Below the pieces are notes generated by a model. That model saw only the letters and a list, made by a program, of their open reading frames with translations. It was not told where the DNA came from and searched no databases. From positions 1,240,001 to 1,304,000 of the forward strand of contig RSEE01000003.1 in NCBI GenBank assembly GCA_003971905.1: a stretch of DNA of 64,000 bases, read 5' to 3'. How positions within the stretch are numbered: position 1 is the stretch's first letter; every line of letters starts with the position of its first letter. Below are positions 1 to 64,000 of this stretch, one piece after another. Origin of the DNA: Moniliella sp. 'wahieum' (Eukaryota; Basidiomycota; Moniliellomycetes; Moniliellales; Moniliellaceae). The position numbers and the translations under genes are program-made.

Positions 1-1639
1 GCCCCAGGACAGAGAAAGACTTGGTTTGCGCCTCAATGTCGTACATATGGATCGATCCCCCCCGCGCACCGGCAATAATGTCTCGTCCATCTCCTGAGAA
101 TCGCACGCTGAATAGTGCCCCATCCATCCTCCTGCTGTAACCCCTTTGAGGACCCATGTCGAGCAGTACCTCTTCTCCCGCGCCATCGTCCTGCTTCATA
201 GGGTTATGGACTGGCTCCTCGTCATCGGGGGAGTACAATGCCCACTTGTTCGGTGTGTACTCAGGCGGATCTTCCTCGTCCAGGGGCGAAAACGCATCGG
301 TGGGAGGAGCCTCGGGGTGAACATAAGGTGCGATAGGTACCAAATGCACATACTGAGTGAGGGAGCTGTAAATCATCCAGTCGTTCTGCGACGACAGAGC
401 AGCATCGGTCAAAGTCCAAGCGACACGTTGCGTTGGCAAAAATGTCTTGCGCAAATCCATCGTTGTCAGCTGGGCCCCGCGTTCGTAGTGTTCGCCCGCC
501 ATCCACTCTGCAACCCCCACCTTGCCGTTCGGACCCCATGCTTGGACGCCGGGGGTAAATCCAGGCTGGGTCGCGTACAGGTGAACGCCAAAGGTCTTGG
601 TGCACGTCACTAAGAACGAACCATCGGCAGAGTATTGCGACACATACGGCATGTCGTTGTATAACGCCACGTCTCCCCCCCCGAATTGGGGATATAGGTG
701 GACAGATCAGGACGTCCCCATTCGTACCCCAACCCTGTGGCATGAGAACGAGCGTCGTACACCAGATTGGCCGGGTTGCTCGCCTCCCTAAACATAGAAC
801 TAGATGTGGTTGCCATCCTCCACCGCGACTTCAGCGTGGCCAAAGAATACTTCCCGGTTGCTTCCTCCCGTAGTTGTGCCTCCGTGGGTCCTGGCGGCGG
901 GGTTCATCCGTGAAGCGGGTCTCGAACGGAGAAGGCGTGCCGGTTTCTTTTAGAAAGGCATCCATAGCCAGGCCGCCTGAACCGGTCAGGCCCACTAACG
1001 AGTACAGGCTTGGAAAGGCAAGTACAAGAGCAGGATTCATCGGCACGTCTCCCAGCATGGCTGGGTAAATTTTGTTGGTCCAGTGGGGACGATGGGGAGG
1101 CTTGCAATCCAAAGGACTTTGTCAGTGCCAGAAAGATGTCAACGGGTGGAAAGAGTGCTTACCTTACCAAAGTCGCCGCTGAAACGGAGCTTCAGTCCCG
1201 CCCTCAGGGGCTGGGTGACCCGTGGTATCGAGGGTGGCACAACAGGTCCCATGTAGCCCCATGGGTCGTCTTCGTCAAGGTCATCGTCGTCATCGTCGTC
1301 GTCATCATAGTCATCATCGTCATCACCGATGTCATCCACCTGGTTAACGGAACGGCTTGATGCGTTGTTCCCATGGGATCCAGGATCGTCCTCAAACTGC
1401 TCATCATCGAAAGTCCGAGGGAAGAAGGGGATGTTTGCGACGTGGGGCGGCCGAAACACATCGGGGATGATGGGGCCGTCATGCGACATTGGGGACAGCA
1501 TGCCGCCCTTGGCTTCCATTAATGCGATCATCCGACGCCGGCGCGCCTCTTCGGACTGGGCGTAGAACTGCATGATGAGGTGGTGGTGGTGGTGGTGGCA
1601 GGAAGCCAACAAGCACGGCCAGGCAATTCCGCCCGCCAA
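1..1639 (-). CDS. DCAF11/LEC14B-like WD40-repeat protein, 3' end outside window
   Basis: Likely a DDB1-CUL4 substrate-receptor-type WD40 protein. The N-terminal exon (about 1639-1163) has a His run, a basic helix (SEEARRRRMIALMEAK) and a long Asp-rich tract, then ends FSGDFG at a GTAAG donor. Downstream frames read REEATGKYSLATLKSRW, IPNSG, then YNDMPYVSQYSADGSFLVTC, TKTFGVHLYAT and LFSVRFSGDGRDIIAG, which are WD40 blade signatures in the DCAF11/LEC14B order. The reading frame shifts at the C run near 672-680 and again near 850-900; both look like 1-nt errors. The start could be at 1639 or at the downstream Met near 1573, directly before QFYAQSEEARRRR. The gene is divergent from the chitin deacetylase. 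Assignment to DCAF11 rests on the N-terminal pattern and blades; the C-terminal blades are not in the window. Confidence 0.7.
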
Positions 1640-2417
1640 TCCCGATGCCCAGAATGAGGTCTCAGAGATAGAGATGGGCTGAGCTCAGCAAATTTAAATT
1701 GTGCACGTCCCAATTTCACCTACTCGTATCGTCTATCGTCACCGGTCACCGGTCACCCACAAGTCGAGCGTACCATCCTGCCCCTCCAGTATTGATGGTG
1801 GGACCAGTTATCACGGAAGGCGGGGTGGTACTTTATCTGGTGGCTTGAGAGCCGGACAAAGACGAGGAGAACCAAATACTCAAGGAAACAAAGGATTGAA
1901 GTCGGCTTGTCTGATCGACCCGGCCCAGCACAGCACCAAGGGGCATGTGTGCCGCTAGGGTTGCGTCGCTCTTCCTCCCGAGACACACCCTATGATAACA
2001 CTGCCTCTATATAGTCTACCGTGATGATCGACCCTGGTGAGCCTCACAACTAAGGCAAATCAGAGAGAACGGCAAACAGTCCCTCTTAGCTTGGCGGGGG
2101 CCAGGCCGGCGTCACGCATGAGGCCGGGGGCCTGGTGGTAAAAACGGTGAGATGGCGCAGAGGCGTGTGGCGCTTTTTCTCGCTCGCGCGAAAGCGCATC
2201 GCTCTCTTTATATATATTGGGCTACCTCCAACACCCTAAAAGAAATAACATCCTCCTTTGCCATATTCCATCCTCCCCACCCCCACTTCCATCTCCATCT
2301 CCCCAGCACCTTCACAAAGACTGTATCCCCACCCGTTCCTTTCCTATATCTACCCCAACGTTCTTTTTTCAACCAGCAGCGACCGCACTAACGCCCCCCC
2401 CCCGACCCCCACTTACG
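1640..2417. promoter_or_regulatory. divergent intergenic promoter region
   Basis: About 780 nt lie between the WD40 gene and the chitin deacetylase. A TATA-like run (2208-2218, TTATATATATT) sits 200 nt before the deacetylase ATG, and 2240-2417 is strongly pyrimidine-rich, as in many highly expressed fungal promoters. No gene is seen here. Confidence 0.5.
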
Positions 2418-3872
2418 ATGTTTAACGTTGCCGTTCTCCTGGCTACGGCGAGCCTCATGGCTGGCCATGCCTGTGCTCATGTTGGTGCGGGATTTCCCGG
2501 GCGTCTTGCGCCCGCGTTGCAAGCCGATGTGGCGAAACGTGGCATGCAGCGCCGCCAAGCGAGTTATAATGACCAGTCGTGGCAGACGATTACGGACGCC
2601 GCGACTGAGTGCAAGTATTACAACTACGCCCCGGCCTCTTCTTTCACCAAGGCCTTCCCCGCCAATTGGCAGATTGCCGACATCATGCCTGGTGACCAAG
2701 AGGCCCAATCGGTATGGGCTAACATCCAAAAGCAAGTAAATCCCCAACACGCCTCCCAAAGGGCAACCATCGGGGTCCCAACAGGGTACTCAGTATAACG
2801 CGGGAGAAGATCCTGATTGCTGGTGGACGTCATCGAAGTGCGTTCACCCCAAGGCCCCTGGAGTCCCCCCCGACACGTTTACGTGCGATGAGCCGGGTAC
2901 CTGGGGTTTAACCTTTGATGATGGTCCCAACTGCACCCACAACGCCTTTTATGATTTCCTCAAGTCAAAGAAACAAAAGGCCACACTCTTTTACATTGGC
3001 TCCAACGTACTCAACTGGCCGCTTCAAGCTCAACGTGGCCTGACTGACGGTCACCAACTTGCAGCCCACACTTGGTCTCACCACTACATGACGGCACTTA
3101 CTAGCACACAGGTATTTGCTGAGCTTTTCTATACCGTCAAAGCTATCAAATGGGTCACTGGTGTCACCGTGACCTCCTGGCGTCCGCCCTTTGGCGATGT
3201 GGACGACCGCGTCCGTGCGATTGCCTATGGGTTGGGGGCCTTGAGACTATCATCTGGACTGATGATACTGACGACTGGAATGTTGAGCCCCAAGGCTCTG
3301 TTGCCACCTCCCAAATCGAGGGCAACTATGCGTCGATCGTGAGCAAGGCCAAAGGCCCCGCCGGACAGACGGGAGGTGTGGTGGTCCTCACTCATGAAAT
3401 CAACGCAGACACCATGCAGCTGATGATGACTGGTGCGTTTCTCTCCGTCTCTCTCTCATGTATTTGAAGATTCATGGGACTCACGAACTAACTCTCCGTA
3501 TACGCAGAGTACCCCACGATCGCTGGGGCGTACAAGTACATCACCCCTGTGCATGTGTGCCAAAACAAGACCCAGCCCTACCGTGAGGCATCCTTTATTA
3601 CCCCAACTTTGAGCAGTACACAGGGGGAACATTATGCCTTCCGGTCTTCCCTCAGCCAGCGACATCACTGCCTCCTCCGTCGCCTCCATCGAGGTAGGCA
3701 TCGTGTCTTCCAGCTCTCAAGCTACCCTCCAACCCAGTGTCTCTGGATCGGGCGGAGGAAGAAAGCCGATGACCAGACCTCCAAGTCCGGTGATGTGACG
3801 CTTGTTCCGCTGGCAGGACTGGGCTCTGCTGTCCTCGCCGCCCTCGGCGGCGCTGCTGCCCTCGCCGTCTAA
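2418..3872 (+). CDS. GPI-anchored chitin deacetylase (NodB/CE4 family)
   Basis: Predicted cell-wall chitin deacetylase that converts chitin to chitosan. The start is followed by a signal peptide (MFNVAVLLATASLMAGHACA). The polysaccharide-deacetylase domain shows all NodB motifs: TFDDGP (metal Asp), HTWSH (metal His pair), RPPFGDVDDR, DTDDW and VVLTHEI. A 75-nt intron lies at 3433-3507 (GTGCG...ACGCAG); after it the protein resumes EYPTIAGAYKYI. A Ser/Thr/Pro-rich stalk precedes a C-terminal hydrophobic tail ending AALGGAAALAV, typical of GPI attachment. Frameshifts: one extra C in the C run near 2742 (VNPNTPPKG restored by removing it), one missing G near 3236 (GGLETIIWTDDTDDW), and others in the stalk near 3600-3770. 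All catalytic residues are intact, so I read these as sequencing errors and the enzyme as functional. Confidence 0.9.
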
Positions 3873-4605
3873 AACGTTTTTGTATTCTCTGCTGTGGATG
3901 ATGGATTCTCTGCCGACACGATCCTGGCATACTTTGATGACCAGTTACCTGACCACTCTTTTTCCTTGCAACAAAACTGGACCTCGCACTGGGAGTAATG
4001 TTGACACCACGGCCGTTCAATTGATCCGGCATTCGCACTGTGCCCATCATCTTAATTTTTGGCTGGTATATATACACAGCCCTTATATTTTTTGCTCTTT
4101 TTCCTCTGCTCTAGTACTCTAGCAGGGGGCACATTTCCTCTTCTCATCCCCGCTGGCTTACGCTGCTCTTACTCTCCACGAGGACATTCATTTGAATGAT
4201 GGTTGCGCACGATCAGAAGTGAACAAACCCTTCACCATGCAGAGGTGTGAACAAGTGAACGTTGAAGTAGAGCTACTGCGGCGGGTGGATGACATAAGCT
4301 CGTGATCGCATAGCGGCGAGGGATGCATGATGCGTGGTGCATGGTGCATGATGGGGCGAAGGCGGGGGCGCAGGCGTTCTGGCGCAGACACGCGGCGCGT
4401 CCGCCCGGCACCCACCCGCCCTTCTTCCCCGGCCAGCACAGTCACTAGTCAGCCCTGGCGCTGTCTTGGGCGCCATTCGCGTCGCAGTGCGCTTGCTCTT
4501 CTTTTGCTCTTGCTGTTGTTCTTGCTCTTGCTCTTGCGCTCACGCCCATCCCGCCCTCTTCGCTCCCTTTATCTTTCCTTGCGTGCCCCACCCCTGTCCC
4601 TCGCC
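3873..4605. other. intergenic region upstream of the APSES gene
   Basis: No gene is seen. The part nearest the downstream ATG (about 4490-4535) is an imperfect run of CTTGCT/CTCTTG hexamers, likely the pyrimidine-rich core promoter and leader. Around 4320-4352 there are clustered ATGCATG-type words (GATGCATGATGCGTGGTGCA). Confidence 0.4.
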
Positions 4606-6635
4606 ATGGCGCCCAAGAACGCCGTTGAGGGCCAGATCTACAAGGCCACCTACAGCGGGGTCCCAGTGTACGAATGTGTTATCAACAATGTCGCCGTCAT
4701 GCGCCGCCGTGCCGACGATTGGCTCAACGCCACCCAGATCCTCAAGGTGGTGGGCTGGACAAGTCCCAGCGCACCCGCGTTCTTGAGCGCGACGTACAGC
4801 GCGATACCCACGAGAAGGTTCAGGGCGGGTACGGCAAGTACCAAGGTAGTTGGGTTCTGGCAGAGCGTAGGAGGGTGAAGTTGACTTATGGCCAGGCACC
4901 TGGATCCCTATGGAGAGTGCTATCAAGCTTGCTCACGTCTACAACATTGCTCATCTGCTCCAACCGATTACGAGCTACATGTCCAGTACCGCATCGGCCC
5001 CCCCGGCACCCAAGCATATCACCACTAGTACCACCAAGGCCAAAAAGGCCACCCCGGCTGTTGCCAAGGCTAAGCGCGAGCTTACAGCTGACTCGGATAG
5101 CATCGACCTTGATGCCTCCTCCCGTAGAGGCAACGCAGGAGGGCAGGCAGTCCATCCAGCTGTGAGCGATGGGAGCCTGAGTCCCTCGCCCAGTGAGGCC
5201 TCCAGCTCTTCTCGCACTCCTTCGCCGATGGATGCGGCGGAACCCTTTCTCCCGCGTGGCTCGGGCCTGGAGCCAGATCAGTATGGCCGCTTCCCCGGGA
5301 CGAGGTGGACAATGGGGCGCGCTATGCGGAGATTATCCTGGACTACTTTATCTCGGAGAGCACGACAGTGCCCCACTGCTTCTCACGCCTCCGCCGACTT
5401 TGACCCGAACATGTCGATCGACGATGACGAGCACACCCCGCTGCATTGGGCCTGTGCAATGGGAGGGTACGGGTTGTGAAGCTGCTTCTATCTGCGGGGG
5501 CGGACATGTTCCGTGTCAACACTTCGGGCCAGACGGCGCTGATGCGAGCGGTCATGTTTAGCAACAATTACGATCTTCGCAAGTTTCCCGAACTCTTTGA
5601 TCTTCTCCATCGCAGCATTCTCAACATTGACCGTTCCGACCGCACCGTATTCCACCACACGATTGACCTTGCGCTCAGCCGTAGTAAGCCACATGCTGCC
5701 CGGTACTACCTCGAGACGATGCTCACGCGTCTACGCGAGTACGGCACGCAATTGGCCGAGATGCTCGACTTCCCCGACGATGAGGGCGAGACAGCACTGA
5801 CCATGGCGGCGCGTGCCCGATCCAAGCGTCTGGTACGCATCTTGCTCGAATACGGCGCGGACGCCAAGAAACCCAACCACGAGGGCAAGTCGGCGGAGGA
5901 TTATATTGTGGAAGACGAACGGTTTCGTGTGTCTCCGCCTCGGACGGAACCTGTGGCAGCCGTCAAGATTGCCCCGCTTCCTTCGCGAGCACATGTAGGT
6001 GAGGCAGCGCAGCGAGCTGCAGATCAGGCGGGTTCCATCGCCTCCAACCTAACTGCACTGGCGGATGCGTACGATGCGGAGCTGGCCGAGTCGGACCGGA
6101 TGCTCTCGCAAGCTCAGGCGTTGCAGGCCCAAATCTCAACCGAAACAAAGGAGAACGCAGGGTGCTTGAGACACTGGCCCAACGTGTCAAGGAGAGAGGG
6201 GCCCTCGAAGCACGGGGCCATGTCGCGCCACGTCTCCAGGCAGCCGTGGTCAAACGCCGGGCAGAAACTTTGGCTCGGTCCTATGCGTCCTTGCGGGCTC
6301 GCTCCAAACGTCTTCGCACCGATGGTGGACGTTCGTCTCTACTCCCGATGCGGCCCCGGGCACAGTGGAAGCCTTCCTTCAGCCTCCAACAGACTTGGCG
6401 ACCGACCTGGCAGGGCTCGGGACGAGGTTCTTCGCGCCCAAAAGGCGTGCTGGGCTGCAGAGGCTAGCTACTGCGATGCAGCTCTTGCTGCACAGGGCAC
6501 GGGGCCTGCTATGGCCGCCTACCGCCGGTTGATCTCCCTCTCTTGTGGGGGAGTGCCGGTAGAGGGGTGGATGCGGTGGTAGGAGCATTGGGTAGCATGC
6601 TGGACCACTCTGGCGAGGCACCGGCGGCCATATGA
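4606..6635 (+). CDS. MBP1: APSES-ankyrin cell-cycle transcription factor (Mbp1-type, MBF subunit)
   Basis: Predicted DNA-binding subunit of the G1/S factor MBF. Residues about 5-100 form the APSES/KilA-N domain: [34 protein letters not shown], then [19 protein letters not shown], including the intron at 4846-4895 that splits YQG/TWIP. A Ser-rich linker follows. The ankyrin region has [31 protein letters not shown], and [20 protein letters not shown]. The C-terminus is helical and ends near 6635 with the Mbp1-like tail [12 protein letters not shown]...VDAVVGALG. Start chosen at the ATG directly before the APSES domain. Frameshifts are visible near 4755 (missing T in GGCTTGGAC), 5310-5390, 5462 (missing G), 6160 and 6560; each is repaired by one base. 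The domain order and motif density make the call strong; Swi6-like alternatives lack the N-terminal DNA-binding domain. Confidence 0.9.
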
Positions 6636-7843
6636 AGCTTCCAAGCTCCCGGTTTCAAGCTATAAGATTACTCATGCGGGAAAACTTGAGAATAAGGAGG
6701 GGTGGTCCTTGGTAGGGATCGTTCCTGGTGAAAGGGATTGTGGTTGTCATCGATGTGGGATGCCGTGATTTCCCAGCTGGGGCTCGGAGGAATTCCCCGC
6801 TAACAAGAAGAGACTGGATTGAAGGGGTTGCAATAACCCCCCTCCTCTGTAACAGAGCATCTATTGAAGCCGTTTCGGTCTAGATTCGAGTTCTGGCAAG
6901 AGAGAGGTGGGGAGGGGGCAATGGGGATGACGTTGGTCCGATCGTCGGAGGATCAGGACGATGGGGGGGGAGGTTGGTATAGACCAGCGATCAGATCCCC
7001 GATCTCAGATCTCACTACGCCCGTTGTCCGGAGTACAATACAATTAATACGGACCCCACATATTCATCACCATCACCTCCTGCATCACCTGCATCACCAG
7101 CGTGACCGCCACTGCTCTCTTCTCTGCGTTTGAGTGCCAGCCCCAAACAGCCGAATGCGTGGCTGTGGCCGAACCCGGGCCGGGGGCAAAGGCGTGCGAT
7201 GCTGGCCACAGACATGATGCATGAGCGTGACGCGTGATGGCCGGTGACGATCGATGAGAGGATGGTGATCATGACGAAATGTGTGGCAGCTGTCGATGAC
7301 GGTGCGATGTGAGATTGGTTGCTTCGTAGGACGGCGTTGTCCGCGAGGGATCCTAGTCCCACCACGCATCACCTCGCACCGGGCCAACCTGGCTGCGTCC
7401 ATTGCAGGCGTCGAATGGCGACGCCGTGGTCTGGCCACACCAGGTGTAGCTCCGGCACTGCACCACGCCCCTTGTGCCCGTCCTTCTGTCTCTCTCTTGC
7501 GGCACAGCGCATTGAGAGAGCCATTATATCATGGGCCGTCGCGTACAACAGAGAATTATCGCCCGCCCGAATCTCAGCGGCATGTTGAGGCGCAGCCGCC
7601 CGTGCGTGGATGCGCGCCCCGCCCTCCTGCCCGCACTCTCTCGCTGCCCCGAGCCCAGCGCCTGGGGCGGGGTGCCGGTTAGCGGGTAGCGTCCGTGCCC
7701 CATGCCAGCCAGCGTGCCCACGCAGTTGTGCTCCCCCAGCACGTTCAGCCTGTGCGCACCAGCTCCGATCCACATCCCCAGCGCATGACGTAAGTCCCCC
7801 GCACACTGGCGCCCTCTTGCTTGCACCATCCGCCGCGGGCCAA
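6636..7843. other. intergenic, no gene recognised
   Basis: About 1.2 kb without a supportable gene on either strand. Open frames here are short, GC-rich and without recognisable motifs. CATCAC/CACCAT words cluster near 7064-7098. Confidence 0.4.
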
Positions 7844-7851
7844 TATATATA
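7844..7851 (+). promoter_or_regulatory. TATA box of the LEA-like gene
   Basis: TATATATA preceded by CAA and followed by a C-rich run, 89 nt before the ATG at 7940. The spacing fits a fungal core promoter. Confidence 0.55.
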
Positions 7852-7939
7852 CCCCCCCACCCCTCTTCCTCATCCGTGGGGTTTCTCTCCCCATATACTA
7901 CCTGACCTGCCCGCACAGCCACCGCACCAGCCCCCAACC

Positions 7940-9091
7940 ATGCGCTTCTCCCCCATCGTCCGCTCCATCCCCCCCTCCGCCGGGCACGTCCCCCTACCCC
8001 GGCCAAGTCCCGCGCCCCCCTCATCGCGGTCGTCGCCGCCGGCGCAGCAGCAGGCTATTGGTACTACACTGAGCCTGCGCGGCAGGTGCGTCACTCTCTC
8101 CCCCCCCCTGGAAACTCTGACTAACGTTGAGCACGCCCTCCCCCCCAGGCACGTGCCCAGGCTGAGGCGGAAGCTAAGGCTCGCGAAGCCCAGTCGGCCC
8201 TGACGAATGCGTGGCAGGACACCAAGAGTGCCGTGGCACGGGATGCATCTGCCGCATCCGACTGGGCTTCTAGCACGGCCCCTCTGCTTCGGGGCGGGTG
8301 AGCCAAGATGTCAAGGCAGCTGGTGCCTCGATTCAGAATGCCACTTCGTCCGTTACGGATGCAGTGGGGGACAAGTGGAAAGACGCGCAGAACAAGGCAG
8401 AGGATGGGCGGAGCAGGCCCAAAGCTCTTGGTTCTCCTTCCAGCGGGGCTCAGCAAAAGGCCGACGAGGCCCAGAAGAAAGTCGAGGACCAGGCCAGCTC
8501 TTTCTCCAGCCGCGTGTCCAATGGCCTAGCTGCAGCCTCGGATCAGGTCACGTCCACCGCCCACGCTGCCGAGGACAAGCTCAAATCCGCCGCGTCTGCC
8601 GCCACCAACTCGGTGCGAGGTGCGTCTGACGATGCGAAGAAACAAGCTGAGGAACAGGCTGAGAATGCCAAGGGTGCCTGGTTTTCGCTCTCTAGTGACG
8701 CTCAGCAGAAGGCCAAGGAGGCGCAGAGCAAGCAGAGGCAGAGGGCCATTCACTCAAGGACAGCGTATCCCAGGGGTGGAACCGTTTCTTCCCACGTTAC
8801 GAATGACGTGTCTGCGGCCGGGGAGACACTGAAAAATGCAGCCACGAGCGTGAAGGATACGGTTACCGGAGCTTCGACCGAAGCTCATCACGCGCCCAGG
8901 AGGAAGCAGAGAACCAAGAACTCCTGGTGGTCGTGGGACAGGATGTGAAACAGACCGCTTCGGATGCCGGTACCGCAGCCCAGAACACCCTGTCTTCCGC
9001 AACGGAGCAGGCCTCAGCCACCGCCCAGGGTATTGACCAGAACATTCACTCCGAGCAAAAGAAGAGCTCGTGGCTCCCTTGGAAAAACTAG
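7940..9091 (+). CDS. LEA-like amphipathic helical-repeat protein with N-terminal membrane segment
   Basis: The N-terminus is basic and followed by one hydrophobic segment (APLIAVVAAGAAAGYWYY), suggesting mitochondrial targeting or a membrane anchor. An intron follows the codons for YTEPARQ (donor GTGCGTCAC near 8087, acceptor CCCCCCCAG near 8148). The rest is Ala/Lys/Glu/Gln-rich helix of LEA or apolipoprotein type: ARAQAEAEAKAREAQSALT, SQDVKAAGASIQNATSSV, ASDDAKKQAEEQAENAKGA. Aromatic motifs recur at the ends of helical blocks: SSWFSFQ, GAWFSLSSDAQQK, SWWSW, and the C-terminal SSWLPWKN. Similar fungal proteins are sometimes labelled 'calcofluor white hypersensitive protein', but I cannot confirm that name. 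At least four 1-nt shifts (near 8000, 8300, 8420, 8740-8900) break the frame. Role unknown; stress protection or membrane shaping is possible. Confidence 0.6.
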
Positions 9092-9300
9092 GTCGGCGCC
9101 CCCCGAGACACTACGGTTGGTGCATTTGTGTGCGGACCATTAGTATGATTGCCCACCGTCTCGTATAAAAATGCGTACAGTAATGGATCGATTAATCGTA
9201 TTTGGGGCGTAAGGACGGCGATTGGATGTGAAGATTCTAGATCCAGGTCATGGTTAGGTGCGTTCGCGCGGCAGGCGTTGTAAGAGAACGAGGAGACCAC

Positions 9301-9336
9301 CGGGCCTACGGCCCGTCGCTGGGGCTTCGCCCCAGC
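9301..9336. repeat. two adjacent perfect hairpins
   Basis: 9301-9315 is a 6-bp stem with a TAC loop (CGGGCC/GGCCCG). 9318-9336 is an 8-bp stem closed by TTC (GCTGGGGC/GCCCCAGC). They lie about 210 nt after the LEA-like stop codon, so they could sit in its 3' UTR or in a small non-coding transcript. Confidence 0.6.
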
Positions 9337-9348
9337 TTGGTACTTGGT

Positions 9349-9400
9349 CGCCACCTTAGCCACCGTTCCACCGTCGCCACCTTAGCCACCGTTCCCCCGG
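9349..9400. repeat. 26-bp tandem duplication
   Basis: Two adjacent copies (9349-9374 and 9375-9400) share CGCCACCTTAGCCACCGTTC and then differ at two bases near the 3' end. The 1-kb gap between the LEA-like and FAH genes otherwise shows no gene. Confidence 0.6.
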
Positions 9401-10137
9401 TCCACCGTTCCACGCTGGAAAGACGAAATAATATCACCGATGCTTGCTGGCAGCGGGTGGCGTTGAACGTGGCACGGGGCAGGCTGATGTAAAAGTGCAC
9501 GATCAATCCTTTTTGCGTATGACATAGGATGAGGTTGTGCTGTGGACTCTTGTCATGCATCATGCTCTCCACCATCGCATCTGCAGCGGTGGGGGTGATA
9601 GTCGAAGCCGACCAACGGCACCTACAGGGACGTCGTCAGCAGGCGCCACGGGTCCGGCGGCGGAACGAGGAAAACAGAAGCGGGATTGAATTCGTCGCAG
9701 CACCTAAGGCTGAAGTTTGAAAGAGAGGGACTATCAAGGGATCTTTGGGCCAGAAGCACGAGTCTTCACCACGGGGCTCGACAACTGGTTGAGCTGTGAA
9801 CCATGCGAACCGGTCCACCTCAACCCTGAGCTCAGGAATCAGTACTCAGTTCTGGTTGATGAAATCGTCGAGACCAGGCCGCAGATATGCAGGGGGGAAT
9901 GGGGCGCTGTGGCCTGAGGGCATGCCTCAGCGATGGGATGGAAGAGCGGCATATTTTGCGGTTGAAGTGGTTGCGTTTGCTGGCGGCGGGGCGTTGCTGA
10001 CCTAAGCGAGCACGGCCCACGGGGGCCATGTGACGAACTCTGGCTGGTTATTAAACGGGGGGTTCGATGTTCGCCAGCGGTCCTCGCCTCAACGTTCAAC
10101 ACTTGTCCCCGTTTCCTCCCACGCCGCCGTCGATACA

Positions 10138-10963
10138 ATGGCCTCTGCCTTCCGCACTGCTGGACGCAAGATCGTCGCGTACGTCGCCTTCCCCCCCCCC
10201 ATGCTCTGCTGACCCATGTCTAAGCATCGGACGCAACTATGCCGACCATGCCAAAGAGCTGGGCAACGCGGTTCCCAAGGAGCCCTTCTTCTTCCTCAAG
10301 CCCACCACCTCCTACGTCGACACCCCCGGTGGTGGAGATCCCGCAAGGCGTCAAGGCTCATTACGAAGGTGCGTTCATTTCCATCCCCACCCTCTGTCTC
10401 TGCCTCTGCCTCTGCTGCCTCCTTCTCCTGCTTGCGCCTTGTGTGACCAATGATCTGACCTCCTCCCAGTCGAGCTGGGCGTTGTGATTGGCAAGACGGG
10501 GCGGGACATCCCTATGGCCAAGGCTAATGAGTACATTGGTGGGTACACCTTGGCCATCGACATGACGGCGCGCAACCTACAGGACAAGGTCAAGGCCAAG
10601 GACTCCCTTGGAGCGCGCCAAGGGCTTTGACACGTTCACTCCGGTCGCTCCTTATCTGCCTGTGAGCGCCATTCCCGACCCTCACAATGTGCGTCTCTGG
10701 CTCAAGGTCAATGGGGAGACGCGCCAGGACGGCGTAAGCAAGGACATGATCTTCTCCATCCCGCGGCTTATTGAACACGTGTCTTCCATCATGACCCTCG
10801 AGGTGGGCGACTTGCTTCTCACTGGTACCCCAAGGGGTGGGACAGGTTAATCCCGGTGACGAGATCACCGCCGGCCTCGAGCCCTCAGGCACCGGGCAAA
10901 GTCCTGTCCGAACTCAAGTTCGCCGTGCAGCAGCGCCAAGGCGGCTACGTCTTTAGCGACTAA
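10138..10963 (+). CDS. FAH-family acylpyruvase (FAHD1-like)
   Basis: Predicted mitochondrial or cytosolic acylpyruvate hydrolase / oxaloacetate decarboxylase of the FAHD1 type. Motifs in order: [94 protein letters not shown], and [21 protein letters not shown]; the last is the family's metal-site end signature. Intron 1 is 10179-10224 (46 nt, CTAAG acceptor) inside IVA/IGRN; intron 2 is 10369-10469 (101 nt). The C-terminus ends QGGYVFSD at TAA. Size (about 225 residues) matches the family. Frameshifts near 10332, 10600, 10612, 10840 and 10895 are each one base and fall between intact motifs. FAHD2 or full FAH are less likely because the N-terminal extension is absent. Confidence 0.88.
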
Positions 10964-11584
10964 GCAGCGCCAGGGTATGTGGCGTTTCTATAGCATTGCC
11001 CTCCCCGATCTGAAGAGAGTGGGACATCGACCGATTGATAACCATGTTAATCAGGCCAACAGATGCACAAGATCGCCCTGGGTGGCGTCTGCTTCTCTTT
11101 ATTACCCTTGTAGTGTGTACATTTGTTTACACTAAACTTGCGAGTCCGGGCGTTGGGTTTCAGAGTGAGTTTGGCTGGCTACCCACGCTGCATCAATCTC
11201 CCCGCTGTAATGCCCGGGCGGCCTCGGGATTCGGCTACGACAACCGAAGTGGTATTCCAACTTCATTGGACGCTGGAACTAAAGGCCCTGCGCCCCTGAG
11301 CATGAGACTTTTTCCCTTCATTCGCGAGATTGGAAGGTGTCACTGACTGATAGTTGATTCGAGTGAGTACTGACATGGGGGCGGGGGCGGGGGTTCGATT
11401 CTGGCATGTACAGGCATGGTCTCGAGATGAACACAATGGCTCACTCCCAGTCCAAGCCTATAGCCGCGCAACGCGCATGATTCCTTGATGCTCTGAACAC
11501 TGTATGACTGGCCCTGTCGCGTATTTTCTCCGGTACGGCATGCCAGCCTCTCCATCCCGTTAGCGTAAGAGCAACACTGTAGAT
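10964..11584. other. intergenic between convergent genes
   Basis: About 620 nt between the stop codons of the FAH gene (+) and SLT11 (-). No gene is seen. A G-rich run (GGGGGCGGGGGCGGGGG near 11376) is the only notable feature. Confidence 0.4.
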
Positions 11585-12614
11585 TCACGTAGGCTTCTTG
11601 CCGTCCTTGGGCTTGGCCCGCCCCCATGCTACTCGCACCTCCTTTTCATCGAGATGAACTTTGACTGCGGCGCGCAGCGCGGCGGCCTCGGCATCGGCTC
11701 GGGTTTTGAAGTTGACAAAGGCGCATTTGGACGCCTTGACCAACGTGATGCTTCGAATCGATTCCGGGCGAAGGGAAGGGGTCGTGGTGACAAAGTAGGT
11801 CCGGATCGTATCCTCCGTCGTAGCCTCCGCCAAGCCCGAGAGGAAAAGGGACCGGATACTCTTATCCTCCGGCGGACTGAGACCCATCTGTTCTTGGTGC
11901 CGTCCCAGCATCTTCTTGGCTGCTGGATCGTTCTTGCCAAAGTACCGATCCTTCATATTATGTCGCCCGCCATCAACCTCCTCCTTGGTCTGAGGCAGTT
12001 CGTGCAGGTAGGGACAAGCGTCCCGCGGTTGCAGGTTCCCTTGGCAAAAAAGGAGCAAAGGTGCGGACGGTTGCGCTTGTACCCAGGACCGGCATGGGCG
12101 CGCGCCGAAAGCTCCTTCAGCAACTCGTGGCCGGCGCCGCGGTGCTTCGATCCAGAGATAGCGAGCGCACGTTGTCCCGGTGCCTCTAGTGCCTCCCTTC
12201 CCTCGGAAGCGCCGCACTGCCCCCCAGCTGGTCCTCGATCCCTTGTACATAGTACTGCGTGTTGGTCGTGTTGCCCGACGGCATGGCCGTCTTCATCCCC
12301 AGCGCCGCATCGCGTACCTGCACCGGCAGCCCGTACTCCAAGTCTAGCAGACACGTCTGACACACATTCTTGATCTTTGCACAGGTCGTACAGATCTCTG
12401 TCCGCTTTTGCCGCATCCCGGCCCCAGGCGTCCAGCGGAACATGGTAAATGTCCGCTCGCAAATCTGCACGCGCCGTCAGTTCCAATTCGCCACCACGAA
12501 GACAGGAGAACGTACCTTGCACTCCCCACCGTCAGCCTGCTTGCTCATCCGTACATACGGGTTCGGACCCAGACACGTCTCGCACAGAATGGGCATGTCG
12601 GGCACATCGGTCAT
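11585..12614 (-). CDS. SLT11: spliceosome factor SLT11/ECM2 (RBM22 ortholog)
   Basis: Predicted nuclear pre-mRNA splicing factor that contacts U6 snRNA and the catalytic centre. The N-terminus [16 protein letters not shown] starts the Cys-rich zinc region; after an intron (12465-12515, 51 nt) it continues [20 protein letters not shown], then [20 protein letters not shown] and [12 protein letters not shown]. The CCCH finger begins [17 protein letters not shown] and follows C-x7-C-x5-C-x3-[17 protein letters not shown] and PPEDKSI precede an RRM with RNP2-like LFLSGL and RNP1-like KCAFVNF, ending [11 protein letters not shown]. This matches human RBM22 block by block. The start is the ATG just before the first Cys pair; an upstream in-frame extension without a clear Met is possible. 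Frameshifts lie near 12210-12240 and 12030, one base each. Confidence 0.92.
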
Positions 12615-13032
12615 CTTGCTCGAGACGATGGTGGTGGCGTCAGGTCGAGCTTGCTCCGACGATTCGCCGTCTAGTTTTTTCGTTCGAGGCCCAGGACACG
12701 AGGGGAAATTGCAATTTCAATATGACCACGTGACCGGACTCAGTTCCCGTCTGCGCTCCTACGGATGGGAGGCCACGAGATAGATGCGCTGTTGTGCGGG
12801 CTATTCGACTGTACTGCAGCAATATGCGGCTTGACGTGTTGACGAAGCCAAGGTGGTTCATGATCAACAGATGGACGCCATGCCTGTAGTCAAGAATGAT
12901 TTGAAGAGTATATGAGCTGTGGAGTGTCTGTGGAATCAAGAGAGTGTGAGAGAGAAAGAAAACGAGAATATTGAAAAAGGCACAATATCAGAGAGAGAGC
13001 CTTCGGTGTGACGGGGGGATGGTGGAGAGCAG

Positions 13033-13113
13033 AGGGATGAGGGATGAGGGATGAGGGATGAGGGATGAGGGATGAGGGATGAGGGATGAGGGATGAGGGA
13101 TGAGGGATGAGGA
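13033..13113. repeat. GGGATGA heptamer tandem repeat
   Basis: About 11-12 uninterrupted copies of a 7-bp unit (GGGATGA on +). It lies between SLT11 and the FSH hydrolase. The unit is not the TTAGGG telomere repeat. A frame crossing it encodes SLIPHP repeats, which I do not believe is a gene. Confidence 0.9.
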
Positions 13114-13447
13114 TGTCGTCTCGCATCCCCCAGACGCGCTGAAGGGATGGCGTGCAGACATACAAAAGGAAGACAGAACTCATGTGGCATGCTGAAAACG
13201 GTGAAGATAACTAAACAGGGGTGAGAAGAGAAAAGCATATAACACCACATGTTTGGTGTGTTCATGTGGGTGCTGTTGTTGAGCCATATGAGCCTGAAGA
13301 AGTTTCTCAGTGGAAAAAAGGCGAGATAGAGAAGCACAGGGGGTCGGGGGGGGGATAGAGAAGAATGCACAAGAAGGATGGCCTTTGAAGAGGATGGGAA
13401 GAGACAAAGAATGAAAACACTGACAAGCACGCTCGAACGGCCCATCC

Positions 13448-14900
13448 TTACCTCCCAAAAGAAAGCAAGAGGCCAAAAGGGGGTACTAACAGTACTTGTA
13501 AGGCCACCGCCCCTCCAATGGAAAGCATCCTCGCAAAAAGCGTGTTGAGATCAGCACTCCACCGACTCACCAACGTCTCCATCCCCGCCCGCTTCAACAA
13601 CCGCTCCACCGCCGGCCCAATCACCTTCAAGTCCACCTGTTTGCGCGGAGGCACGTGCCCACCGTCAAACTCAATGACCTCGCACGTGTGCGGGTCGCAC
13701 AAGCTTGCCAACTTGTACCCTTCATATCGCGCCCCGTCCAGACCCCAATCAGGTGGAGGGTCGGGACATTGATCAGGCGTCCTGGCAACAGAAAGGGAAG
13801 TTGACCTGCATTAGTCTGTGCATACTGGGCCCCGCCCCGCGCAGGAAACGGACGGCTGCCACCTGAGGGTATATACGGTAAGCGAATGCAATCAAAGGGC
13901 GCATGAACTGGGCAGCACATACAGATGAAGATGACAAATTTAGGCGACGGTCCCATTAGGTTCACATGGCCCAGGGACTCGGCCGCGCGGCACGCTGAAG
14001 AAGATATCCCGCCATGACACGCACCCCTGGGAAAAGCAAACCGCTCCATCGTAGCTCTGCCCTTCTGGGGCTTGAGAAGCGAATGGGTTCGTCGGTTCCC
14101 ACTGTGGCACACAACTTTGGACCAAAGCGGGACGGAGCTGTGAAGCAGTACGAAGTCGGGTTTGGGGCGACGCAGGCGAGTGCAGCGGCGGTGGCTCGTT
14201 ATCCATGTTGGATCGGGGCCAAAGGATACACGCTTTTATTGATTTGAAGCTTGCTCAGTGAGTTGCGGCTCAGGAGAGGAGGGCTGCGTTCGCGTGGAGG
14301 GGACTTGGATGAAGGCGTGGTTACGTCGGTCCCATGACTGCCCCCACTCGCGCGGCTGGATTGGCTTGAGACGGTACTTTGATCTGCGAGGCCATTGTGA
14401 AACGGATGAAACATGTCCAAGGAGCGAAAGTCATCCTGGAGCAAGGGCGCGTCGGAAAAGGAGAAGGAGAGTCCACCAGCGAGTGGGATGGGCATGGATG
14501 TTGAGCGCGGTGGAATGAAGAGGCCAGGAGGATAGTCTTCCTCGTCGGGGTCGCCCACCATTGGGAAGCGGTCGGCAACAGGAAGAGGCGAAGCCGGCGG
14601 GGGTATGGAAGTGGGTGCGTGAACTGCGCGGGGGCGCGGGCGGGGTGAGGAGCGCCTGGAGGTGTGCATGAGCCTGACGAATGGTGTGTGCGCTAGGGGT
14701 GTGGTACCATGCATGGTAGGTGTGGCGCGCGGGGGGGAAGAAGGCCTCGAGGCCGTGGTAGGGCGGTGCGGCGAGGGGGGCATCGACATAGACGAGGTGA
14801 GGTGCGAGGCAAGTATGCCGGGCAAGCGCCGTCAGCTGGGCACGCATAATGGTGCCCGATGCGCCCTTGCGTGCAGCGCGAGCACACGCGCGCTCGGCAT
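13448..14900 (-). CDS. FSH1-family serine hydrolase with large low-complexity insert
   Basis: Predicted alpha/beta hydrolase of the FSH1/OVCA2 family. The N-terminus reads PSARVLALHGKGASGTIMRAQ, then HLVYVDAPLA, GLEAFFPP and HTYHAWYH, matching the family's first strands. Next comes a Pro/Ser-rich stretch (about 14640-14200; e.g. DEEDYPPGLFIPPRS, SSQSSRASGGSHGT) where the family normally has a short link. The nucleophile elbow is YDGAVCFSQG (Ser codon at 14030-14032), followed by PSPKFVIFICMC. The end has INVPTLHLIGGLDGARYEGYK and VIEFDGGHVPPR with the catalytic His. The last 25 residues are hydrophobic (LSIGGAVALQVLLVPPFGLL), either a membrane tail or unspliced sequence. Frameshifts occur near 14870, 14590, 14205, 14025 and 13740. 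The residue before FSQG is Cys where Gly is usual. Confidence 0.72.
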
Positions 14901-15952
14901 GCGGCGGGGCGGGGCGAATGACGAGGCAGAGGCGGGCATGAAAGGCAGCATGGCGCACAGGCAGGGCACAGCTCTCGGGCGTAATCGTCTCCACAGGCCA
15001 GTGGGGGCGGGGGCTGAAGGAGGCGGGGTGACGGGAGGCTGGGGAGAACAGAGCAAGAGCGGCAGAAGGAGCGGGGGGGGGAGGGGTGGGTGGGGCGGCG
15101 GAGGCCGCGTGTGCGGTGGATACGATATACACTCGGTCGCCAATCAGCACGTGTGTGTGCTGGCGCGGTGTATGTGCGGGGGCTCTGCGGTGTGCTGAGG
15201 GGATGCAGACGCTGGGGGGCAGGTCTGCTCCGGTGGGCTGCTGCGCAGAGCAGCTGGCGTGGGCGGGACAGCCGAGCACTCCCATCCGTGCCGCTTCCTG
15301 CAAGCGTAGCCGCCAGGCCCGCAGCCCCCAGCCTGCCTGCGCCGACGCACAAGTGTATTCTCCACACAATACAAGCGAGCCAACCGGTAGTAAAGTGTCG
15401 TGTCCTATTTACCCCGTGCATATACTGCAGCGATCAGCGCGTGACCTGTCACCCCGCTCACCCGTCACGTCGCCCCACCTCCGAAGCGGCTCTTCTTGGG
15501 GCCTTCCTTCGTCCATATGTACAGCCCACCACAGCGCCCTTGCCATGACGAAATGGAGATGGCCGATGGCCATGATGTCGATGATGACGGTCATGACGAG
15601 GAAAATGCCCTTGATATCTGACGATGCCCTGCTGTGTGGTGCCGCGTGCGGGGGTGCACCTCTGAGCGCTCTGTCTGGGCTCTCTAATCTCCACACCATA
15701 CACATGTCTCCGTAAGCGTGTAAGCCGCCCTCAGTTTGCTCGCCTCTCTTCTTACGATGAACTCTGATTATAGATTTCCCGGTAACCTTATTATTATAAG
15801 CGCACATCAGTTGCACTCGTTTTGCCGTTAACAGCATCACGGCTCGTGTATTCCTCCTTGCTGTGGGTTTGTGTTGGCAATGCCACATCGAACCCATTGC
15901 CACATCCGCTGAAGGATCACCATACGCATCCACAAGGCCCTTCTTGACAAAA
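14901..15952. other. intergenic, no gene recognised
   Basis: About 1 kb upstream of the FSH hydrolase. The part nearest its ATG is G-rich on + (pyrimidine-rich on the coding strand, e.g. 15001-15110), as expected of a leader and promoter. No other gene is supportable. Confidence 0.4.
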
Positions 15953-16035
15953 AGGGTCCGCCCGGGATCGACCGAGGACCACCTCTATGAGTTAACCAAC
16001 CCTAAAGAGGCATGATACCACTACACCACGAACCC
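15953..16035 (-). tRNA. tRNA-Pro(AGG), intron-containing, one T-loop base missing
   Basis: Read on the minus strand: acceptor GGGTTCG pairs with CGGACCC, D arm GTGTAGTGGTATCAT, anticodon stem CCTCT/AGAGG with loop TTAGGG (anticodon AGG), then a 12-nt intron at the canonical site after position 37. The T arm reads CTCGG, TCGATC, CCGGG: the loop has six bases where seven (TTCGATC) are invariant, so one T is missing. A T run follows as RNA polymerase III terminator. The missing base is probably a sequencing deletion. Confidence 0.85.
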
Positions 16036-16529
16036 CTGTGTCCTGCTCTTTGGGCATTGTCGATCCTGCCCACTACGAGATGCAAACCGGCGGTTTCCCT
16101 GAACCACCTTTCATGCCCAGTACGGTTGCAGGGATGGCTCTACCGACTGTCCTGGGGTGGCTGCAGAGTGTGTGCTGTGTTTCGGCCGCACACGCAGTGT
16201 GTGTGGGTGTAGGGCGTGCGGCGGGCGCGACGCGGCCAAAGTGGGCGGATTCGGCGGCACGGCACAGAATTGAGCCTTCGGCGGCAGGGACCGAAGGGTG
16301 CATTCAATTTCATCTTGCGCAGTGCACCAGCGCCAGCGCTGTCTGCGCGATCTGTGTATCAGCTCAGACTGCGTACTGAGTACGTCTCCAGACGAGCGAC
16401 GAGCAGCGCTGCGCCGCTCGTGTTCTTGCACACCGCCGACCAGGGTTCCTCTCAACGATCATCTCAAGCGCCCAGCTCCAAGCCCCCCGCTGGGTCTGGG
16501 TCGCTGGCGCTCCCAGATCAGACGCGCGG

Positions 16530-16763
16530 TGTTGACTGTGATCCTCTGGCTCCCAGTCGGTAGACCAGTTCGCCTCGTTCCATCGGCTTCCACGCTGACG
16601 TCCCTGCGTGTCACTGTCCTGTGCCCTGCACTCTCTCTGTGTGACTCACTGTCCCTGTGCCTATCCAGCCTCCTATATAGATGCCTCTGTACCCAGACCC
16701 AACTCTGGCTCCAATCCATCACCTTCTCCTCATCCTTCTGCCCGTCCGCTCCCTAGGCCAACA
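16530..16763. repeat. left LTR of the miniature element
   Basis: Starts TGTTGACTG, ends GGCCAACA. It matches the right LTR at every aligned base except seven single-base indels. Confidence 0.9.
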
Positions 16764-16877
16764 GAGCTACAATCGATCCCCCCGGAAGGGGAGCGCTCTT
16801 CAAGCAAGCCCACCCCCAAGCCTACAAGCCCAAGCTAAGCCGCAAGCCCACAAGACACACCCGTCCTCCCCCCAACA

Positions 16878-16992
16878 ACACCACCGCCACAATCGGCACC
16901 TTACCGCCAACAATCGGCATACCTACGAACCACAGCCACAATCGGCATATACTACCGCCACAATCGGCATACTACCGCCACAATCGGCACAC
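16878..16992. repeat. internal tandem repeats of the miniature element
   Basis: Five diverged copies of a unit of about 20 bp with core CCGCCACAATCGGCA. They lie just inside the left LTR. No coding role is evident. Confidence 0.75.
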
Positions 16993-17693
16993 TCGTCCCC
17001 CACCGAGGGGGCAATGATTTTAGGGACAACACACGACGGAACAAAACGTGTCGGGTATCGTCACGAGACGAAATTCCTCCAACGACAAAACGGCGCAGGC
17101 GAATCGCAGAAGCGGGGGTGGCTGCTCATCAAGTGCCCCACCCACGGCTACACGCCCGGATTGCCAATTCATCCGGGGCACCTGGGGAAAGGATGGGGGG
17201 GGTGGTCCCCAACTTCTTCCACTCCTCTTTTTCAACAACAAGAGAACCCAACAGATCAAGACGGTTGACGCATAGCGCCCGTTCATTTCCCATGCCAATG
17301 GACCCCACTGGCACCAGGCATGCGGAACCAAACAACTACAAACGCATCCAATTTGATGCCAAACGACCTTGGACCGCATTTACTCCAAGTTTCCAATTTT
17401 TTCTTCACTACACCCTATAACTGGTGCTTTTACTTTGCCCACCAAATCGCTTCGGGGCGCAACCCCTACTACTTTTACTTCTAAGACTTCTACAAGCATC
17501 GGCGGTCGCACAACACCAACCACAAGCGCTCGGCTCGTTCAGGTTGTCATCCTGGACAGCGGATGTAGGCCACGTGTGGCCATGCACAACTCCAGGCCAT
17601 TCGTCCGGTGCCACTCAAGTCCTCCCCTCTCTACATCCACTGGCAGGAGCTCATCCCACAACCGATGTCTCCCGGGTTCCTGGCCAGCGGGGG

Positions 17694-17930
17694 TGTTGAC
17701 TGTGATCCTTGGCTCCCAGTCGGTAGACCAGGTTCGCCTCGGTTCCATCGGCTTCCACGCTGACGTCCCTGCGTGTCACTGTCCCTGTGCCCTGCACTCT
17801 CTCGTGTGACTCACTGTCCCTGTGCCTAGTCCAGCCTCCTATATAGATGCCTCTGTACCCAGACCCAACTCTGGCTCCAATCCATCACCTTCTCCTCATC
17901 CTTCTGCCCGTCCGGCTCCCTAGGCCAACA
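17694..17930. repeat. right LTR of the miniature element
   Basis: Starts TGTTGACTG, ends GGCCAACA, directly followed by the duplicated target CGCGG. Confidence 0.9.
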
Positions 17931-18173
17931 CGCGGTGCTTCTGGCATGGATGGCCAGCGACCCAGACGATCGATGATGCCACCTGCCGATGATCATCGGC
18001 CACGCGCATCACGGCTGGCCACTTGCTGCGTCCAATGCGGTGCTCACGCATCGCACTGTCAGTTGCATGTGTGCACGCCCGTCGCCTCGTCTTTGGCCGT
18101 TCCATCCGTCATCGCGTCATCGACCCATCCCTCCCCTTCCTCCACCATCTTCGGTCGTCTCTTGCACCCCGGC

Positions 18174-20884
18174 ATGGCAAGGAGAGCACGCTACTCCATC
18201 GACCTGTCCTACTCTGGCGCCCCCTTGGGACCAGACATATTCTCGCCCTCGGTCTTCCCGCTCTGGGTGATGCCGACGAGCCTCCCGCCGGATCACATTC
18301 TTCGGCCCCGCCTCCCACCTCTCCTCCCCACAACCTCCCCGTATTAGAGACCTACGACCCCAAAGCCGCAGACGATGCCTCTACCATTCCTCATTCATGT
18401 TCTGATGCTGCACTTTCGCTTCCCTGGGGTAGCCCACCTGCGCCTGTAAACCATGCGCTGGTTACACGTCTTCCAGCTCGGCTGACTCCCACGGTACCTT
18501 TGGAGAAGAAGAAGAGCCTCCTCCCGCTGCCCCGCTCCGACACGTTCATCGCGCGCCGCCCTAGCCGCGTCCCGCCCGCGATTTTACCTTTTGCCCCGGA
18601 CGTGCCGTCGTTGCCTATTATGCCGCGCCGTGCTCGCCCACGCGCCTTCCATGGCGCTGCTCGTCCCTTCACCTTCCCTGCACTCCCCCCCCACCCCTGC
18701 CCGGAGGGTCTCGCGACCCCAACGTGGACACCAAATTGGAATGAGCGTCGCCGACGTTCTCGCTGAGCTCAAGGGGGTGGAGGATGAAACGGAGGAACCT
18801 TTTGGGCACGGTGGTGTCTCCAAGCTCAACCAGCTTTCCGAGCGAGACGAGGAGAGTTCGGACGCTTCACGCGACCCAGAACAGCCCCCTTCGGACGAAG
18901 CAAAGGTATGCTCAACTTTGGTGGAGAGCGCGCCCCCTAGCGAGCCCGCCAATCTTTCTTCGCGGGGTGACACCAGTTTCCCGACCGTGACTGAGGAGAC
19001 TATGCTCTCTCTTCCTCTCCCATGCGGCGGGACGGCAGTAAAGCTCGCCCTGTCCGGGCATGCCATCACAGGGCACACTTGGCTAGCCTCTGCCCGAAAC
19101 AGCTCCAACATTGAGGCTGCGCGTCCTAAGTCAGACACAGACCACGGTCAACACAACGCCCATCAAGAAAAAGCCCGGATCATGCTCCAGCCCCTGATAT
19201 GGACACTGTCCCCGCACCAACTCTTGTGAAGGAACCCCAACTGGCTGTAGCCCACGAACCTGACTCTACATGTAATCACGGTCTCCACGGCGTCGTTTCT
19301 ACGAACCAGCCTACCACCGACGACGCGGATCCCACGGAGAGTATGACCACGTTTCTGACGGACCAGATGGATCGGAGCATCGATCAGCATATGAATGCGG
19401 TTGTGAGCGCTATCCATTCGCTTGACTCGCCTTCCTCGTTGCCTCCAGAGAGCGACTTGGACTCCCCTCTACGTCCTGATCCCACCCTTTCGGAGCTGAA
19501 GCGATTGCAGGCAATTGTCGGGGTTGGCCTGCGGTCCCGGATCGTTGAACTGGTCAGTGTCTCTCACAAGATCGATCTTCCTCCCAACGTCTTGGACGAG
19601 ATCGTGGCGCGCATACAACGTGCTGCGTTGCCAAATCTAGACGCAGTGGGGCAGCAGGTGGCCGAATTGCTGCGCACAGAGGTACCACTTTATCACAAGA
19701 ACTGGTCCAAGCTGCCGAGACCAGGCGGCCACAGCCTGTCTGCCTTGCTCCTACCGACCTTGCCTCTATCCTTCAGGCTTTGTGGGACAGGCACCTCACC
19801 CCACTCTTTGCACCCTTGAAGAACCACCCTTTACCCTTCTGGATCAAACTAAGGACTTGGAGCATCTGATGGAGAGCCTTCAGCAGTTGGGTCGCCTCCC
19901 CCAGGAACTGACTCATTCCGCTATGGAGACGAAGGATTGGCACTCCCAGATCTTGGATCAGCTCTCTCGTCTGACCCCCTCCCCATGCTAAATGCAAAAG
20001 GGGAACGAGGAGCGCAGCGTCCTCCAAGATCAGCTTAGGGAACAACAAACCCTGCTCCAATTGACTCGAGCTGAGTTGGCAGCTGAGCGGGGTTCCCCTC
20101 TCTTGTTGAGGATCTGGAGAAATGCCGAGCCCGCTCCACCTCTTGGAAGCCCGGCTGGCCCAGGCCGAGTCAGAGTTGGTCTGCGAACGTGGGCGTGCAC
20201 TCCAGGCGGCGGAGAGTGAGCGGGAAATGGAGCAGAAACTGCAGAAGCTCCATGTGCTTCAGGTTGCCTCGCAGGTAAGTAGAGCGCCTGACCCATGCAT
20301 TGCAGGATGCTAGGCGCTGCACCGAGGAAGCGAAGCACGATGCCCAGTCCTCTGTCCGCACGTGGGATGAGGACCGCAGCTCTTACCAAGACGAAATCGA
20401 GGCACTACGAGGACAGTGCAAGCACTTTGAATCCGCCGCCGAGCAAGCGAGACTCACGTCTTACTCTCTCTCTCTCCGGGTAGAAGAGTTACAGTCGCTT
20501 GCCTCTGAGCGCCAGCTCACTCTTTCTCACCAAGAGGGTGCCAACGACCACCTCTCTACGCGCCTTGCGCAACAAGATACCCACATTGCACATCTCACCT
20601 CAGAACTTGCAGCTATGCGTCAAGCTCTTTCCCAGTACCAGTTGCCTTCTACGACCTGCACCGTTCAACATCCCCCCCATCGCATATCCTTTGAACACCA
20701 CACCCTCTTTGCCCTCGACTCTGCCCCGTCCAAGGTTGATGATGCCACCTCTACGACCCTTACCAACCCCGTTCCGATAAGAGAAGAGGTACGCCCCCCC
20801 TCCCCTCCATTCCTTCCTCACCGCGCGGCCTGTTCTGACCCACTTGCCCAGTTCCCCCAGCGCCCCCTCTTACCCCTCCTTTGA
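18174..20884 (+). CDS. uncharacterised coiled-coil protein
   Basis: I do not recognise the family. A plausible start is MARRARYSIDLSYSGAPLGP; a Pro/Ser-rich disordered half follows (PPTSPPHNLPVLETYDPK). From about 18740: MSVADVLAELKGVEDE, acidic Ser-rich sequence, and THFLT-type helices (MTTFLTDQMDRSIDQHMNAV, LDEIVARIQRAALPNLDAVG). The C-terminal part is long coiled coil (NEERSVLQDQLREQQTLLQL, LEARLAQAESELVCERGRAL, YQDEIEALRGQCKHFESAA, VEELQSLASERQLTLSHQEG). A very short intron (20275-20305, 31 nt, GTAAGT...TTGCAG) joins VASQ to DARRCTEEAK. Several 1-nt shifts (near 18270, 18720, 19190, 19690, 19810, 20095, 20150) break the frame, so exact length (about 850-900 residues) is uncertain. A late intron near 20789 is possible. 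Confidence 0.55.
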
Positions 20885-21132
20885 AACTGGTCCGGTTTTG
20901 TTACGCCCCAGCCCTCTCCGCCCCCGTTCTCTCCCACCCACGTCCTCCTCCCATGACTTGTCCCAAGGGCGAGGATGAGGATGGGTGGTGGTCGTAACTG
21001 CTCCGCTATCTGTTGAGGTACCTGCCAAGCCAACCAATATACCTTGAATCTTGCATGCACCGGCCTGCTGCGCCTTGTTGCTACAGCCATGATCGATGAG
21101 CGTAGTTTGCTCACCCAACACAGCCGCTCGTG

Positions 21133-21243
21133 GGAGTAGTGACGCAGCGGTTAGCGTGTGAGATTGCAATGAGTAATGAGCCCCAGTGCGGCAGCCTTGA
21201 TCGCATCATCTTGAAGTCGTTGGTTCGAGTCCGACCTACTCCT
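21133..21243 (+). tRNA. tRNA-Cys(GCA) with a long intron
   Basis: Acceptor GGAGTAG/CTACTCC is perfect, D arm ACGC/GCGT with loop AGCGGTTA, anticodon stem TGAGA/TCTTG (two wobble pairs) and loop starting TTGCAA with anticodon GCA at 21166-21168. About 37-38 nt of intron follow position 37. Variable loop AAGTC, T arm GTTGG-TTCGAGT-CCGAC. Discriminator base T (U73), as in tRNA-Cys. TTTT follows at 21244-21249. Confidence 0.9.
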
Positions 21244-21359
21244 ATTTTGTTGCTGAAGTATACCAAGGAACGCCACATTGGGCTGTTGTTGACGCGACAG
21301 CGGACGTTAACGTTAACGCTGTAGAGGCAGTGGCACCGCCAAACTAAACTGCTTGTGTG

Positions 21360-22720
21360 CGTCCAATCCAAATGATGTCACAGCCACGAATCTTGATACT
21401 GATGGTGTTCAACGTATCATGTCCCACTCAGCGGTTTCAGCTAGTAGGTACCAGGACGGACTGGAGGGCGCACTCTCCCGAATGCAGTGCCCCCGCAGAC
21501 GCAAGCGCCTACGGAGGCGACCAGAAGGTCCAGTCAGGCTGTGGTTGTCGCTCGTGCTGACATGTTTTGTTGGCAGACCTCAACTGGTTCAAGCTTCAAG
21601 AGCTAGTTTCAAGCTTCAGAGCTTCAGCTCGCGCTTCCCACGCACTGTACCTGCCTCCACTTGGCAGTTGCCAGTGGGGTGCCAGGCACCATGCCACCTC
21701 CACTCCCAGATCTGTCACAGGTGCATGTCAGCATGCCAGCCGCCGGGCCGCCCCGGGCTGAGCCTGAGCTCCACAGGCCTCCCTCAGGCCCTCAGGGCGC
21801 CAGATTCCAGGCCCTGGGTCGGTTATGGTTACCGGTTGCGCATTACGCGTTCTGCGTACGCGGTTCACGCTCGCATTCAACGTTCAGACGTTCAGGCCTT
21901 GCCATGACAAGCTTTACACGCGCGACACAAATGCGGTGCGACCACCTACCATACCTGCTCAGGTCACTGAGTCCTGATAATTGATAGCCCCGCCAACCTC
22001 GGCCGAGATCATCGATCCTCGGCCATCGATCACCGACCAGACCTCTGATATCGGATCTCAGACCTTCTCAGACTTGAGCTCATGCACCCGTTCGTCGGAT
22101 CTGCGCCAGTCTGCGCCACGCTGGCTCCGGCTGAGCGATCTACGCATCATGCATCGTTCCCAGCGCGCCTCACGCTCACCGGTCAGTACTCCCCAATCAC
22201 CGATCATTAACGTCATGTCCAAGCTAACTTTCGATCCCGCTCAGCGCCACGCGCTTTCTGGCCATTCGCGTGTTCGCACGCACTCGGTTCATCGAATCCT
22301 GGGCTTCGATACCACACTCCCTCCATGCTGCCTCGATGCAACTGGGGCTAGTCTCAGTACTCAGTACCAGTACCCTCAGTCTCCGTACCCAGCCCCTCAG
22401 GACCCAGTCCAGTAACCTCAGTCTGAGTACTGAGACTCAGTTCCTCAGCGCTCCGCCTACAAGCACACAATCGCGGGGCGTCTCCGGATCCGCTTTCCAC
22501 TGCCCCCACGCCCACTTTTCTCCGCCCAGCCGCTAGCCATTTGTTGTTTGCCGCTGACTAGTCACGGTGACGAGGTAAGCGCTGAGGCTCAGCCGTAGCA
22601 CTAGCAGTACTGATTATCAGTTCACTATAGTAGCCGAGTCCCATGTTCAGCGTCCCCCTACGGTTTTTTATAAAGTTTCCGGGTCCTCTGGTTCTGAGCT
22701 CCCCTGACCGACTTGACCTC
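21360..22720. repeat. gene-free stretch of short palindromic words
   Basis: Contains no supportable gene. From about 21580 it is built of recurring short palindromic or near-palindromic words: CAAGCTTCAAG, ACGTTCAGACGTTCAGG, GATCATCGATC, CTCAGTACTCAGTACC. The same vocabulary recurs near 44700-45060 and 46380-47160. Confidence 0.55.
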
Positions 22721-22766
22721 CCCCCCCTCCACATCGTTGCTACTCCATCTCACTCCATCTCGCTCA

Positions 22767-23065
22767 ATGGTGCGTCTTCCTCCCGCTGCTCGTCGCTGTA
22801 TCCTACGTGTTAACATCCCTCTTGCTTCTCCTCAGGGTTCCTGCTTCTCATCTCCGGAAAAGACCTCTAAGCCGCGGGCCAGGAGGGCTTGACTCGTACC
22901 ACCTCTTCCTACCAGGGCAGCAATGCCGATGCCACGCGCTACTCGGACCGGCCAAATCCTGCTCTGCATGACGGCCACCCCACTGTCGCGCAGGTGGCTA
23001 AGACCAACACGCTTGAGGCCCGCGTGAAGCAGGCCGAGTCTCAGAACCAGGCTCGCGCGGGCTAA
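22767..23065 (+). CDS. small protein with N-myristoylation-type start (MGSCFSS)
   Basis: The ATG at 22767-22769 is directly followed by a 66-nt intron (22770-22835, GTGCGT...CTCAG), so the first exon's coding part is only the start codon. Splicing gives MGSCFSSPEKTSK, a Met-Gly start with Cys4 and Ser6-7 that fits N-myristoylation plus palmitoylation. One missing base near 22877 then restores RGQEGLTRTTSSYQGSNA, RPNPALHDGHPTVAQVAK and TNTLEARVKQAESQNQARAG to the TAA at 23063-23065, total about 77 residues. Without the repair the frame stops after MGSCFSSPEKTSKPRARRA. I do not recognise the family. The pyrimidine-rich leader before the ATG supports a real gene. Confidence 0.55.
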
Positions 23066-24641
23066 ACGGATTTCCATCCCGTGGTACCGTCTTTCACCTT
23101 TCCTGGCTCTATGGTTCCTCAATACCGTCGATTCCCTTCCAGACCTGGCCTGGTCCCCCCCCCCCCCCACTTCCCCTTCTCCCTCCCCTCCACGCCATGT
23201 TTCTCCCTCTATATCAACCCTCACTTTTTGAAGGGTGCTCACTCCCCCTGTTTCTCCTCACCCCTTCTTGTATATGTTGAGTCCCTTTTCCACTCAAACA
23301 TGGGGTTACGACCACGATATTCGCCTTGTTTCTCTCGACGGGCACGCCCAACCTACCACCTTTCTAGACTTCAAGCACTCCCACCCAAGGGGCCTGTAGG
23401 GTGAGAGTACCTGTGTGCAATTGTCTTCTCACTCACCTCTTTTTTCACCGGGCTGTTTATCAGGGCCATATAGCTTTGGCGCACATGACTACGCTGAGGG
23501 TGTTGCGCGGAGCGCGCTGAGCGCTGACTCCCCCACCAGGCAAATTCCCGCAGCATCGACCAGGTCGTACTCAGTCTCTATATTCAACGGTTCTCAGTGC
23601 ATACACATGGGATTTTGTTCGATGCCCGTTCCAGGCCGGTGGACTGGTGTGTGCGTGTGGGTTGAGCGTTGAGCTCTGTCGTTCACCTTTTGAACAAAAT
23701 GTTGACCGCGGACCGCGGTCGCGGTGACGTGAGTCTGAACCGATGTATTGAGCACTGTAGGTTTGCTACCACTGTTGGGGGGGGGGGGGGGAATGATAAC
23801 CCACGCATCATAGTTTTACTATATTCTCAAGTGGAGAGTAGGGGCAGCTCTGTAGGACCACAGTCGAACCTCCTTGCCTCTCCGACTCACTGACTGACGA
23901 GACTGCCAACACGTCCAAGCTATAGCTCAACAACAGTCGTTCAGTTTCATACATTATTTCTCTTCATCGCATAGGATCCATAGCATCAGCAGAACGTAGC
24001 CAAGAAGCGCTACACCTACCAGCAGGCTCACTCACTTTGGCTTGGGCAGAGGTAGTTTGTACCAACCCAATAAAGAAGCCAATAGAGTCTCGTCGGCAGT
24101 AGATCTTCTTCATTATGAAGACCTACTGCTTTTTGGCTTCTGACATGCTCCTCCCAAACCGGCGGATGTATATAGCGCGGGTGGATATCGAGGCGCATGT
24201 TGGCAGCGAGCAATGTGAGAGCCATCTCCAATGATTCATGAACCTCTTCGGCCCGTTCTTCCGGCCATCAAACATGTTCTCGACAGGCAAGCATGTCATG
24301 GTGTCATTTTGGTAAGGTTACGCGTCTGGGCCAGCGGAAGCCCTGCGGATACCTACCGTGCAAGGCGCAGTGATCGATGATCCTGACCGGTGAGGAGGGT
24401 GTGCGCTGTTACGTAACAGGATCCACCCTGTTCCCATGCGGAGCAAGCCACCGTCGATTGTCAGTGCGTGATCATCGATGAGAGGCCCCAGGAAATGTTT
24501 TAATTCCACCAACCACGAGGCTGATCCGCTTTCCGTGCGCGCCGTGTTCGTTCAGTCGCCCTTGGCTGGCCATCCCAGCGTCTGGCGATCCGTCCCTCCT
24601 GCACCCCCCCACCAGCTCCCCCCCGCTGCGGTCCCAGTTGC
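23066..24641. other. intergenic with homopolymer runs
   Basis: About 1.6 kb with no supportable gene. It holds a C run near 23157-23168 and a 15-G run at 23777-23791; both lengths are doubtful given the indel errors elsewhere. Confidence 0.4.
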
Positions 24642-25969
24642 ATGACCAACGCTGCAACGCAGGCGGCCGTGCTGGCGTCCTTGGCGGACCTCTTGCCCTT
24701 GCTCTTGTCTCCAGACCAACCCGCCATCCCCACCGAACGCAAGGCAGCGATCTCCGCTTTCGTCACTCCCTATTGAAGCCCGAGTATGTCGCCTGTCCTC
24801 TCCGAGTCTCGTGATTCGAGCGACACGCACTGACCTCTACCAGCTCTACTGAGCGGGAAGATATGTGCGCACCTCCCCGCCATCGCTGCCTCCGCGACCC
24901 GTTCCATCATTAACTGTCACCATTACTGACCCCCTGATGTGTAGTTACTGGGCCATACTCCCGTCTCAGCCGACCCTAAAAACCAATTCTCGCATCGCCT
25001 CGCTCACCCTTGTGGCACTGTACGACTGGGGACTGCTCTGGCAGAGTCCCTGGGCCCCGGGGACCGGAGCAGCGGAAGCTACCTTCTCCCGAGCTTGCTT
25101 CGCTTGCGTTTCAGTGCCCAACTTGATCGTCTGCTCGCCGAATCGACGTTCCACTCCCCCTATCAATGGGAAAACTGATCCAACCACGCATCTCCATCTT
25201 ACTAGAGCGAATGCTTGACAAGGAAAAGATAAGATTAGTGGCAAGGACAAGGAAACTCCGCTACAAACCTGCGATCATTCCCTCTCCAGTTTCCTCCAGA
25301 GCACTGACGATACTGACACCACATTGGCCAACCCCCACTCCTACCTGTGTTGGAAGCTCCATTCCATCCGTCTTCCCTCAGAGAACAAGAACGACAAGGC
25401 CTGGTTTCCCACCATTGACGAGGCACTGCGGGCCATTTCCCTGAGCCCGCCACCGAGGAGGCCATTACCTCCGCGAAGGATTTCTGGGACGGGTTTGATT
25501 CCGACCCCCATCCCGACGTGGACTCAACTGAACCTCCCCGGACCCCGCGCGGTCCTCCTGCCGAAGCCGATGAAGAGTATTGGGCCAAATACGAGAGCGT
25601 CGAAACAGCGCTAGGAGACCAGTCCTTCCTCCCTAAACATGGTAGCCCTACGTCCCCCATGCCCATACCCAAACTCAAAACTTTCCTCCATCTCGCGGAA
25701 GTGAAGCCGGATCGCTGGATCCCCAGCCCCAACCTGCTATGCACCGCACCACTTCCATCTCCACGTTCCTCTCCACCAGCCCGCGGGGCGATCGGAGAAA
25801 CCACCCACCGATGCCTCACTCTCCCTTCAAAGACGAGCAAGTGGCCGCCCTTAAAAGCGTCCTCCGCGGTGCTTGGGGTATGTTCCGCGGCCCAACCACT
25901 GCTCCGGACTTGGAAAACCGCAAACGTCTTTTCCTTGAACTGGCTCAGAACATTGTGAACGAACCTTAA
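24642..25969 (+). CDS. conserved-looking hypothetical protein, multi-exon
   Basis: I do not recognise a named family. The N-terminus MTNAATQAAVLASLADLLPL continues into a hydrophobic helix (LLSPDQPAIPTERKAAISAF). An intron probably starts at GTATGTCGCC near 24785 and ends CTACCAG near 24842, and a second acceptor TGTGTAG near 24944 leads into LLGHTPVSADPKNQFSHRL. The C-terminal half reads PHSYLCWKLHSIRLP, AITSAKDFWDGFDSDP, ADEEYWAKYESVE and PFKDEQVAALKSVLRGAW, ending RLFLELAQNIVNEP. The acidic EEYWAKY block resembles uncharacterised basidiomycete proteins I have seen, but I cannot name one. Frameshifts near 25150-25240, 25470 and 25690 obscure the middle. Confidence 0.5.
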
Positions 25970-26213
25970 CCTCTCCCGTCTCCGTCCATTGATTGATTAA
26001 TCGCATTGCACCGCTGTCCCGCATAATCGGCATCATCGCCTGTCGCATAGCGGCTAGAAACGGCCACAGTCACGTGATCGGAGCGGAACGACGCGTGGCT
26101 GCCAAGTTCCTCGCCTATTAAACGACGATTGCCACTGGGTGATCTACTTTGTCACATCCCTCCACCCAGTACCCACTTCGCTTCGTAGTCTGTCCCCTTG
26201 CCCCGTTGTGGTA

Positions 26214-27425
26214 ATGGTCCATCTCCGGCTGAATGAGAAGGATACGCAACGCAATCCGTATATCAACTTTGTACGTGCCCTCGCCGGGGATGGACAAGAC
26301 GAGGCGACCCGGCGCCTGGAACAGATCGCAGCAGTGTACAAGCCCATCATGGCCGAGTATGGCTTTCGTCTGCGCTGGAGGAGTTCCCGTCAACCCTGAG
26401 TTTTCCGGGCGCAATTGGAATGCAGGTGAGACGATTGAGCTTGTCCTGCGTACCCGAGACGGAGGATGGGCGCCGTTTATGGCTGTGACCCACGTTATGG
26501 CCCACGAGCTCGCTCACATCCTTCATGTAGGTCGTCCCCGCGCCTACACCACGAGTCTCTAGCTCGCTGACACAGCCCAGATGAACCATCTCCCGGCGCA
26601 TGGACGTTTAACGAGCGAGATTCAGACTAAGGTCCGTACTCTTATTCGACAAGGCTACTTTGGTGACGGTACGTAGTACCTTTCCTCGCTTTGACATTTG
26701 TTTTGGTCTAACTTCTCCGTTTGTGCTTCTAGGCTTTTGGTCGGTATGTGACCCTCTATGCTTTCTGTGACTGAGTAGACCGATGACCTAGCTGGCGGTT
26801 TGGTAGGCAGGATACCGTTTAAAGGACCAAACGTCTGTTCCAGGGGATGCCAACCCAGAAGCGATGGTACGAGGGTACGCGAATCATGTATGCGGTGGCG
26901 CGCAACGTGGCCGGGGGCGGGGAAGGGGCATGCGTGGCCGCGCACGAGGACGGGGCAGGGGAGCTTCCAACACTCGACCGGCTCCCCCCCGGTCCGATGC
27001 GCCCACCAAGCCACCCCCTAAACGCAAGAGAGGCTCCAAGGTCCTACTCTCCGTACTGGTGCGCAGACCCCGCCCACCTCCCGCCGAACCACAAAAAGGC
27101 TCGTGCAACGTTACCAGGTACGCACGTTCTCCTTGCTCTTTCGTTGTGCATGGTCTGGTTGATACTGAGATATATTGTAGGCAAGGGGCAGCGACTGGAT
27201 GGGTCGAGCCCAGAACCACCAAAGGCACGACGTACCCCCAGCACCCAGACCGTTGCGGGCAGAATCGAGCGCGTAGCGGCCATCGAAGCCCGCTTGCAGG
27301 CGGGGCAGGCGCAGGAGACCAGTGCCAATCCTAACCCGGCTTCCTCCGCGCATCTTACTGGTCCCTCTGTTCCGCAGCGCACGTCCGCCCGCGTACTTGA
27401 GCACGAGGTGATCGAAATTGACTAG
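26214..27425 (+). CDS. WSS1: Wss1-type DNA-protein-crosslink metalloprotease (WLM domain)
   Basis: Predicted SUMO-linked protease of DNA-protein crosslink repair. The start MVHLRLNEKDTQRNPYINF is typical of the family. The zinc motif is HELAHILH/MNH (HExxHxxxxxH), split by an intron at 26527-26580. After GRLTSEIQTKVRTLIRQGYF come two introns (26669-26732 and 26744-26806) that flank an 11-nt exon encoding GFWS; the next exon gives AGYRLKDQTSVPGDANPE and VRGYANHVCGGA, the usual end of the domain. An Arg-Gly tract follows, then an intron at 27118-27180. The protein ends EHEVIEID, a SUMO-interacting-type motif. Frameshifts near 26385 (FPVNPEFSGRNWNAGE restored) and 26960-27100 are single bases. 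Confidence 0.88.
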
Positions 27426-28303
27426 GCCATCCAAACAGCCATCAGTGGAGCGCAGGGGGCCTAATCAAAAGGTTTATTGCGCTTGTAGGTTTCCAAGTCA
27501 AGTAACTATACCTCTATCGTCTTGGATAAGAGCTTGGGAAGAATAGTCCATTTTGCTGACGGTTTAGCACGCTAATCTCTGCGAGCATATGTATCGTGGG
27601 CTCAAATGCCTTAAACTGGATCGGCTTGTATACTAGATACTACTTTTGCCTTGTATGTTGGCTTCTTAGTATTCTGGGTCCAAGTCTGCAGAAGAGGGAT
27701 GAACGATGAACTGATTGTTGTCACCAAGAACACTGAGGACACTTGCAAGCACGCCGCTGTTAGAAAACAACCTATGAGAATCTGATGAGGCCTGGGGTCC
27801 TGATATATGATACCTGATGGTCCCCAATGGTGATGCAATCGCACTGGTTGCGCTGGTCTAAGCCCGCCAGCAACGCCTACAGAGGAACATCAAGCAGCCA
27901 GTCGCCACTACTAGGGCTGTGGCTAGGCTGCGCAGCCGGGAAACCAGAGGCGAGAAACAAAAACGCGGAACTCCTACGCTGGAGCGTTGGCCAAAACCAC
28001 GAGCCATCCGCGGTGGCTTTTCAGTCTCGACGTAGAGAATACCATCATGCCCATTATCGAATGTGGACAGCGCGCGGGGGGGGGAGTAGGTGACAAGATG
28101 AATCAGGCTGGAGACGCCTGCTGTTTTAAGTAGCCTGTCTGCTGCGCTCGAATGGACGAGCCACAGCAAGTAGCAAGTGGCGCCTTACGTAATGCAGTGA
28201 AACGTTCACCGTCCGATTTTGCTGGGCCACCCAGTCGCGACGGGATGGGAATCGGGCTTGATTCTTCCACCACCACTAATCTCCCGCCGCGTCAGGACCC
28301 GTC
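27426..28303. other. intergenic between Wss1 and symplekin
   Basis: No protein gene is seen. A tRNA-like 74-nt segment is listed separately. Confidence 0.4.
27547..27620 (+). tRNA. possible tRNA relic (tRNA-Glu(CTC)-like)
   Basis: The 74-nt segment has ends TCCATTT and AACTGGA that pair at six of seven positions, a D-arm-like ACGGTTTAGCAC, a CTC in the anticodon region of GCTAATCTCTG, and a T-arm-like GTGGGCTCAAAT. The anticodon and T stems do not pair well. It may be a decayed or poorly sequenced tRNA-Glu(CTC), or chance. Confidence 0.22.
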
Positions 28304-31300
28304 ATGGCCGACTCAGCTCCGAAGAAGGACCCTTTGGTCCTTGTGCGCGAGGTGATCCATGCCCGATCCGGCGTGTCCGTATTGCAGCTCCAGGAGCTGT
28401 ATGCTGCGTTTGAGGCGCAGCCCGGCGCCTTGCCCATGCTACTTCCCAACCTGCTCCCGCTCCTCGACCAGCCCGAGCCGTTGCGGGGCTGGGTCTTGAA
28501 CTACATGGACCTGGCCTTTTGCCGCGGAGTCCTCAAGATGGATGCTCGCCGATCCCGTGCGTGTATTCTGCATTCTCCTTTTGTGTTCTAACTCTCTCCT
28601 GCCAGTCGCCCCGTACGTCATCGACCCTGTCTTGTCCTATATCAACGACCCCAATCCTTCGTATGCCAAGACGGCCATTCAGTGCTTTGCCAGCGCCTAT
28701 CCTTCCATCTTTCAACACTTTATCGTTGACCCGAGCCAGGTCGCGCGCTGGCCCCTCATTCACGACATTCGCAATCGGCTGCTTGTCCTCTTCAACAGCC
28801 CCGCAGTTCCTACCGGCACCAAAATCGCCATTATCAAAGCTTTCCAGCGCATGGTGCTTGTCCAGATTGCCAGCGGCCCAGGAGCTTCTCCCAGTGATGT
28901 GAACGTGACACATGTCCCTGCAGGACACCCAATCCTTAACCCCGTCGATCTTGACTCGGACGCACGCCAGTTGCTTCTCCACTTGGTCCCGTTCATGTTC
29001 AGTAGCGATCAGGTGGACCTTGTTATGGCAACAATGAACACGTTGGCCATGTTGGCGCGCCATCGGCCTTCTCTGGTCGAGCTTGTGAGTCGAGCCTTGA
29101 TCGATTGGACTCCCGACAAGTTCGTGGGAAGGTTGGAACAACGCTTTGTCGAAAAGGCACTTCGCACTTTGTATCGTCACATGATCCGCTTCAACGTGGG
29201 CGGGGCGGCGTTCAAAGCGCAGTTCCAGGTTGCACTCGAGGTCCAGGTTCGGCGAGAAGCCGAGGCGGAAAATGCGCTTGCACTGGCCCGCGAAGCTGAG
29301 GCCAAGCGCAAGCGTGACGAGCTGGCTGAGGAGATTGCCATGGCGGCTGGGGCCAAACGGCCCAGGACGGACCCGGAAACCAGTGCCCCTCCCCTCCCCA
29401 GGTCGTCCCCAACGTATCGCCCGCCAGGCCGCCCGCGCATTCCAGAGCCAGGACACGAACGAAGCCTTGGCCAATTTGATGTCACTCAGCTCCCGCTCTC
29501 GGTGGTCGTCGACCTGGTGATTGCCAATTTCCATGCTATATCCGAGGCTACGTTGGAGGAGGCCGTGTCCCGCACCCGGGCCAGTCTTTCCAGTGACACC
29601 CCAGCACCGCTTGCATTGGAGGACCCCGCCGTTGAGCTTGCCCCCGCATTAGAACACTTTGAATTGGCACCACCCACTGCCTTGCCCCCCGCCCAGGCGT
29701 CTGACTTGATGAAGGGTGTTGTAGTCCGCATGACGAATATTGGTATGGACGAAGTGGCAACACGTCGCCCAGCCAAGGAGGGTGAAGAGCAGGGTGTCCC
29801 TTCCCACCCTGTACTTTGGAGCTCCCTCATTTCCCGTTTGGCCGTACGTGGGTTATATATGCCCCTACGTCCGGGAGCGGGGCAGGACGAAGTGCAAAGG
29901 CGGGAGGCAGTACTAAAATACGCCGACCAATTGCGTTCCGTTGTCATGCGTATGGTTTTGGAAGACCCCGAACCACGTCTTGAATTGGCCACACGCTGGT
30001 TAATGGAGGAGTGGACCTCGGACAACCAGCGGCGCCATGACGGTTTGGAGGGGAAGTACGAACCCCTGCTGGTTGAGTTGCTGGCTGGGCTGCGGCCCAA
30101 GCTCACTTCGGAATCCAAGTGGATTCTCCCGTTTATTGAAGACTTGCCTGTTCTACCCCCCTCGGCGATGGATCAGCTGGTGGCCTTGGCCAAGGACCGG
30201 TCTACTCTTCAGCTCGGGCTTCTTATCCTCCGGGAGGTGGCCGTTTCTCGCCCTCCCGTACGTCAATATGTGACAAGTCTCCTCCTTTCCCTTACTCGAT
30301 CCTCCGATGAGCTCCTCCGCCGTGGAGCCATCACCACGGTGCGTGTGTGGGTGAACAATGCCAAGCCCCGTCCCCCCTGGAGACTGTGGTGCTTGCCTAT
30401 TCCCACCAGTCTCTTGAGTGCCTTACTGTCGGCGTTAAGGCTGAAGGTGATGACACCATTATCTCTCCTCCCGAGGAGGACGACAAGGATACCAAGCCCA
30501 GTGTACCTGAGCCCGAAACCAAGAATGAGGATTCATCAGCTGAAGCTTCCACCGTGAAGATGGAGGACGTGGATGGTGAGCCTAGCGCAGTTGTTCCACC
30601 CGAAGGGGAACCGGAACACGAAACGCAAGCGGAAGCAGAGGTTTCCCCTGATCCGCAGAGGCAATGGAGCGAGACAGATGTTCTGCGCTATCTGGAGTTG
30701 ACGCTTGCGTTGTGTGTCAAGGTACCGAGCCTTCTCGATGACGTGTTTGCAACCTATGTTCACGTTCGTCCCGAGGTCCAAACAGCGATGGAAACTCACA
30801 TCACCAGGCTGATTGCCTCGATGGGTCCGCACCACCCTGTTCTTCTGGAACTGCTTTCCCATTTCCCCGAAGGTGCTGAGGGACTTGCGCTCACCATTTT
30901 CCAAATCATGTTTGACAAGGAAAAGTCGCCCGCCTTAGTCCAGCTTGTGGTCAAGCTCAGCCAAGAGCGCGTCTTGGATCCACGCTTTTTGCTTCCCATC
31001 TTGCCGGAACTCAAAAAAGTACGTGGTGTTTTGAATTTCTTGGTCCCTTTCTGACGTTTTTTTGTAGCCTGAGGTTCTCCGTCTCTTCCCCGAGTGGTAA
31101 GTTTATTGGACGACGAGTCGACGGCCAGGGACAACCTTGATGTGATGAAGAAGACGCTTGAGGCGATTGTTGTTCCCCCCGAGGATTCGTTTGGCCAAGT
31201 CTCGTCGAACCAGCCGCGGAAAGCACGTGAAGAGCATGTGACCCCGACTGAGCTTATGGGGATGCTTCATCGCAAAGAGAATGAGATCGGCAAGAAGGCC

Positions 31301-31744
31301 GCCGCAAGGGCGGTTCAAGTCTGCCTCAACATGCCCGACATGTTCCGTGCCGAGGTGTTGGCAGCGACGATGAACCAAATCGTTGAGGAGCCTGTACTGC
31401 CTACCATCTTCCTTCGCACGGTCCTCATGGCAGTGGATAAGTTCCCCTCGCTCAAGGGGTATGTAAGTGGAAACCTACTCTCTCGTCTCATTACCAAGAA
31501 GGTCTGGCTTGATCCCATCCTCTGGAAGGGCTTCATCATTGCCGCCAAAAAGACAGTACCCGGCTCCTACGCCGCCCTGGCCCAGCTGCACAAGGATCAG
31601 ATGCGGGAGATCGCCGCGCAAGACCCCGAGTTAAAGGAAGGATTGCGGGACTACTTTGTGAAGAAAACGGGAAACAACCCCAACCGTATGCGCCCCGTCC
31701 TGGACCTCTTGGGCCTTGATCCAGACGCGCCGGCGGCCCAATAA
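28304..31744 (+). CDS. PTA1: symplekin/Pta1, scaffold of the pre-mRNA cleavage-polyadenylation complex
   Basis: Predicted nuclear scaffold of CPSF/CPF. Starts MADSAPKKDPLVLVREVIHA; the N-terminal HEAT region includes DPVLSYINDPNPSYAKTAIQ and RWPLIHDIRNRLLVLFNSP and GTKIAIIKAFQRMVLVQ. A charged coiled segment (REAEAENALALAREAEAKRK) and NLS-like AKRPRTDPE follow, then further helical repeats (LPLSVVVDLVIANFHAIS, MKGVVVRMTNIG). The C-terminal symplekin domain has THITRLIASMGPHHPVLLEL, ELMGMLHRKENEIGKKAAAR, PTIFLRTVLMAVDKFPSLKG and LDPILWKGFIIAAKKTVPGS. Introns: about 28562-28606 and 31019-31067. Frameshifts near 28540, 30370 and 31095 (missing C in CCCCC) are single-base. About 2 kb (28607-30370) is open without interruption, the cleanest stretch in the window. 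Confidence 0.92.
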
Positions 31745-32002
31745 TGGCCCTTAGCCTGAGCTCTGAGCCCTGCTGATGTATGACACATTGAGATATGAGA
31801 CTTGAACTGGAAGTGGGATTGAGAACAGTATATCATTCGACAAGGATATATCAACTTGTAGGATAGGAATGCACTTTACGCCGTTTGTAGTAGGGACCGA
31901 GAACGAAAGTGAGGATACTAAAGTAAGGCGTACAGGTAGTTCGTAGAATAGTCCAGTGTGCGCTACTAGTAGTGTATAGGACAATGCAATTGCACCATAT
32001 CT

Positions 32003-32107
32003 GACTTTAGGGCAGTGGTTACCCCGTTCGCCTGCTATGTGTAGCACCTTGCTCCAAGGGCCAGCGAATCCTCTCTGAGGGCGTGAGTTCGAATCTCACA
32101 GGTGTCG
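32003..32107 (+). tRNA. tRNA-Ser(GCT), intron-containing, damaged acceptor stem
   Basis: A class II tRNA: anticodon stem TTCGC/GCGAA, loop starting CTGCTA (anticodon GCT), about 25-nt intron, variable arm CCTC-TCT-GAGG, T arm GTGAG-TTCGAAT-CTCAC, acceptor 3' strand AGGTGTC with discriminator G, then a six-T terminator. The 5' end reads GACTTTAGGGCAGTGG where GACACTTTAGGGC would pair fully, so two bases (AC) seem lost. Confidence 0.82.
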
Positions 32108-32640
32108 TTTTTTGCTGCGTTTCTACTAAATTTTTGTGATTTGCACCCTTGCTATATACGCCTTGGGAACCTCAAGAAGTGTTGGTTAGATGGGGAATGC
32201 TTAATGCAGTCGATGAAGCAATGAATTAATGAAGCGAAGAGCCAACTGGAGAGCTACTATAAGTATTGGCTCGCGTTGTGGACGGTAGTAGGAGAAACCC
32301 CCGGTATCAAGGCAGGTTAAAACATCGACACGTCCGCACAGTTGTGAGTGCATCCAGTATGATGCATGGCCCGGTGCAACTCCGACGCCGCTTACGAAGG
32401 GACGCTTGCTTTTCAACTCGCTTTCGTCGCCAACCAGAATGGGGCCAGGCAAACTACTCCACTATAACACACGCCTGCAATCATGGCCCCCCAAATTGTT
32501 TTACGAGAGATCATAGTGGGTCCAATCTTCATCAAGAAAATGAGTCAGTTCCGCCAACTTGAAAAGGATATACACCCAAAAGGTGGGATGGGGCAACTAT
32601 TAACGGCTGAGACGACGCCGCGATCGTGGGCAATGAGCGA

Positions 32641-34344
32641 TTAGACCGTCTCTTGTACACACATGCTCCACCTGCCGGTTCTGTAAGTAGCAACGCATCG
32701 TTCAGCCCGTCTTGGTCCAACTCTGGGTGGCGTACGGCAAAGTACTCCTCGGTCAGCGCCTTGATTACGGCAGGCACCTTGCTCCAGGGACCAATATGAC
32801 TGTGGAGCCTCCCCAGCCCGCACCTGGCACAGAAATTGTCAGGATTACTTCTCAACATGAAATGGGGTCAACGGACGTACCTGTCAAACGAGCGCCGAGA
32901 GCGCCGGCCTTGCGCGCAATCGTGGTGACCTGCTCAAGCTCAGGGCAAGAAGCCTGGTAAAAGTCGCGCATCGAGTAGTGGGATTGGTTGATGAGCTCGC
33001 CCAGTTCCTTGTAGAGCGTCGCTGCATCGGCCTCTGGGATCTCGCCATTCTCCGCCCGCGACGCCGCGACTTGGAGGAGGGTAACGAAGCGGAGAGTGCG
33101 GTAGGCCTCGTCAAACACGTGCTTGGTGCGCTTGAAAAGGTCAAACTTCTCTGCCTTGACAGGGAAGATGGTGAGAAATTCTTTGGTGAATGCGTCACCC
33201 TCATACCCGGTCAACACCTCCGCCTCGGCCCGCGTCACAGGATCCTTAGGCAAGTGGGAGAGCGCTACCGATTCGAAAAACTTGATGCGTGCACCTTCTT
33301 CGCCGGCTTCCTTGAGTGCCTCAGCCCGCTCATCCGATGCGACGTACCACAGCTTGTCAACAGGATGGAGCTGGAAGTACTCGCCCAAAATACCATTAAG
33401 GGTGTAGTTGGTAGCAGTAGGAGCGATGCCCAAAGCCTTGCCCAGCGCTCGCGTTGCCATGCGCAGCTCAGCCGTACGGAGATTGTAATGAATCGGGCCC
33501 GACACCTTCTTATCCGAAGCGACGAGCGTGTTGGCAATCAACCACTTGTACGACTCGGTTTTTTCCGGGCCATGCGGGGCAAGAATAGGGTGGATCCAAA
33601 GGTGCGGCACAAAGCCAATGTGCAGCAAGTACCCAGGCCTGCCAAAGATGGAGGCCGACTGGTCCATTCCACCGGAGCTCACGCCCACCAGCCGCTCGAC
33701 TCGATAGCCACGTTGGCCATCTCTTTGCGGTCGATAAACTGACGCACGCCCAGCGCCTCCAGAATCAAAATGCTACTCACTGTCGTCATGGCGGCCGAAC
33801 TGGACAAACTCGACTCGGGGGGAACCGTGCCATCGACCAAGATGCTCACCCGGACAGGCTTGGGTGTCGTCGCGGCGGTCGTAGCGGCAGGCAAGTGCGG
33901 CACAAGGCCATGGAGAGCCACCTTAAAGTAGTTCGCCCACCGGTCAGGACCAGAGTTGTGGAGCTGCACATCAGGTAGGCCTTCTTTCCAGGAAGTGGTA
34001 AAGGAAGTGCCCTCAAAACGTGGGGTGACATTGTGGAGGACGAACTCAGTCGTCTGGTTGGGCGGGGTGGTATTCTTACTCCACTCAACATGGGTCGCCA
34101 TGAGGATATCCATCTCAATGGAGGCGGGCAAGACTGAAAATCCCTGGTGGTCAACATGCTCGCCAATCATGTTGACGCGCCCAGGGGCGCGTGCGACGAA
34201 GTCGGGTTGGGTACCAAACTGGGTTTGGAAAGCTTGGCGGAGAGCGTTCCAGCGCGCCTCCTCGCGGGGAAGGCGCTCCGCCGAGTAGATGGCGCTGAGC
34301 GTGTCGTGCACAGGAATAACGTCGTCGGGGTGTTGCGAGGACAT
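32641..34344 (-). CDS. GAL1: galactokinase (GHMP kinase, Leloir pathway)
   Basis: Phosphorylates galactose at C1. The N-terminal galactose-binding signature is APGRVNMIGEHVDHQGFSVL; the ATP-binding GHMP motif is VPPESSLSSSAAM; then NVAIESERLVGVSSGGMDQS, with the DQS catalytic Asp. The C-terminal part reads RMATRALGKALG, INQSHYSMRDFYQASCPELE and GALGARLTG, then after an intron (GTACGTCCG...GTGCCAG, about 32823-32880) AGWGGSTVILVP and KALTEEYF, ending ACVYK. A single missing base near 33690 splits the gene into two frames (ESER read as ESSG). A second shift near 32790 and uncertainty at the very end leave the stop between 32641 and 32660. The GSG that normally precedes LSSS in the ATP motif is ESS here. 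No GAL7 or GAL10 neighbour is in the window. Confidence 0.92.
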
Positions 34345-36619
34345 GGGGGAGATGGGCTGAAAGCGGAGGGGGAAGGGGTTGCTGATTGGGCGAACGGGCG
34401 GCGATGATGGTGGTTATGTAGGCGACGGGAAGGTTGCTTGGCCTGGTGCGCACCCTCAGGCCTGAGCCTGACCTCATATAGGCCCTGGCGCAGGACGCTG
34501 CGCTGTCTGATCCGTGCACTGCGCCGGTGTGGCATGTGGCATGTGGATGCGATGCATGATGTGCGATGCATGAATGCACCGCGGGGCAGTAGAGGGCAGT
34601 GCCACGCTGCTCTGGCCGGTGCAACATGCGGCGGTGCCTGAATCAGAGACACCCCGCCCCCGCCCCCCGGCGGCTGCGGGAAAAACAGATCAGCATCCGC
34701 ACATCCCAGCACCAGTCAGCTGACCCCTGGAGGGCTGCGGGCCAGTCGATCACAAAGACGAGAGCAGACCACAGACTGCCAGGCCTGCCTCGGGTCTCAC
34801 CCGGTCACCGCCTCACCCCACATTCTCATGGCCTAGATCCATCTGCAGCCACCCACACTGCCATCCATGCAGAGTGTGTGTTGCTCGGCGGGACACTTGA
34901 GATCCTCTCCCTCCTCTAGGAGCTTCAACATGACAAGTAATCGTTTACGCGTCCCTGGCTCATAGTCCAAGTCATGCAGATAGTTCGATTTCTACCCACC
35001 AAGGCTGGGAAATGGATGTTAGGCCACTGGTGGGGTGAACGCATATTTTTGGAGGCTATGTGGATGCGTACCCGCAGGTGACACTACACGAGAGGCGACC
35101 GCAATCCAATGGAATGCTGGGAGAAAAAAGGTGTTGGGCCATCGGGGGTGGCTCGTGCGTCGGATTCCTTCTTTCTCGCGTCTGTTTTTCATGTTCCGAA
35201 GCCAGACATGATGGCGACTGGCTGCTTGATGGGCCTCTGTACTAGGTGTTGGTGCTTGGCTTATAGACCAGAACCAACACCACCACCACAACGAGTGCGA
35301 CTGCTTCACCCTCTCTCGAGGCCCATCAGGACTCTTCCATAGGTCTCATAGGAAAGAGGGCTCATAGACGACGGAATGCGACAAGAAAAAGACCAAATAC
35401 CTGGAACGCACCCCCAAAGCCGGTTTCTCCCTGTACATGAAGATGGTGCCACCATGTCGGCCACCAAGATGTCTAAGAATGTAAAAGCCTTACTGGGGAG
35501 TCATATTGGAGAGGGTTCTAATCCCTCACATGTCTCTACCATGCTAATTCGGTTCCGGGTACGTGCTACATCTCCAGTTTAGAAGCGAATGGCGCGCGGG
35601 GAGCCACGACGTCCCGACCTGCTGGCGACTCCACTTACTTCCTTGCGTTAGTAGAGCAAACAGCCCATTGTCAGGCCGGTGAGCGAGCCTGATCAGCGCA
35701 CCGTTTCTAGTCTGTCCACCTGCCTTAAGTTCTGTAAATGATTAGTAGTAGGAGGGCAAAGAAACAAATGAAGTAACTGTAAAGAGTCTCGCTGGAGATG
35801 GTTCGTAGATGGTTCGTCGTTCGTCTTTCATTCGTCGCTTTCGTGTTATTTGGAGTGCGGGATCCAGAGGGTGTTCAACCTATATACACATTTTGCCATT
35901 CCTGCAGGCGGATGAGTGTAATGCACGTTTGGCGTAACCAGCCTATATATACCAACAGTAACTTTGGTCTTCTAGTTACCTCTTCTTCATCTTGTTAACT
36001 GTCCCCGCGGAAGGGTGTTGTTGGTTGAGAGCGATCACTATGATGGTGTAATAAACGAGAAGAAATTGTGGCATGAGTCCCTCGACATCGAAGAGGTATT
36101 ATCAACCAGCGGCGGCCTTCCAATCAGTCCCCCTGAACGTCACCGGGAGAATGCAAGCCTGCTCACTTGCCGACGTTGCTTTGCCAGACAACATCAGATG
36201 TTGGTGTTGTTACGAGTCTTGCGGCCCACACTATAGTACTCTTGCTGTCCAAAGAGGGCACACTAATGGGCCACATGCGCCTCAAGTGAGATGTTGCGCA
36301 CCTGAGGCGCTCTAGTCTCCAACATTGTAAGGATTAGGAAACATGCAATGCCGCACCCCTTTTGACGGGAAATCGCCTTGACCGCTCAGGCCACAGTAAC
36401 CCTGCCCTCCACTCCATATTCGTTTCCTCTCCTCCTGCCACTGGCTTGATCTGATCTGCCGCGGTTAATCTGCCGTCATGACTCTTCTTGTATGTCCCCC
36501 CTCTTGTTGTTCGCTGCATGCAGACGATGTGACTCGTGTGGCTCCCATACCTATCGGTCTTGTGTAATCAATCATAGGGAGGTCCCGCCATAACACAACT
36601 TGAGCTGCACGGATGATGC
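34345..36619. other. intergenic, no gene recognised
   Basis: About 2.3 kb with only short open frames and no recognisable motifs. Near 34530-34580 GCATGTGGCATG and GATGCATGA words recur, like those upstream of Mbp1. A T-arm-like GAGGGTTCTAATCCCTC occurs near 35512 without a foldable tRNA around it. Confidence 0.4.
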
Positions 36620-37105
36620 TTATGGCTCCTCGGCCTCTAGGACAGTATGCAACTAACAGAGAATCCTTAGTGTGCTAGTCCCATCAAGAGAAGGGCGACT
36701 TACTTGAAGTCCGTGAATGTCCTTGATGATGCTCTTCAGCTCCGCCTGAACGAGGCGATGCTGCTTAAGAGTCGATAGCCCTTGGAAGTGTTTGGACTTG
36801 ATGACAATCGTGTAGAATGCCTCACAGCCTCCTGACACATCGGTAACACTCACCATCGAGGGTGAAAATTTGGCCTCCAAAATGGAGATAATTTGCTTCT
36901 CCCCTGCGTCTGCTCCCCCTCAGCCGGTGCAGCAGGCGACGATTCAACCTCAACCCCGATAGGTTCAGCGCGGCGAATGGAGGACGCTGAGTGGCCTCTG
37001 CACCATGGGACGAGAATTCAGCCCCGCAGCTGAGCCCAGCACAAAACGTGTCCGAATCGCACTGCGCGTAGCCCTGACAAGCGGCACAGAAAGGCGCAGC
37101 GACAT
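36620..37105 (-). CDS. BOL3: mitochondrial BolA-like protein (BolA3/Bol3 type)
   Basis: Predicted mitochondrial Fe-S cluster transfer factor. The start MSLRLSVPLVRATRSAIRTR is an Arg-rich, acid-free presequence typical of matrix import. After a short acidic linker (GVEVESSPAAPAEGEQTQ) and a one-base repair near 36905, the BolA domain reads EKQIISILEAKFSP, SVTDVSGGCEAFYTIVI, SKHFQGLSTLKQHRLVQ and LKSIIKDIHGLQ. The GGC before the strand and the STLKQHRLV helix are the BolA3-type ligand Cys and His. An intron at 36653-36703 (51 nt) separates a tiny last exon encoding LHTVLEAEEP before TAA. Confidence 0.9.
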
Positions 37106-37484
37106 ACCGAACCAGACGGGCTGAGGTGGTGGCAATATGCGTCTTGGAGCCGCTAATGTCCGAAGCGAGAAGGTGGCGCTTGGGTAATCATCGATCATCG
37201 TCATTTGCCGTGACAAAATGCAATGTTGAAACCCCGGGAGGTTACCTATCTGCATGGATGGATCCGTAGCATCCTTGTAAGTACTTCGTCCTCTACATCG
37301 GCTCTCCAACCTGTGCACCCACACCGTTTTTCACAGTAGCAAGCTTCCCTTCAGCTCGATAACATCTGTAAGGAGGTATTCCATAGAATGTTACAGCAGT
37401 CCAAAAGACAATTCATCCAATGTCTGGAAAGGAGGAAAGACCCCTCCATCTCTAATACCACGTACGGAATGTTCAACAGGGGTG
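37106..37484. other. intergenic between BolA3 and the coiled-coil protein
   Basis: About 380 nt, tandem genes on the same strand. It should contain the BolA3 promoter and the coiled-coil gene's 3' end. Nothing specific is seen. Confidence 0.35.
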
Positions 37485-39861
37485 TTACAAGTCCTCGTGG
37501 GCCACCGACGTGGGCGTCTCGACCACATCCGAGCTGACCGTAGTGGACACAGGGGGAGTAGATGAGATAGAGGCCGCGAGCGGTTGCTCCGTAAGAATTT
37601 CCACCACCTCAGGCGCCTCCGAGGCGGCCTTTGTGGCAGAAGCACCGGGGGGCGGAAGCTCCTCCGTAGCCTCAGCCGGAGCAGGCTCAGTCGGGGTCAC
37701 GGCCGGAACCACTTCCGGTTCAGGAGTAGTCACAGGAACAGCAGGGATACTCTTTTCTGCTGCGATCGCAGATGCCGATGTCACCGATGCCGCTGCAGCC
37801 TGTGCAGCGAATGACGCACTTAGTGCGGCTTCTTCCGTCCCCACCGGCTGGACAACACTTGTCGTGCCCACATGGAATTGCGGCTCTTCCGCAGCCGAGG
37901 CAGGCGTCGGCGCCTCAGCGAAGACAGTCTTAGTGCCGAGCTCTTCCCCGGCCGTCGGCTCGGTCTCCAGGGAGGAGAGGTCAATCTGCTCCGCTTGGTG
38001 CTCCTTCACTTCGCTTTCCACCTCTCCTGTTGCGTCGATGCGGGTAGTGGTGTCAATCTCAGGAGGTGGACCAACGTATAGGTCCTCATCCGAGTTTTCA
38101 GGAACAATCTCCTCCCACCCCAGACTCTCACGAGCTTTAGAAGCCGCATCAAGAAGAGCACGAGGAATCTGGGTCTGTATGTCCTTGGCCGCATCTGCGA
38201 TTCGTTTAAGGGCGTCGAGAGCGAGGACGTGTCGCTTTAACCCCTCTTCGGGAGAAACGACCTCTTTCGGTTGACGGCGCAGCTCCTCAATGCCCTCGGC
38301 GCCGTATCGGCGGATTGCTTCTGCTGCAGCCGAGTAAAGAAGGCCAGTCCGCTGTTGTAGGTCTGCTACATGCATCACCACGTCCGGAGCAGCCTTGTTG
38401 GGGTCCACAACATCCAAGTCAGCCTTGACAGGCTTACCACGATAGAGGACATCCTCAATTTCGGCGCGATAGAGTTTGGCGCGCATTTGCATGTTCAAGT
38501 CCCAGCGACCAAAGCGGGTAACCGTCTCGCTATACTTGGCCTGGGACATGAGCCGTTGCTGGAATGATGTTGCAGCATCGACAAATTGCAGGACATCATC
38601 AGCCGACTTGATTGTCGATGCCTTCTCAGCCTCGTCAAGTTCGGTGATCACGGACTGGAGCTCCTTGCGCAGCTGCGCACCCTCGGCCAAGAGCTTGTTC
38701 TGCTCGCGCTTAAGCCCTTGCTTGGCAATCTCCACCCTTTCCTCGACCGGACGCGGGTCTTTGGCCGAAGACAAGGCCTCAAACCGCCGCTCCAAGCGGG
38801 CAATTGCCGCACCAGCCTCGCTGTCCACAAAGTCGGCCGTAAGTGTGGCGAAACGAACGGGCAAGTCAGCAATGGTACTGTCTCGCAGATTCACAATCCG
38901 GTCGGTCCAAGTCTTGTACGACTTGCGAATGTGCTCTGTCAGCCCCACCTCCCACAGGTTAAGACGGTCATAGGTTGCTGCCTCCTCCTCCTTACGAAGC
39001 TCCTCCTTGCGTGCCATCTCTTCTGCTTGCTCGCCCAGGATTTGAGCACGGATCTTGGCAGTCAACGATTCCAGGAACGCGGGGTCGGGCTCTTGACTCT
39101 GGGGTTGCGCCCGTTGCAGCCTTTTCCGAGACTTGACTGTACCATCCAGAACTGAGGTGGCCGAGAGCTTGCAAGCGGGTCGAGGCAATGGCCTCACGAG
39201 TGCGTAGTGCTGATTGACTTTCCCAGAGTTTCGTCCCAAGCGAACGGACGTGGGGCAGGACGTAGGTGGCGTACGTGCGAGCAATGGTGGGAAACAGACG
39301 GTGGACCAATAGCGAGTAAATGGTTCGGGCCGCCCGCGCGAGATGTGGATGGGCATGAACCATATACGCCTTCCATCCCGCACGAGCACTCGCATCCACG
39401 TGGGAATGCACAGCAGCCACATAGTGGTGCACGTCACGCCAGTACATGTCGTTGTAGTATCCCAACTCAGTTTTGAGGTTACGTAGGTGCGGATCGATGG
39501 CAGCATGGAACCTAGAAGCATACGGAGCAGCCCAAGACGAGGCTGCATTGCTAAGGTGTGCTTGAACGGGCGCCACATGGGCATGGTAGAGCCCACTGCC
39601 AGTATGGTGGATCGCCTTGACCGCTGGAGCAGTGACACGGTATCCGGCCTGGGCAAAAGGCGTAACTGCAGCCACATATGGCGCTGCTTGTTCATCCAAC
39701 GCTTGGGCATAGGGGCCCAAATGTGGACCAAGCACCTCGCTCGTCGAAGCAAGGGTGCGGCAGAGTCCGCGCGGGTCGGCAGCATTGTATGTGAATGAAA
39801 AGGGGGTAGCGGGGCAGGTCCACAGGGACATGTAGAGGGTGTACAGGATGCCCAAGCGCAA
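37485..39861 (-). CDS. secretory/membrane coiled-coil protein of the 'hoxa13-like' fungal family
   Basis: The start MRLGILYTLYMSLWTC is a signal peptide or signal anchor. The N-terminal third has degenerate repeats rich in HA/YA/P (YVAAVTPFAQAGYRVTAPAV, HVAPVQAHLSNAASS, PYASRFHAAIDPHLRN). After one frameshift near 39160 come coiled coils (ILGEQAEEMARKEELRKEEE, KQGLKREQNKLLAEGAQLRK, ITELDEAEKASTIKSADDV), conserved RFGRWDLNMQMRAKLYRAEI, and VSPEEGLKRHVLALDALKRI. The C-terminal 200 residues are acidic and Pro/Ala/Thr-rich. Basidiomycete databases often name such proteins 'transcription factor hoxa13'. I see no homeodomain, and the signal sequence argues for ER or surface location. Function unknown. 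Confidence 0.65.
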
Positions 39862-42800
39862 GAGGTGGCGTATCAGACTCCTCCGGCCCGACGCTGAGGC
39901 AGAGGCTCATAGCGCGCCTTGGGCTTGGAGGCGGATGACTTGGGGGGACCGGCAGGAGGACGGAGCGCAGTGGCGGCCTGGCGATCCGCGTCTGCGGCGG
40001 GGGGGGTGGCGATGGCGCGGACGATGCGACATGGCGTCGGGAACCGCAACCAGGTGAAGCGGCGGTGGTGGTCAAGCGCTCGTGCGCGCTCGCAAGTGGC
40101 TGCCGGCCGGAAACTGCCGAGTGCGAACCAGTGGCGACGGTCACCGTTCACCACACTGGCCCTGCGCCTAGCTACGTCATTGGCCAGCAGCCACGTGGAA
40201 GGATCTGGAGTGAGCATGTGATAGGGTTGCACTTCGGCTGCTTCTCTTCCGACTACGACTGGGGCAGAGGCGCTGGCTGGCTGCAGTAGGTGATTGGCAC
40301 CAGCGGCACAGACCACCGCACGGTCCCGTCCTCATCGGATACTTCTGGCTAGTACTGATGTGGATGATCGATGAATACTGATGAGCGCTGCGCCCATCTG
40401 CCAGCCCGCAGGGGAAACAAAATCTCCGTCTACAACACTTGCCGTCAAACAGTATGCCTAGCAGCCGTCAGTGTCACTTTCGCATTATATGCTTCAATGG
40501 CAGCGCTCCGTGCTCAACAAGCCCGAGGTCTACAGATTTGCGGCCGACAAAAGAAGAAGGTCCACGGCTTTTTAAGTGACGAAGGCTGCTTGCTTGCAAC
40601 GCCAGAGGGGGCGTGTGGTTCCTTTTGCGTTGTCATTGCTGCTCAAGGCTTCGGCATGCGTACTAAGTATTGAGTGAGAAACAGAATAGTACCCTGCTCA
40701 TTGACGCTCGAGTGTGAGCAGCGTAGTAGTCAAGGATGCACGCGACATGGTGCTTGCGCCTGTGGCCAACATGAAGCTTGAGCGCGATCAACGTCACTCT
40801 CGAAACGTCTATTGCCCAGGTTAGTGCGCCCTCTTGCACCTCACTTCGATTAGGCGCTCGTCTCATATGAAGGCTGTGGCGCAGTGTATATAGCTGCTGT
40901 CACGACTATCTCAAGTGCACAACGTAAAAAGATCTATAAAACGGCCAGGCTGCAGGTGGGCGCCTTGAGCTGGGCGGTGGCGTGGGGGGGCAACACTGGC
41001 GCCATGCGGGTGGACCACCGGTGGACCACCGGTGGTTGCGCCTATAACCGCACGCTGCTGCGCCGATGCGCTTGTCTCTCGACTACCACCACCACCACCA
41101 CCACCACCACCACCGTCTCTCTCTCGCTGGCCACACACTGTGCTACCGGAGCTGGCGCCATGTGCCCGGCTCGTTGCGCTGCCATTATATGCCCCCCCCG
41201 CGACGTGCTTGCTGTGCAAGCGCCTGGCCTCGGTGTGTCCACGCCCTACGGCCAGATGCCTGTTGTCGCACTGACTCGTCTGTGCGCAGCTGAGGGAACT
41301 GAGTCGCCTACGCCTGGTGGCATGGTCTTGCCTGGTATGCTTCGCGTCACGATATCGGTCATTCCTCCCAACAGCGAGTTGAACATCACAACGACAAGGG
41401 CGCTTCGAGCGGACGGTCGACGGCGACGGTTTCCCCGGCCAGGTCTCGACGTTCAGTACCTGCGCTTTGTCCTTATCCGCCCATACACTGACAACGCCTT
41501 TAAGCAGGATGATTGCAGAAGGCGCTCAAGTGCTGCGGCAACGACCACGGAACATGTGCAGGGTTGCTGGACTCATTCTCCATCTCGAACGCGATGACGC
41601 TTCGCCCCCACGCCGCAAGTTGTATGGCCCTTGTATCTTTGCCCTTCGGACCCTATCATCTCGGCGTTCATATGATGTTTTTGGTCCGCGATTAGATGAC
41701 GAAGGCAAAGCTTCTGGTTGCCGCCGTCCTGAGGCTCCTCGAACAACCTGCCGTTGCCCTGGCGCTCCTCTACTTCTCTGTGTCTAAACAACCATGGCAA
41801 TGTATGCTTTTAAAGATAATCCACTCCCTGATCTGATAGCATTGTGACACCCTAGCAACCACTCTAGCCGCCAGCCTGGTGGCAATCTGTGGCTAGCCTT
41901 GCCACCAGCCTGTCAGCAAGGCTGCGGACTGTCCGGGGATAGCTGGGGGATAGCTGGGGGCAACCTGGCGCCAAGCTGTCGGGCAGATTGTCTCGACCTT
42001 GCGACCATCTTGCCGCCAGCTTTGCTTGTACAAGGTTGTGGCAATTCTAATCATAGACTAACGGTATCAAATTCTTACCTTGTGGCGAGATCCGCGGCAA
42101 CGTTGTGACCAGAAATTTCGATTAGCTATGGAGTATATCGCCACCCCCTTCCTTGTCCAGATTCTGCATTTCCTTTTTTTGGCATGAGATCTAACAAGGC
42201 GGCAATGCTACTTTCATTGAAGGGGCTTAAGATCAGCGTGGTCGGTCTCACTGCCAGATGGGGGCAGATGAACAAGAGAACAGTCTTTAGCCTCTTTTCC
42301 TCCCTAGTACCAAGCGCCCACGGGCCCAGTCACATGTGCAAAACCCGCAGGGCGAAGGCAATCATTGTATTGATGCCATTGTGCGTCGTTACATTGGTCT
42401 TGTAGGAGTGATGCTTCTGCCGTGTGAAGGGCAATGAGACCTGTGTGGGGAACTGAGGTGGGTTGACCCGCTCGACCAGACAAGTCCTCAGTGGGGATGG
42501 TTGCGGTACGCCATGTTGGGAAGAGACCACAGTCTCTCTCGAGAGGGGAAGCTCTAGCCCAAGGGCAACGCATCGAGTGGGTGGTGAGGGGCTGGCTAGC
42601 GACGAGCCTGGGCCACCTCCGCGCATGGGCTCATACTTTCCGAGGAATATTAGGTGAATGGAGGATATGTTTTTGAAGTGAGGTGTAGAAGTAGCCGCTA
42701 TGCGAGAGTCATGCGAAAAGGGTCGAGTCTTACATAGCCGAGGTACCGTCCAGGCGGGTAAGAGAGGTATATATGTTGGTGCTGTCTCAACCATCGGGGA

Positions 42801-43190
42801 AGGAGGGTGTGATAGAGTCCTCTTCACCCCATCTGCACCCACTAGTCACTGTAGCTGTGCCTCTCCGCCGCAATATCCAGATCCGATATAGGGGGGGCAT
42901 TTCAAACAGTGAGCGTCAGGTCATACGGTATGTTGATATGCGGGCAACTAACTTCTCTCTACTCTCCGAGTTTTTTTGTTGTCCCCAACTCTGAACGCAC
43001 TACATCTAGTCTTTAACATAGAGAGGCAAACACTTATAAGCCAGTCATGCGGGTCATGGAGACCGCCGGTAGTAACCAAAGTGCACTCAGCCACAGGATA
43101 TAATAATACAGACAAAAATGAGTATGGATAGTAGGTGGGTATACCTTCAGGGCGATCAGCTCGTACCACCACCACATAAGAAGCCAAGAC
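39862..43190. other. intergenic with minor repeats, no gene recognised
   Basis: About 3.3 kb. Contains the (ACC)10 run and a cluster of GCCACCAGCCTG words near 41870-42030, including an 8-bp inverted pair AGCCTTGC/GCAAGGCT. Frames here are short and without recognisable domains. Confidence 0.4.
41085..41114. repeat. (ACC)10 microsatellite
   Basis: Ten perfect ACC units. Confidence 0.95.
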
Positions 43191-44444
43191 TCAAAAGCCC
43201 ACCCTTGCCTCCTCGTCGCCTGCCTTCTCCTCAGGCATCATATGCCGCTGTGAAGCAGCTGAATGTTCGTCCATGTGCATGACTTGGGTCTCGACCGTAA
43301 ATGGGACAACGCCCATGTTGTGTCTGTGGGAGGGGTTGGACGGGAAATGGGTAATGGAACTGTTCTCACAACCCTTGATCCCCGAAGTATTTTCCAACTC
43401 AACTTGATCAGCGATGACGTGGGTGCTAGTATCCACCTGGATTGCCGACAGGCCTTCCTTCGCTCTCCCACTGCCCGAGTTCGAAAAAGTGGATAGGACA
43501 CCTTTCAAGTCCATGTTCCCTCCCAGCTTCAGCAGCACGAGACGGTACGCACAAATTGAGGTACAGGCGTTGGCTAGGGAGCCGTTGATGTCGGAATAAA
43601 GCCAGCTTTTGCTAAAGAAGAGCGCATTCAGCAAATTGACGCCCAGGGCACAGAAAAAAATCAATCCGTCAGTCATGAGACGTTGCTGGACCACCTTGGT
43701 AAGCATTGTTCGTTTGCTCAGCTTGAAGTTCCCATGGGCATCCAAAAAGAATGACCCAAAGGCGAGCGATGTAATGATCGTATCGTAGACGATGTTGGTG
43801 ACATAGTAGACCCAGGGAACCTCATGACCGGGCATAGCGAAGACGCACACACCCAAGTTAAGGGCATGAGGACGAAACCAGTTATTAAGGGCCATATTGA
43901 CCGAGAGTTGGGCAGACCACAGGATAGCGACGATGACCATGATGTATCGGTTTCGGCGCCACATCGCCCAGGTGCGCACGGAAAAAATGAAGGATGCGGA
44001 AGAAGTAATTACGCTACCAAGAAAGATGGAAGCACGGCCCACATTGTAACACTCTTCGGTCGTCCAGGATTTCCTCCGGATAACATGGATGTAGAGTCCC
44101 AGGCAGATTGGGGCAGTGTAACGTGCGACAATAAAGGCTGGCGTGACGAGCCATTTGAATCCCCGTTTGTAGTACATTTGCAGTTCAGCGGGAAATGTAA
44201 GTAGGATGCTGCCATGAGGATACCAGTTAGCGCGGGCTGGGCACAAGAGAGATGAGCCGAGAGGAGTGAGCGAGTGGAGATAGCGAGGCAAATACATACT
44301 CCCACAGCAGGAAAGCTAGGGCAGCCGAAATGTACATCCCTCGCACCAGGTCCTCTTCCAAAATGGCAGTGGGGATAAGAGGGGGCAGCTGTACCCTTAC
44401 TCCGGGTGGGCAGGCAGGAGCAATTGGGATGCGTTGTCCGCCAT
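43191..44444 (-). CDS. DUF6533-type multi-pass membrane protein
   Basis: A seven-helix-like membrane protein of a family common in Agaricomycetes; role unknown, receptor-like by topology. Start MADNASQLLLP; one missing base near 44400 restores VRVQLPPLIPTAILEEDL and RGMYISAALAFLLW. A 91-nt intron (44209-44299) yields the family signature LLWDILLTFPAELQMYYKRG. Further membrane segments: WLVTPAFIVARYTAPICLGL, SIFLGSVITSSASFIF, YIMVIVAILWSAQLSVNMAL, VYYVTNIVYDTIITSLAFGS and LMTDGLIFFCALGVNLLNAL. The last helix precedes SICAYRLVLLKLGG, a typical family ending. A hydrophilic tail of about 100 residues with Ser/Thr and acidic residues follows. If the intron is not removed, the frame runs on to a spurious start at 44297. 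Confidence 0.85.
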
Positions 44445-46902
44445 GGTTGGAGGATGCAGGTGGTTGGAGGTGATGAAGAGAGCGGGAGGTGGGGATGCTG
44501 GTGCTGAGGGTTGGAAAGAGACTAAGAGCCTTGTGAAGCTATAAGGCCCAAAGGCCCAAAAGAAACGCATCATAACGCTAACGCGAATTCTCCTCATACA
44601 GGAAACATATGTGCAGGCACAATAGAGGCGAAATCTCGTTGAAATCGTTGATCAGTATCAGTACACCAGTACGCAGCAGTAAAACGTAAAGACAGTAATC
44701 GAGTAATCGAGCTAATCCTCAGTTTCTCGGTTCTCAGTTAGGCTCGGCGCGCGCTCAGCCAGCCCACGGAACGTGGAACGTTCAGCACGTTCAGCGGATA
44801 TGTCACTAGAGCACAGTGCCTCTCACTCGGTACCGGGTACCAGTGAGTAACTCAATACTCAGACATACTCAGGCACTCTCAGTACTGAACGTAACTCGGT
44901 TCAGACGTTCAGGCCTCAGGGCCTCAGGGAGTACGTCTGCGTACTGAGTCGGAGTCATCAGATCTCAGACCCAGTGCGACTCAACGTTTCAGCGATCTTT
45001 CGATCATCGATCCCAACGCCTCAACGATCTCGATGTATACCTACGTAATATAGTCACCGCACTCACCATCTGAGTGCTCTGATCGGCAGCCTGAGGGCCT
45101 GAGCCAAGTCGTAGGTGACCGGTGACCGGTTCAAGTAGAGCCGCTGGTCAGCCGCCCTGATCCACATCTACCCATTGGCGCCACACCACCACGCACCATG
45201 CATGATTAATGATTAGTGAGAGACCGAGTAAGAAAAGGTATTATGCAAGTACCAAGTACTGAATGATTTCCTTCTGTACTGTCGGGACTGGTACTGGCGC
45301 CGGACGCAGACTATGCCTCCCTTTTTTCCCCCACCTGTCACTGTTGGAGCCCATCACTTGCATCCGCTTGGATTGGGCCTTGAGCATGCGACGGACCCAT
45401 AGATAGCGGCTCGCGCGATAGGAGTTGGTGATATATTGGGAGAGCTACCCGTGACTGGGTGGCTGGACCCGCCTCTGGCCTTCCGCCATGTTGCGGGAGG
45501 GACACTGGAAGGAGGAAGGGGCGGGTTGTTGGACAGACGGCGGCGCCTCTCGGCGCAGCACATGTCCCACCTAGCCACGTGGCATAGAAGACTGTGATGC
45601 ACTGATTGGCTTTGGACCACTGGTGGCCAAGAGCGCAGCTTGAAGCTGCTACGCACCAAGCTCTTAAGGCATTTCCAAAAGCGGCTACTCGTACCAATAC
45701 GTACGTACATTCCATTTTTGCTTCAAGCTTCAAGCGTCGCCTGTCACACTTATCACACATTTCACACCACATGGGGCGGAGAGGCTGCTCCACACAGAAC
45801 CCTATCACAAGAACACTAGCTTTGTCGCATAATAACTTCATGCATGTCTCGTGTTTCCCTTGCCCATGAGTCAGGTCCTCACTGGGCGTAACTCTGTGGC
45901 ACTACAGCTTTCCATTAAACTTCTAATTAAAAGCTGCCAATCTCGACCTTCTTCAAACAATTCATCGACACCACACCGAAGTATTTACAGAACGCCTCCA
46001 TCCCCGCAAAGCCATTTCTTTGCAATCCACAAGCCACACCCTACCACACCAGCATTTCTCTCTTACATATTAAATGCACACATGCGCAATTGAAGATGAT
46101 ATTATCGATCGATATCTCGATTATATCATTGCATCATGAATCGAATCAATCACTAATCTCTTCATTGTGCACAGGGCCGAACGTATACACCCTCTCGGCC
46201 CGATTTTTTCGAGCATTTTATATCTTGTCGATATATCGTTCAAACCAATGTGACGAAGTTTACCTTCCATTCACCACTATCATGGCTTGAAGCTTTTCAT
46301 CCATATCCACTTGTGCGGCATCCCCACTTGGAGACGAATGGCGGCTGCCGGAGGTCCAAACCAGCATCGCCGGCCCTGACCTACCCTCACCAGTGAGCTC
46401 ACTAGTCACTGCTGAGGCTCAGCTGAGCGCGTTGAGCGATCAGTGAGCGAGCTGATTCATGATCGATGATCGATGATATAGAAGGACCGAGAAATGGCCG
46501 AAGTCCAACGATTGCTGCCATGCACCATGTGCCATGTGTAGAGACAGATAGTCCATGGAGAGACTAGCACCTAGTACAGAAAACTATGCCTCGCAGTGAA
46601 GCATTCTCACAACACAAACACGCCACAGTCTCCGTCACAGTCAATTAGTCACTAGTCCCTAGTGGCTGCTCCAATGTCACATGTCACGTAGTAGATCACA
46701 TGTCACATGTCAGATCGACTGTGGCGTTGGCGCCAACGGCCCAAGGCGAGGAACCGGTTAGGGTTATTAGTACTTAGCCGGTTAGGCCGAAGGGCCTATA
46801 AGGCCTTAGGCCGTTACGGTATAAACGGTGGCAATAAAAAACGACCCCTCTTTCACGGGCTCCGTCTGCTTCGAGCGGCCGAGGATGCAGGATCTCACGC
46901 TA

Positions 46903-46982
46903 AGCTTCAAGGTTCAACGTTCAAGCTTCAAGCTCAGCGCTCAAGCTTCAACCTTCAACGTTCAACGTTCAACGTTCAACCT
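46903..46982. repeat. TTCAACG/TTCAAGC heptamer-like cluster
   Basis: About eight tandem or near-tandem copies of TTCAACG and TTCAAGC variants. The same words appear in the 21.6-kb region. Confidence 0.7.
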
Positions 46983-48589
46983 AGAGCAAGAAGCGCTTCA
47001 AATATAGTAACAATCCCTATAGTACAACAGCCATATCATTTCCCCCGAGGTTAAACGTTATGCGTTAAGTGAACACTAAGTACTAATCATTAGTCACTAG
47101 TAACGAGTAAAGTCACTAATGACTTAGTGAAACTCACTAGTCACTATTAGTAACTGTGCGGGGAAAATATAAAGAGTAACCGGTAACCGATTGCGGTAAC
47201 CGAGAACCCTCCCTAAAACTCAGAGCGGCCGAGGCCTGCTGATGCAGACTGGGGCCCAGCTTGACGCCGAAGTGCCTGAGCAGGCCCTGAGCTCTCAGCG
47301 GCTCTGCACCGAGCCAGTTCGAGCCTTCCGAGCTGCACAAACCCCCAAACATGAAGCCGCGAGTGCTCTTCTCGTTATCGAGCCACCCGGCGACTCGTGT
47401 GTGTTTGGTGGCCAAAAGGACCCTACGTCCTGAGTTCCTCAGGCCTAGGAGCTCCGTCGTTTTCCTGCTTCTATACTCCCTTTGTTCCTCAGCTACTAAC
47501 GCACCTTGGTGGTGACTGGCTGCTTGATGTTCCTCTGTATAGGCATTGTTTTCTGTTCGTCGCTTAGACCACTGCAATTACCTTAATTATACCTCTCCAC
47601 TAGTGCGATTGTATAACCGTCGGGGACCATCCAGACTTCAGGGTCACAATAGAGGAACAGCCCTTTTCGCTCATCCAGAGTGAGTACTGAGCAGCGCCGG
47701 TGATCGCCCGGCAGCACTCACTATTCCCATACCCTTCGTCCTGCATATTTCGTCAGCCTCTGAATCAGCGCCACTCCACACTGTAATATATCTCTGTAAC
47801 CATCAGTGCCTTCTGAAATCGGGTTAGGCCGAAGCCCTCCTCCTTCCGTCTCGTTTTCCTGTACAGAACGATTCACCTCTTCGAGCGTGCTTCTCAGTTG
47901 GCCCAAGATCAGTTCAGCCAATACCAAGCTATTAACCATTCAACAGACACAGCCTGTAAGGTGGCCACCAAAGCCAAAGGCGACATGATTTCGCGACTTT
48001 CTGCAGTACCTATATACATCTTATTACCAACCGACGTTCTCATTCGACCAAAAGATCGCAGAAATGGTGGGTGAAAGACCCGAGACGCGTGTACTACCCA
48101 TGGATATGTTCTCCCAAAAGCATCTCTCGCGCGTCAATTCAACGAGGTGATGATTTGTTCTATACGGTGTTTTGTTGGATTTGCGCTATTCATATTGGCT
48201 CTCCCCTCCCAGGCTGTCGTAGGGGGCTAAATCCCACAGGGCCCGATAAGGAGAGAAACTAAGGAGAACATCATGAGGGGAATGGGGACAATCGGATGAG
48301 GAGTGAAGCCACACGCGTTAGCCATTGAAAAATAAGGGAAAAGGGAAGACTAAAAAGGAGTCTTAATTGGGGGATACGACGAAAACGATGGAAGAGAACC
48401 AAGAATAAGAGCATTCGTCTCTTCTTTATTTACGCACCCCATCTGTCCAGCCGCAACGCTCTACGGATGCATACTGCATCAGAACGCCAGTGATAATAGG
48501 AGGGCCACACTGCCAGGGAGATTCGACCCGACCACACACCGCTCCCGCCGGCAATGACAGGGGAAAAGGACAGAATGGATTACAAGAAA

Positions 48590-48852
48590 GAGGAGGAAGA
48601 GAAAGAGGAGAGGAGAGGAGAGGAGAGGAGAGGAGAGGAGAGGAGAGGAGGGAGAGGAGAGGAGAGGAGAGGAGAGGAGAGGATAGGAGAGGAGAGGAGA
48701 GGAGAGGAGAGGAAGGAGAGGAGAGGAGAGGAGAGGAGAGGAGAGGAGAGGAGAGGAGAGGAGAGGAGAGGAGAGGAGAGGCGAGGAGAGGAGGAGGAGA
48801 GGAGAGGAGAGGAGAGGAGAGGAAGGAGAGGAGGGAGAGGAGAGGAGGAGAT
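48590..48852. repeat. GGAGA pentamer microsatellite
   Basis: About 260 bp of almost pure purine, mostly GGAGA units with a few interruptions (GGGAGA, GGATA, GGCGA). Both strands give long artificial open frames (GEERR or LSSPL repeats) that are not genes. Confidence 0.95.
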
Positions 48853-51673
48853 TATCCACGCGTTGGCATCAACATTTAGTTATTCCATTTCTCAGGATGC
48901 TACACGGTAGGAGGTGCCAGCGTGCTTCCGTTCTATTCGACCCCCCCCCCCCTGGCTGTACATGAGAGCTCCGGTGCCTCGAATCAAAACCTTTTGAAGT
49001 AGAGGTATAGTAGTAAGGAGGAACCCTTGCCCAAAAGACATGTTGATCACGGATGCAGAAGAGTTTGGGGACCACTTCGGGAGTCCGTCTCCCTGAATAT
49101 AGGAGGCTATATAGCTCTTATATGCCAGAAGATGTGACAATGTAATTGTGGTCACCAGAATGTGGACAAGCGACACCACACCCTACCGGCTTGCGCTCGA
49201 CGAAAAATCCAAAAAACTATGCATGGTTTCCACTCGGGTTTCAGTCTCGTTTCCTGACTCGGATCCGCTTTGCCCTTGATCCTCGCCTCGTCTCTCATTC
49301 GAGCCTCTTGTGATTGGTCCTCACTTTTCTCCTTGATCGTTCCCCTTTCGCTGTATGTAGACCTGTTGGCCTTTCCTTTTTTATTATTCCCCTTTCTTCT
49401 ATAAAACATCTGCCCAATGGTATAGCCTAAGTCGCCCACCCTTCTTTTCCTCTCACTCTTCTTCTAGGTGACTCCACTCTACAAGAACCACCTTTCGATC
49501 AGTCGTCTTTCTTCTATCGGAGCCCCGCTTGCTCGTCCGACCCCTAACGTGAAAACCTTCTCCTTGTAGACACTGCCTGGCTCTGTCCGACGAACAGTAA
49601 TGCACCAACATCTCTCCGGGTAGCATCCCATGCACTGTCCACACTTGACTCGTCACGTTTGTAACCTTTTTTTGGTACCTGGCATGCTCATCACTTCCAT
49701 GATCCCACAATTTGGACCGTTCTTCCTTTCCCTCCTATAATAGTGACTACGCGCATGAGACGAGGAGCGCACTCCTATTTCGGGGGTTCCCTTGACGCCG
49801 GAAAAAAGGACGGGACTTGGTCGGCCACGCATCCTTCTCCAGGATGTTCTTGCTGCCGTGCGTGTCGGGCTGACGATTGTGACTCTCCGAAGGTGAATCT
49901 CTATAGTGAATACTGTATCATCGACCGATAGAGCTTACAAAGAAAGGCTACGCCTCACCCGACCTCCCAAGGGAATCGCGCGCAGAGCAGGACCCTCTGA
50001 CCCTTCATCCGATCCACATATACCCAAGGCAGCGTGTGTGGCTACCAATGAACGTGGTGGGCACCTGAGCGGTGAACCATATCCATTGTGACTCGGTATT
50101 TTATTCTTTCCAGATCCCAAACATCTTGCTCGCCGTCTTGATGGCATAGTACTCTGGCGTCGTCGGAACCAAAGGAAGAAGGGTTCTTGGAGCGTCCCAG
50201 ATACTTGGCGTTCTTTTGTTGCATTCAGTTTGTTTTCCAACAGTATAAGCAGCCCTTTCTCTCTGGGGTGCCAATGGGCAGTGCGATCGTGTACCACCCC
50301 CGATACGCTACTTTTTGCTCTTGTGTTCCCGAGGAGTCTTTCGTGTGGACCACCTCTATTCCTGATCCTCCGAATGATCCAGGTCGATCACAAGGGTAAT
50401 ACTCCTCTTTCTCGGGATCATCGTGAAGCTTATGTAGGTTTGCTGAGGGCGATGAGGTACTGAGAACACTGCTGCGGTCCCTCGGCTTGACAGCTGATCG
50501 CGCTAGGCCCCTGCCCAATTGCCCACCGATGCATCCTTTATGCCTTGGACAAGTCCTACTCGAGTCATGTTCCGGGAAAAGGTAGTATTCGTGACAGCGT
50601 CCAGTTGTGGGGAATATCATGATGCAAACTCAACAAGTGAGCCAAACGCTGTGGAGAATATTCATCCATACATCAGGCGACGAGAGCTCCGAGACGCACT
50701 CTCTGTGCGCAACATTTTTTGAGCTGAGTATCGTATCGTACACATACAATCCATCCAGCTATTCGTTGACACATTGTAGCCAAATCTCTTGCCGAGAAGT
50801 CCGGCAGCCTGCATAAGATCCGCGACGAGATCGACCTGGCTGCGGAACAAGGAGATCAGAAGGAAAAAAAAACATCAGAGTTCCTAGCAGGTTGAGGAGG
50901 GACAGAAGGGACCTTGACCACACGTACGAGACCCACCCCGGTAGCTCAGCATCCCCCGGGCCAAAGGACCAAAGGAGACTTCTCCATATAGACAAACAAA
51001 ACGTTAAGAAAAGGGACAATGAAACCAGAATTTTAAACAAAGGGGAAAAGGGCCAAATAGAATTGCTGACGGTTTCAATGATGTCCCCATTTATACAGAG
51101 CATCCCGAAGAATACCATCTGCCTAGCTTGTGTTGCCAACACCGCTTGTTAGCTAGGCGCTGGCAGCACCTCTAACCGAAAAGGATATATTGCCCTGTCT
51201 CTTCGTTGTGTAATACCGTGCGATGCGGGAATGCCATCCCTCGTGCTGTGGCTCTGGCTCCAGCAGATGATGCATCACGTGATGCCGTGCGGCGAGGCGG
51301 AGATACGGTGTTGCACCGACCGTACCCTCACTCTGTCAGATCTCACCGCCTCCCCGAGACAGCATGAACGCATGCGTCGAGCGTGCGCACCGGCCACTGC
51401 CCCCGTGGCCGCCGCCCGTTGGAAGCTGCTCGAAGCGTGGCGGGCGGCGGCACCCCGGCACGGGGGCAGTGGCCTGGCCGCCACCCCGCCAGTGCTCTTC
51501 TGCCGCCGTTCGGGGCTTCCCGCACTCGGCCTTCGGCCACAGTCGATTGCACCCGCTCCTCCTTATTTCCTCCAGCGCACACGACAGCCACAGCCACCTC
51601 CGTGTCACCACCTCTACCACCACCACCACCACTCTCGCACCGCGTATACCCACACACACATCGCACTCCTATC

Positions 51674-52957
51674 ATGGTCAAGTGAGTATCCGCCCTCCCC
51701 CCTGTCTCCGCCTCCTGTGCGCGCAGCGCTGACCCGTGCTGCTCTCCAGGGAAACCAAACTCTACGACATGCTCGGTGTCGCGCCCGACGCTTCTGAGGC
51801 CGAGCTCAAGAAGGCCTACCGCAAAAAGGCCCTGTCGGCCCACCCGGACAAGGGCGGCGACCCGGAAGTGTTCAAGGAAATCACTTCCGCCTACGATGTC
51901 CTGTCCGATTCGGAGAAGCGCGACCTGTACGACCGCTTTGGTGAGGAGGGCCTCAAGGACGCGGCGGCATGGGCGGCATGGACCCCTCTGACCTGTTTTC
52001 TCAGCTCTTTGGCGGTCGTGGCGGCATGTTCGGTGCTGGGTCTGGCCGTCCGCAGGGCCCCGCAAGGGCAAGGACCTTGTGCACCGCATCAAGGTCTCGC
52101 TCGAGGAGCTGTACAATGGCAAAACGACCAAGCTTGCGCTGCAGAAGCATGTGATTTGCAAGGCTTGCAAAGGTTTGGGTGGCAAAGAGGGTGCGGTTAA
52201 GACTTGCTCCGGCTGCCATGGCCAGGGCGTCAAGTTTGTCATGCGCCAGATGGGTCCGATGATCCAGCAGCTTCAACAGACCTGCCCGACTGTGACGGCA
52301 CGGGAGAGATCATTGATCCCAAGAACAAGTGCAAGGTGTGCAATGGCAAGAAGGTGACGCCTGAGCGCAAGGTGCTTGAGGTTCGGATTGACAAGGGTAT
52401 GGAAGATGGTCAACAGATCACGTTCAAGGAGGAGGCCGACCAAGCCCCCAACACCATCCCTGGTGATGTGGTGATTGTGGTAGATGAAAAGCCTCACCCC
52501 CGCTTTAAGCGGAGGAAGAACGACCTGGTGACGGATGTGCAGATTGACCTCCTTACCGCTCTCGGTGGGGGGCAGGTCAACATCCCCCACCTCGACGACC
52601 ACGCGTTGGCGATTGAGATTCCGCGCGGCGAGGTGGTGAAGCCGGGGGAGACTAAGGTCCTGCGTGGACAGGGTATGCCCTCTTATCGACACCACGAGAT
52701 GGGCGACTTGTACGTCAACGTGTCTGTCACGTTCCCCGACTCGATCCCGGAGGACAAGATTGCCTTCTTGGAGAAGGCGCTGCCGCCTCGCAGCGCGCGC
52801 GGAGAATGTGGGCAAAGACGTTGATCTCGAGCCTGTCGTGATGGAGGACATGGACGAGCGCGAAGAACGCAACGCGCGGCAACCAATGGCGATGTGGATA
52901 TGGACGGACGAGGATGAGGATGGGGCTGGGCCGCAGGTTCAGTGTGCCCAATCTTAA
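51674..52957 (+). CDS. YDJ1: class I DnaJ/Hsp40 co-chaperone, Ydj1-type, farnesylated
   Basis: Cytosolic Hsp70 partner. The first exon codes only MV plus two bases of Lys; a 68-nt intron (51682-51749) follows, then [20 protein letters not shown]. The J domain has the HPD motif in [15 protein letters not shown] and [12 protein letters not shown] short G/F region ([19 protein letters not shown]) precedes four CxxCxGxG zinc repeats ([32 protein letters not shown]). The substrate-binding part reads [20 protein letters not shown] and [20 protein letters not shown]. The end is VQCAQS, a CaaX box like that of Ydj1. Frameshifts near 51958, 52060, 52290, 52795 and 52890 are single bases in G/C-rich spots, and every motif flanking them is intact. 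Confidence 0.93.
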
Positions 52958-53372
52958 GTCCTCCCCCGGACCTGATTTGCCCTCTATTGTAGCCCTTTCC
53001 CCTTTATCCCTAACTCACAACGGGCGATGTCTATTCTTGGGATCTCGTGGCTCCATTGCCTCCGTCCTTCCAATCCCTTTCAATCCGGATCTGCCCCCAC
53101 CTCCCTTCAATCCCCTTGTATGCACCTTCCCAGTTTCTGTACTCTTGGCATGTGACCACCCGACGGACAATGACTAGCATCGCCCCTTCTCACTCGGCAA
53201 CGAGGACGTAGTATACTTCTAGAACAGGATAGAACATGAAGCTCACGGCAAAGTGGATCATATTGCTTGGGCCGGGGGGGTGAGCAGAGATCAGCCCGAC
53301 GCGGGAGGGGGAAGCTACCCGATGGATCACATAGGGCGCGTGCCACACCCTCTCACACCCCAAGGATCGTGT
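52958..53372. other. intergenic between convergent genes
   Basis: About 415 nt between the stop codons of the DnaJ gene (+) and TRS23 (-). No gene is seen. Confidence 0.4.
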
Positions 53373-53820
53373 TTATCCTCGGTCGAATGCTTCGATCCGG
53401 ATCGGCATCTCGGGCGTGTAGAACGGGTTGCGCATCACTGTATCCGCATACGCTTCGTAGCATCCTTGAAGCAGCGTCGGCGGCGGCTGGTGCAGCACGG
53501 GCACCGGCACCGCATCCGCCCCGGGCCGCGGGGTGAGAATGACAAACTTGACGCCCGTCGGGGTCGCCAGCAGGGCCAAATCAAAGTCCGACGCTTGGAG
53601 TTGGGTCATGCCCCCGTCCCCGCCTGTCGCAGCAGCAGCAGCGTGTGTGGCGTGCGCCTTCTGCGCCGCCGCTTCGTCCGGCGCCAGGACGCGCCGTGAT
53701 GGCGTGCACGCCATGCAATGTGCCAGCCAAGACGAGGGCGTCGTTGGACGACAGGTGCGGCTGCGGCCCCACCAGAGTAGATCAGCCCACCGGCCTTGTT
53801 GATGATCCAGGTGTTGCCAT
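53373..53820 (-). CDS. TRS23: TRAPP complex subunit Trs23/TRAPPC4 (synbindin)
   Basis: Predicted core subunit of the TRAPP complex, the GEF for Ypt1/Rab1 at the Golgi. The N-terminus NTWIINKAGGLIYSG matches the longin-fold start of synbindin (VVNKAGGLIY). The middle reads LSSNDALVLAGTLHGVHAI, then an Ala-rich insert, MTQLQASDFDLALLATPTG and VKFVILTPRPG. The C-terminus YEAYADTVMRNPFYTPEMPI and RIEAFDRG is the most diagnostic block of TRAPPC4. At about 150 residues it lacks the PDZ-like insertion of animal TRAPPC4, as in yeast-like forms. Frameshifts near 53815, 53760, 53690 and 53510. The protein may extend beyond DRG if the TAA is a frame artefact. The neighbouring TBC1D20-type GAP would act on the same Rab. 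Confidence 0.85.
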
Positions 53821-54002
53821 GGCGCAGCGGGGGAAGGAGAAATGGTGTGGTGGCGGGGCAGGCAGACGGGCTGGGGCTGTGTGGTGGAGTGGAGTGGAGG
53901 CGGCGGCGACGGGCCAAGCCAAGGCTACAACGTGGCAATGGGTCGCAGAACGAATGCGTAAGCGTCTATTGTTAAGTACACCGGAAGACCCTCAGTCACT
54001 TC

Positions 54003-54086
54003 GGGTACGTGTGTAGTGGTATCATGCTTCCTTTGGGTATAGCTCCCACCATGGAAGAGGTCCTCGGTTCAATCCGGGCGTACCCT
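54003..54086 (+). tRNA. tRNA-Pro(TGG), intron-containing, bases missing
   Basis: Acceptor GGGTACG/CGTACCC is perfect; anticodon stem CTTCC/GGAAG, loop starting TTTGGG (anticodon TGG), then a 14-nt intron (TATAGCTCCCACCA). The T arm reads CTCGG-TTCAAT-CCGGG with six loop bases where TTCAATC is expected, and the D arm lacks one G relative to the tRNA-Pro(AGG) at 15953. A T run follows. The gene sits between TRS23 and the ribosome-releasing factor gene. Confidence 0.85.
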
Positions 54087-54369
54087 CCTTTTTTTGTTGT
54101 TTTCCCGAGTGCGCCATTGGAACCACACCAGGGCTTGCGCAGTTACAGCCATTGCGCCCGCTGTGGTTACTAATTGCTCACGCGAGCCCTCAGGGTTGGA
54201 GATGGAATGGGACCTGGGCAGATTCAATGGGCTACGTATGCTGTGGGCGAGGGGATGCCGGTGGAGGGGACAATAAGGGGAGAAGGGGTGTCGTCGCCAT
54301 AGTATACATGTGGCAAGGGGGTGCTGCCGTGAGGCAGGGGAGGGAGATAGGAGGTGGGGATATATAGCG

Positions 54370-57082
54370 GCTACAGGCTGCGCCCATGTCACGCAGGACG
54401 GCGCGCTGCTTCTGGAGCTGCATCGGGAAGCCGTGGAAGGCCATGGTGAACGTGCCTCCGCCCCGCGCTGAGGGCGCGCAGGCGCGACGAGTACGCCACC
54501 AGGTTGCTTAGCGGCGCCCGCGCCAGAATCACCGACTTGTCGCCCGATTGCGACAGCGTATCCCCGGCCGCAAGCGACGTGTGGATGAGCTCGGGGGGCA
54601 GGTAGACCTGGTCCAGCGCCTTGGCCGTCCCCACCGCCCCGTCACCCGCAACCTGGGCAATGTCGACCACTTCGCCCTGCTGCGCGCCCGTCAGGTCGCC
54701 CACCACTGCCCCACCGCCCCCGAGGGCAGCGCGACGGTGACGTCCATGTAGGGCTCGAGCAGGACCGGCTCGCCCTTCTGCAGAGCAGAGCGGATGGCAC
54801 GGCTGACACACGCCTGCAGCGCAGCTGGCGGTGTCATTTCTTCCCCAAACGTCTCGACGCTGTGCACACGCACCTTGACCTTCACCACCGCACTCCCACT
54901 CAGCGGCCCACGCAGCAGAGCCGCACGCACCCCGCCCGAAGCGCACGCTCGACCCGTGCCACAGGTGAATCAGCGTCCAGCTCATCGGTTTCGTCCGCGG
55001 GGTCTTCGCTGGTCTCGGTCAAGTTGGCATCAGTAAGATCAACCTCCACCACGTTTTCCCTGCGGGCCGCGGCGGCGGCCGTGGCCTCGTCTACGTCCTC
55101 GGGTTCAGGCAGCGGTTCAATCTCCACCACACACGCCGCCTTCATGGGACGCCCGCCGATCGGACGGTCGAGAAGCTGAGCCTGCTGGACCGGCTGCTGG
55201 ATCGTCTCACGGTACGAAACGCGAATGTCACCCAACGAAGCACGTGCCTTGAACTCGTCGCGTAACCTGCCCCTGGCAATGTCCAGGTGCAGTTCGCCCA
55301 TGCCACTCAGGGTCGACTGGCCACTGCCCGCACCGTCGCCCGAGATGGACTGATCATCGAGCCTGAGGGAAGGATCGGTCCGTACCAACATGGCCAAGGC
55401 CGTCTGCAAGTCCTTTTCATCCGCCTTGCCACGCGGTGCAATCGACATGCTAAACACGGGCGGCGGGATGGTGATCCGGGGCAGCTCAAGCTACGCAGCG
55501 CCATCGGAGGCGCTTGGGCGTGGGACTTCTTGGATCCTTTGACCGCCAGCGCTTGTTTCTCATCAATCAATGTGTCTCCCGTCGCTGTCTCCGACAGGCC
55601 GACCACCACACCAATTTGACCGGCTTGCAACGAATTCACTTCCACGTAGGCATCGCATAGGGAAGGAAGATCTTGGACATGCGTTCGCGTGTCTGGGTAC
55701 GGGTGTTGAAGAGGGTGCTGGACGACAGCAGCGTGCCACTGTACACGCGCACAAACGTTTGCACACCCATCTGCGGGGTCCAAACCACCTTGAATGCCAA
55801 CAGGCTGAGATAGGGATCGGTACGGGCGACAACGAATGACTCCCGGGCAGGAGGTTGGGCCGCCACCGCATTTCGTGCAGCGCGTTTCTCTTTGGCTGAC
55901 TTGGGCGCCTCGAGCAGCGGAAGGCCCGTTGCCTGCACGGGGGGACGGTCGGTGGGAGAAGGAAGAAAGTCGGCAATACCATCCAACAAGGGCTGGATGC
56001 CAATGTTGCGAGCACCCGAGCCACAAAAAACGGGAACAATGCTGCCGGCCAACACTTGGCGCCGAATGGCCCGGCGTAGGCTCGGCTCCGACACCCATGC
56101 TGTCCATCTCATCTGCCATAAGCATTTCCTCCAGCAACTTCATCCACCCCAGCCACCGTTTCGACCAGCGCAGCGCGCGCCTCGGATGCCGACGCATACG
56201 CCACGTCGTCCTTGTGCAGCGGCGCACGGCTTACCACCTCCCCAGCCGGTCCAGCGAACGTCAACCGTTCCATCCGCATCACATCCACCACTCCCGTCAG
56301 CGAGACATCCATGCCGGTCGTGGTATAATCAGGGAGGATGAGGACAACCGGTCGTGGGTGAAGGCCTTTGGCCACAAAGGAGATGAGGCTGCGCCGCAAC
56401 GAGCTACCGGGACGATCGAGCTTGTTGACAAAGAGCAGGTGGGACTTGACCCCGTACCGTTGCGCTTGCGCCCACACGCCTTCCGTTTGTGCCTCGGCGC
56501 CCTCGACACCATCGAGGATGACCACTGAGCCATCCACCACCCGCACCGCGCGCTCCACCTCAATGGTAAAATCAATGTGGCCCGGGGTGTCGACGAGACT
56601 GATCGCGGCGCGGCCGCCGCCTTCTCGCGACCAAAAGACCGGACCCACGGCAGCGCTTTGGATGGTGATGCCCCTTTCGCGCTCGGCCTCGAGGAAATCG
56701 GTAATGGTGCTGCCCTTGTCCACGTCGCCGGGGCGCCAGCGGCGGAGATGGCGCCCATGGGGCGCTGGTCAAGTGCAAGATGCGTTCGGTGCACGTCGTT
56801 TTGCCAGCATCAATGTGGCTATGATGCTAATGTTGCGAATCTCGTCGGGCTTTTCGATGCAGCTTGCGGTCGGCACGGCCTGGGGGGGCGGACGTGGTGA
56901 GGGGCGCGGAGGGCGACAGGGACAGGGACAGAGACGGCGGGGCGCTGGGCACGGCAGGGGCGAGGGCGGAAGGGCGAGCACGCGCGGAGCGATGGTGGTG
57001 GCGAGGTCGGCGGCGGGGCCAGTGGGGGCCCCGCATGGCGGCGGAGGCTCACGCGGGCGGGCAGGCGCGGGAGGATGCGCAT
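54370..57082 (-). CDS. MEF2: mitochondrial ribosome-releasing factor 2 (EF-G2mt, GFM2/MEF2)
   Basis: Predicted mitochondrial translational GTPase that recycles ribosomes. The start MRILPRLPARVSLRRHAG opens an Arg-rich presequence of about 85 residues. The GTPase domain follows: RNISIIAHIDAGKTTCTERI (P loop; one C missing near 56813), DKGSTITDFLEAERERGITI, AISLVDTPGHIDFTIEVERA, and LLFVNKLDRPGSS. Later domains: VPVFCGSGARNIGIQPLLDG, GRPMKAACVVEIEPL, TLSGMGELHLDIARGRLRDE, and near the end VYLPPELIHTS and GGTFTMAFHGF. Between VVEIEPL and the next strand lies an acidic insert (EPEDVDEATAAAA, LTETSEDPADETDELDADS). The stop is uncertain (54365-54395). Frameshifts at about ten places, all single-base. 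The retained GHG..LS motif order favours GFM2 over GFM1 and cytosolic eEF2. Confidence 0.88.
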
Positions 57083-57260
57083 GGAAGGCAGAGACGGAAG
57101 GTGGGCTACTTGGTAAACAACACATCCGTTCTTCCTGCGGCGGAAGAGGCAGCCAGAACAAGCCGGCTTCAACTTTGAAACCAGCCGCCGCGACCCCATC
57201 AGCATCAACACCAACCCCATCAACATCATCCCCATCGACCCCACCCACACCTCGCCGCGC
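57083..57260. promoter_or_regulatory. short bidirectional promoter
   Basis: About 180 nt separate the divergent starts of the ribosome-releasing factor gene (57082, -) and the Rab GAP gene (about 57261, +). The + side has CATCA/CCCCATCA repeats (57196-57245). If the GAP start is further downstream, the region is longer. Confidence 0.45.
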
Positions 57261-58981
57261 TTGGCTGCCATGGCGGCTGCCCCTCCCAGCCAGAGGCCCA
57301 CCCCCTCCGGACCCGCTGGACGGCCTCCGCGCCCAGGCACTCGCGCCCGGCGGCTTGGAAGGCTCCGACTTCTTCTCCGCCGCGCGCGCGCCGCCGCGCA
57401 TGGCTGCGTTTGCTCCACCTCCCTGGCCCTACTACCGCCTCCCCCATCGAACTGGCCCCGATAGCCCCGGACCCAAGAGCCCCGGCCGCGTCAGCCCGGA
57501 ACCTTCAGTGACGGTGCGAGACACAGACTCCTCGTCCGCCAGCGCGCCCCCTCCGTCTGTTCAGCGTCCTCGGCGGATGGCCCGCGCGACGGCCGCTGTG
57601 GCTCCCTGCCCTCTCACGCCGACGAGCGGCAAGTTCGACTCGACGTTCGCCGCAGTTTTGTATCGGGCTGGATCAGCGATGCCGATCGTCCCGCACGGCG
57701 GGGGCAGCTGTACGAAGTCGTGGTCTGCACCCTGCGTTCCTACCCGGCGCTGGCGTACTACCAAGGCTACCACGACCTCGTCTCTGTCGTGCTCCTGACC
57801 GTGGCGCCCGAACTGGACCAGGCGTACTGTGCCGAGCCCGACATTGAGTGGGAGAACCAGTCTGCCGCTGGTCTTCCCCCGACGAGGCGCGGATGGCCAA
57901 GGCAGTCACTGCACGCATCACACTTCATATCCTGCGCGACCACTTGGCCACCACGTTACCCCCACCATGGCCCACCTCCAGCTGCTCACGCGTGCGGTCC
58001 AAACGCAGCCTGCGCTGAGCACCATCGAGCTGGCCGAGGGTGCCGGGCCGGTGTTTGCCCTGTCCTGGCTGCTGACCTGCTTTGCCCATGACTTGGACTT
58101 GGCTTCGTCCCAGCGCGTCTTGGATGGCGTGTTGGCCTACGGCCCTTCCTTTGTTGTGTGGCTGGCGGTGCAGATGCTTTTGTGTCGCTCTGTCGCAGCT
58201 GGAGGAGACGGAGACTCCGGCCGACTGGGCCGCCTGGCATGCTGCGCTCCAACAGCTTCCTCGCGTTGTCCCCGACTGGGGCGGAACCGATACAGTGACA
58301 CTGACACGGAGGAGCAAGCCGCCCTGTCTCCCACCCGCTCCGTTTCGCTCGACTCGTTTACCTCGTCGCTCAGGGACAGCCCTGCCTCGAGCCCAGGACG
58401 AAGACGGAACCTAGCACGTGCGCTGGTCGCCAAACCTTCCTCTCTCGCCTTGATCCAGTGGAGCGACCCGGCCGAATCCTTCGAAGACCCCGATGTCACC
58501 CTGCCCGACGAGACCTTACATCGACTCGCTTGCGTCGGCACTCGCTCTGCGCCCGTCTCCTCGACCGCTGTCGCAGCCCCGCCACGCCACCGCCTCAGTC
58601 GCGCTGAGCCGTCCTTCACGCCGCCCGCGACCTGCAGTTGCGCCACCAACCTGCGCTGCAAATTGAAGCCACCATGGGCGCAGCCAGCGTGCTCGTCAGC
58701 TGGGACCACACCCTCGGCCCCACAGCCCCGGCACAGGAGTGGCCCCAGACCGACCAAACCGCTCTCGAGCATCTCCGCCTTCTCCCGCACACGCTCACCC
58801 GCCTTGTGCCCCCTCCTTCGCCTCCCCCCTCTCCCCCTCCTCCGCCCTCTTGCCGTTGACCAAGACCTCCCGCCTACAGCTCCCGTTCCAGGGAGAGTAC
58901 CTGATGGCAGCAGCCTTGGTCGCCCTGGTCGCGCTTCTGGTCCGCCTGGTCTGGTGGCGGTTCCCTACCCTGTGGATTTAG
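57261..58981 (+). CDS. TBC1D20/Gyp8-type Rab GTPase-activating protein, C-terminally anchored
   Basis: Predicted ER/early-Golgi GAP for Rab1/Ypt1-type GTPases. The start is uncertain; MAAAPPSQRPTPSGPAGRP is the best candidate. The TBC domain is visible as VRLDVRRSFVSGWI (IxxDxxR Arg finger, near 57635-57680), RGQLYEVVVCTLRSYPALAY, YYQGYHD (the Gln finger, near 57755), VARITLHILRDHLATTLPP, STIELAEGAGPVFALSWLLT, and CFAHDLD. A Ser/Asp-rich variable region follows (DTDTEEQAALSPTRSVSLD). The C-terminus has a single membrane span, MAAALVALVALLVRLVWWRF, before PTLWI and TAG, as in TBC1D20 and Gyp8. Frameshifts near 57590-57630, 57700, 57870, 58100-58250 and 58600-58860. The Arg and Gln fingers are intact. 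Confidence 0.82.
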
Positions 58982-59197
58982 ATGATACCCCCGCCCCGCT
59001 CCATGATCCTATCCATAATCTTATATCGCGTTCAGAGAAAGAGAGTGCAGAACTAAGTGCATTGCATGAAAGACGTCCCCCGGCCCAAAAAAAGGAAGGA
59101 AAAAAGTAGAAAGGCGAGGGGACGGGTATGGCACAGGAACACGAGACACGAGACACGTAGCACAACCAAGCAGCCTCTGCGTACGCCTCGCGTACGC

Positions 59198-61188
59198 CTA
59201 CGCCTTTGCTTTCCGCCGCCCGAGCAAGGTGGCCTTGCCCAAGCTCAACTCAAACGGTCCAGACTCGTGGTCGTCGAGGTTGAGCCGAGCAAATCGGTCA
59301 ACGCCCACGTCTTCCTTTGCGCTCGTAGGTTCCACTGGATGCGTGGAGTGCGTGGATCGGGGTCGGGTTCGGTCGTAGTTTGGCCTGGGCCTGAGTTGGG
59401 CTCCAGCGTTCGTAGTGGTCGGGTCGGTGGAACCCTTGCGCGTTGGCTCGACGGCATCTGAATCTTCCAACACATTCTCTTCCTCCTCCTCTTCATTTTC
59501 CTCGTTCAGCCCAAGCAGCGCCATGTCTTGCGTGTGCATAGCCCAAGGATTTCCGATGCGCCGCCTCCTCCTCAGCTCGGTGGCAGCGCATAGGACACAT
59601 CGAACGCCTCTCTCAATTGCGTCAGACCCGGACTGGGCAACGCCCGCCGCGGCCCTCGCGTGGCGGCGAGCAAAGGCGAGCCAGCCCGCTTCTTGGTCTC
59701 GCTCGGCAGGAATGGAAGGTGTGATACTGCGCACCGAACGATGGACGGCGCAGGCGAGCGGCCGAGTACGTCGATACCGCCGGACTCTTACTCAGGCGTT
59801 CCCAATTCGTCGACGCGCGTTGCCCGGCGCTCGGTTGCACCACGGATGGGCAAGAAACTCGTCAATGGTGTAGCGTTCTTGGGATCCACAGTGAGCAGGT
59901 GCTGAACCAATCTTTGGCTTCCTCCGACACCTCGTCCACCCGGCGACAGGAACTCATACTCGCCTTGGCCACCTTGCGCATAAGGGGGGTGCTTCGTCGA
60001 AAAGGGTGGGAAGCCACAGAGAAGCGTGTACAGCACACATCCCAGGCCCACATGTCACACTCTTGCTGTACCGCTGGTCCCGCACAATTTCCGGCGCCGT
60101 GTACCCGGCAGTGCCACAGGGCGTGGCGGAAACTGTTCCCAACCACCTTGCTCAATCCAAAATCGGCCAACTTGACCCGCCCAATCCCGACCCCCCAACG
60201 CCATCGGTAAACACCCCTTCGTCCGCCTTGCCATCGTCGTACGGACGTGCAGCACGCTGTGTGCCAACCAGACGGATCGGTCGGGGTAAAGGCAATCTCG
60301 TCAAACAGCAGATTCTCGGGCTTAATATCGCGGTGGACCACCCCCTTTCTTCGTGCAGATAGCGGATGGCATGGGCGACTGGGTGATGACGTGGCGAGAG
60401 AGCGTTCGGAGAGGTAGGTAAGCGCCGCAATCCGTTCAAACAGCTCGCCGCCATTCGCCCACTCGAGAATGAGAAAGTAATACTCTTTGCTTTCGCCAAA
60501 TCCAGCAGACGGATGATGCTGGGGTGCCGCAGTTGCGCATGATCTGCACCTCTTTTCAGTACCGACGCGCGCTGCGGCGGCGTGAGCTCAAACTTGCGCC
60601 ACAGCCTTGACCGCCACATCCGCCCCGCTGCGCCGGTCCCGCGCATGGTACACATTGCTAAACGCCCCCTCGCCCAGCTTGGACGAAGAATGTAGTTGAC
60701 CATGCAGGCTGCAGTGAACTTGGGCAGGTTGCGCGCCGCCGACAGACGCTCGTCCTGGACCAGCTTCTCGGCTAGCTCGCGGTGGCCCGGACCAGCAGGT
60801 TGGCGGGAATGCTCCAGCTTGCCATTGTCGACGCGCGACACGCGGGACGAGAGGGTGGAGATGGAGGTGCGCTTGGGATCGCGCTTCTCCTCTGTCGAGG
60901 GCAGCACCGCACCGGCGGGCAGGAGGTGTGGGGGGCGCGGGGCATCGGTCGAACGCGACTCGGGGAGCGAGTTGACAGCAGAGAGGAGCGAGCGTGGCCG
61001 ACACTGCCGCGGCTGCCGCGCGTGCGGCGGACGGCGGACGAGAGTTTTGGGGATGGAGGAGTGGCGGCGGGTGCGGGGCTCGGGATGGGGGTCGCCGGGA
61101 GGAAGTTCGTCGCCGCTGTCGTCGCTGTCGCGAGGGCGCTCTCGTCGCGGCGGGCGTTGCGGAGGGCAAGCTTGAGGCCGCCGAGCAT
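59198..61188 (-). CDS. RCK2: RCK-type CAMK-family protein kinase (Rck2/Srk1-like)
   Basis: Predicted stress-pathway kinase downstream of a Hog1-type MAP kinase. A disordered basic N-terminus starts MLGGLKLALRNARRDESALA. The kinase domain shows KLGEGAFSNVYHARDR, VAVKAV (ATP Lys), LRHPSIIRLLD, HRDIKPENLLFDEIAF (catalytic Asp), then an insert of about 45 residues ending GVGGSGLGRVKLADFGLSK, then FATPCGTAGYTAPEIVRDQR and [20 protein letters not shown]. The insert between PENLLF and DFG is a hallmark of the RCK group. The C-terminus reads DRFARLNLDDHESGPFELSL and ends GKATLLGRRKAKA, a hydrophobic-basic motif like MAPK-docking tails of MAPKAP kinases. Frameshifts occur every 100-200 nt in this GC-rich gene. 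The catalytic residues are all present. Confidence 0.87.
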
Positions 61189-61727
61189 GCTGGCGATGGG
61201 TGGGGTGGGGTGGAGGAAGAGGGGGGAGTGGGTGGGGCGCAGGGGAGCAGGGGAGCAGGAGCGCAGCCAGCCTGCCGTCGCCGACGCGACCGGTCGCAGC
61301 GCTGCGCTTCGCCAGCCAGGGTGACGTCACACACGGGCGCCGTGCGGCCGCTGGCGCCGCCCTGCACCCGGCGGCTCCCCCGCGGCCCAGCACCGCACTC
61401 GGCCGCTGGGCTACGGTGGACCGTCCCACCGCCCATGTCCGGCGTGTGACGTACTGGCGACCGCTTGTAGCTGTAACGTGATGTGTATCGATGCGGGGTG
61501 GCCGGTCAGGTGACCAGCGGCCGGACTAGCTGCGGTGCAGGCGGTGAAACGGGGCTGGGTTATGGGCTGCACAGCGCAGAGACTGGATCGCGAGAGGATA
61601 GGATAGCTGGATATAGACGAGCAGAAGCGGCCGTCTCGCGCTTCGTGGCAGCATCGGTCCGGACCACGGAGCGCATCGCAGCAAAATCCTAGGATCCTCT
61701 TCCTGACCTGATGGATCTGAGTCGGAA

Positions 61728-62643
61728 TCAGATGCAACTGGCTTTTGGCTGGGGGGGAGCAAACCGTGAGGCGTGAGTGGGCGCAAGTGGCACGGGCCCT
61801 TCCTCCATCTCAGACTCGTGGGTGGCAACGGCAAGGGTGAACGTCGTGTCCATTCCCCCCTGGGTTAATTGATGGTGGTGCGGATAAAGGCCAGGAACCC
61901 CACAGCGAGTATATGCGACAGGCGGCGTAGCCGAGATGGAGGTTGCATCCAGCGGAGTCACCGTCTTGTACAGGCGTTCTCTCCGCTCGATTCAGGTGGA
62001 GGAGGTAAAGATGAGGTCAATCAGCCCCCCACAATAAAGAAATCTCGTCACCGACCTACACAGTACATCTCGCCGCCGGAAACGGAGTGGGTGCCACCCT
62101 CTCTTCGTTGCAGAAGAAGCTGGCGCAGATTGGCGCCAGTGTAGCAGAGCGAGGTAGGTCGGAGCCATTGTCGCTCATCCGCAGTGCCGTGTCGTGGGGG
62201 CATCGGTTTGAAACAGGTGCAAACCTTCTTTCTGATGGTTCTCCTTGTTCCCCTGCTGCAGGGCAGGGATGCCAATCAGCAGCGAGTACGAATCCACCAT
62301 CTCTAGCAAGCGGGCCAACAGCGCCACACATTCCGTCACAACTGCGCACGAACGCGTCCCGCTTGCCCTCGGGCCACAAATCTTCCTTGCTCATTAAACT
62401 CAAAATGGTGGTGCAGGGCAAGGGTAGGTGCAGATTCACCACCTCCCCCCCGTCGTCTCCTCCAACACACACCCCGCTCTGTGGCGGCAGAGTCAGGGTG
62501 TGATGAATCCGCGCCAGCTGCGCAGAATCGGAGACATCGTCCTCGACCGATGTCGAGCTGGCCGTCGGCTGGTGCGGGTCAGATCGGGCGGGGAGCGTGA
62601 CGAATGGCCACTGGCAGATAAGGCGCACTAGCGGCGCACTCAT
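61728..62643 (-). CDS. unidentified protein, frame broken
   Basis: Starts MSAPLVRLICQWPFVTLPAR and reads on through SSTSVEDDVSDSAQLARIHH, GGEVVNLHLPLPCTTILSLM and SKEDLWPEGKRDAFVRSC to GPLARDGGFVLAADWHPCPA. After that the best frame is unclear. A second segment (61961-61728) gives TPLDATSISATPPVAYTRCG and VPGLYPHHHQL, possibly a later exon. The composition is protein-like, with charged and hydrophobic alternation and no low complexity, but I recognise no family. It is divergent from nothing: the next 1.3 kb to the window end has no gene. Confidence 0.35.
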
Positions 62644-64000
62644 GGTCGCGGCAGGCGATTAAGGTGAATAGCGTCGAAGCTAATGCAGCGGGATGGATCG
62701 CAGGTCAGCAGCTGGGGCTTGAGAGCTGGACTGAAGAATTAGTAGAGGGTGCACCTATGACAATAGTTCTCCTGCCTTTCGGTCTCGCTCGGCCCGCTCT
62801 GGTCCTACTCGCCCCAAGCGGAATGCTCCGTTGGGTTCTGCGTACCAATGCCAAGGGATGTGGTTGCAAGTTGCTTACCTGGCCGGCAGTGCTTGCCGAT
62901 TGTGTGGGGCGTGGTGCAAAGTGCCGTAAGCCTGTGGCGCTTCCCACCTCTCAGAGTGAGATCTCAGACTGGAATCTCGTATCTCCGTCACAGATTTGTG
63001 GCAGCCCAAGCCAAAATCCGAACGCCCAAAGCTTATAATTGCCTGTGTCCCTCACTTTTTGTCTTCATCGCATGTGCTCTCCCTCCGCGCTCGGCGCTCC
63101 GAGAGGCTGAGGAGGCTCGGCAGGGCTCGGCTGGCTCGGGGCTGGCGCTCAGCCGCTCAGCTAAAGTTGCTCAGTACGTATCAGGGATGCATGATGTGCA
63201 TGATGGTAGAACTCAAATTGGCTTCGTTCTTCCTCCACGTAACCGCGTAACCACATAACCACCTGTCACAGTCACATGTCACACACTAAAGTGCCCTCTA
63301 GTGCGCTCGGGACCCCATGGGGCGCAAGGCCAGTGTTATCGATTATCTCGGGCGGCTTGGACCCGGAGGGATGTACAGACAGCAGCTATGTTTTGCTCCG
63401 GCGGCGTTTGGCAACAATGGCAAGACCCATAGCACGGAGCGTACTCAGACTGAGCACTGACAGTACTGACATGGTCGATAGTATGTGCCAAAACCACCGG
63501 AGAGGACAGCGGTACATTCTTGCCGTTGGCATGCGCGCGGCACCTTCCCAAACGCAAGCGCACACTTGCGTGTCCGTGCGGTCCAAATCCTTTCCAGTCC
63601 ATATTAGTCTTTTGGTGCGCACATGCGTTGAACGTTGACGGAGAAGATGCTTCAGAAAACTTGACTAGCTTTTAGATGTGGCATGTGACATGTGAGAGCC
63701 GTATATAGCTGCTGCCGGCCAGGGCTCCTTTCATTGACCTGCCATGCCATCCCAGCCACCGCCCACCGCCCATCCTGGCACCCCGGCCCCACACTGGCCC
63801 CTCCAGCCACCCCCGGGAATCGATAAGCTTCTAGCATCGTGCTTATCTCACTGTGGCTCAGTGGCCACTAGGTCACTCCCCCGCTTATTAGCGCTTACCT
63901 CTTCTCCCTCCCCCCTTGGGGGCAGTTTCGCTTCGGCAGTGATATTCCTAGCAGAGTGCCAGTCTGCCCCACTTCTCTGCGTCGGCTGCCCCTCTCAGAT
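62644..64000. other. intergenic, no gene recognised
   Basis: No supportable gene. Short words such as GCATGTGACATGTGA (63677) and CACATGTCACA (63270) recall those in the 46.6-kb region. Confidence 0.35.

Follow-up and report, generated by a model that had tools for sequence, protein, structure and literature searches.

Frame-breaking indels in a Moniliella sp. 'wahieum' assembly are most likely consensus errors rather than broken genes

The short frame breaks found in conserved genes of the Moniliella sp. 'wahieum' assembly are, we are confident, mostly consensus errors in an under-polished assembly that keeps two sister copies (probably haplotypes) apart, with noisy long reads as the most likely source. 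In the genes sampled, the indels are private to single copies, rich in missing bases and nearly independent of divergence, and together with the agreeing picture from the rDNA this points to consensus error and not to decay, frameshifting or editing. The assembly (GCA_003971905.1) comprises 69,493,810 bases in 223 contigs; the window, by which we mean the whole stretch of 64,000 nucleotides that was analysed, corresponds to C3:1240001-1304000 (contig RSEE01000003.1).

Results

The genes that had been named as broken from the sequence alone are indeed present in the window as split or truncated Pfam domain matches on stop-to-stop pieces. The polysaccharide (chitin) deacetylase-like gene (2151–3342, + strand) occupies two overlapping frames with breaks near 2742 and 3236, and Polysacc_deac_1 matches the 2740–3339 piece and not the 2151–2795 piece. 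For the gene called Mbp1 (4306–6582, + strand; breaks near 4755 and 5462), ankyrin repeats were detected on the last of four pieces, the others being without a Pfam match. Symplekin (28500–31744, + strand) carries SYMPK_PTA1_N and Symplekin_C on separate pieces, with the break near 31095 lying ahead of the C-terminal piece; galactokinase (32852–34413, − strand), in two overlapping frames broken near 33690, shows GalKase_gal_bdg and GHMP_kinases_N on one piece and GHMP_kinases_C on another; and the split DnaJ (Hsp40) gene (51733–52824, + strand; breaks near 51958, 52060 and 52290) has its DnaJ and DnaJ_C domains on two different pieces. In the translation GTPase called EF-G2 (56112–56826, − strand; break near 56813), the first part lies in another frame: the GTP_EFTU match begins at profile position 37, so that the P-loop part is missing. 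Mbp1, chitin deacetylase and EF-G2 are designations of the sequence-only reading, with Pfam supporting ankyrin, polysaccharide deacetylase and GTP_EFTU only.

A second copy of the window region is present on contig C45, and a 1.8-kb symplekin stretch is 99% identical between the two copies. We aligned 80 kb of C45 (loci L003-L010) with the whole window; the aligned stretch (30–63964, unstranded) contains 57,559 matches and 1,818 substitutions (3%), together with 685 one-base and 200 two-base length differences (885 of 1–2 bases) as against 89 of three bases. The one-base differences are nearly balanced in direction (326 and 359), and these directions cannot be polarised because only two copies are compared. 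An open frame of 795 codons at 37488–39872 (− strand) has no Pfam match, and its coding status is uncertain because its substitutions show no more than a weak preference for third positions (28/61).

The break points coincide closely with length differences between the copies: nine of the ten listed points have a 1–2 base difference to C45 within 10 bases (p = 1.6e-5, 23.4% of positions being this close by chance), eight within 7 bases (p = 3.0e-5; chance share 17.7%) and six within 5 bases (p = 7.8e-4; chance share 13.5%). C45 differs in length at both deacetylase points and at 4755 in the Mbp1-named gene; the symplekin break is accompanied by differences at 31056 and 31085, the galactokinase break by one 7 bases off, the three DnaJ breaks each by one at most 4 bases away, and the GTPase break by one 6 bases off. 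At eight of these nine points the nearest difference is a base absent from the window relative to C45; at 3236 it is the window that is longer. Point 5462 is the exception: the copies are alike, and the overlapping tblastn hits of its two frames overlap likewise on C45, which may represent either a genuine change or an error that recurred in the same sequence context. There is a small chance that the few breaks common to both copies, among them 5462 of the Mbp1-like ankyrin gene, are real frame changes or shift sites concealed among the errors.

The frames could in principle be restored in the cell by programmed ribosomal frameshifting or by RNA editing of the insertional type, and domain matches do pick up in another frame past the breaks. 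Such mechanisms should, however, leave conserved sites, whereas none of the 41 short events in the three CCT families described below is common to two copies and the sister differs near all listed points except 5462. As conservation of putative shift sites between copies is thus lacking, we rejected programmed frameshifting, and we consider either mechanism extremely improbable as the general cause. When window frame pieces were searched against the sister with tblastn, hits were split on both sides and gave no clean assignment of errors to either copy; errors were therefore assigned to individual copies only in families with several copies.

Within the Pfam-matched spans of the listed genes (4,655 bases, taken from the matched window pieces, a choice that favours clean stretches), we counted 24 differences of 1–2 bases to C45, 60 substitutions, one difference of a multiple of three and one other. 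This corresponds to 5.2 short differences per kb of pair, or approximately 2.6 per kb per copy, with individual spans ranging from 0 to 11.5 per kb: the 336-base matched span of the translation GTPase is without a short gap, and over 978 bases the DnaJ gene shows 11 gaps of 1–2 bases versus 9 substitutions. The N-terminal symplekin frame is open over 685 codons in the window and split over several frames in C45, the latter being longer at six and shorter at five of 11 sites.

Short differences are unevenly distributed along the window (variance 22.9 at a mean of 6.9 in 500-base bins), with 58 one-base differences to C45 in the 2 kb at 60–62 kb. The claim that GC-rich stretches are worst was not supported overall, given that density is uncorrelated with GC in 1-kb bins (rho 0.00) and barely correlated in 2-kb bins (rho 0.13). 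Among the stretches singled out, 51–62 kb does stand above the remainder (18.9 differences of 1–2 bases per kb, compared to 13.0 elsewhere), but 7–9 kb (14.0) is close to average and 18–20 kb (7.5) falls below it; the two stretches described as nearly clean are indeed lower, with 5.6 per kb at 28.6–30.4 kb and 1.9 per kb at 37.5–39.1 kb. A separate region, 42001–50000, has a GC content of 0.50–0.53, below the rest of the window, and is among the more divergent stretches between the copies. The homopolymer enrichment expected of consensus error was observed in the comparison with C45: the number of one-base differences per run climbs from 0.009 at length 1 to 0.17 at length 5 (approximately 19-fold) and level off beyond, with 326 of the 685 lying outside any run. 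This pattern looks like that of a consensus built from noisy long reads and not thoroughly polished; such reads are the probable technology.

To tell error from biology we used three tests on which the two make different predictions, namely widely essential genes elsewhere in the assembly, inheritance in relation to divergence, and selection on frame. For the first, we examined the Cpn60/TCP-1 genes, comprising the CCT subunits and Hsp60, which are widely essential. A frame break was defined as a joint between matches that changes frame with an offset below 30 bases, the offset depending on the ends of the profile matches; 103 of 105 matches were entered (two nested rows were omitted), and copies were counted for the family as a whole. 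Of 40 clusters, 31 contain such a joint (48 joints in total) and nine do not. A strict count, made by hand, retains 35 of the 48 joints as off by 1–2 bases, in 26 of the 40 clusters, and at 25 of these 35 joints a single base is lacking; the remaining 13, off by 5–20 bases, are less certain. Clusters of the actin family, including actin-related proteins, show 12 joints in 11 of 22 clusters (48 of 69 matches entered, weaker rows omitted). Both families also display intron-like joints that add 49–148 bases, putative on the basis of sequence, and one may ask if introns have been misread as frame shifts. An offset of 1–2 bases, as found for the 35 strict CCT joints, is nevertheless impossible for a spliceosomal intron, although the other 13 joints are less decisive, and the sister copy differs by 1–2 bases near nine of the ten window points; we therefore give introns hardly any weight as an explanation.

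Several CCT genes (loci L027-L056) have, besides their sister copies, further copies at approximately 82–89% DNA identity, which suggests an old duplication or a hybrid origin; two copies of symplekin were found. The terms sister haplotypes and homeologs, as used here, follow from pairwise similarity. We aligned 23 of 30 CCT loci in seven families, the omitted seven either overlapping used loci or having no relative in hand, which afforded seven sister pairs with 0–2.4% substitutions and 22 homeolog pairs with 10.5–17.0%. Short gaps number 3–8 per sister pair (mean 5.6, n=7) and 3–12 per homeolog pair (mean 7.1, n=22), these means being summed by hand and descriptive, as the pairs reuse copies and are non-independent; F6, a single sister pair whose alignment extends into noncoding sequence and which shows 16 short gaps at 4.8% substitutions, was excluded from them. 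At the extreme, the L027 and L047 copies of one CCT gene show no substitution in 1,644 aligned bases and yet four short gaps. Indel number is thus nearly independent of divergence in the CCT pairs, as consensus error predicts, and this points to error, since real indels should accumulate together with substitutions.

The events can also be assigned to copies. Five families offer at least three copies; by hand count, their 68 short events comprise 62 missing and six extra bases. Families F1-F3, with four or five copies each, contain no short event common to two copies (0/41, counted by hand), and one 3-base gap common to a sister pair; in F4 and F5, which have three copies each, a base lost from the lone copy is indistinguishable from a gain common to the sisters. 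The indels of F1-F3 are accordingly private to single copies, as consensus error predicts, with window point 5462 as the exception.

These data also bear on real decay, in which gene copies of a polyploid genome would be degenerating to pseudogenes, shielded by the remaining copies. Redundancy does exist, as the 40 Cpn60/TCP-1 clusters illustrate, but symplekin is broken in both of the only two copies found (C45 over several frames, the window near 31095), and 15 of its 23 substitutions within the frame fall at third codon positions. Pseudogenes were hence rejected: neither the loss of purifying selection nor inherited disabling changes were found, given this third-position excess and the F1-F3 gaps unshared by sister copies. 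As short gaps moreover barely accumulate with divergence and the rDNA is hit too, we assign decay only a very small probability.

The relation of the gaps to the reading frame was analysed in blocks conserved between homeologs, which were taken as coding and may include introns. Across seven sister pairs (11.7 kb of block), 39 gaps of 1–2 bases were found versus three whose length is divisible by three. Sequence outside the blocks exceeds them in density by a factor of 3.8 for substitutions and of approximately 6 for multiple-of-three gaps (19 versus 3 events), compared to 2.6 for gaps of 1–2 bases (8.5 versus 3.3 per kb of pair, the latter being approximately 1.7 per kb per copy). Inside the blocks, frame-breaking gaps are therefore less depleted than substitutions and frame-keeping gaps; selection acting on real changes would give the reverse. 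A reading in which every short length difference is natural variation between two haplotypes could draw on the 3% of substitutions between the copies and on flanking DNA that has larger gaps too; however, the 39 frame-breaking as against three frame-keeping gaps and the excess of gaps over substitutions in near-identical copies leave this with almost no likelihood. Consensus error should strike coding and noncoding sequence evenly; the higher density outside the blocks probably reflects, in part, genuine polymorphism, or alternatively a greater proneness of noncoding sequence to error. Not all 885 differences of the window need therefore be errors.

The rDNA offers a comparison free of any reading frame. 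We compared 8 of 14 places: L020, L021, L022 and L024 differ pairwise by 1–3 substitutions versus 7–13 gaps in approximately 1,490 bases of 5.8S-ITS2-LSU, and across all 28 pairs substitutions range from 1 to 38 and gaps from 7 to 22. L023 and L026 appear, by eye, to have one length difference in common. Since rDNA has no reading frame and yet displays a gap excess, it supports the reading of the indels as errors; disregard of frame, as error predicts, was observed in the conserved blocks and in the widely essential CCT genes, with the rRNA genes affected as well. More than one rDNA sequence type is present. The 5.8S/LSU sequences look fungal, and a search for class III cyclases gave seven matches. 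The 5.8S rRNA matches (n=14) span 150–155 bases; nine of the 14 lie within approximately 3 kb of a contig end (L019-L026 being among the contig ends), as an assembly interrupted within rDNA would show, and two more lie 15–16 kb away.

Discussion

The core of the sequence-only reading, that the frame breaks are sequencing error, is supported by our results: the indels of the sampled genes are private, mostly missing bases, heedless of frame and nearly flat with divergence, and the rDNA shows a gap excess too. Its details need amendment, in that GC does not predict density, 5462 is common to both copies and some of the indels outside conserved blocks are probably real differences between the copies. 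Several observations count against error: besides 5462, the uneven density is not expected of uniform random error, and to these we add the 2.6-fold density of short gaps outside the conserved blocks, the 326 of 685 one-base differences outside runs, the balanced directions (326/359), the six longer versus five shorter symplekin sites, the length difference that L023 and L026 seem to have in common, and the nine of 40 Cpn60/TCP-1 clusters that lack a frame-changing joint. The data as a whole are best explained by a consensus with short errors, most likely derived from noisy long reads that were poorly polished, where we infer both the type of reads and the insufficient polishing from the pattern; every contig would then bear short errors particular to it, mostly missing bases, and the genes would be intact in the organism.

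The finding is of an already described kind, namely frame-breaking indel error in long-read assemblies: for example long-read assemblies, the Kastor paper reports 23.3% pseudogenes owing to residual indels, and 5.6% after correction (PMC12007338). As in that case, short frame-breaking indels are spread across genes in the Moniliella assembly; unlike that case, which deals with small genomes for which raw reads and reference genomes exist (PMC12007338), we relied on sister and homeologous copies of one assembly with a probable read type. Comparison of sister and homeologous copies helps to separate error from biology without reads.

In this Moniliella assembly, the breaks are most likely assembly mistakes rather than broken genes. 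Many genes will probably come out split or truncated when it is annotated automatically, gene predictions are not to be trusted base by base, and apparent pseudogenes, gene losses or frameshifts read off the assembly are unsafe.
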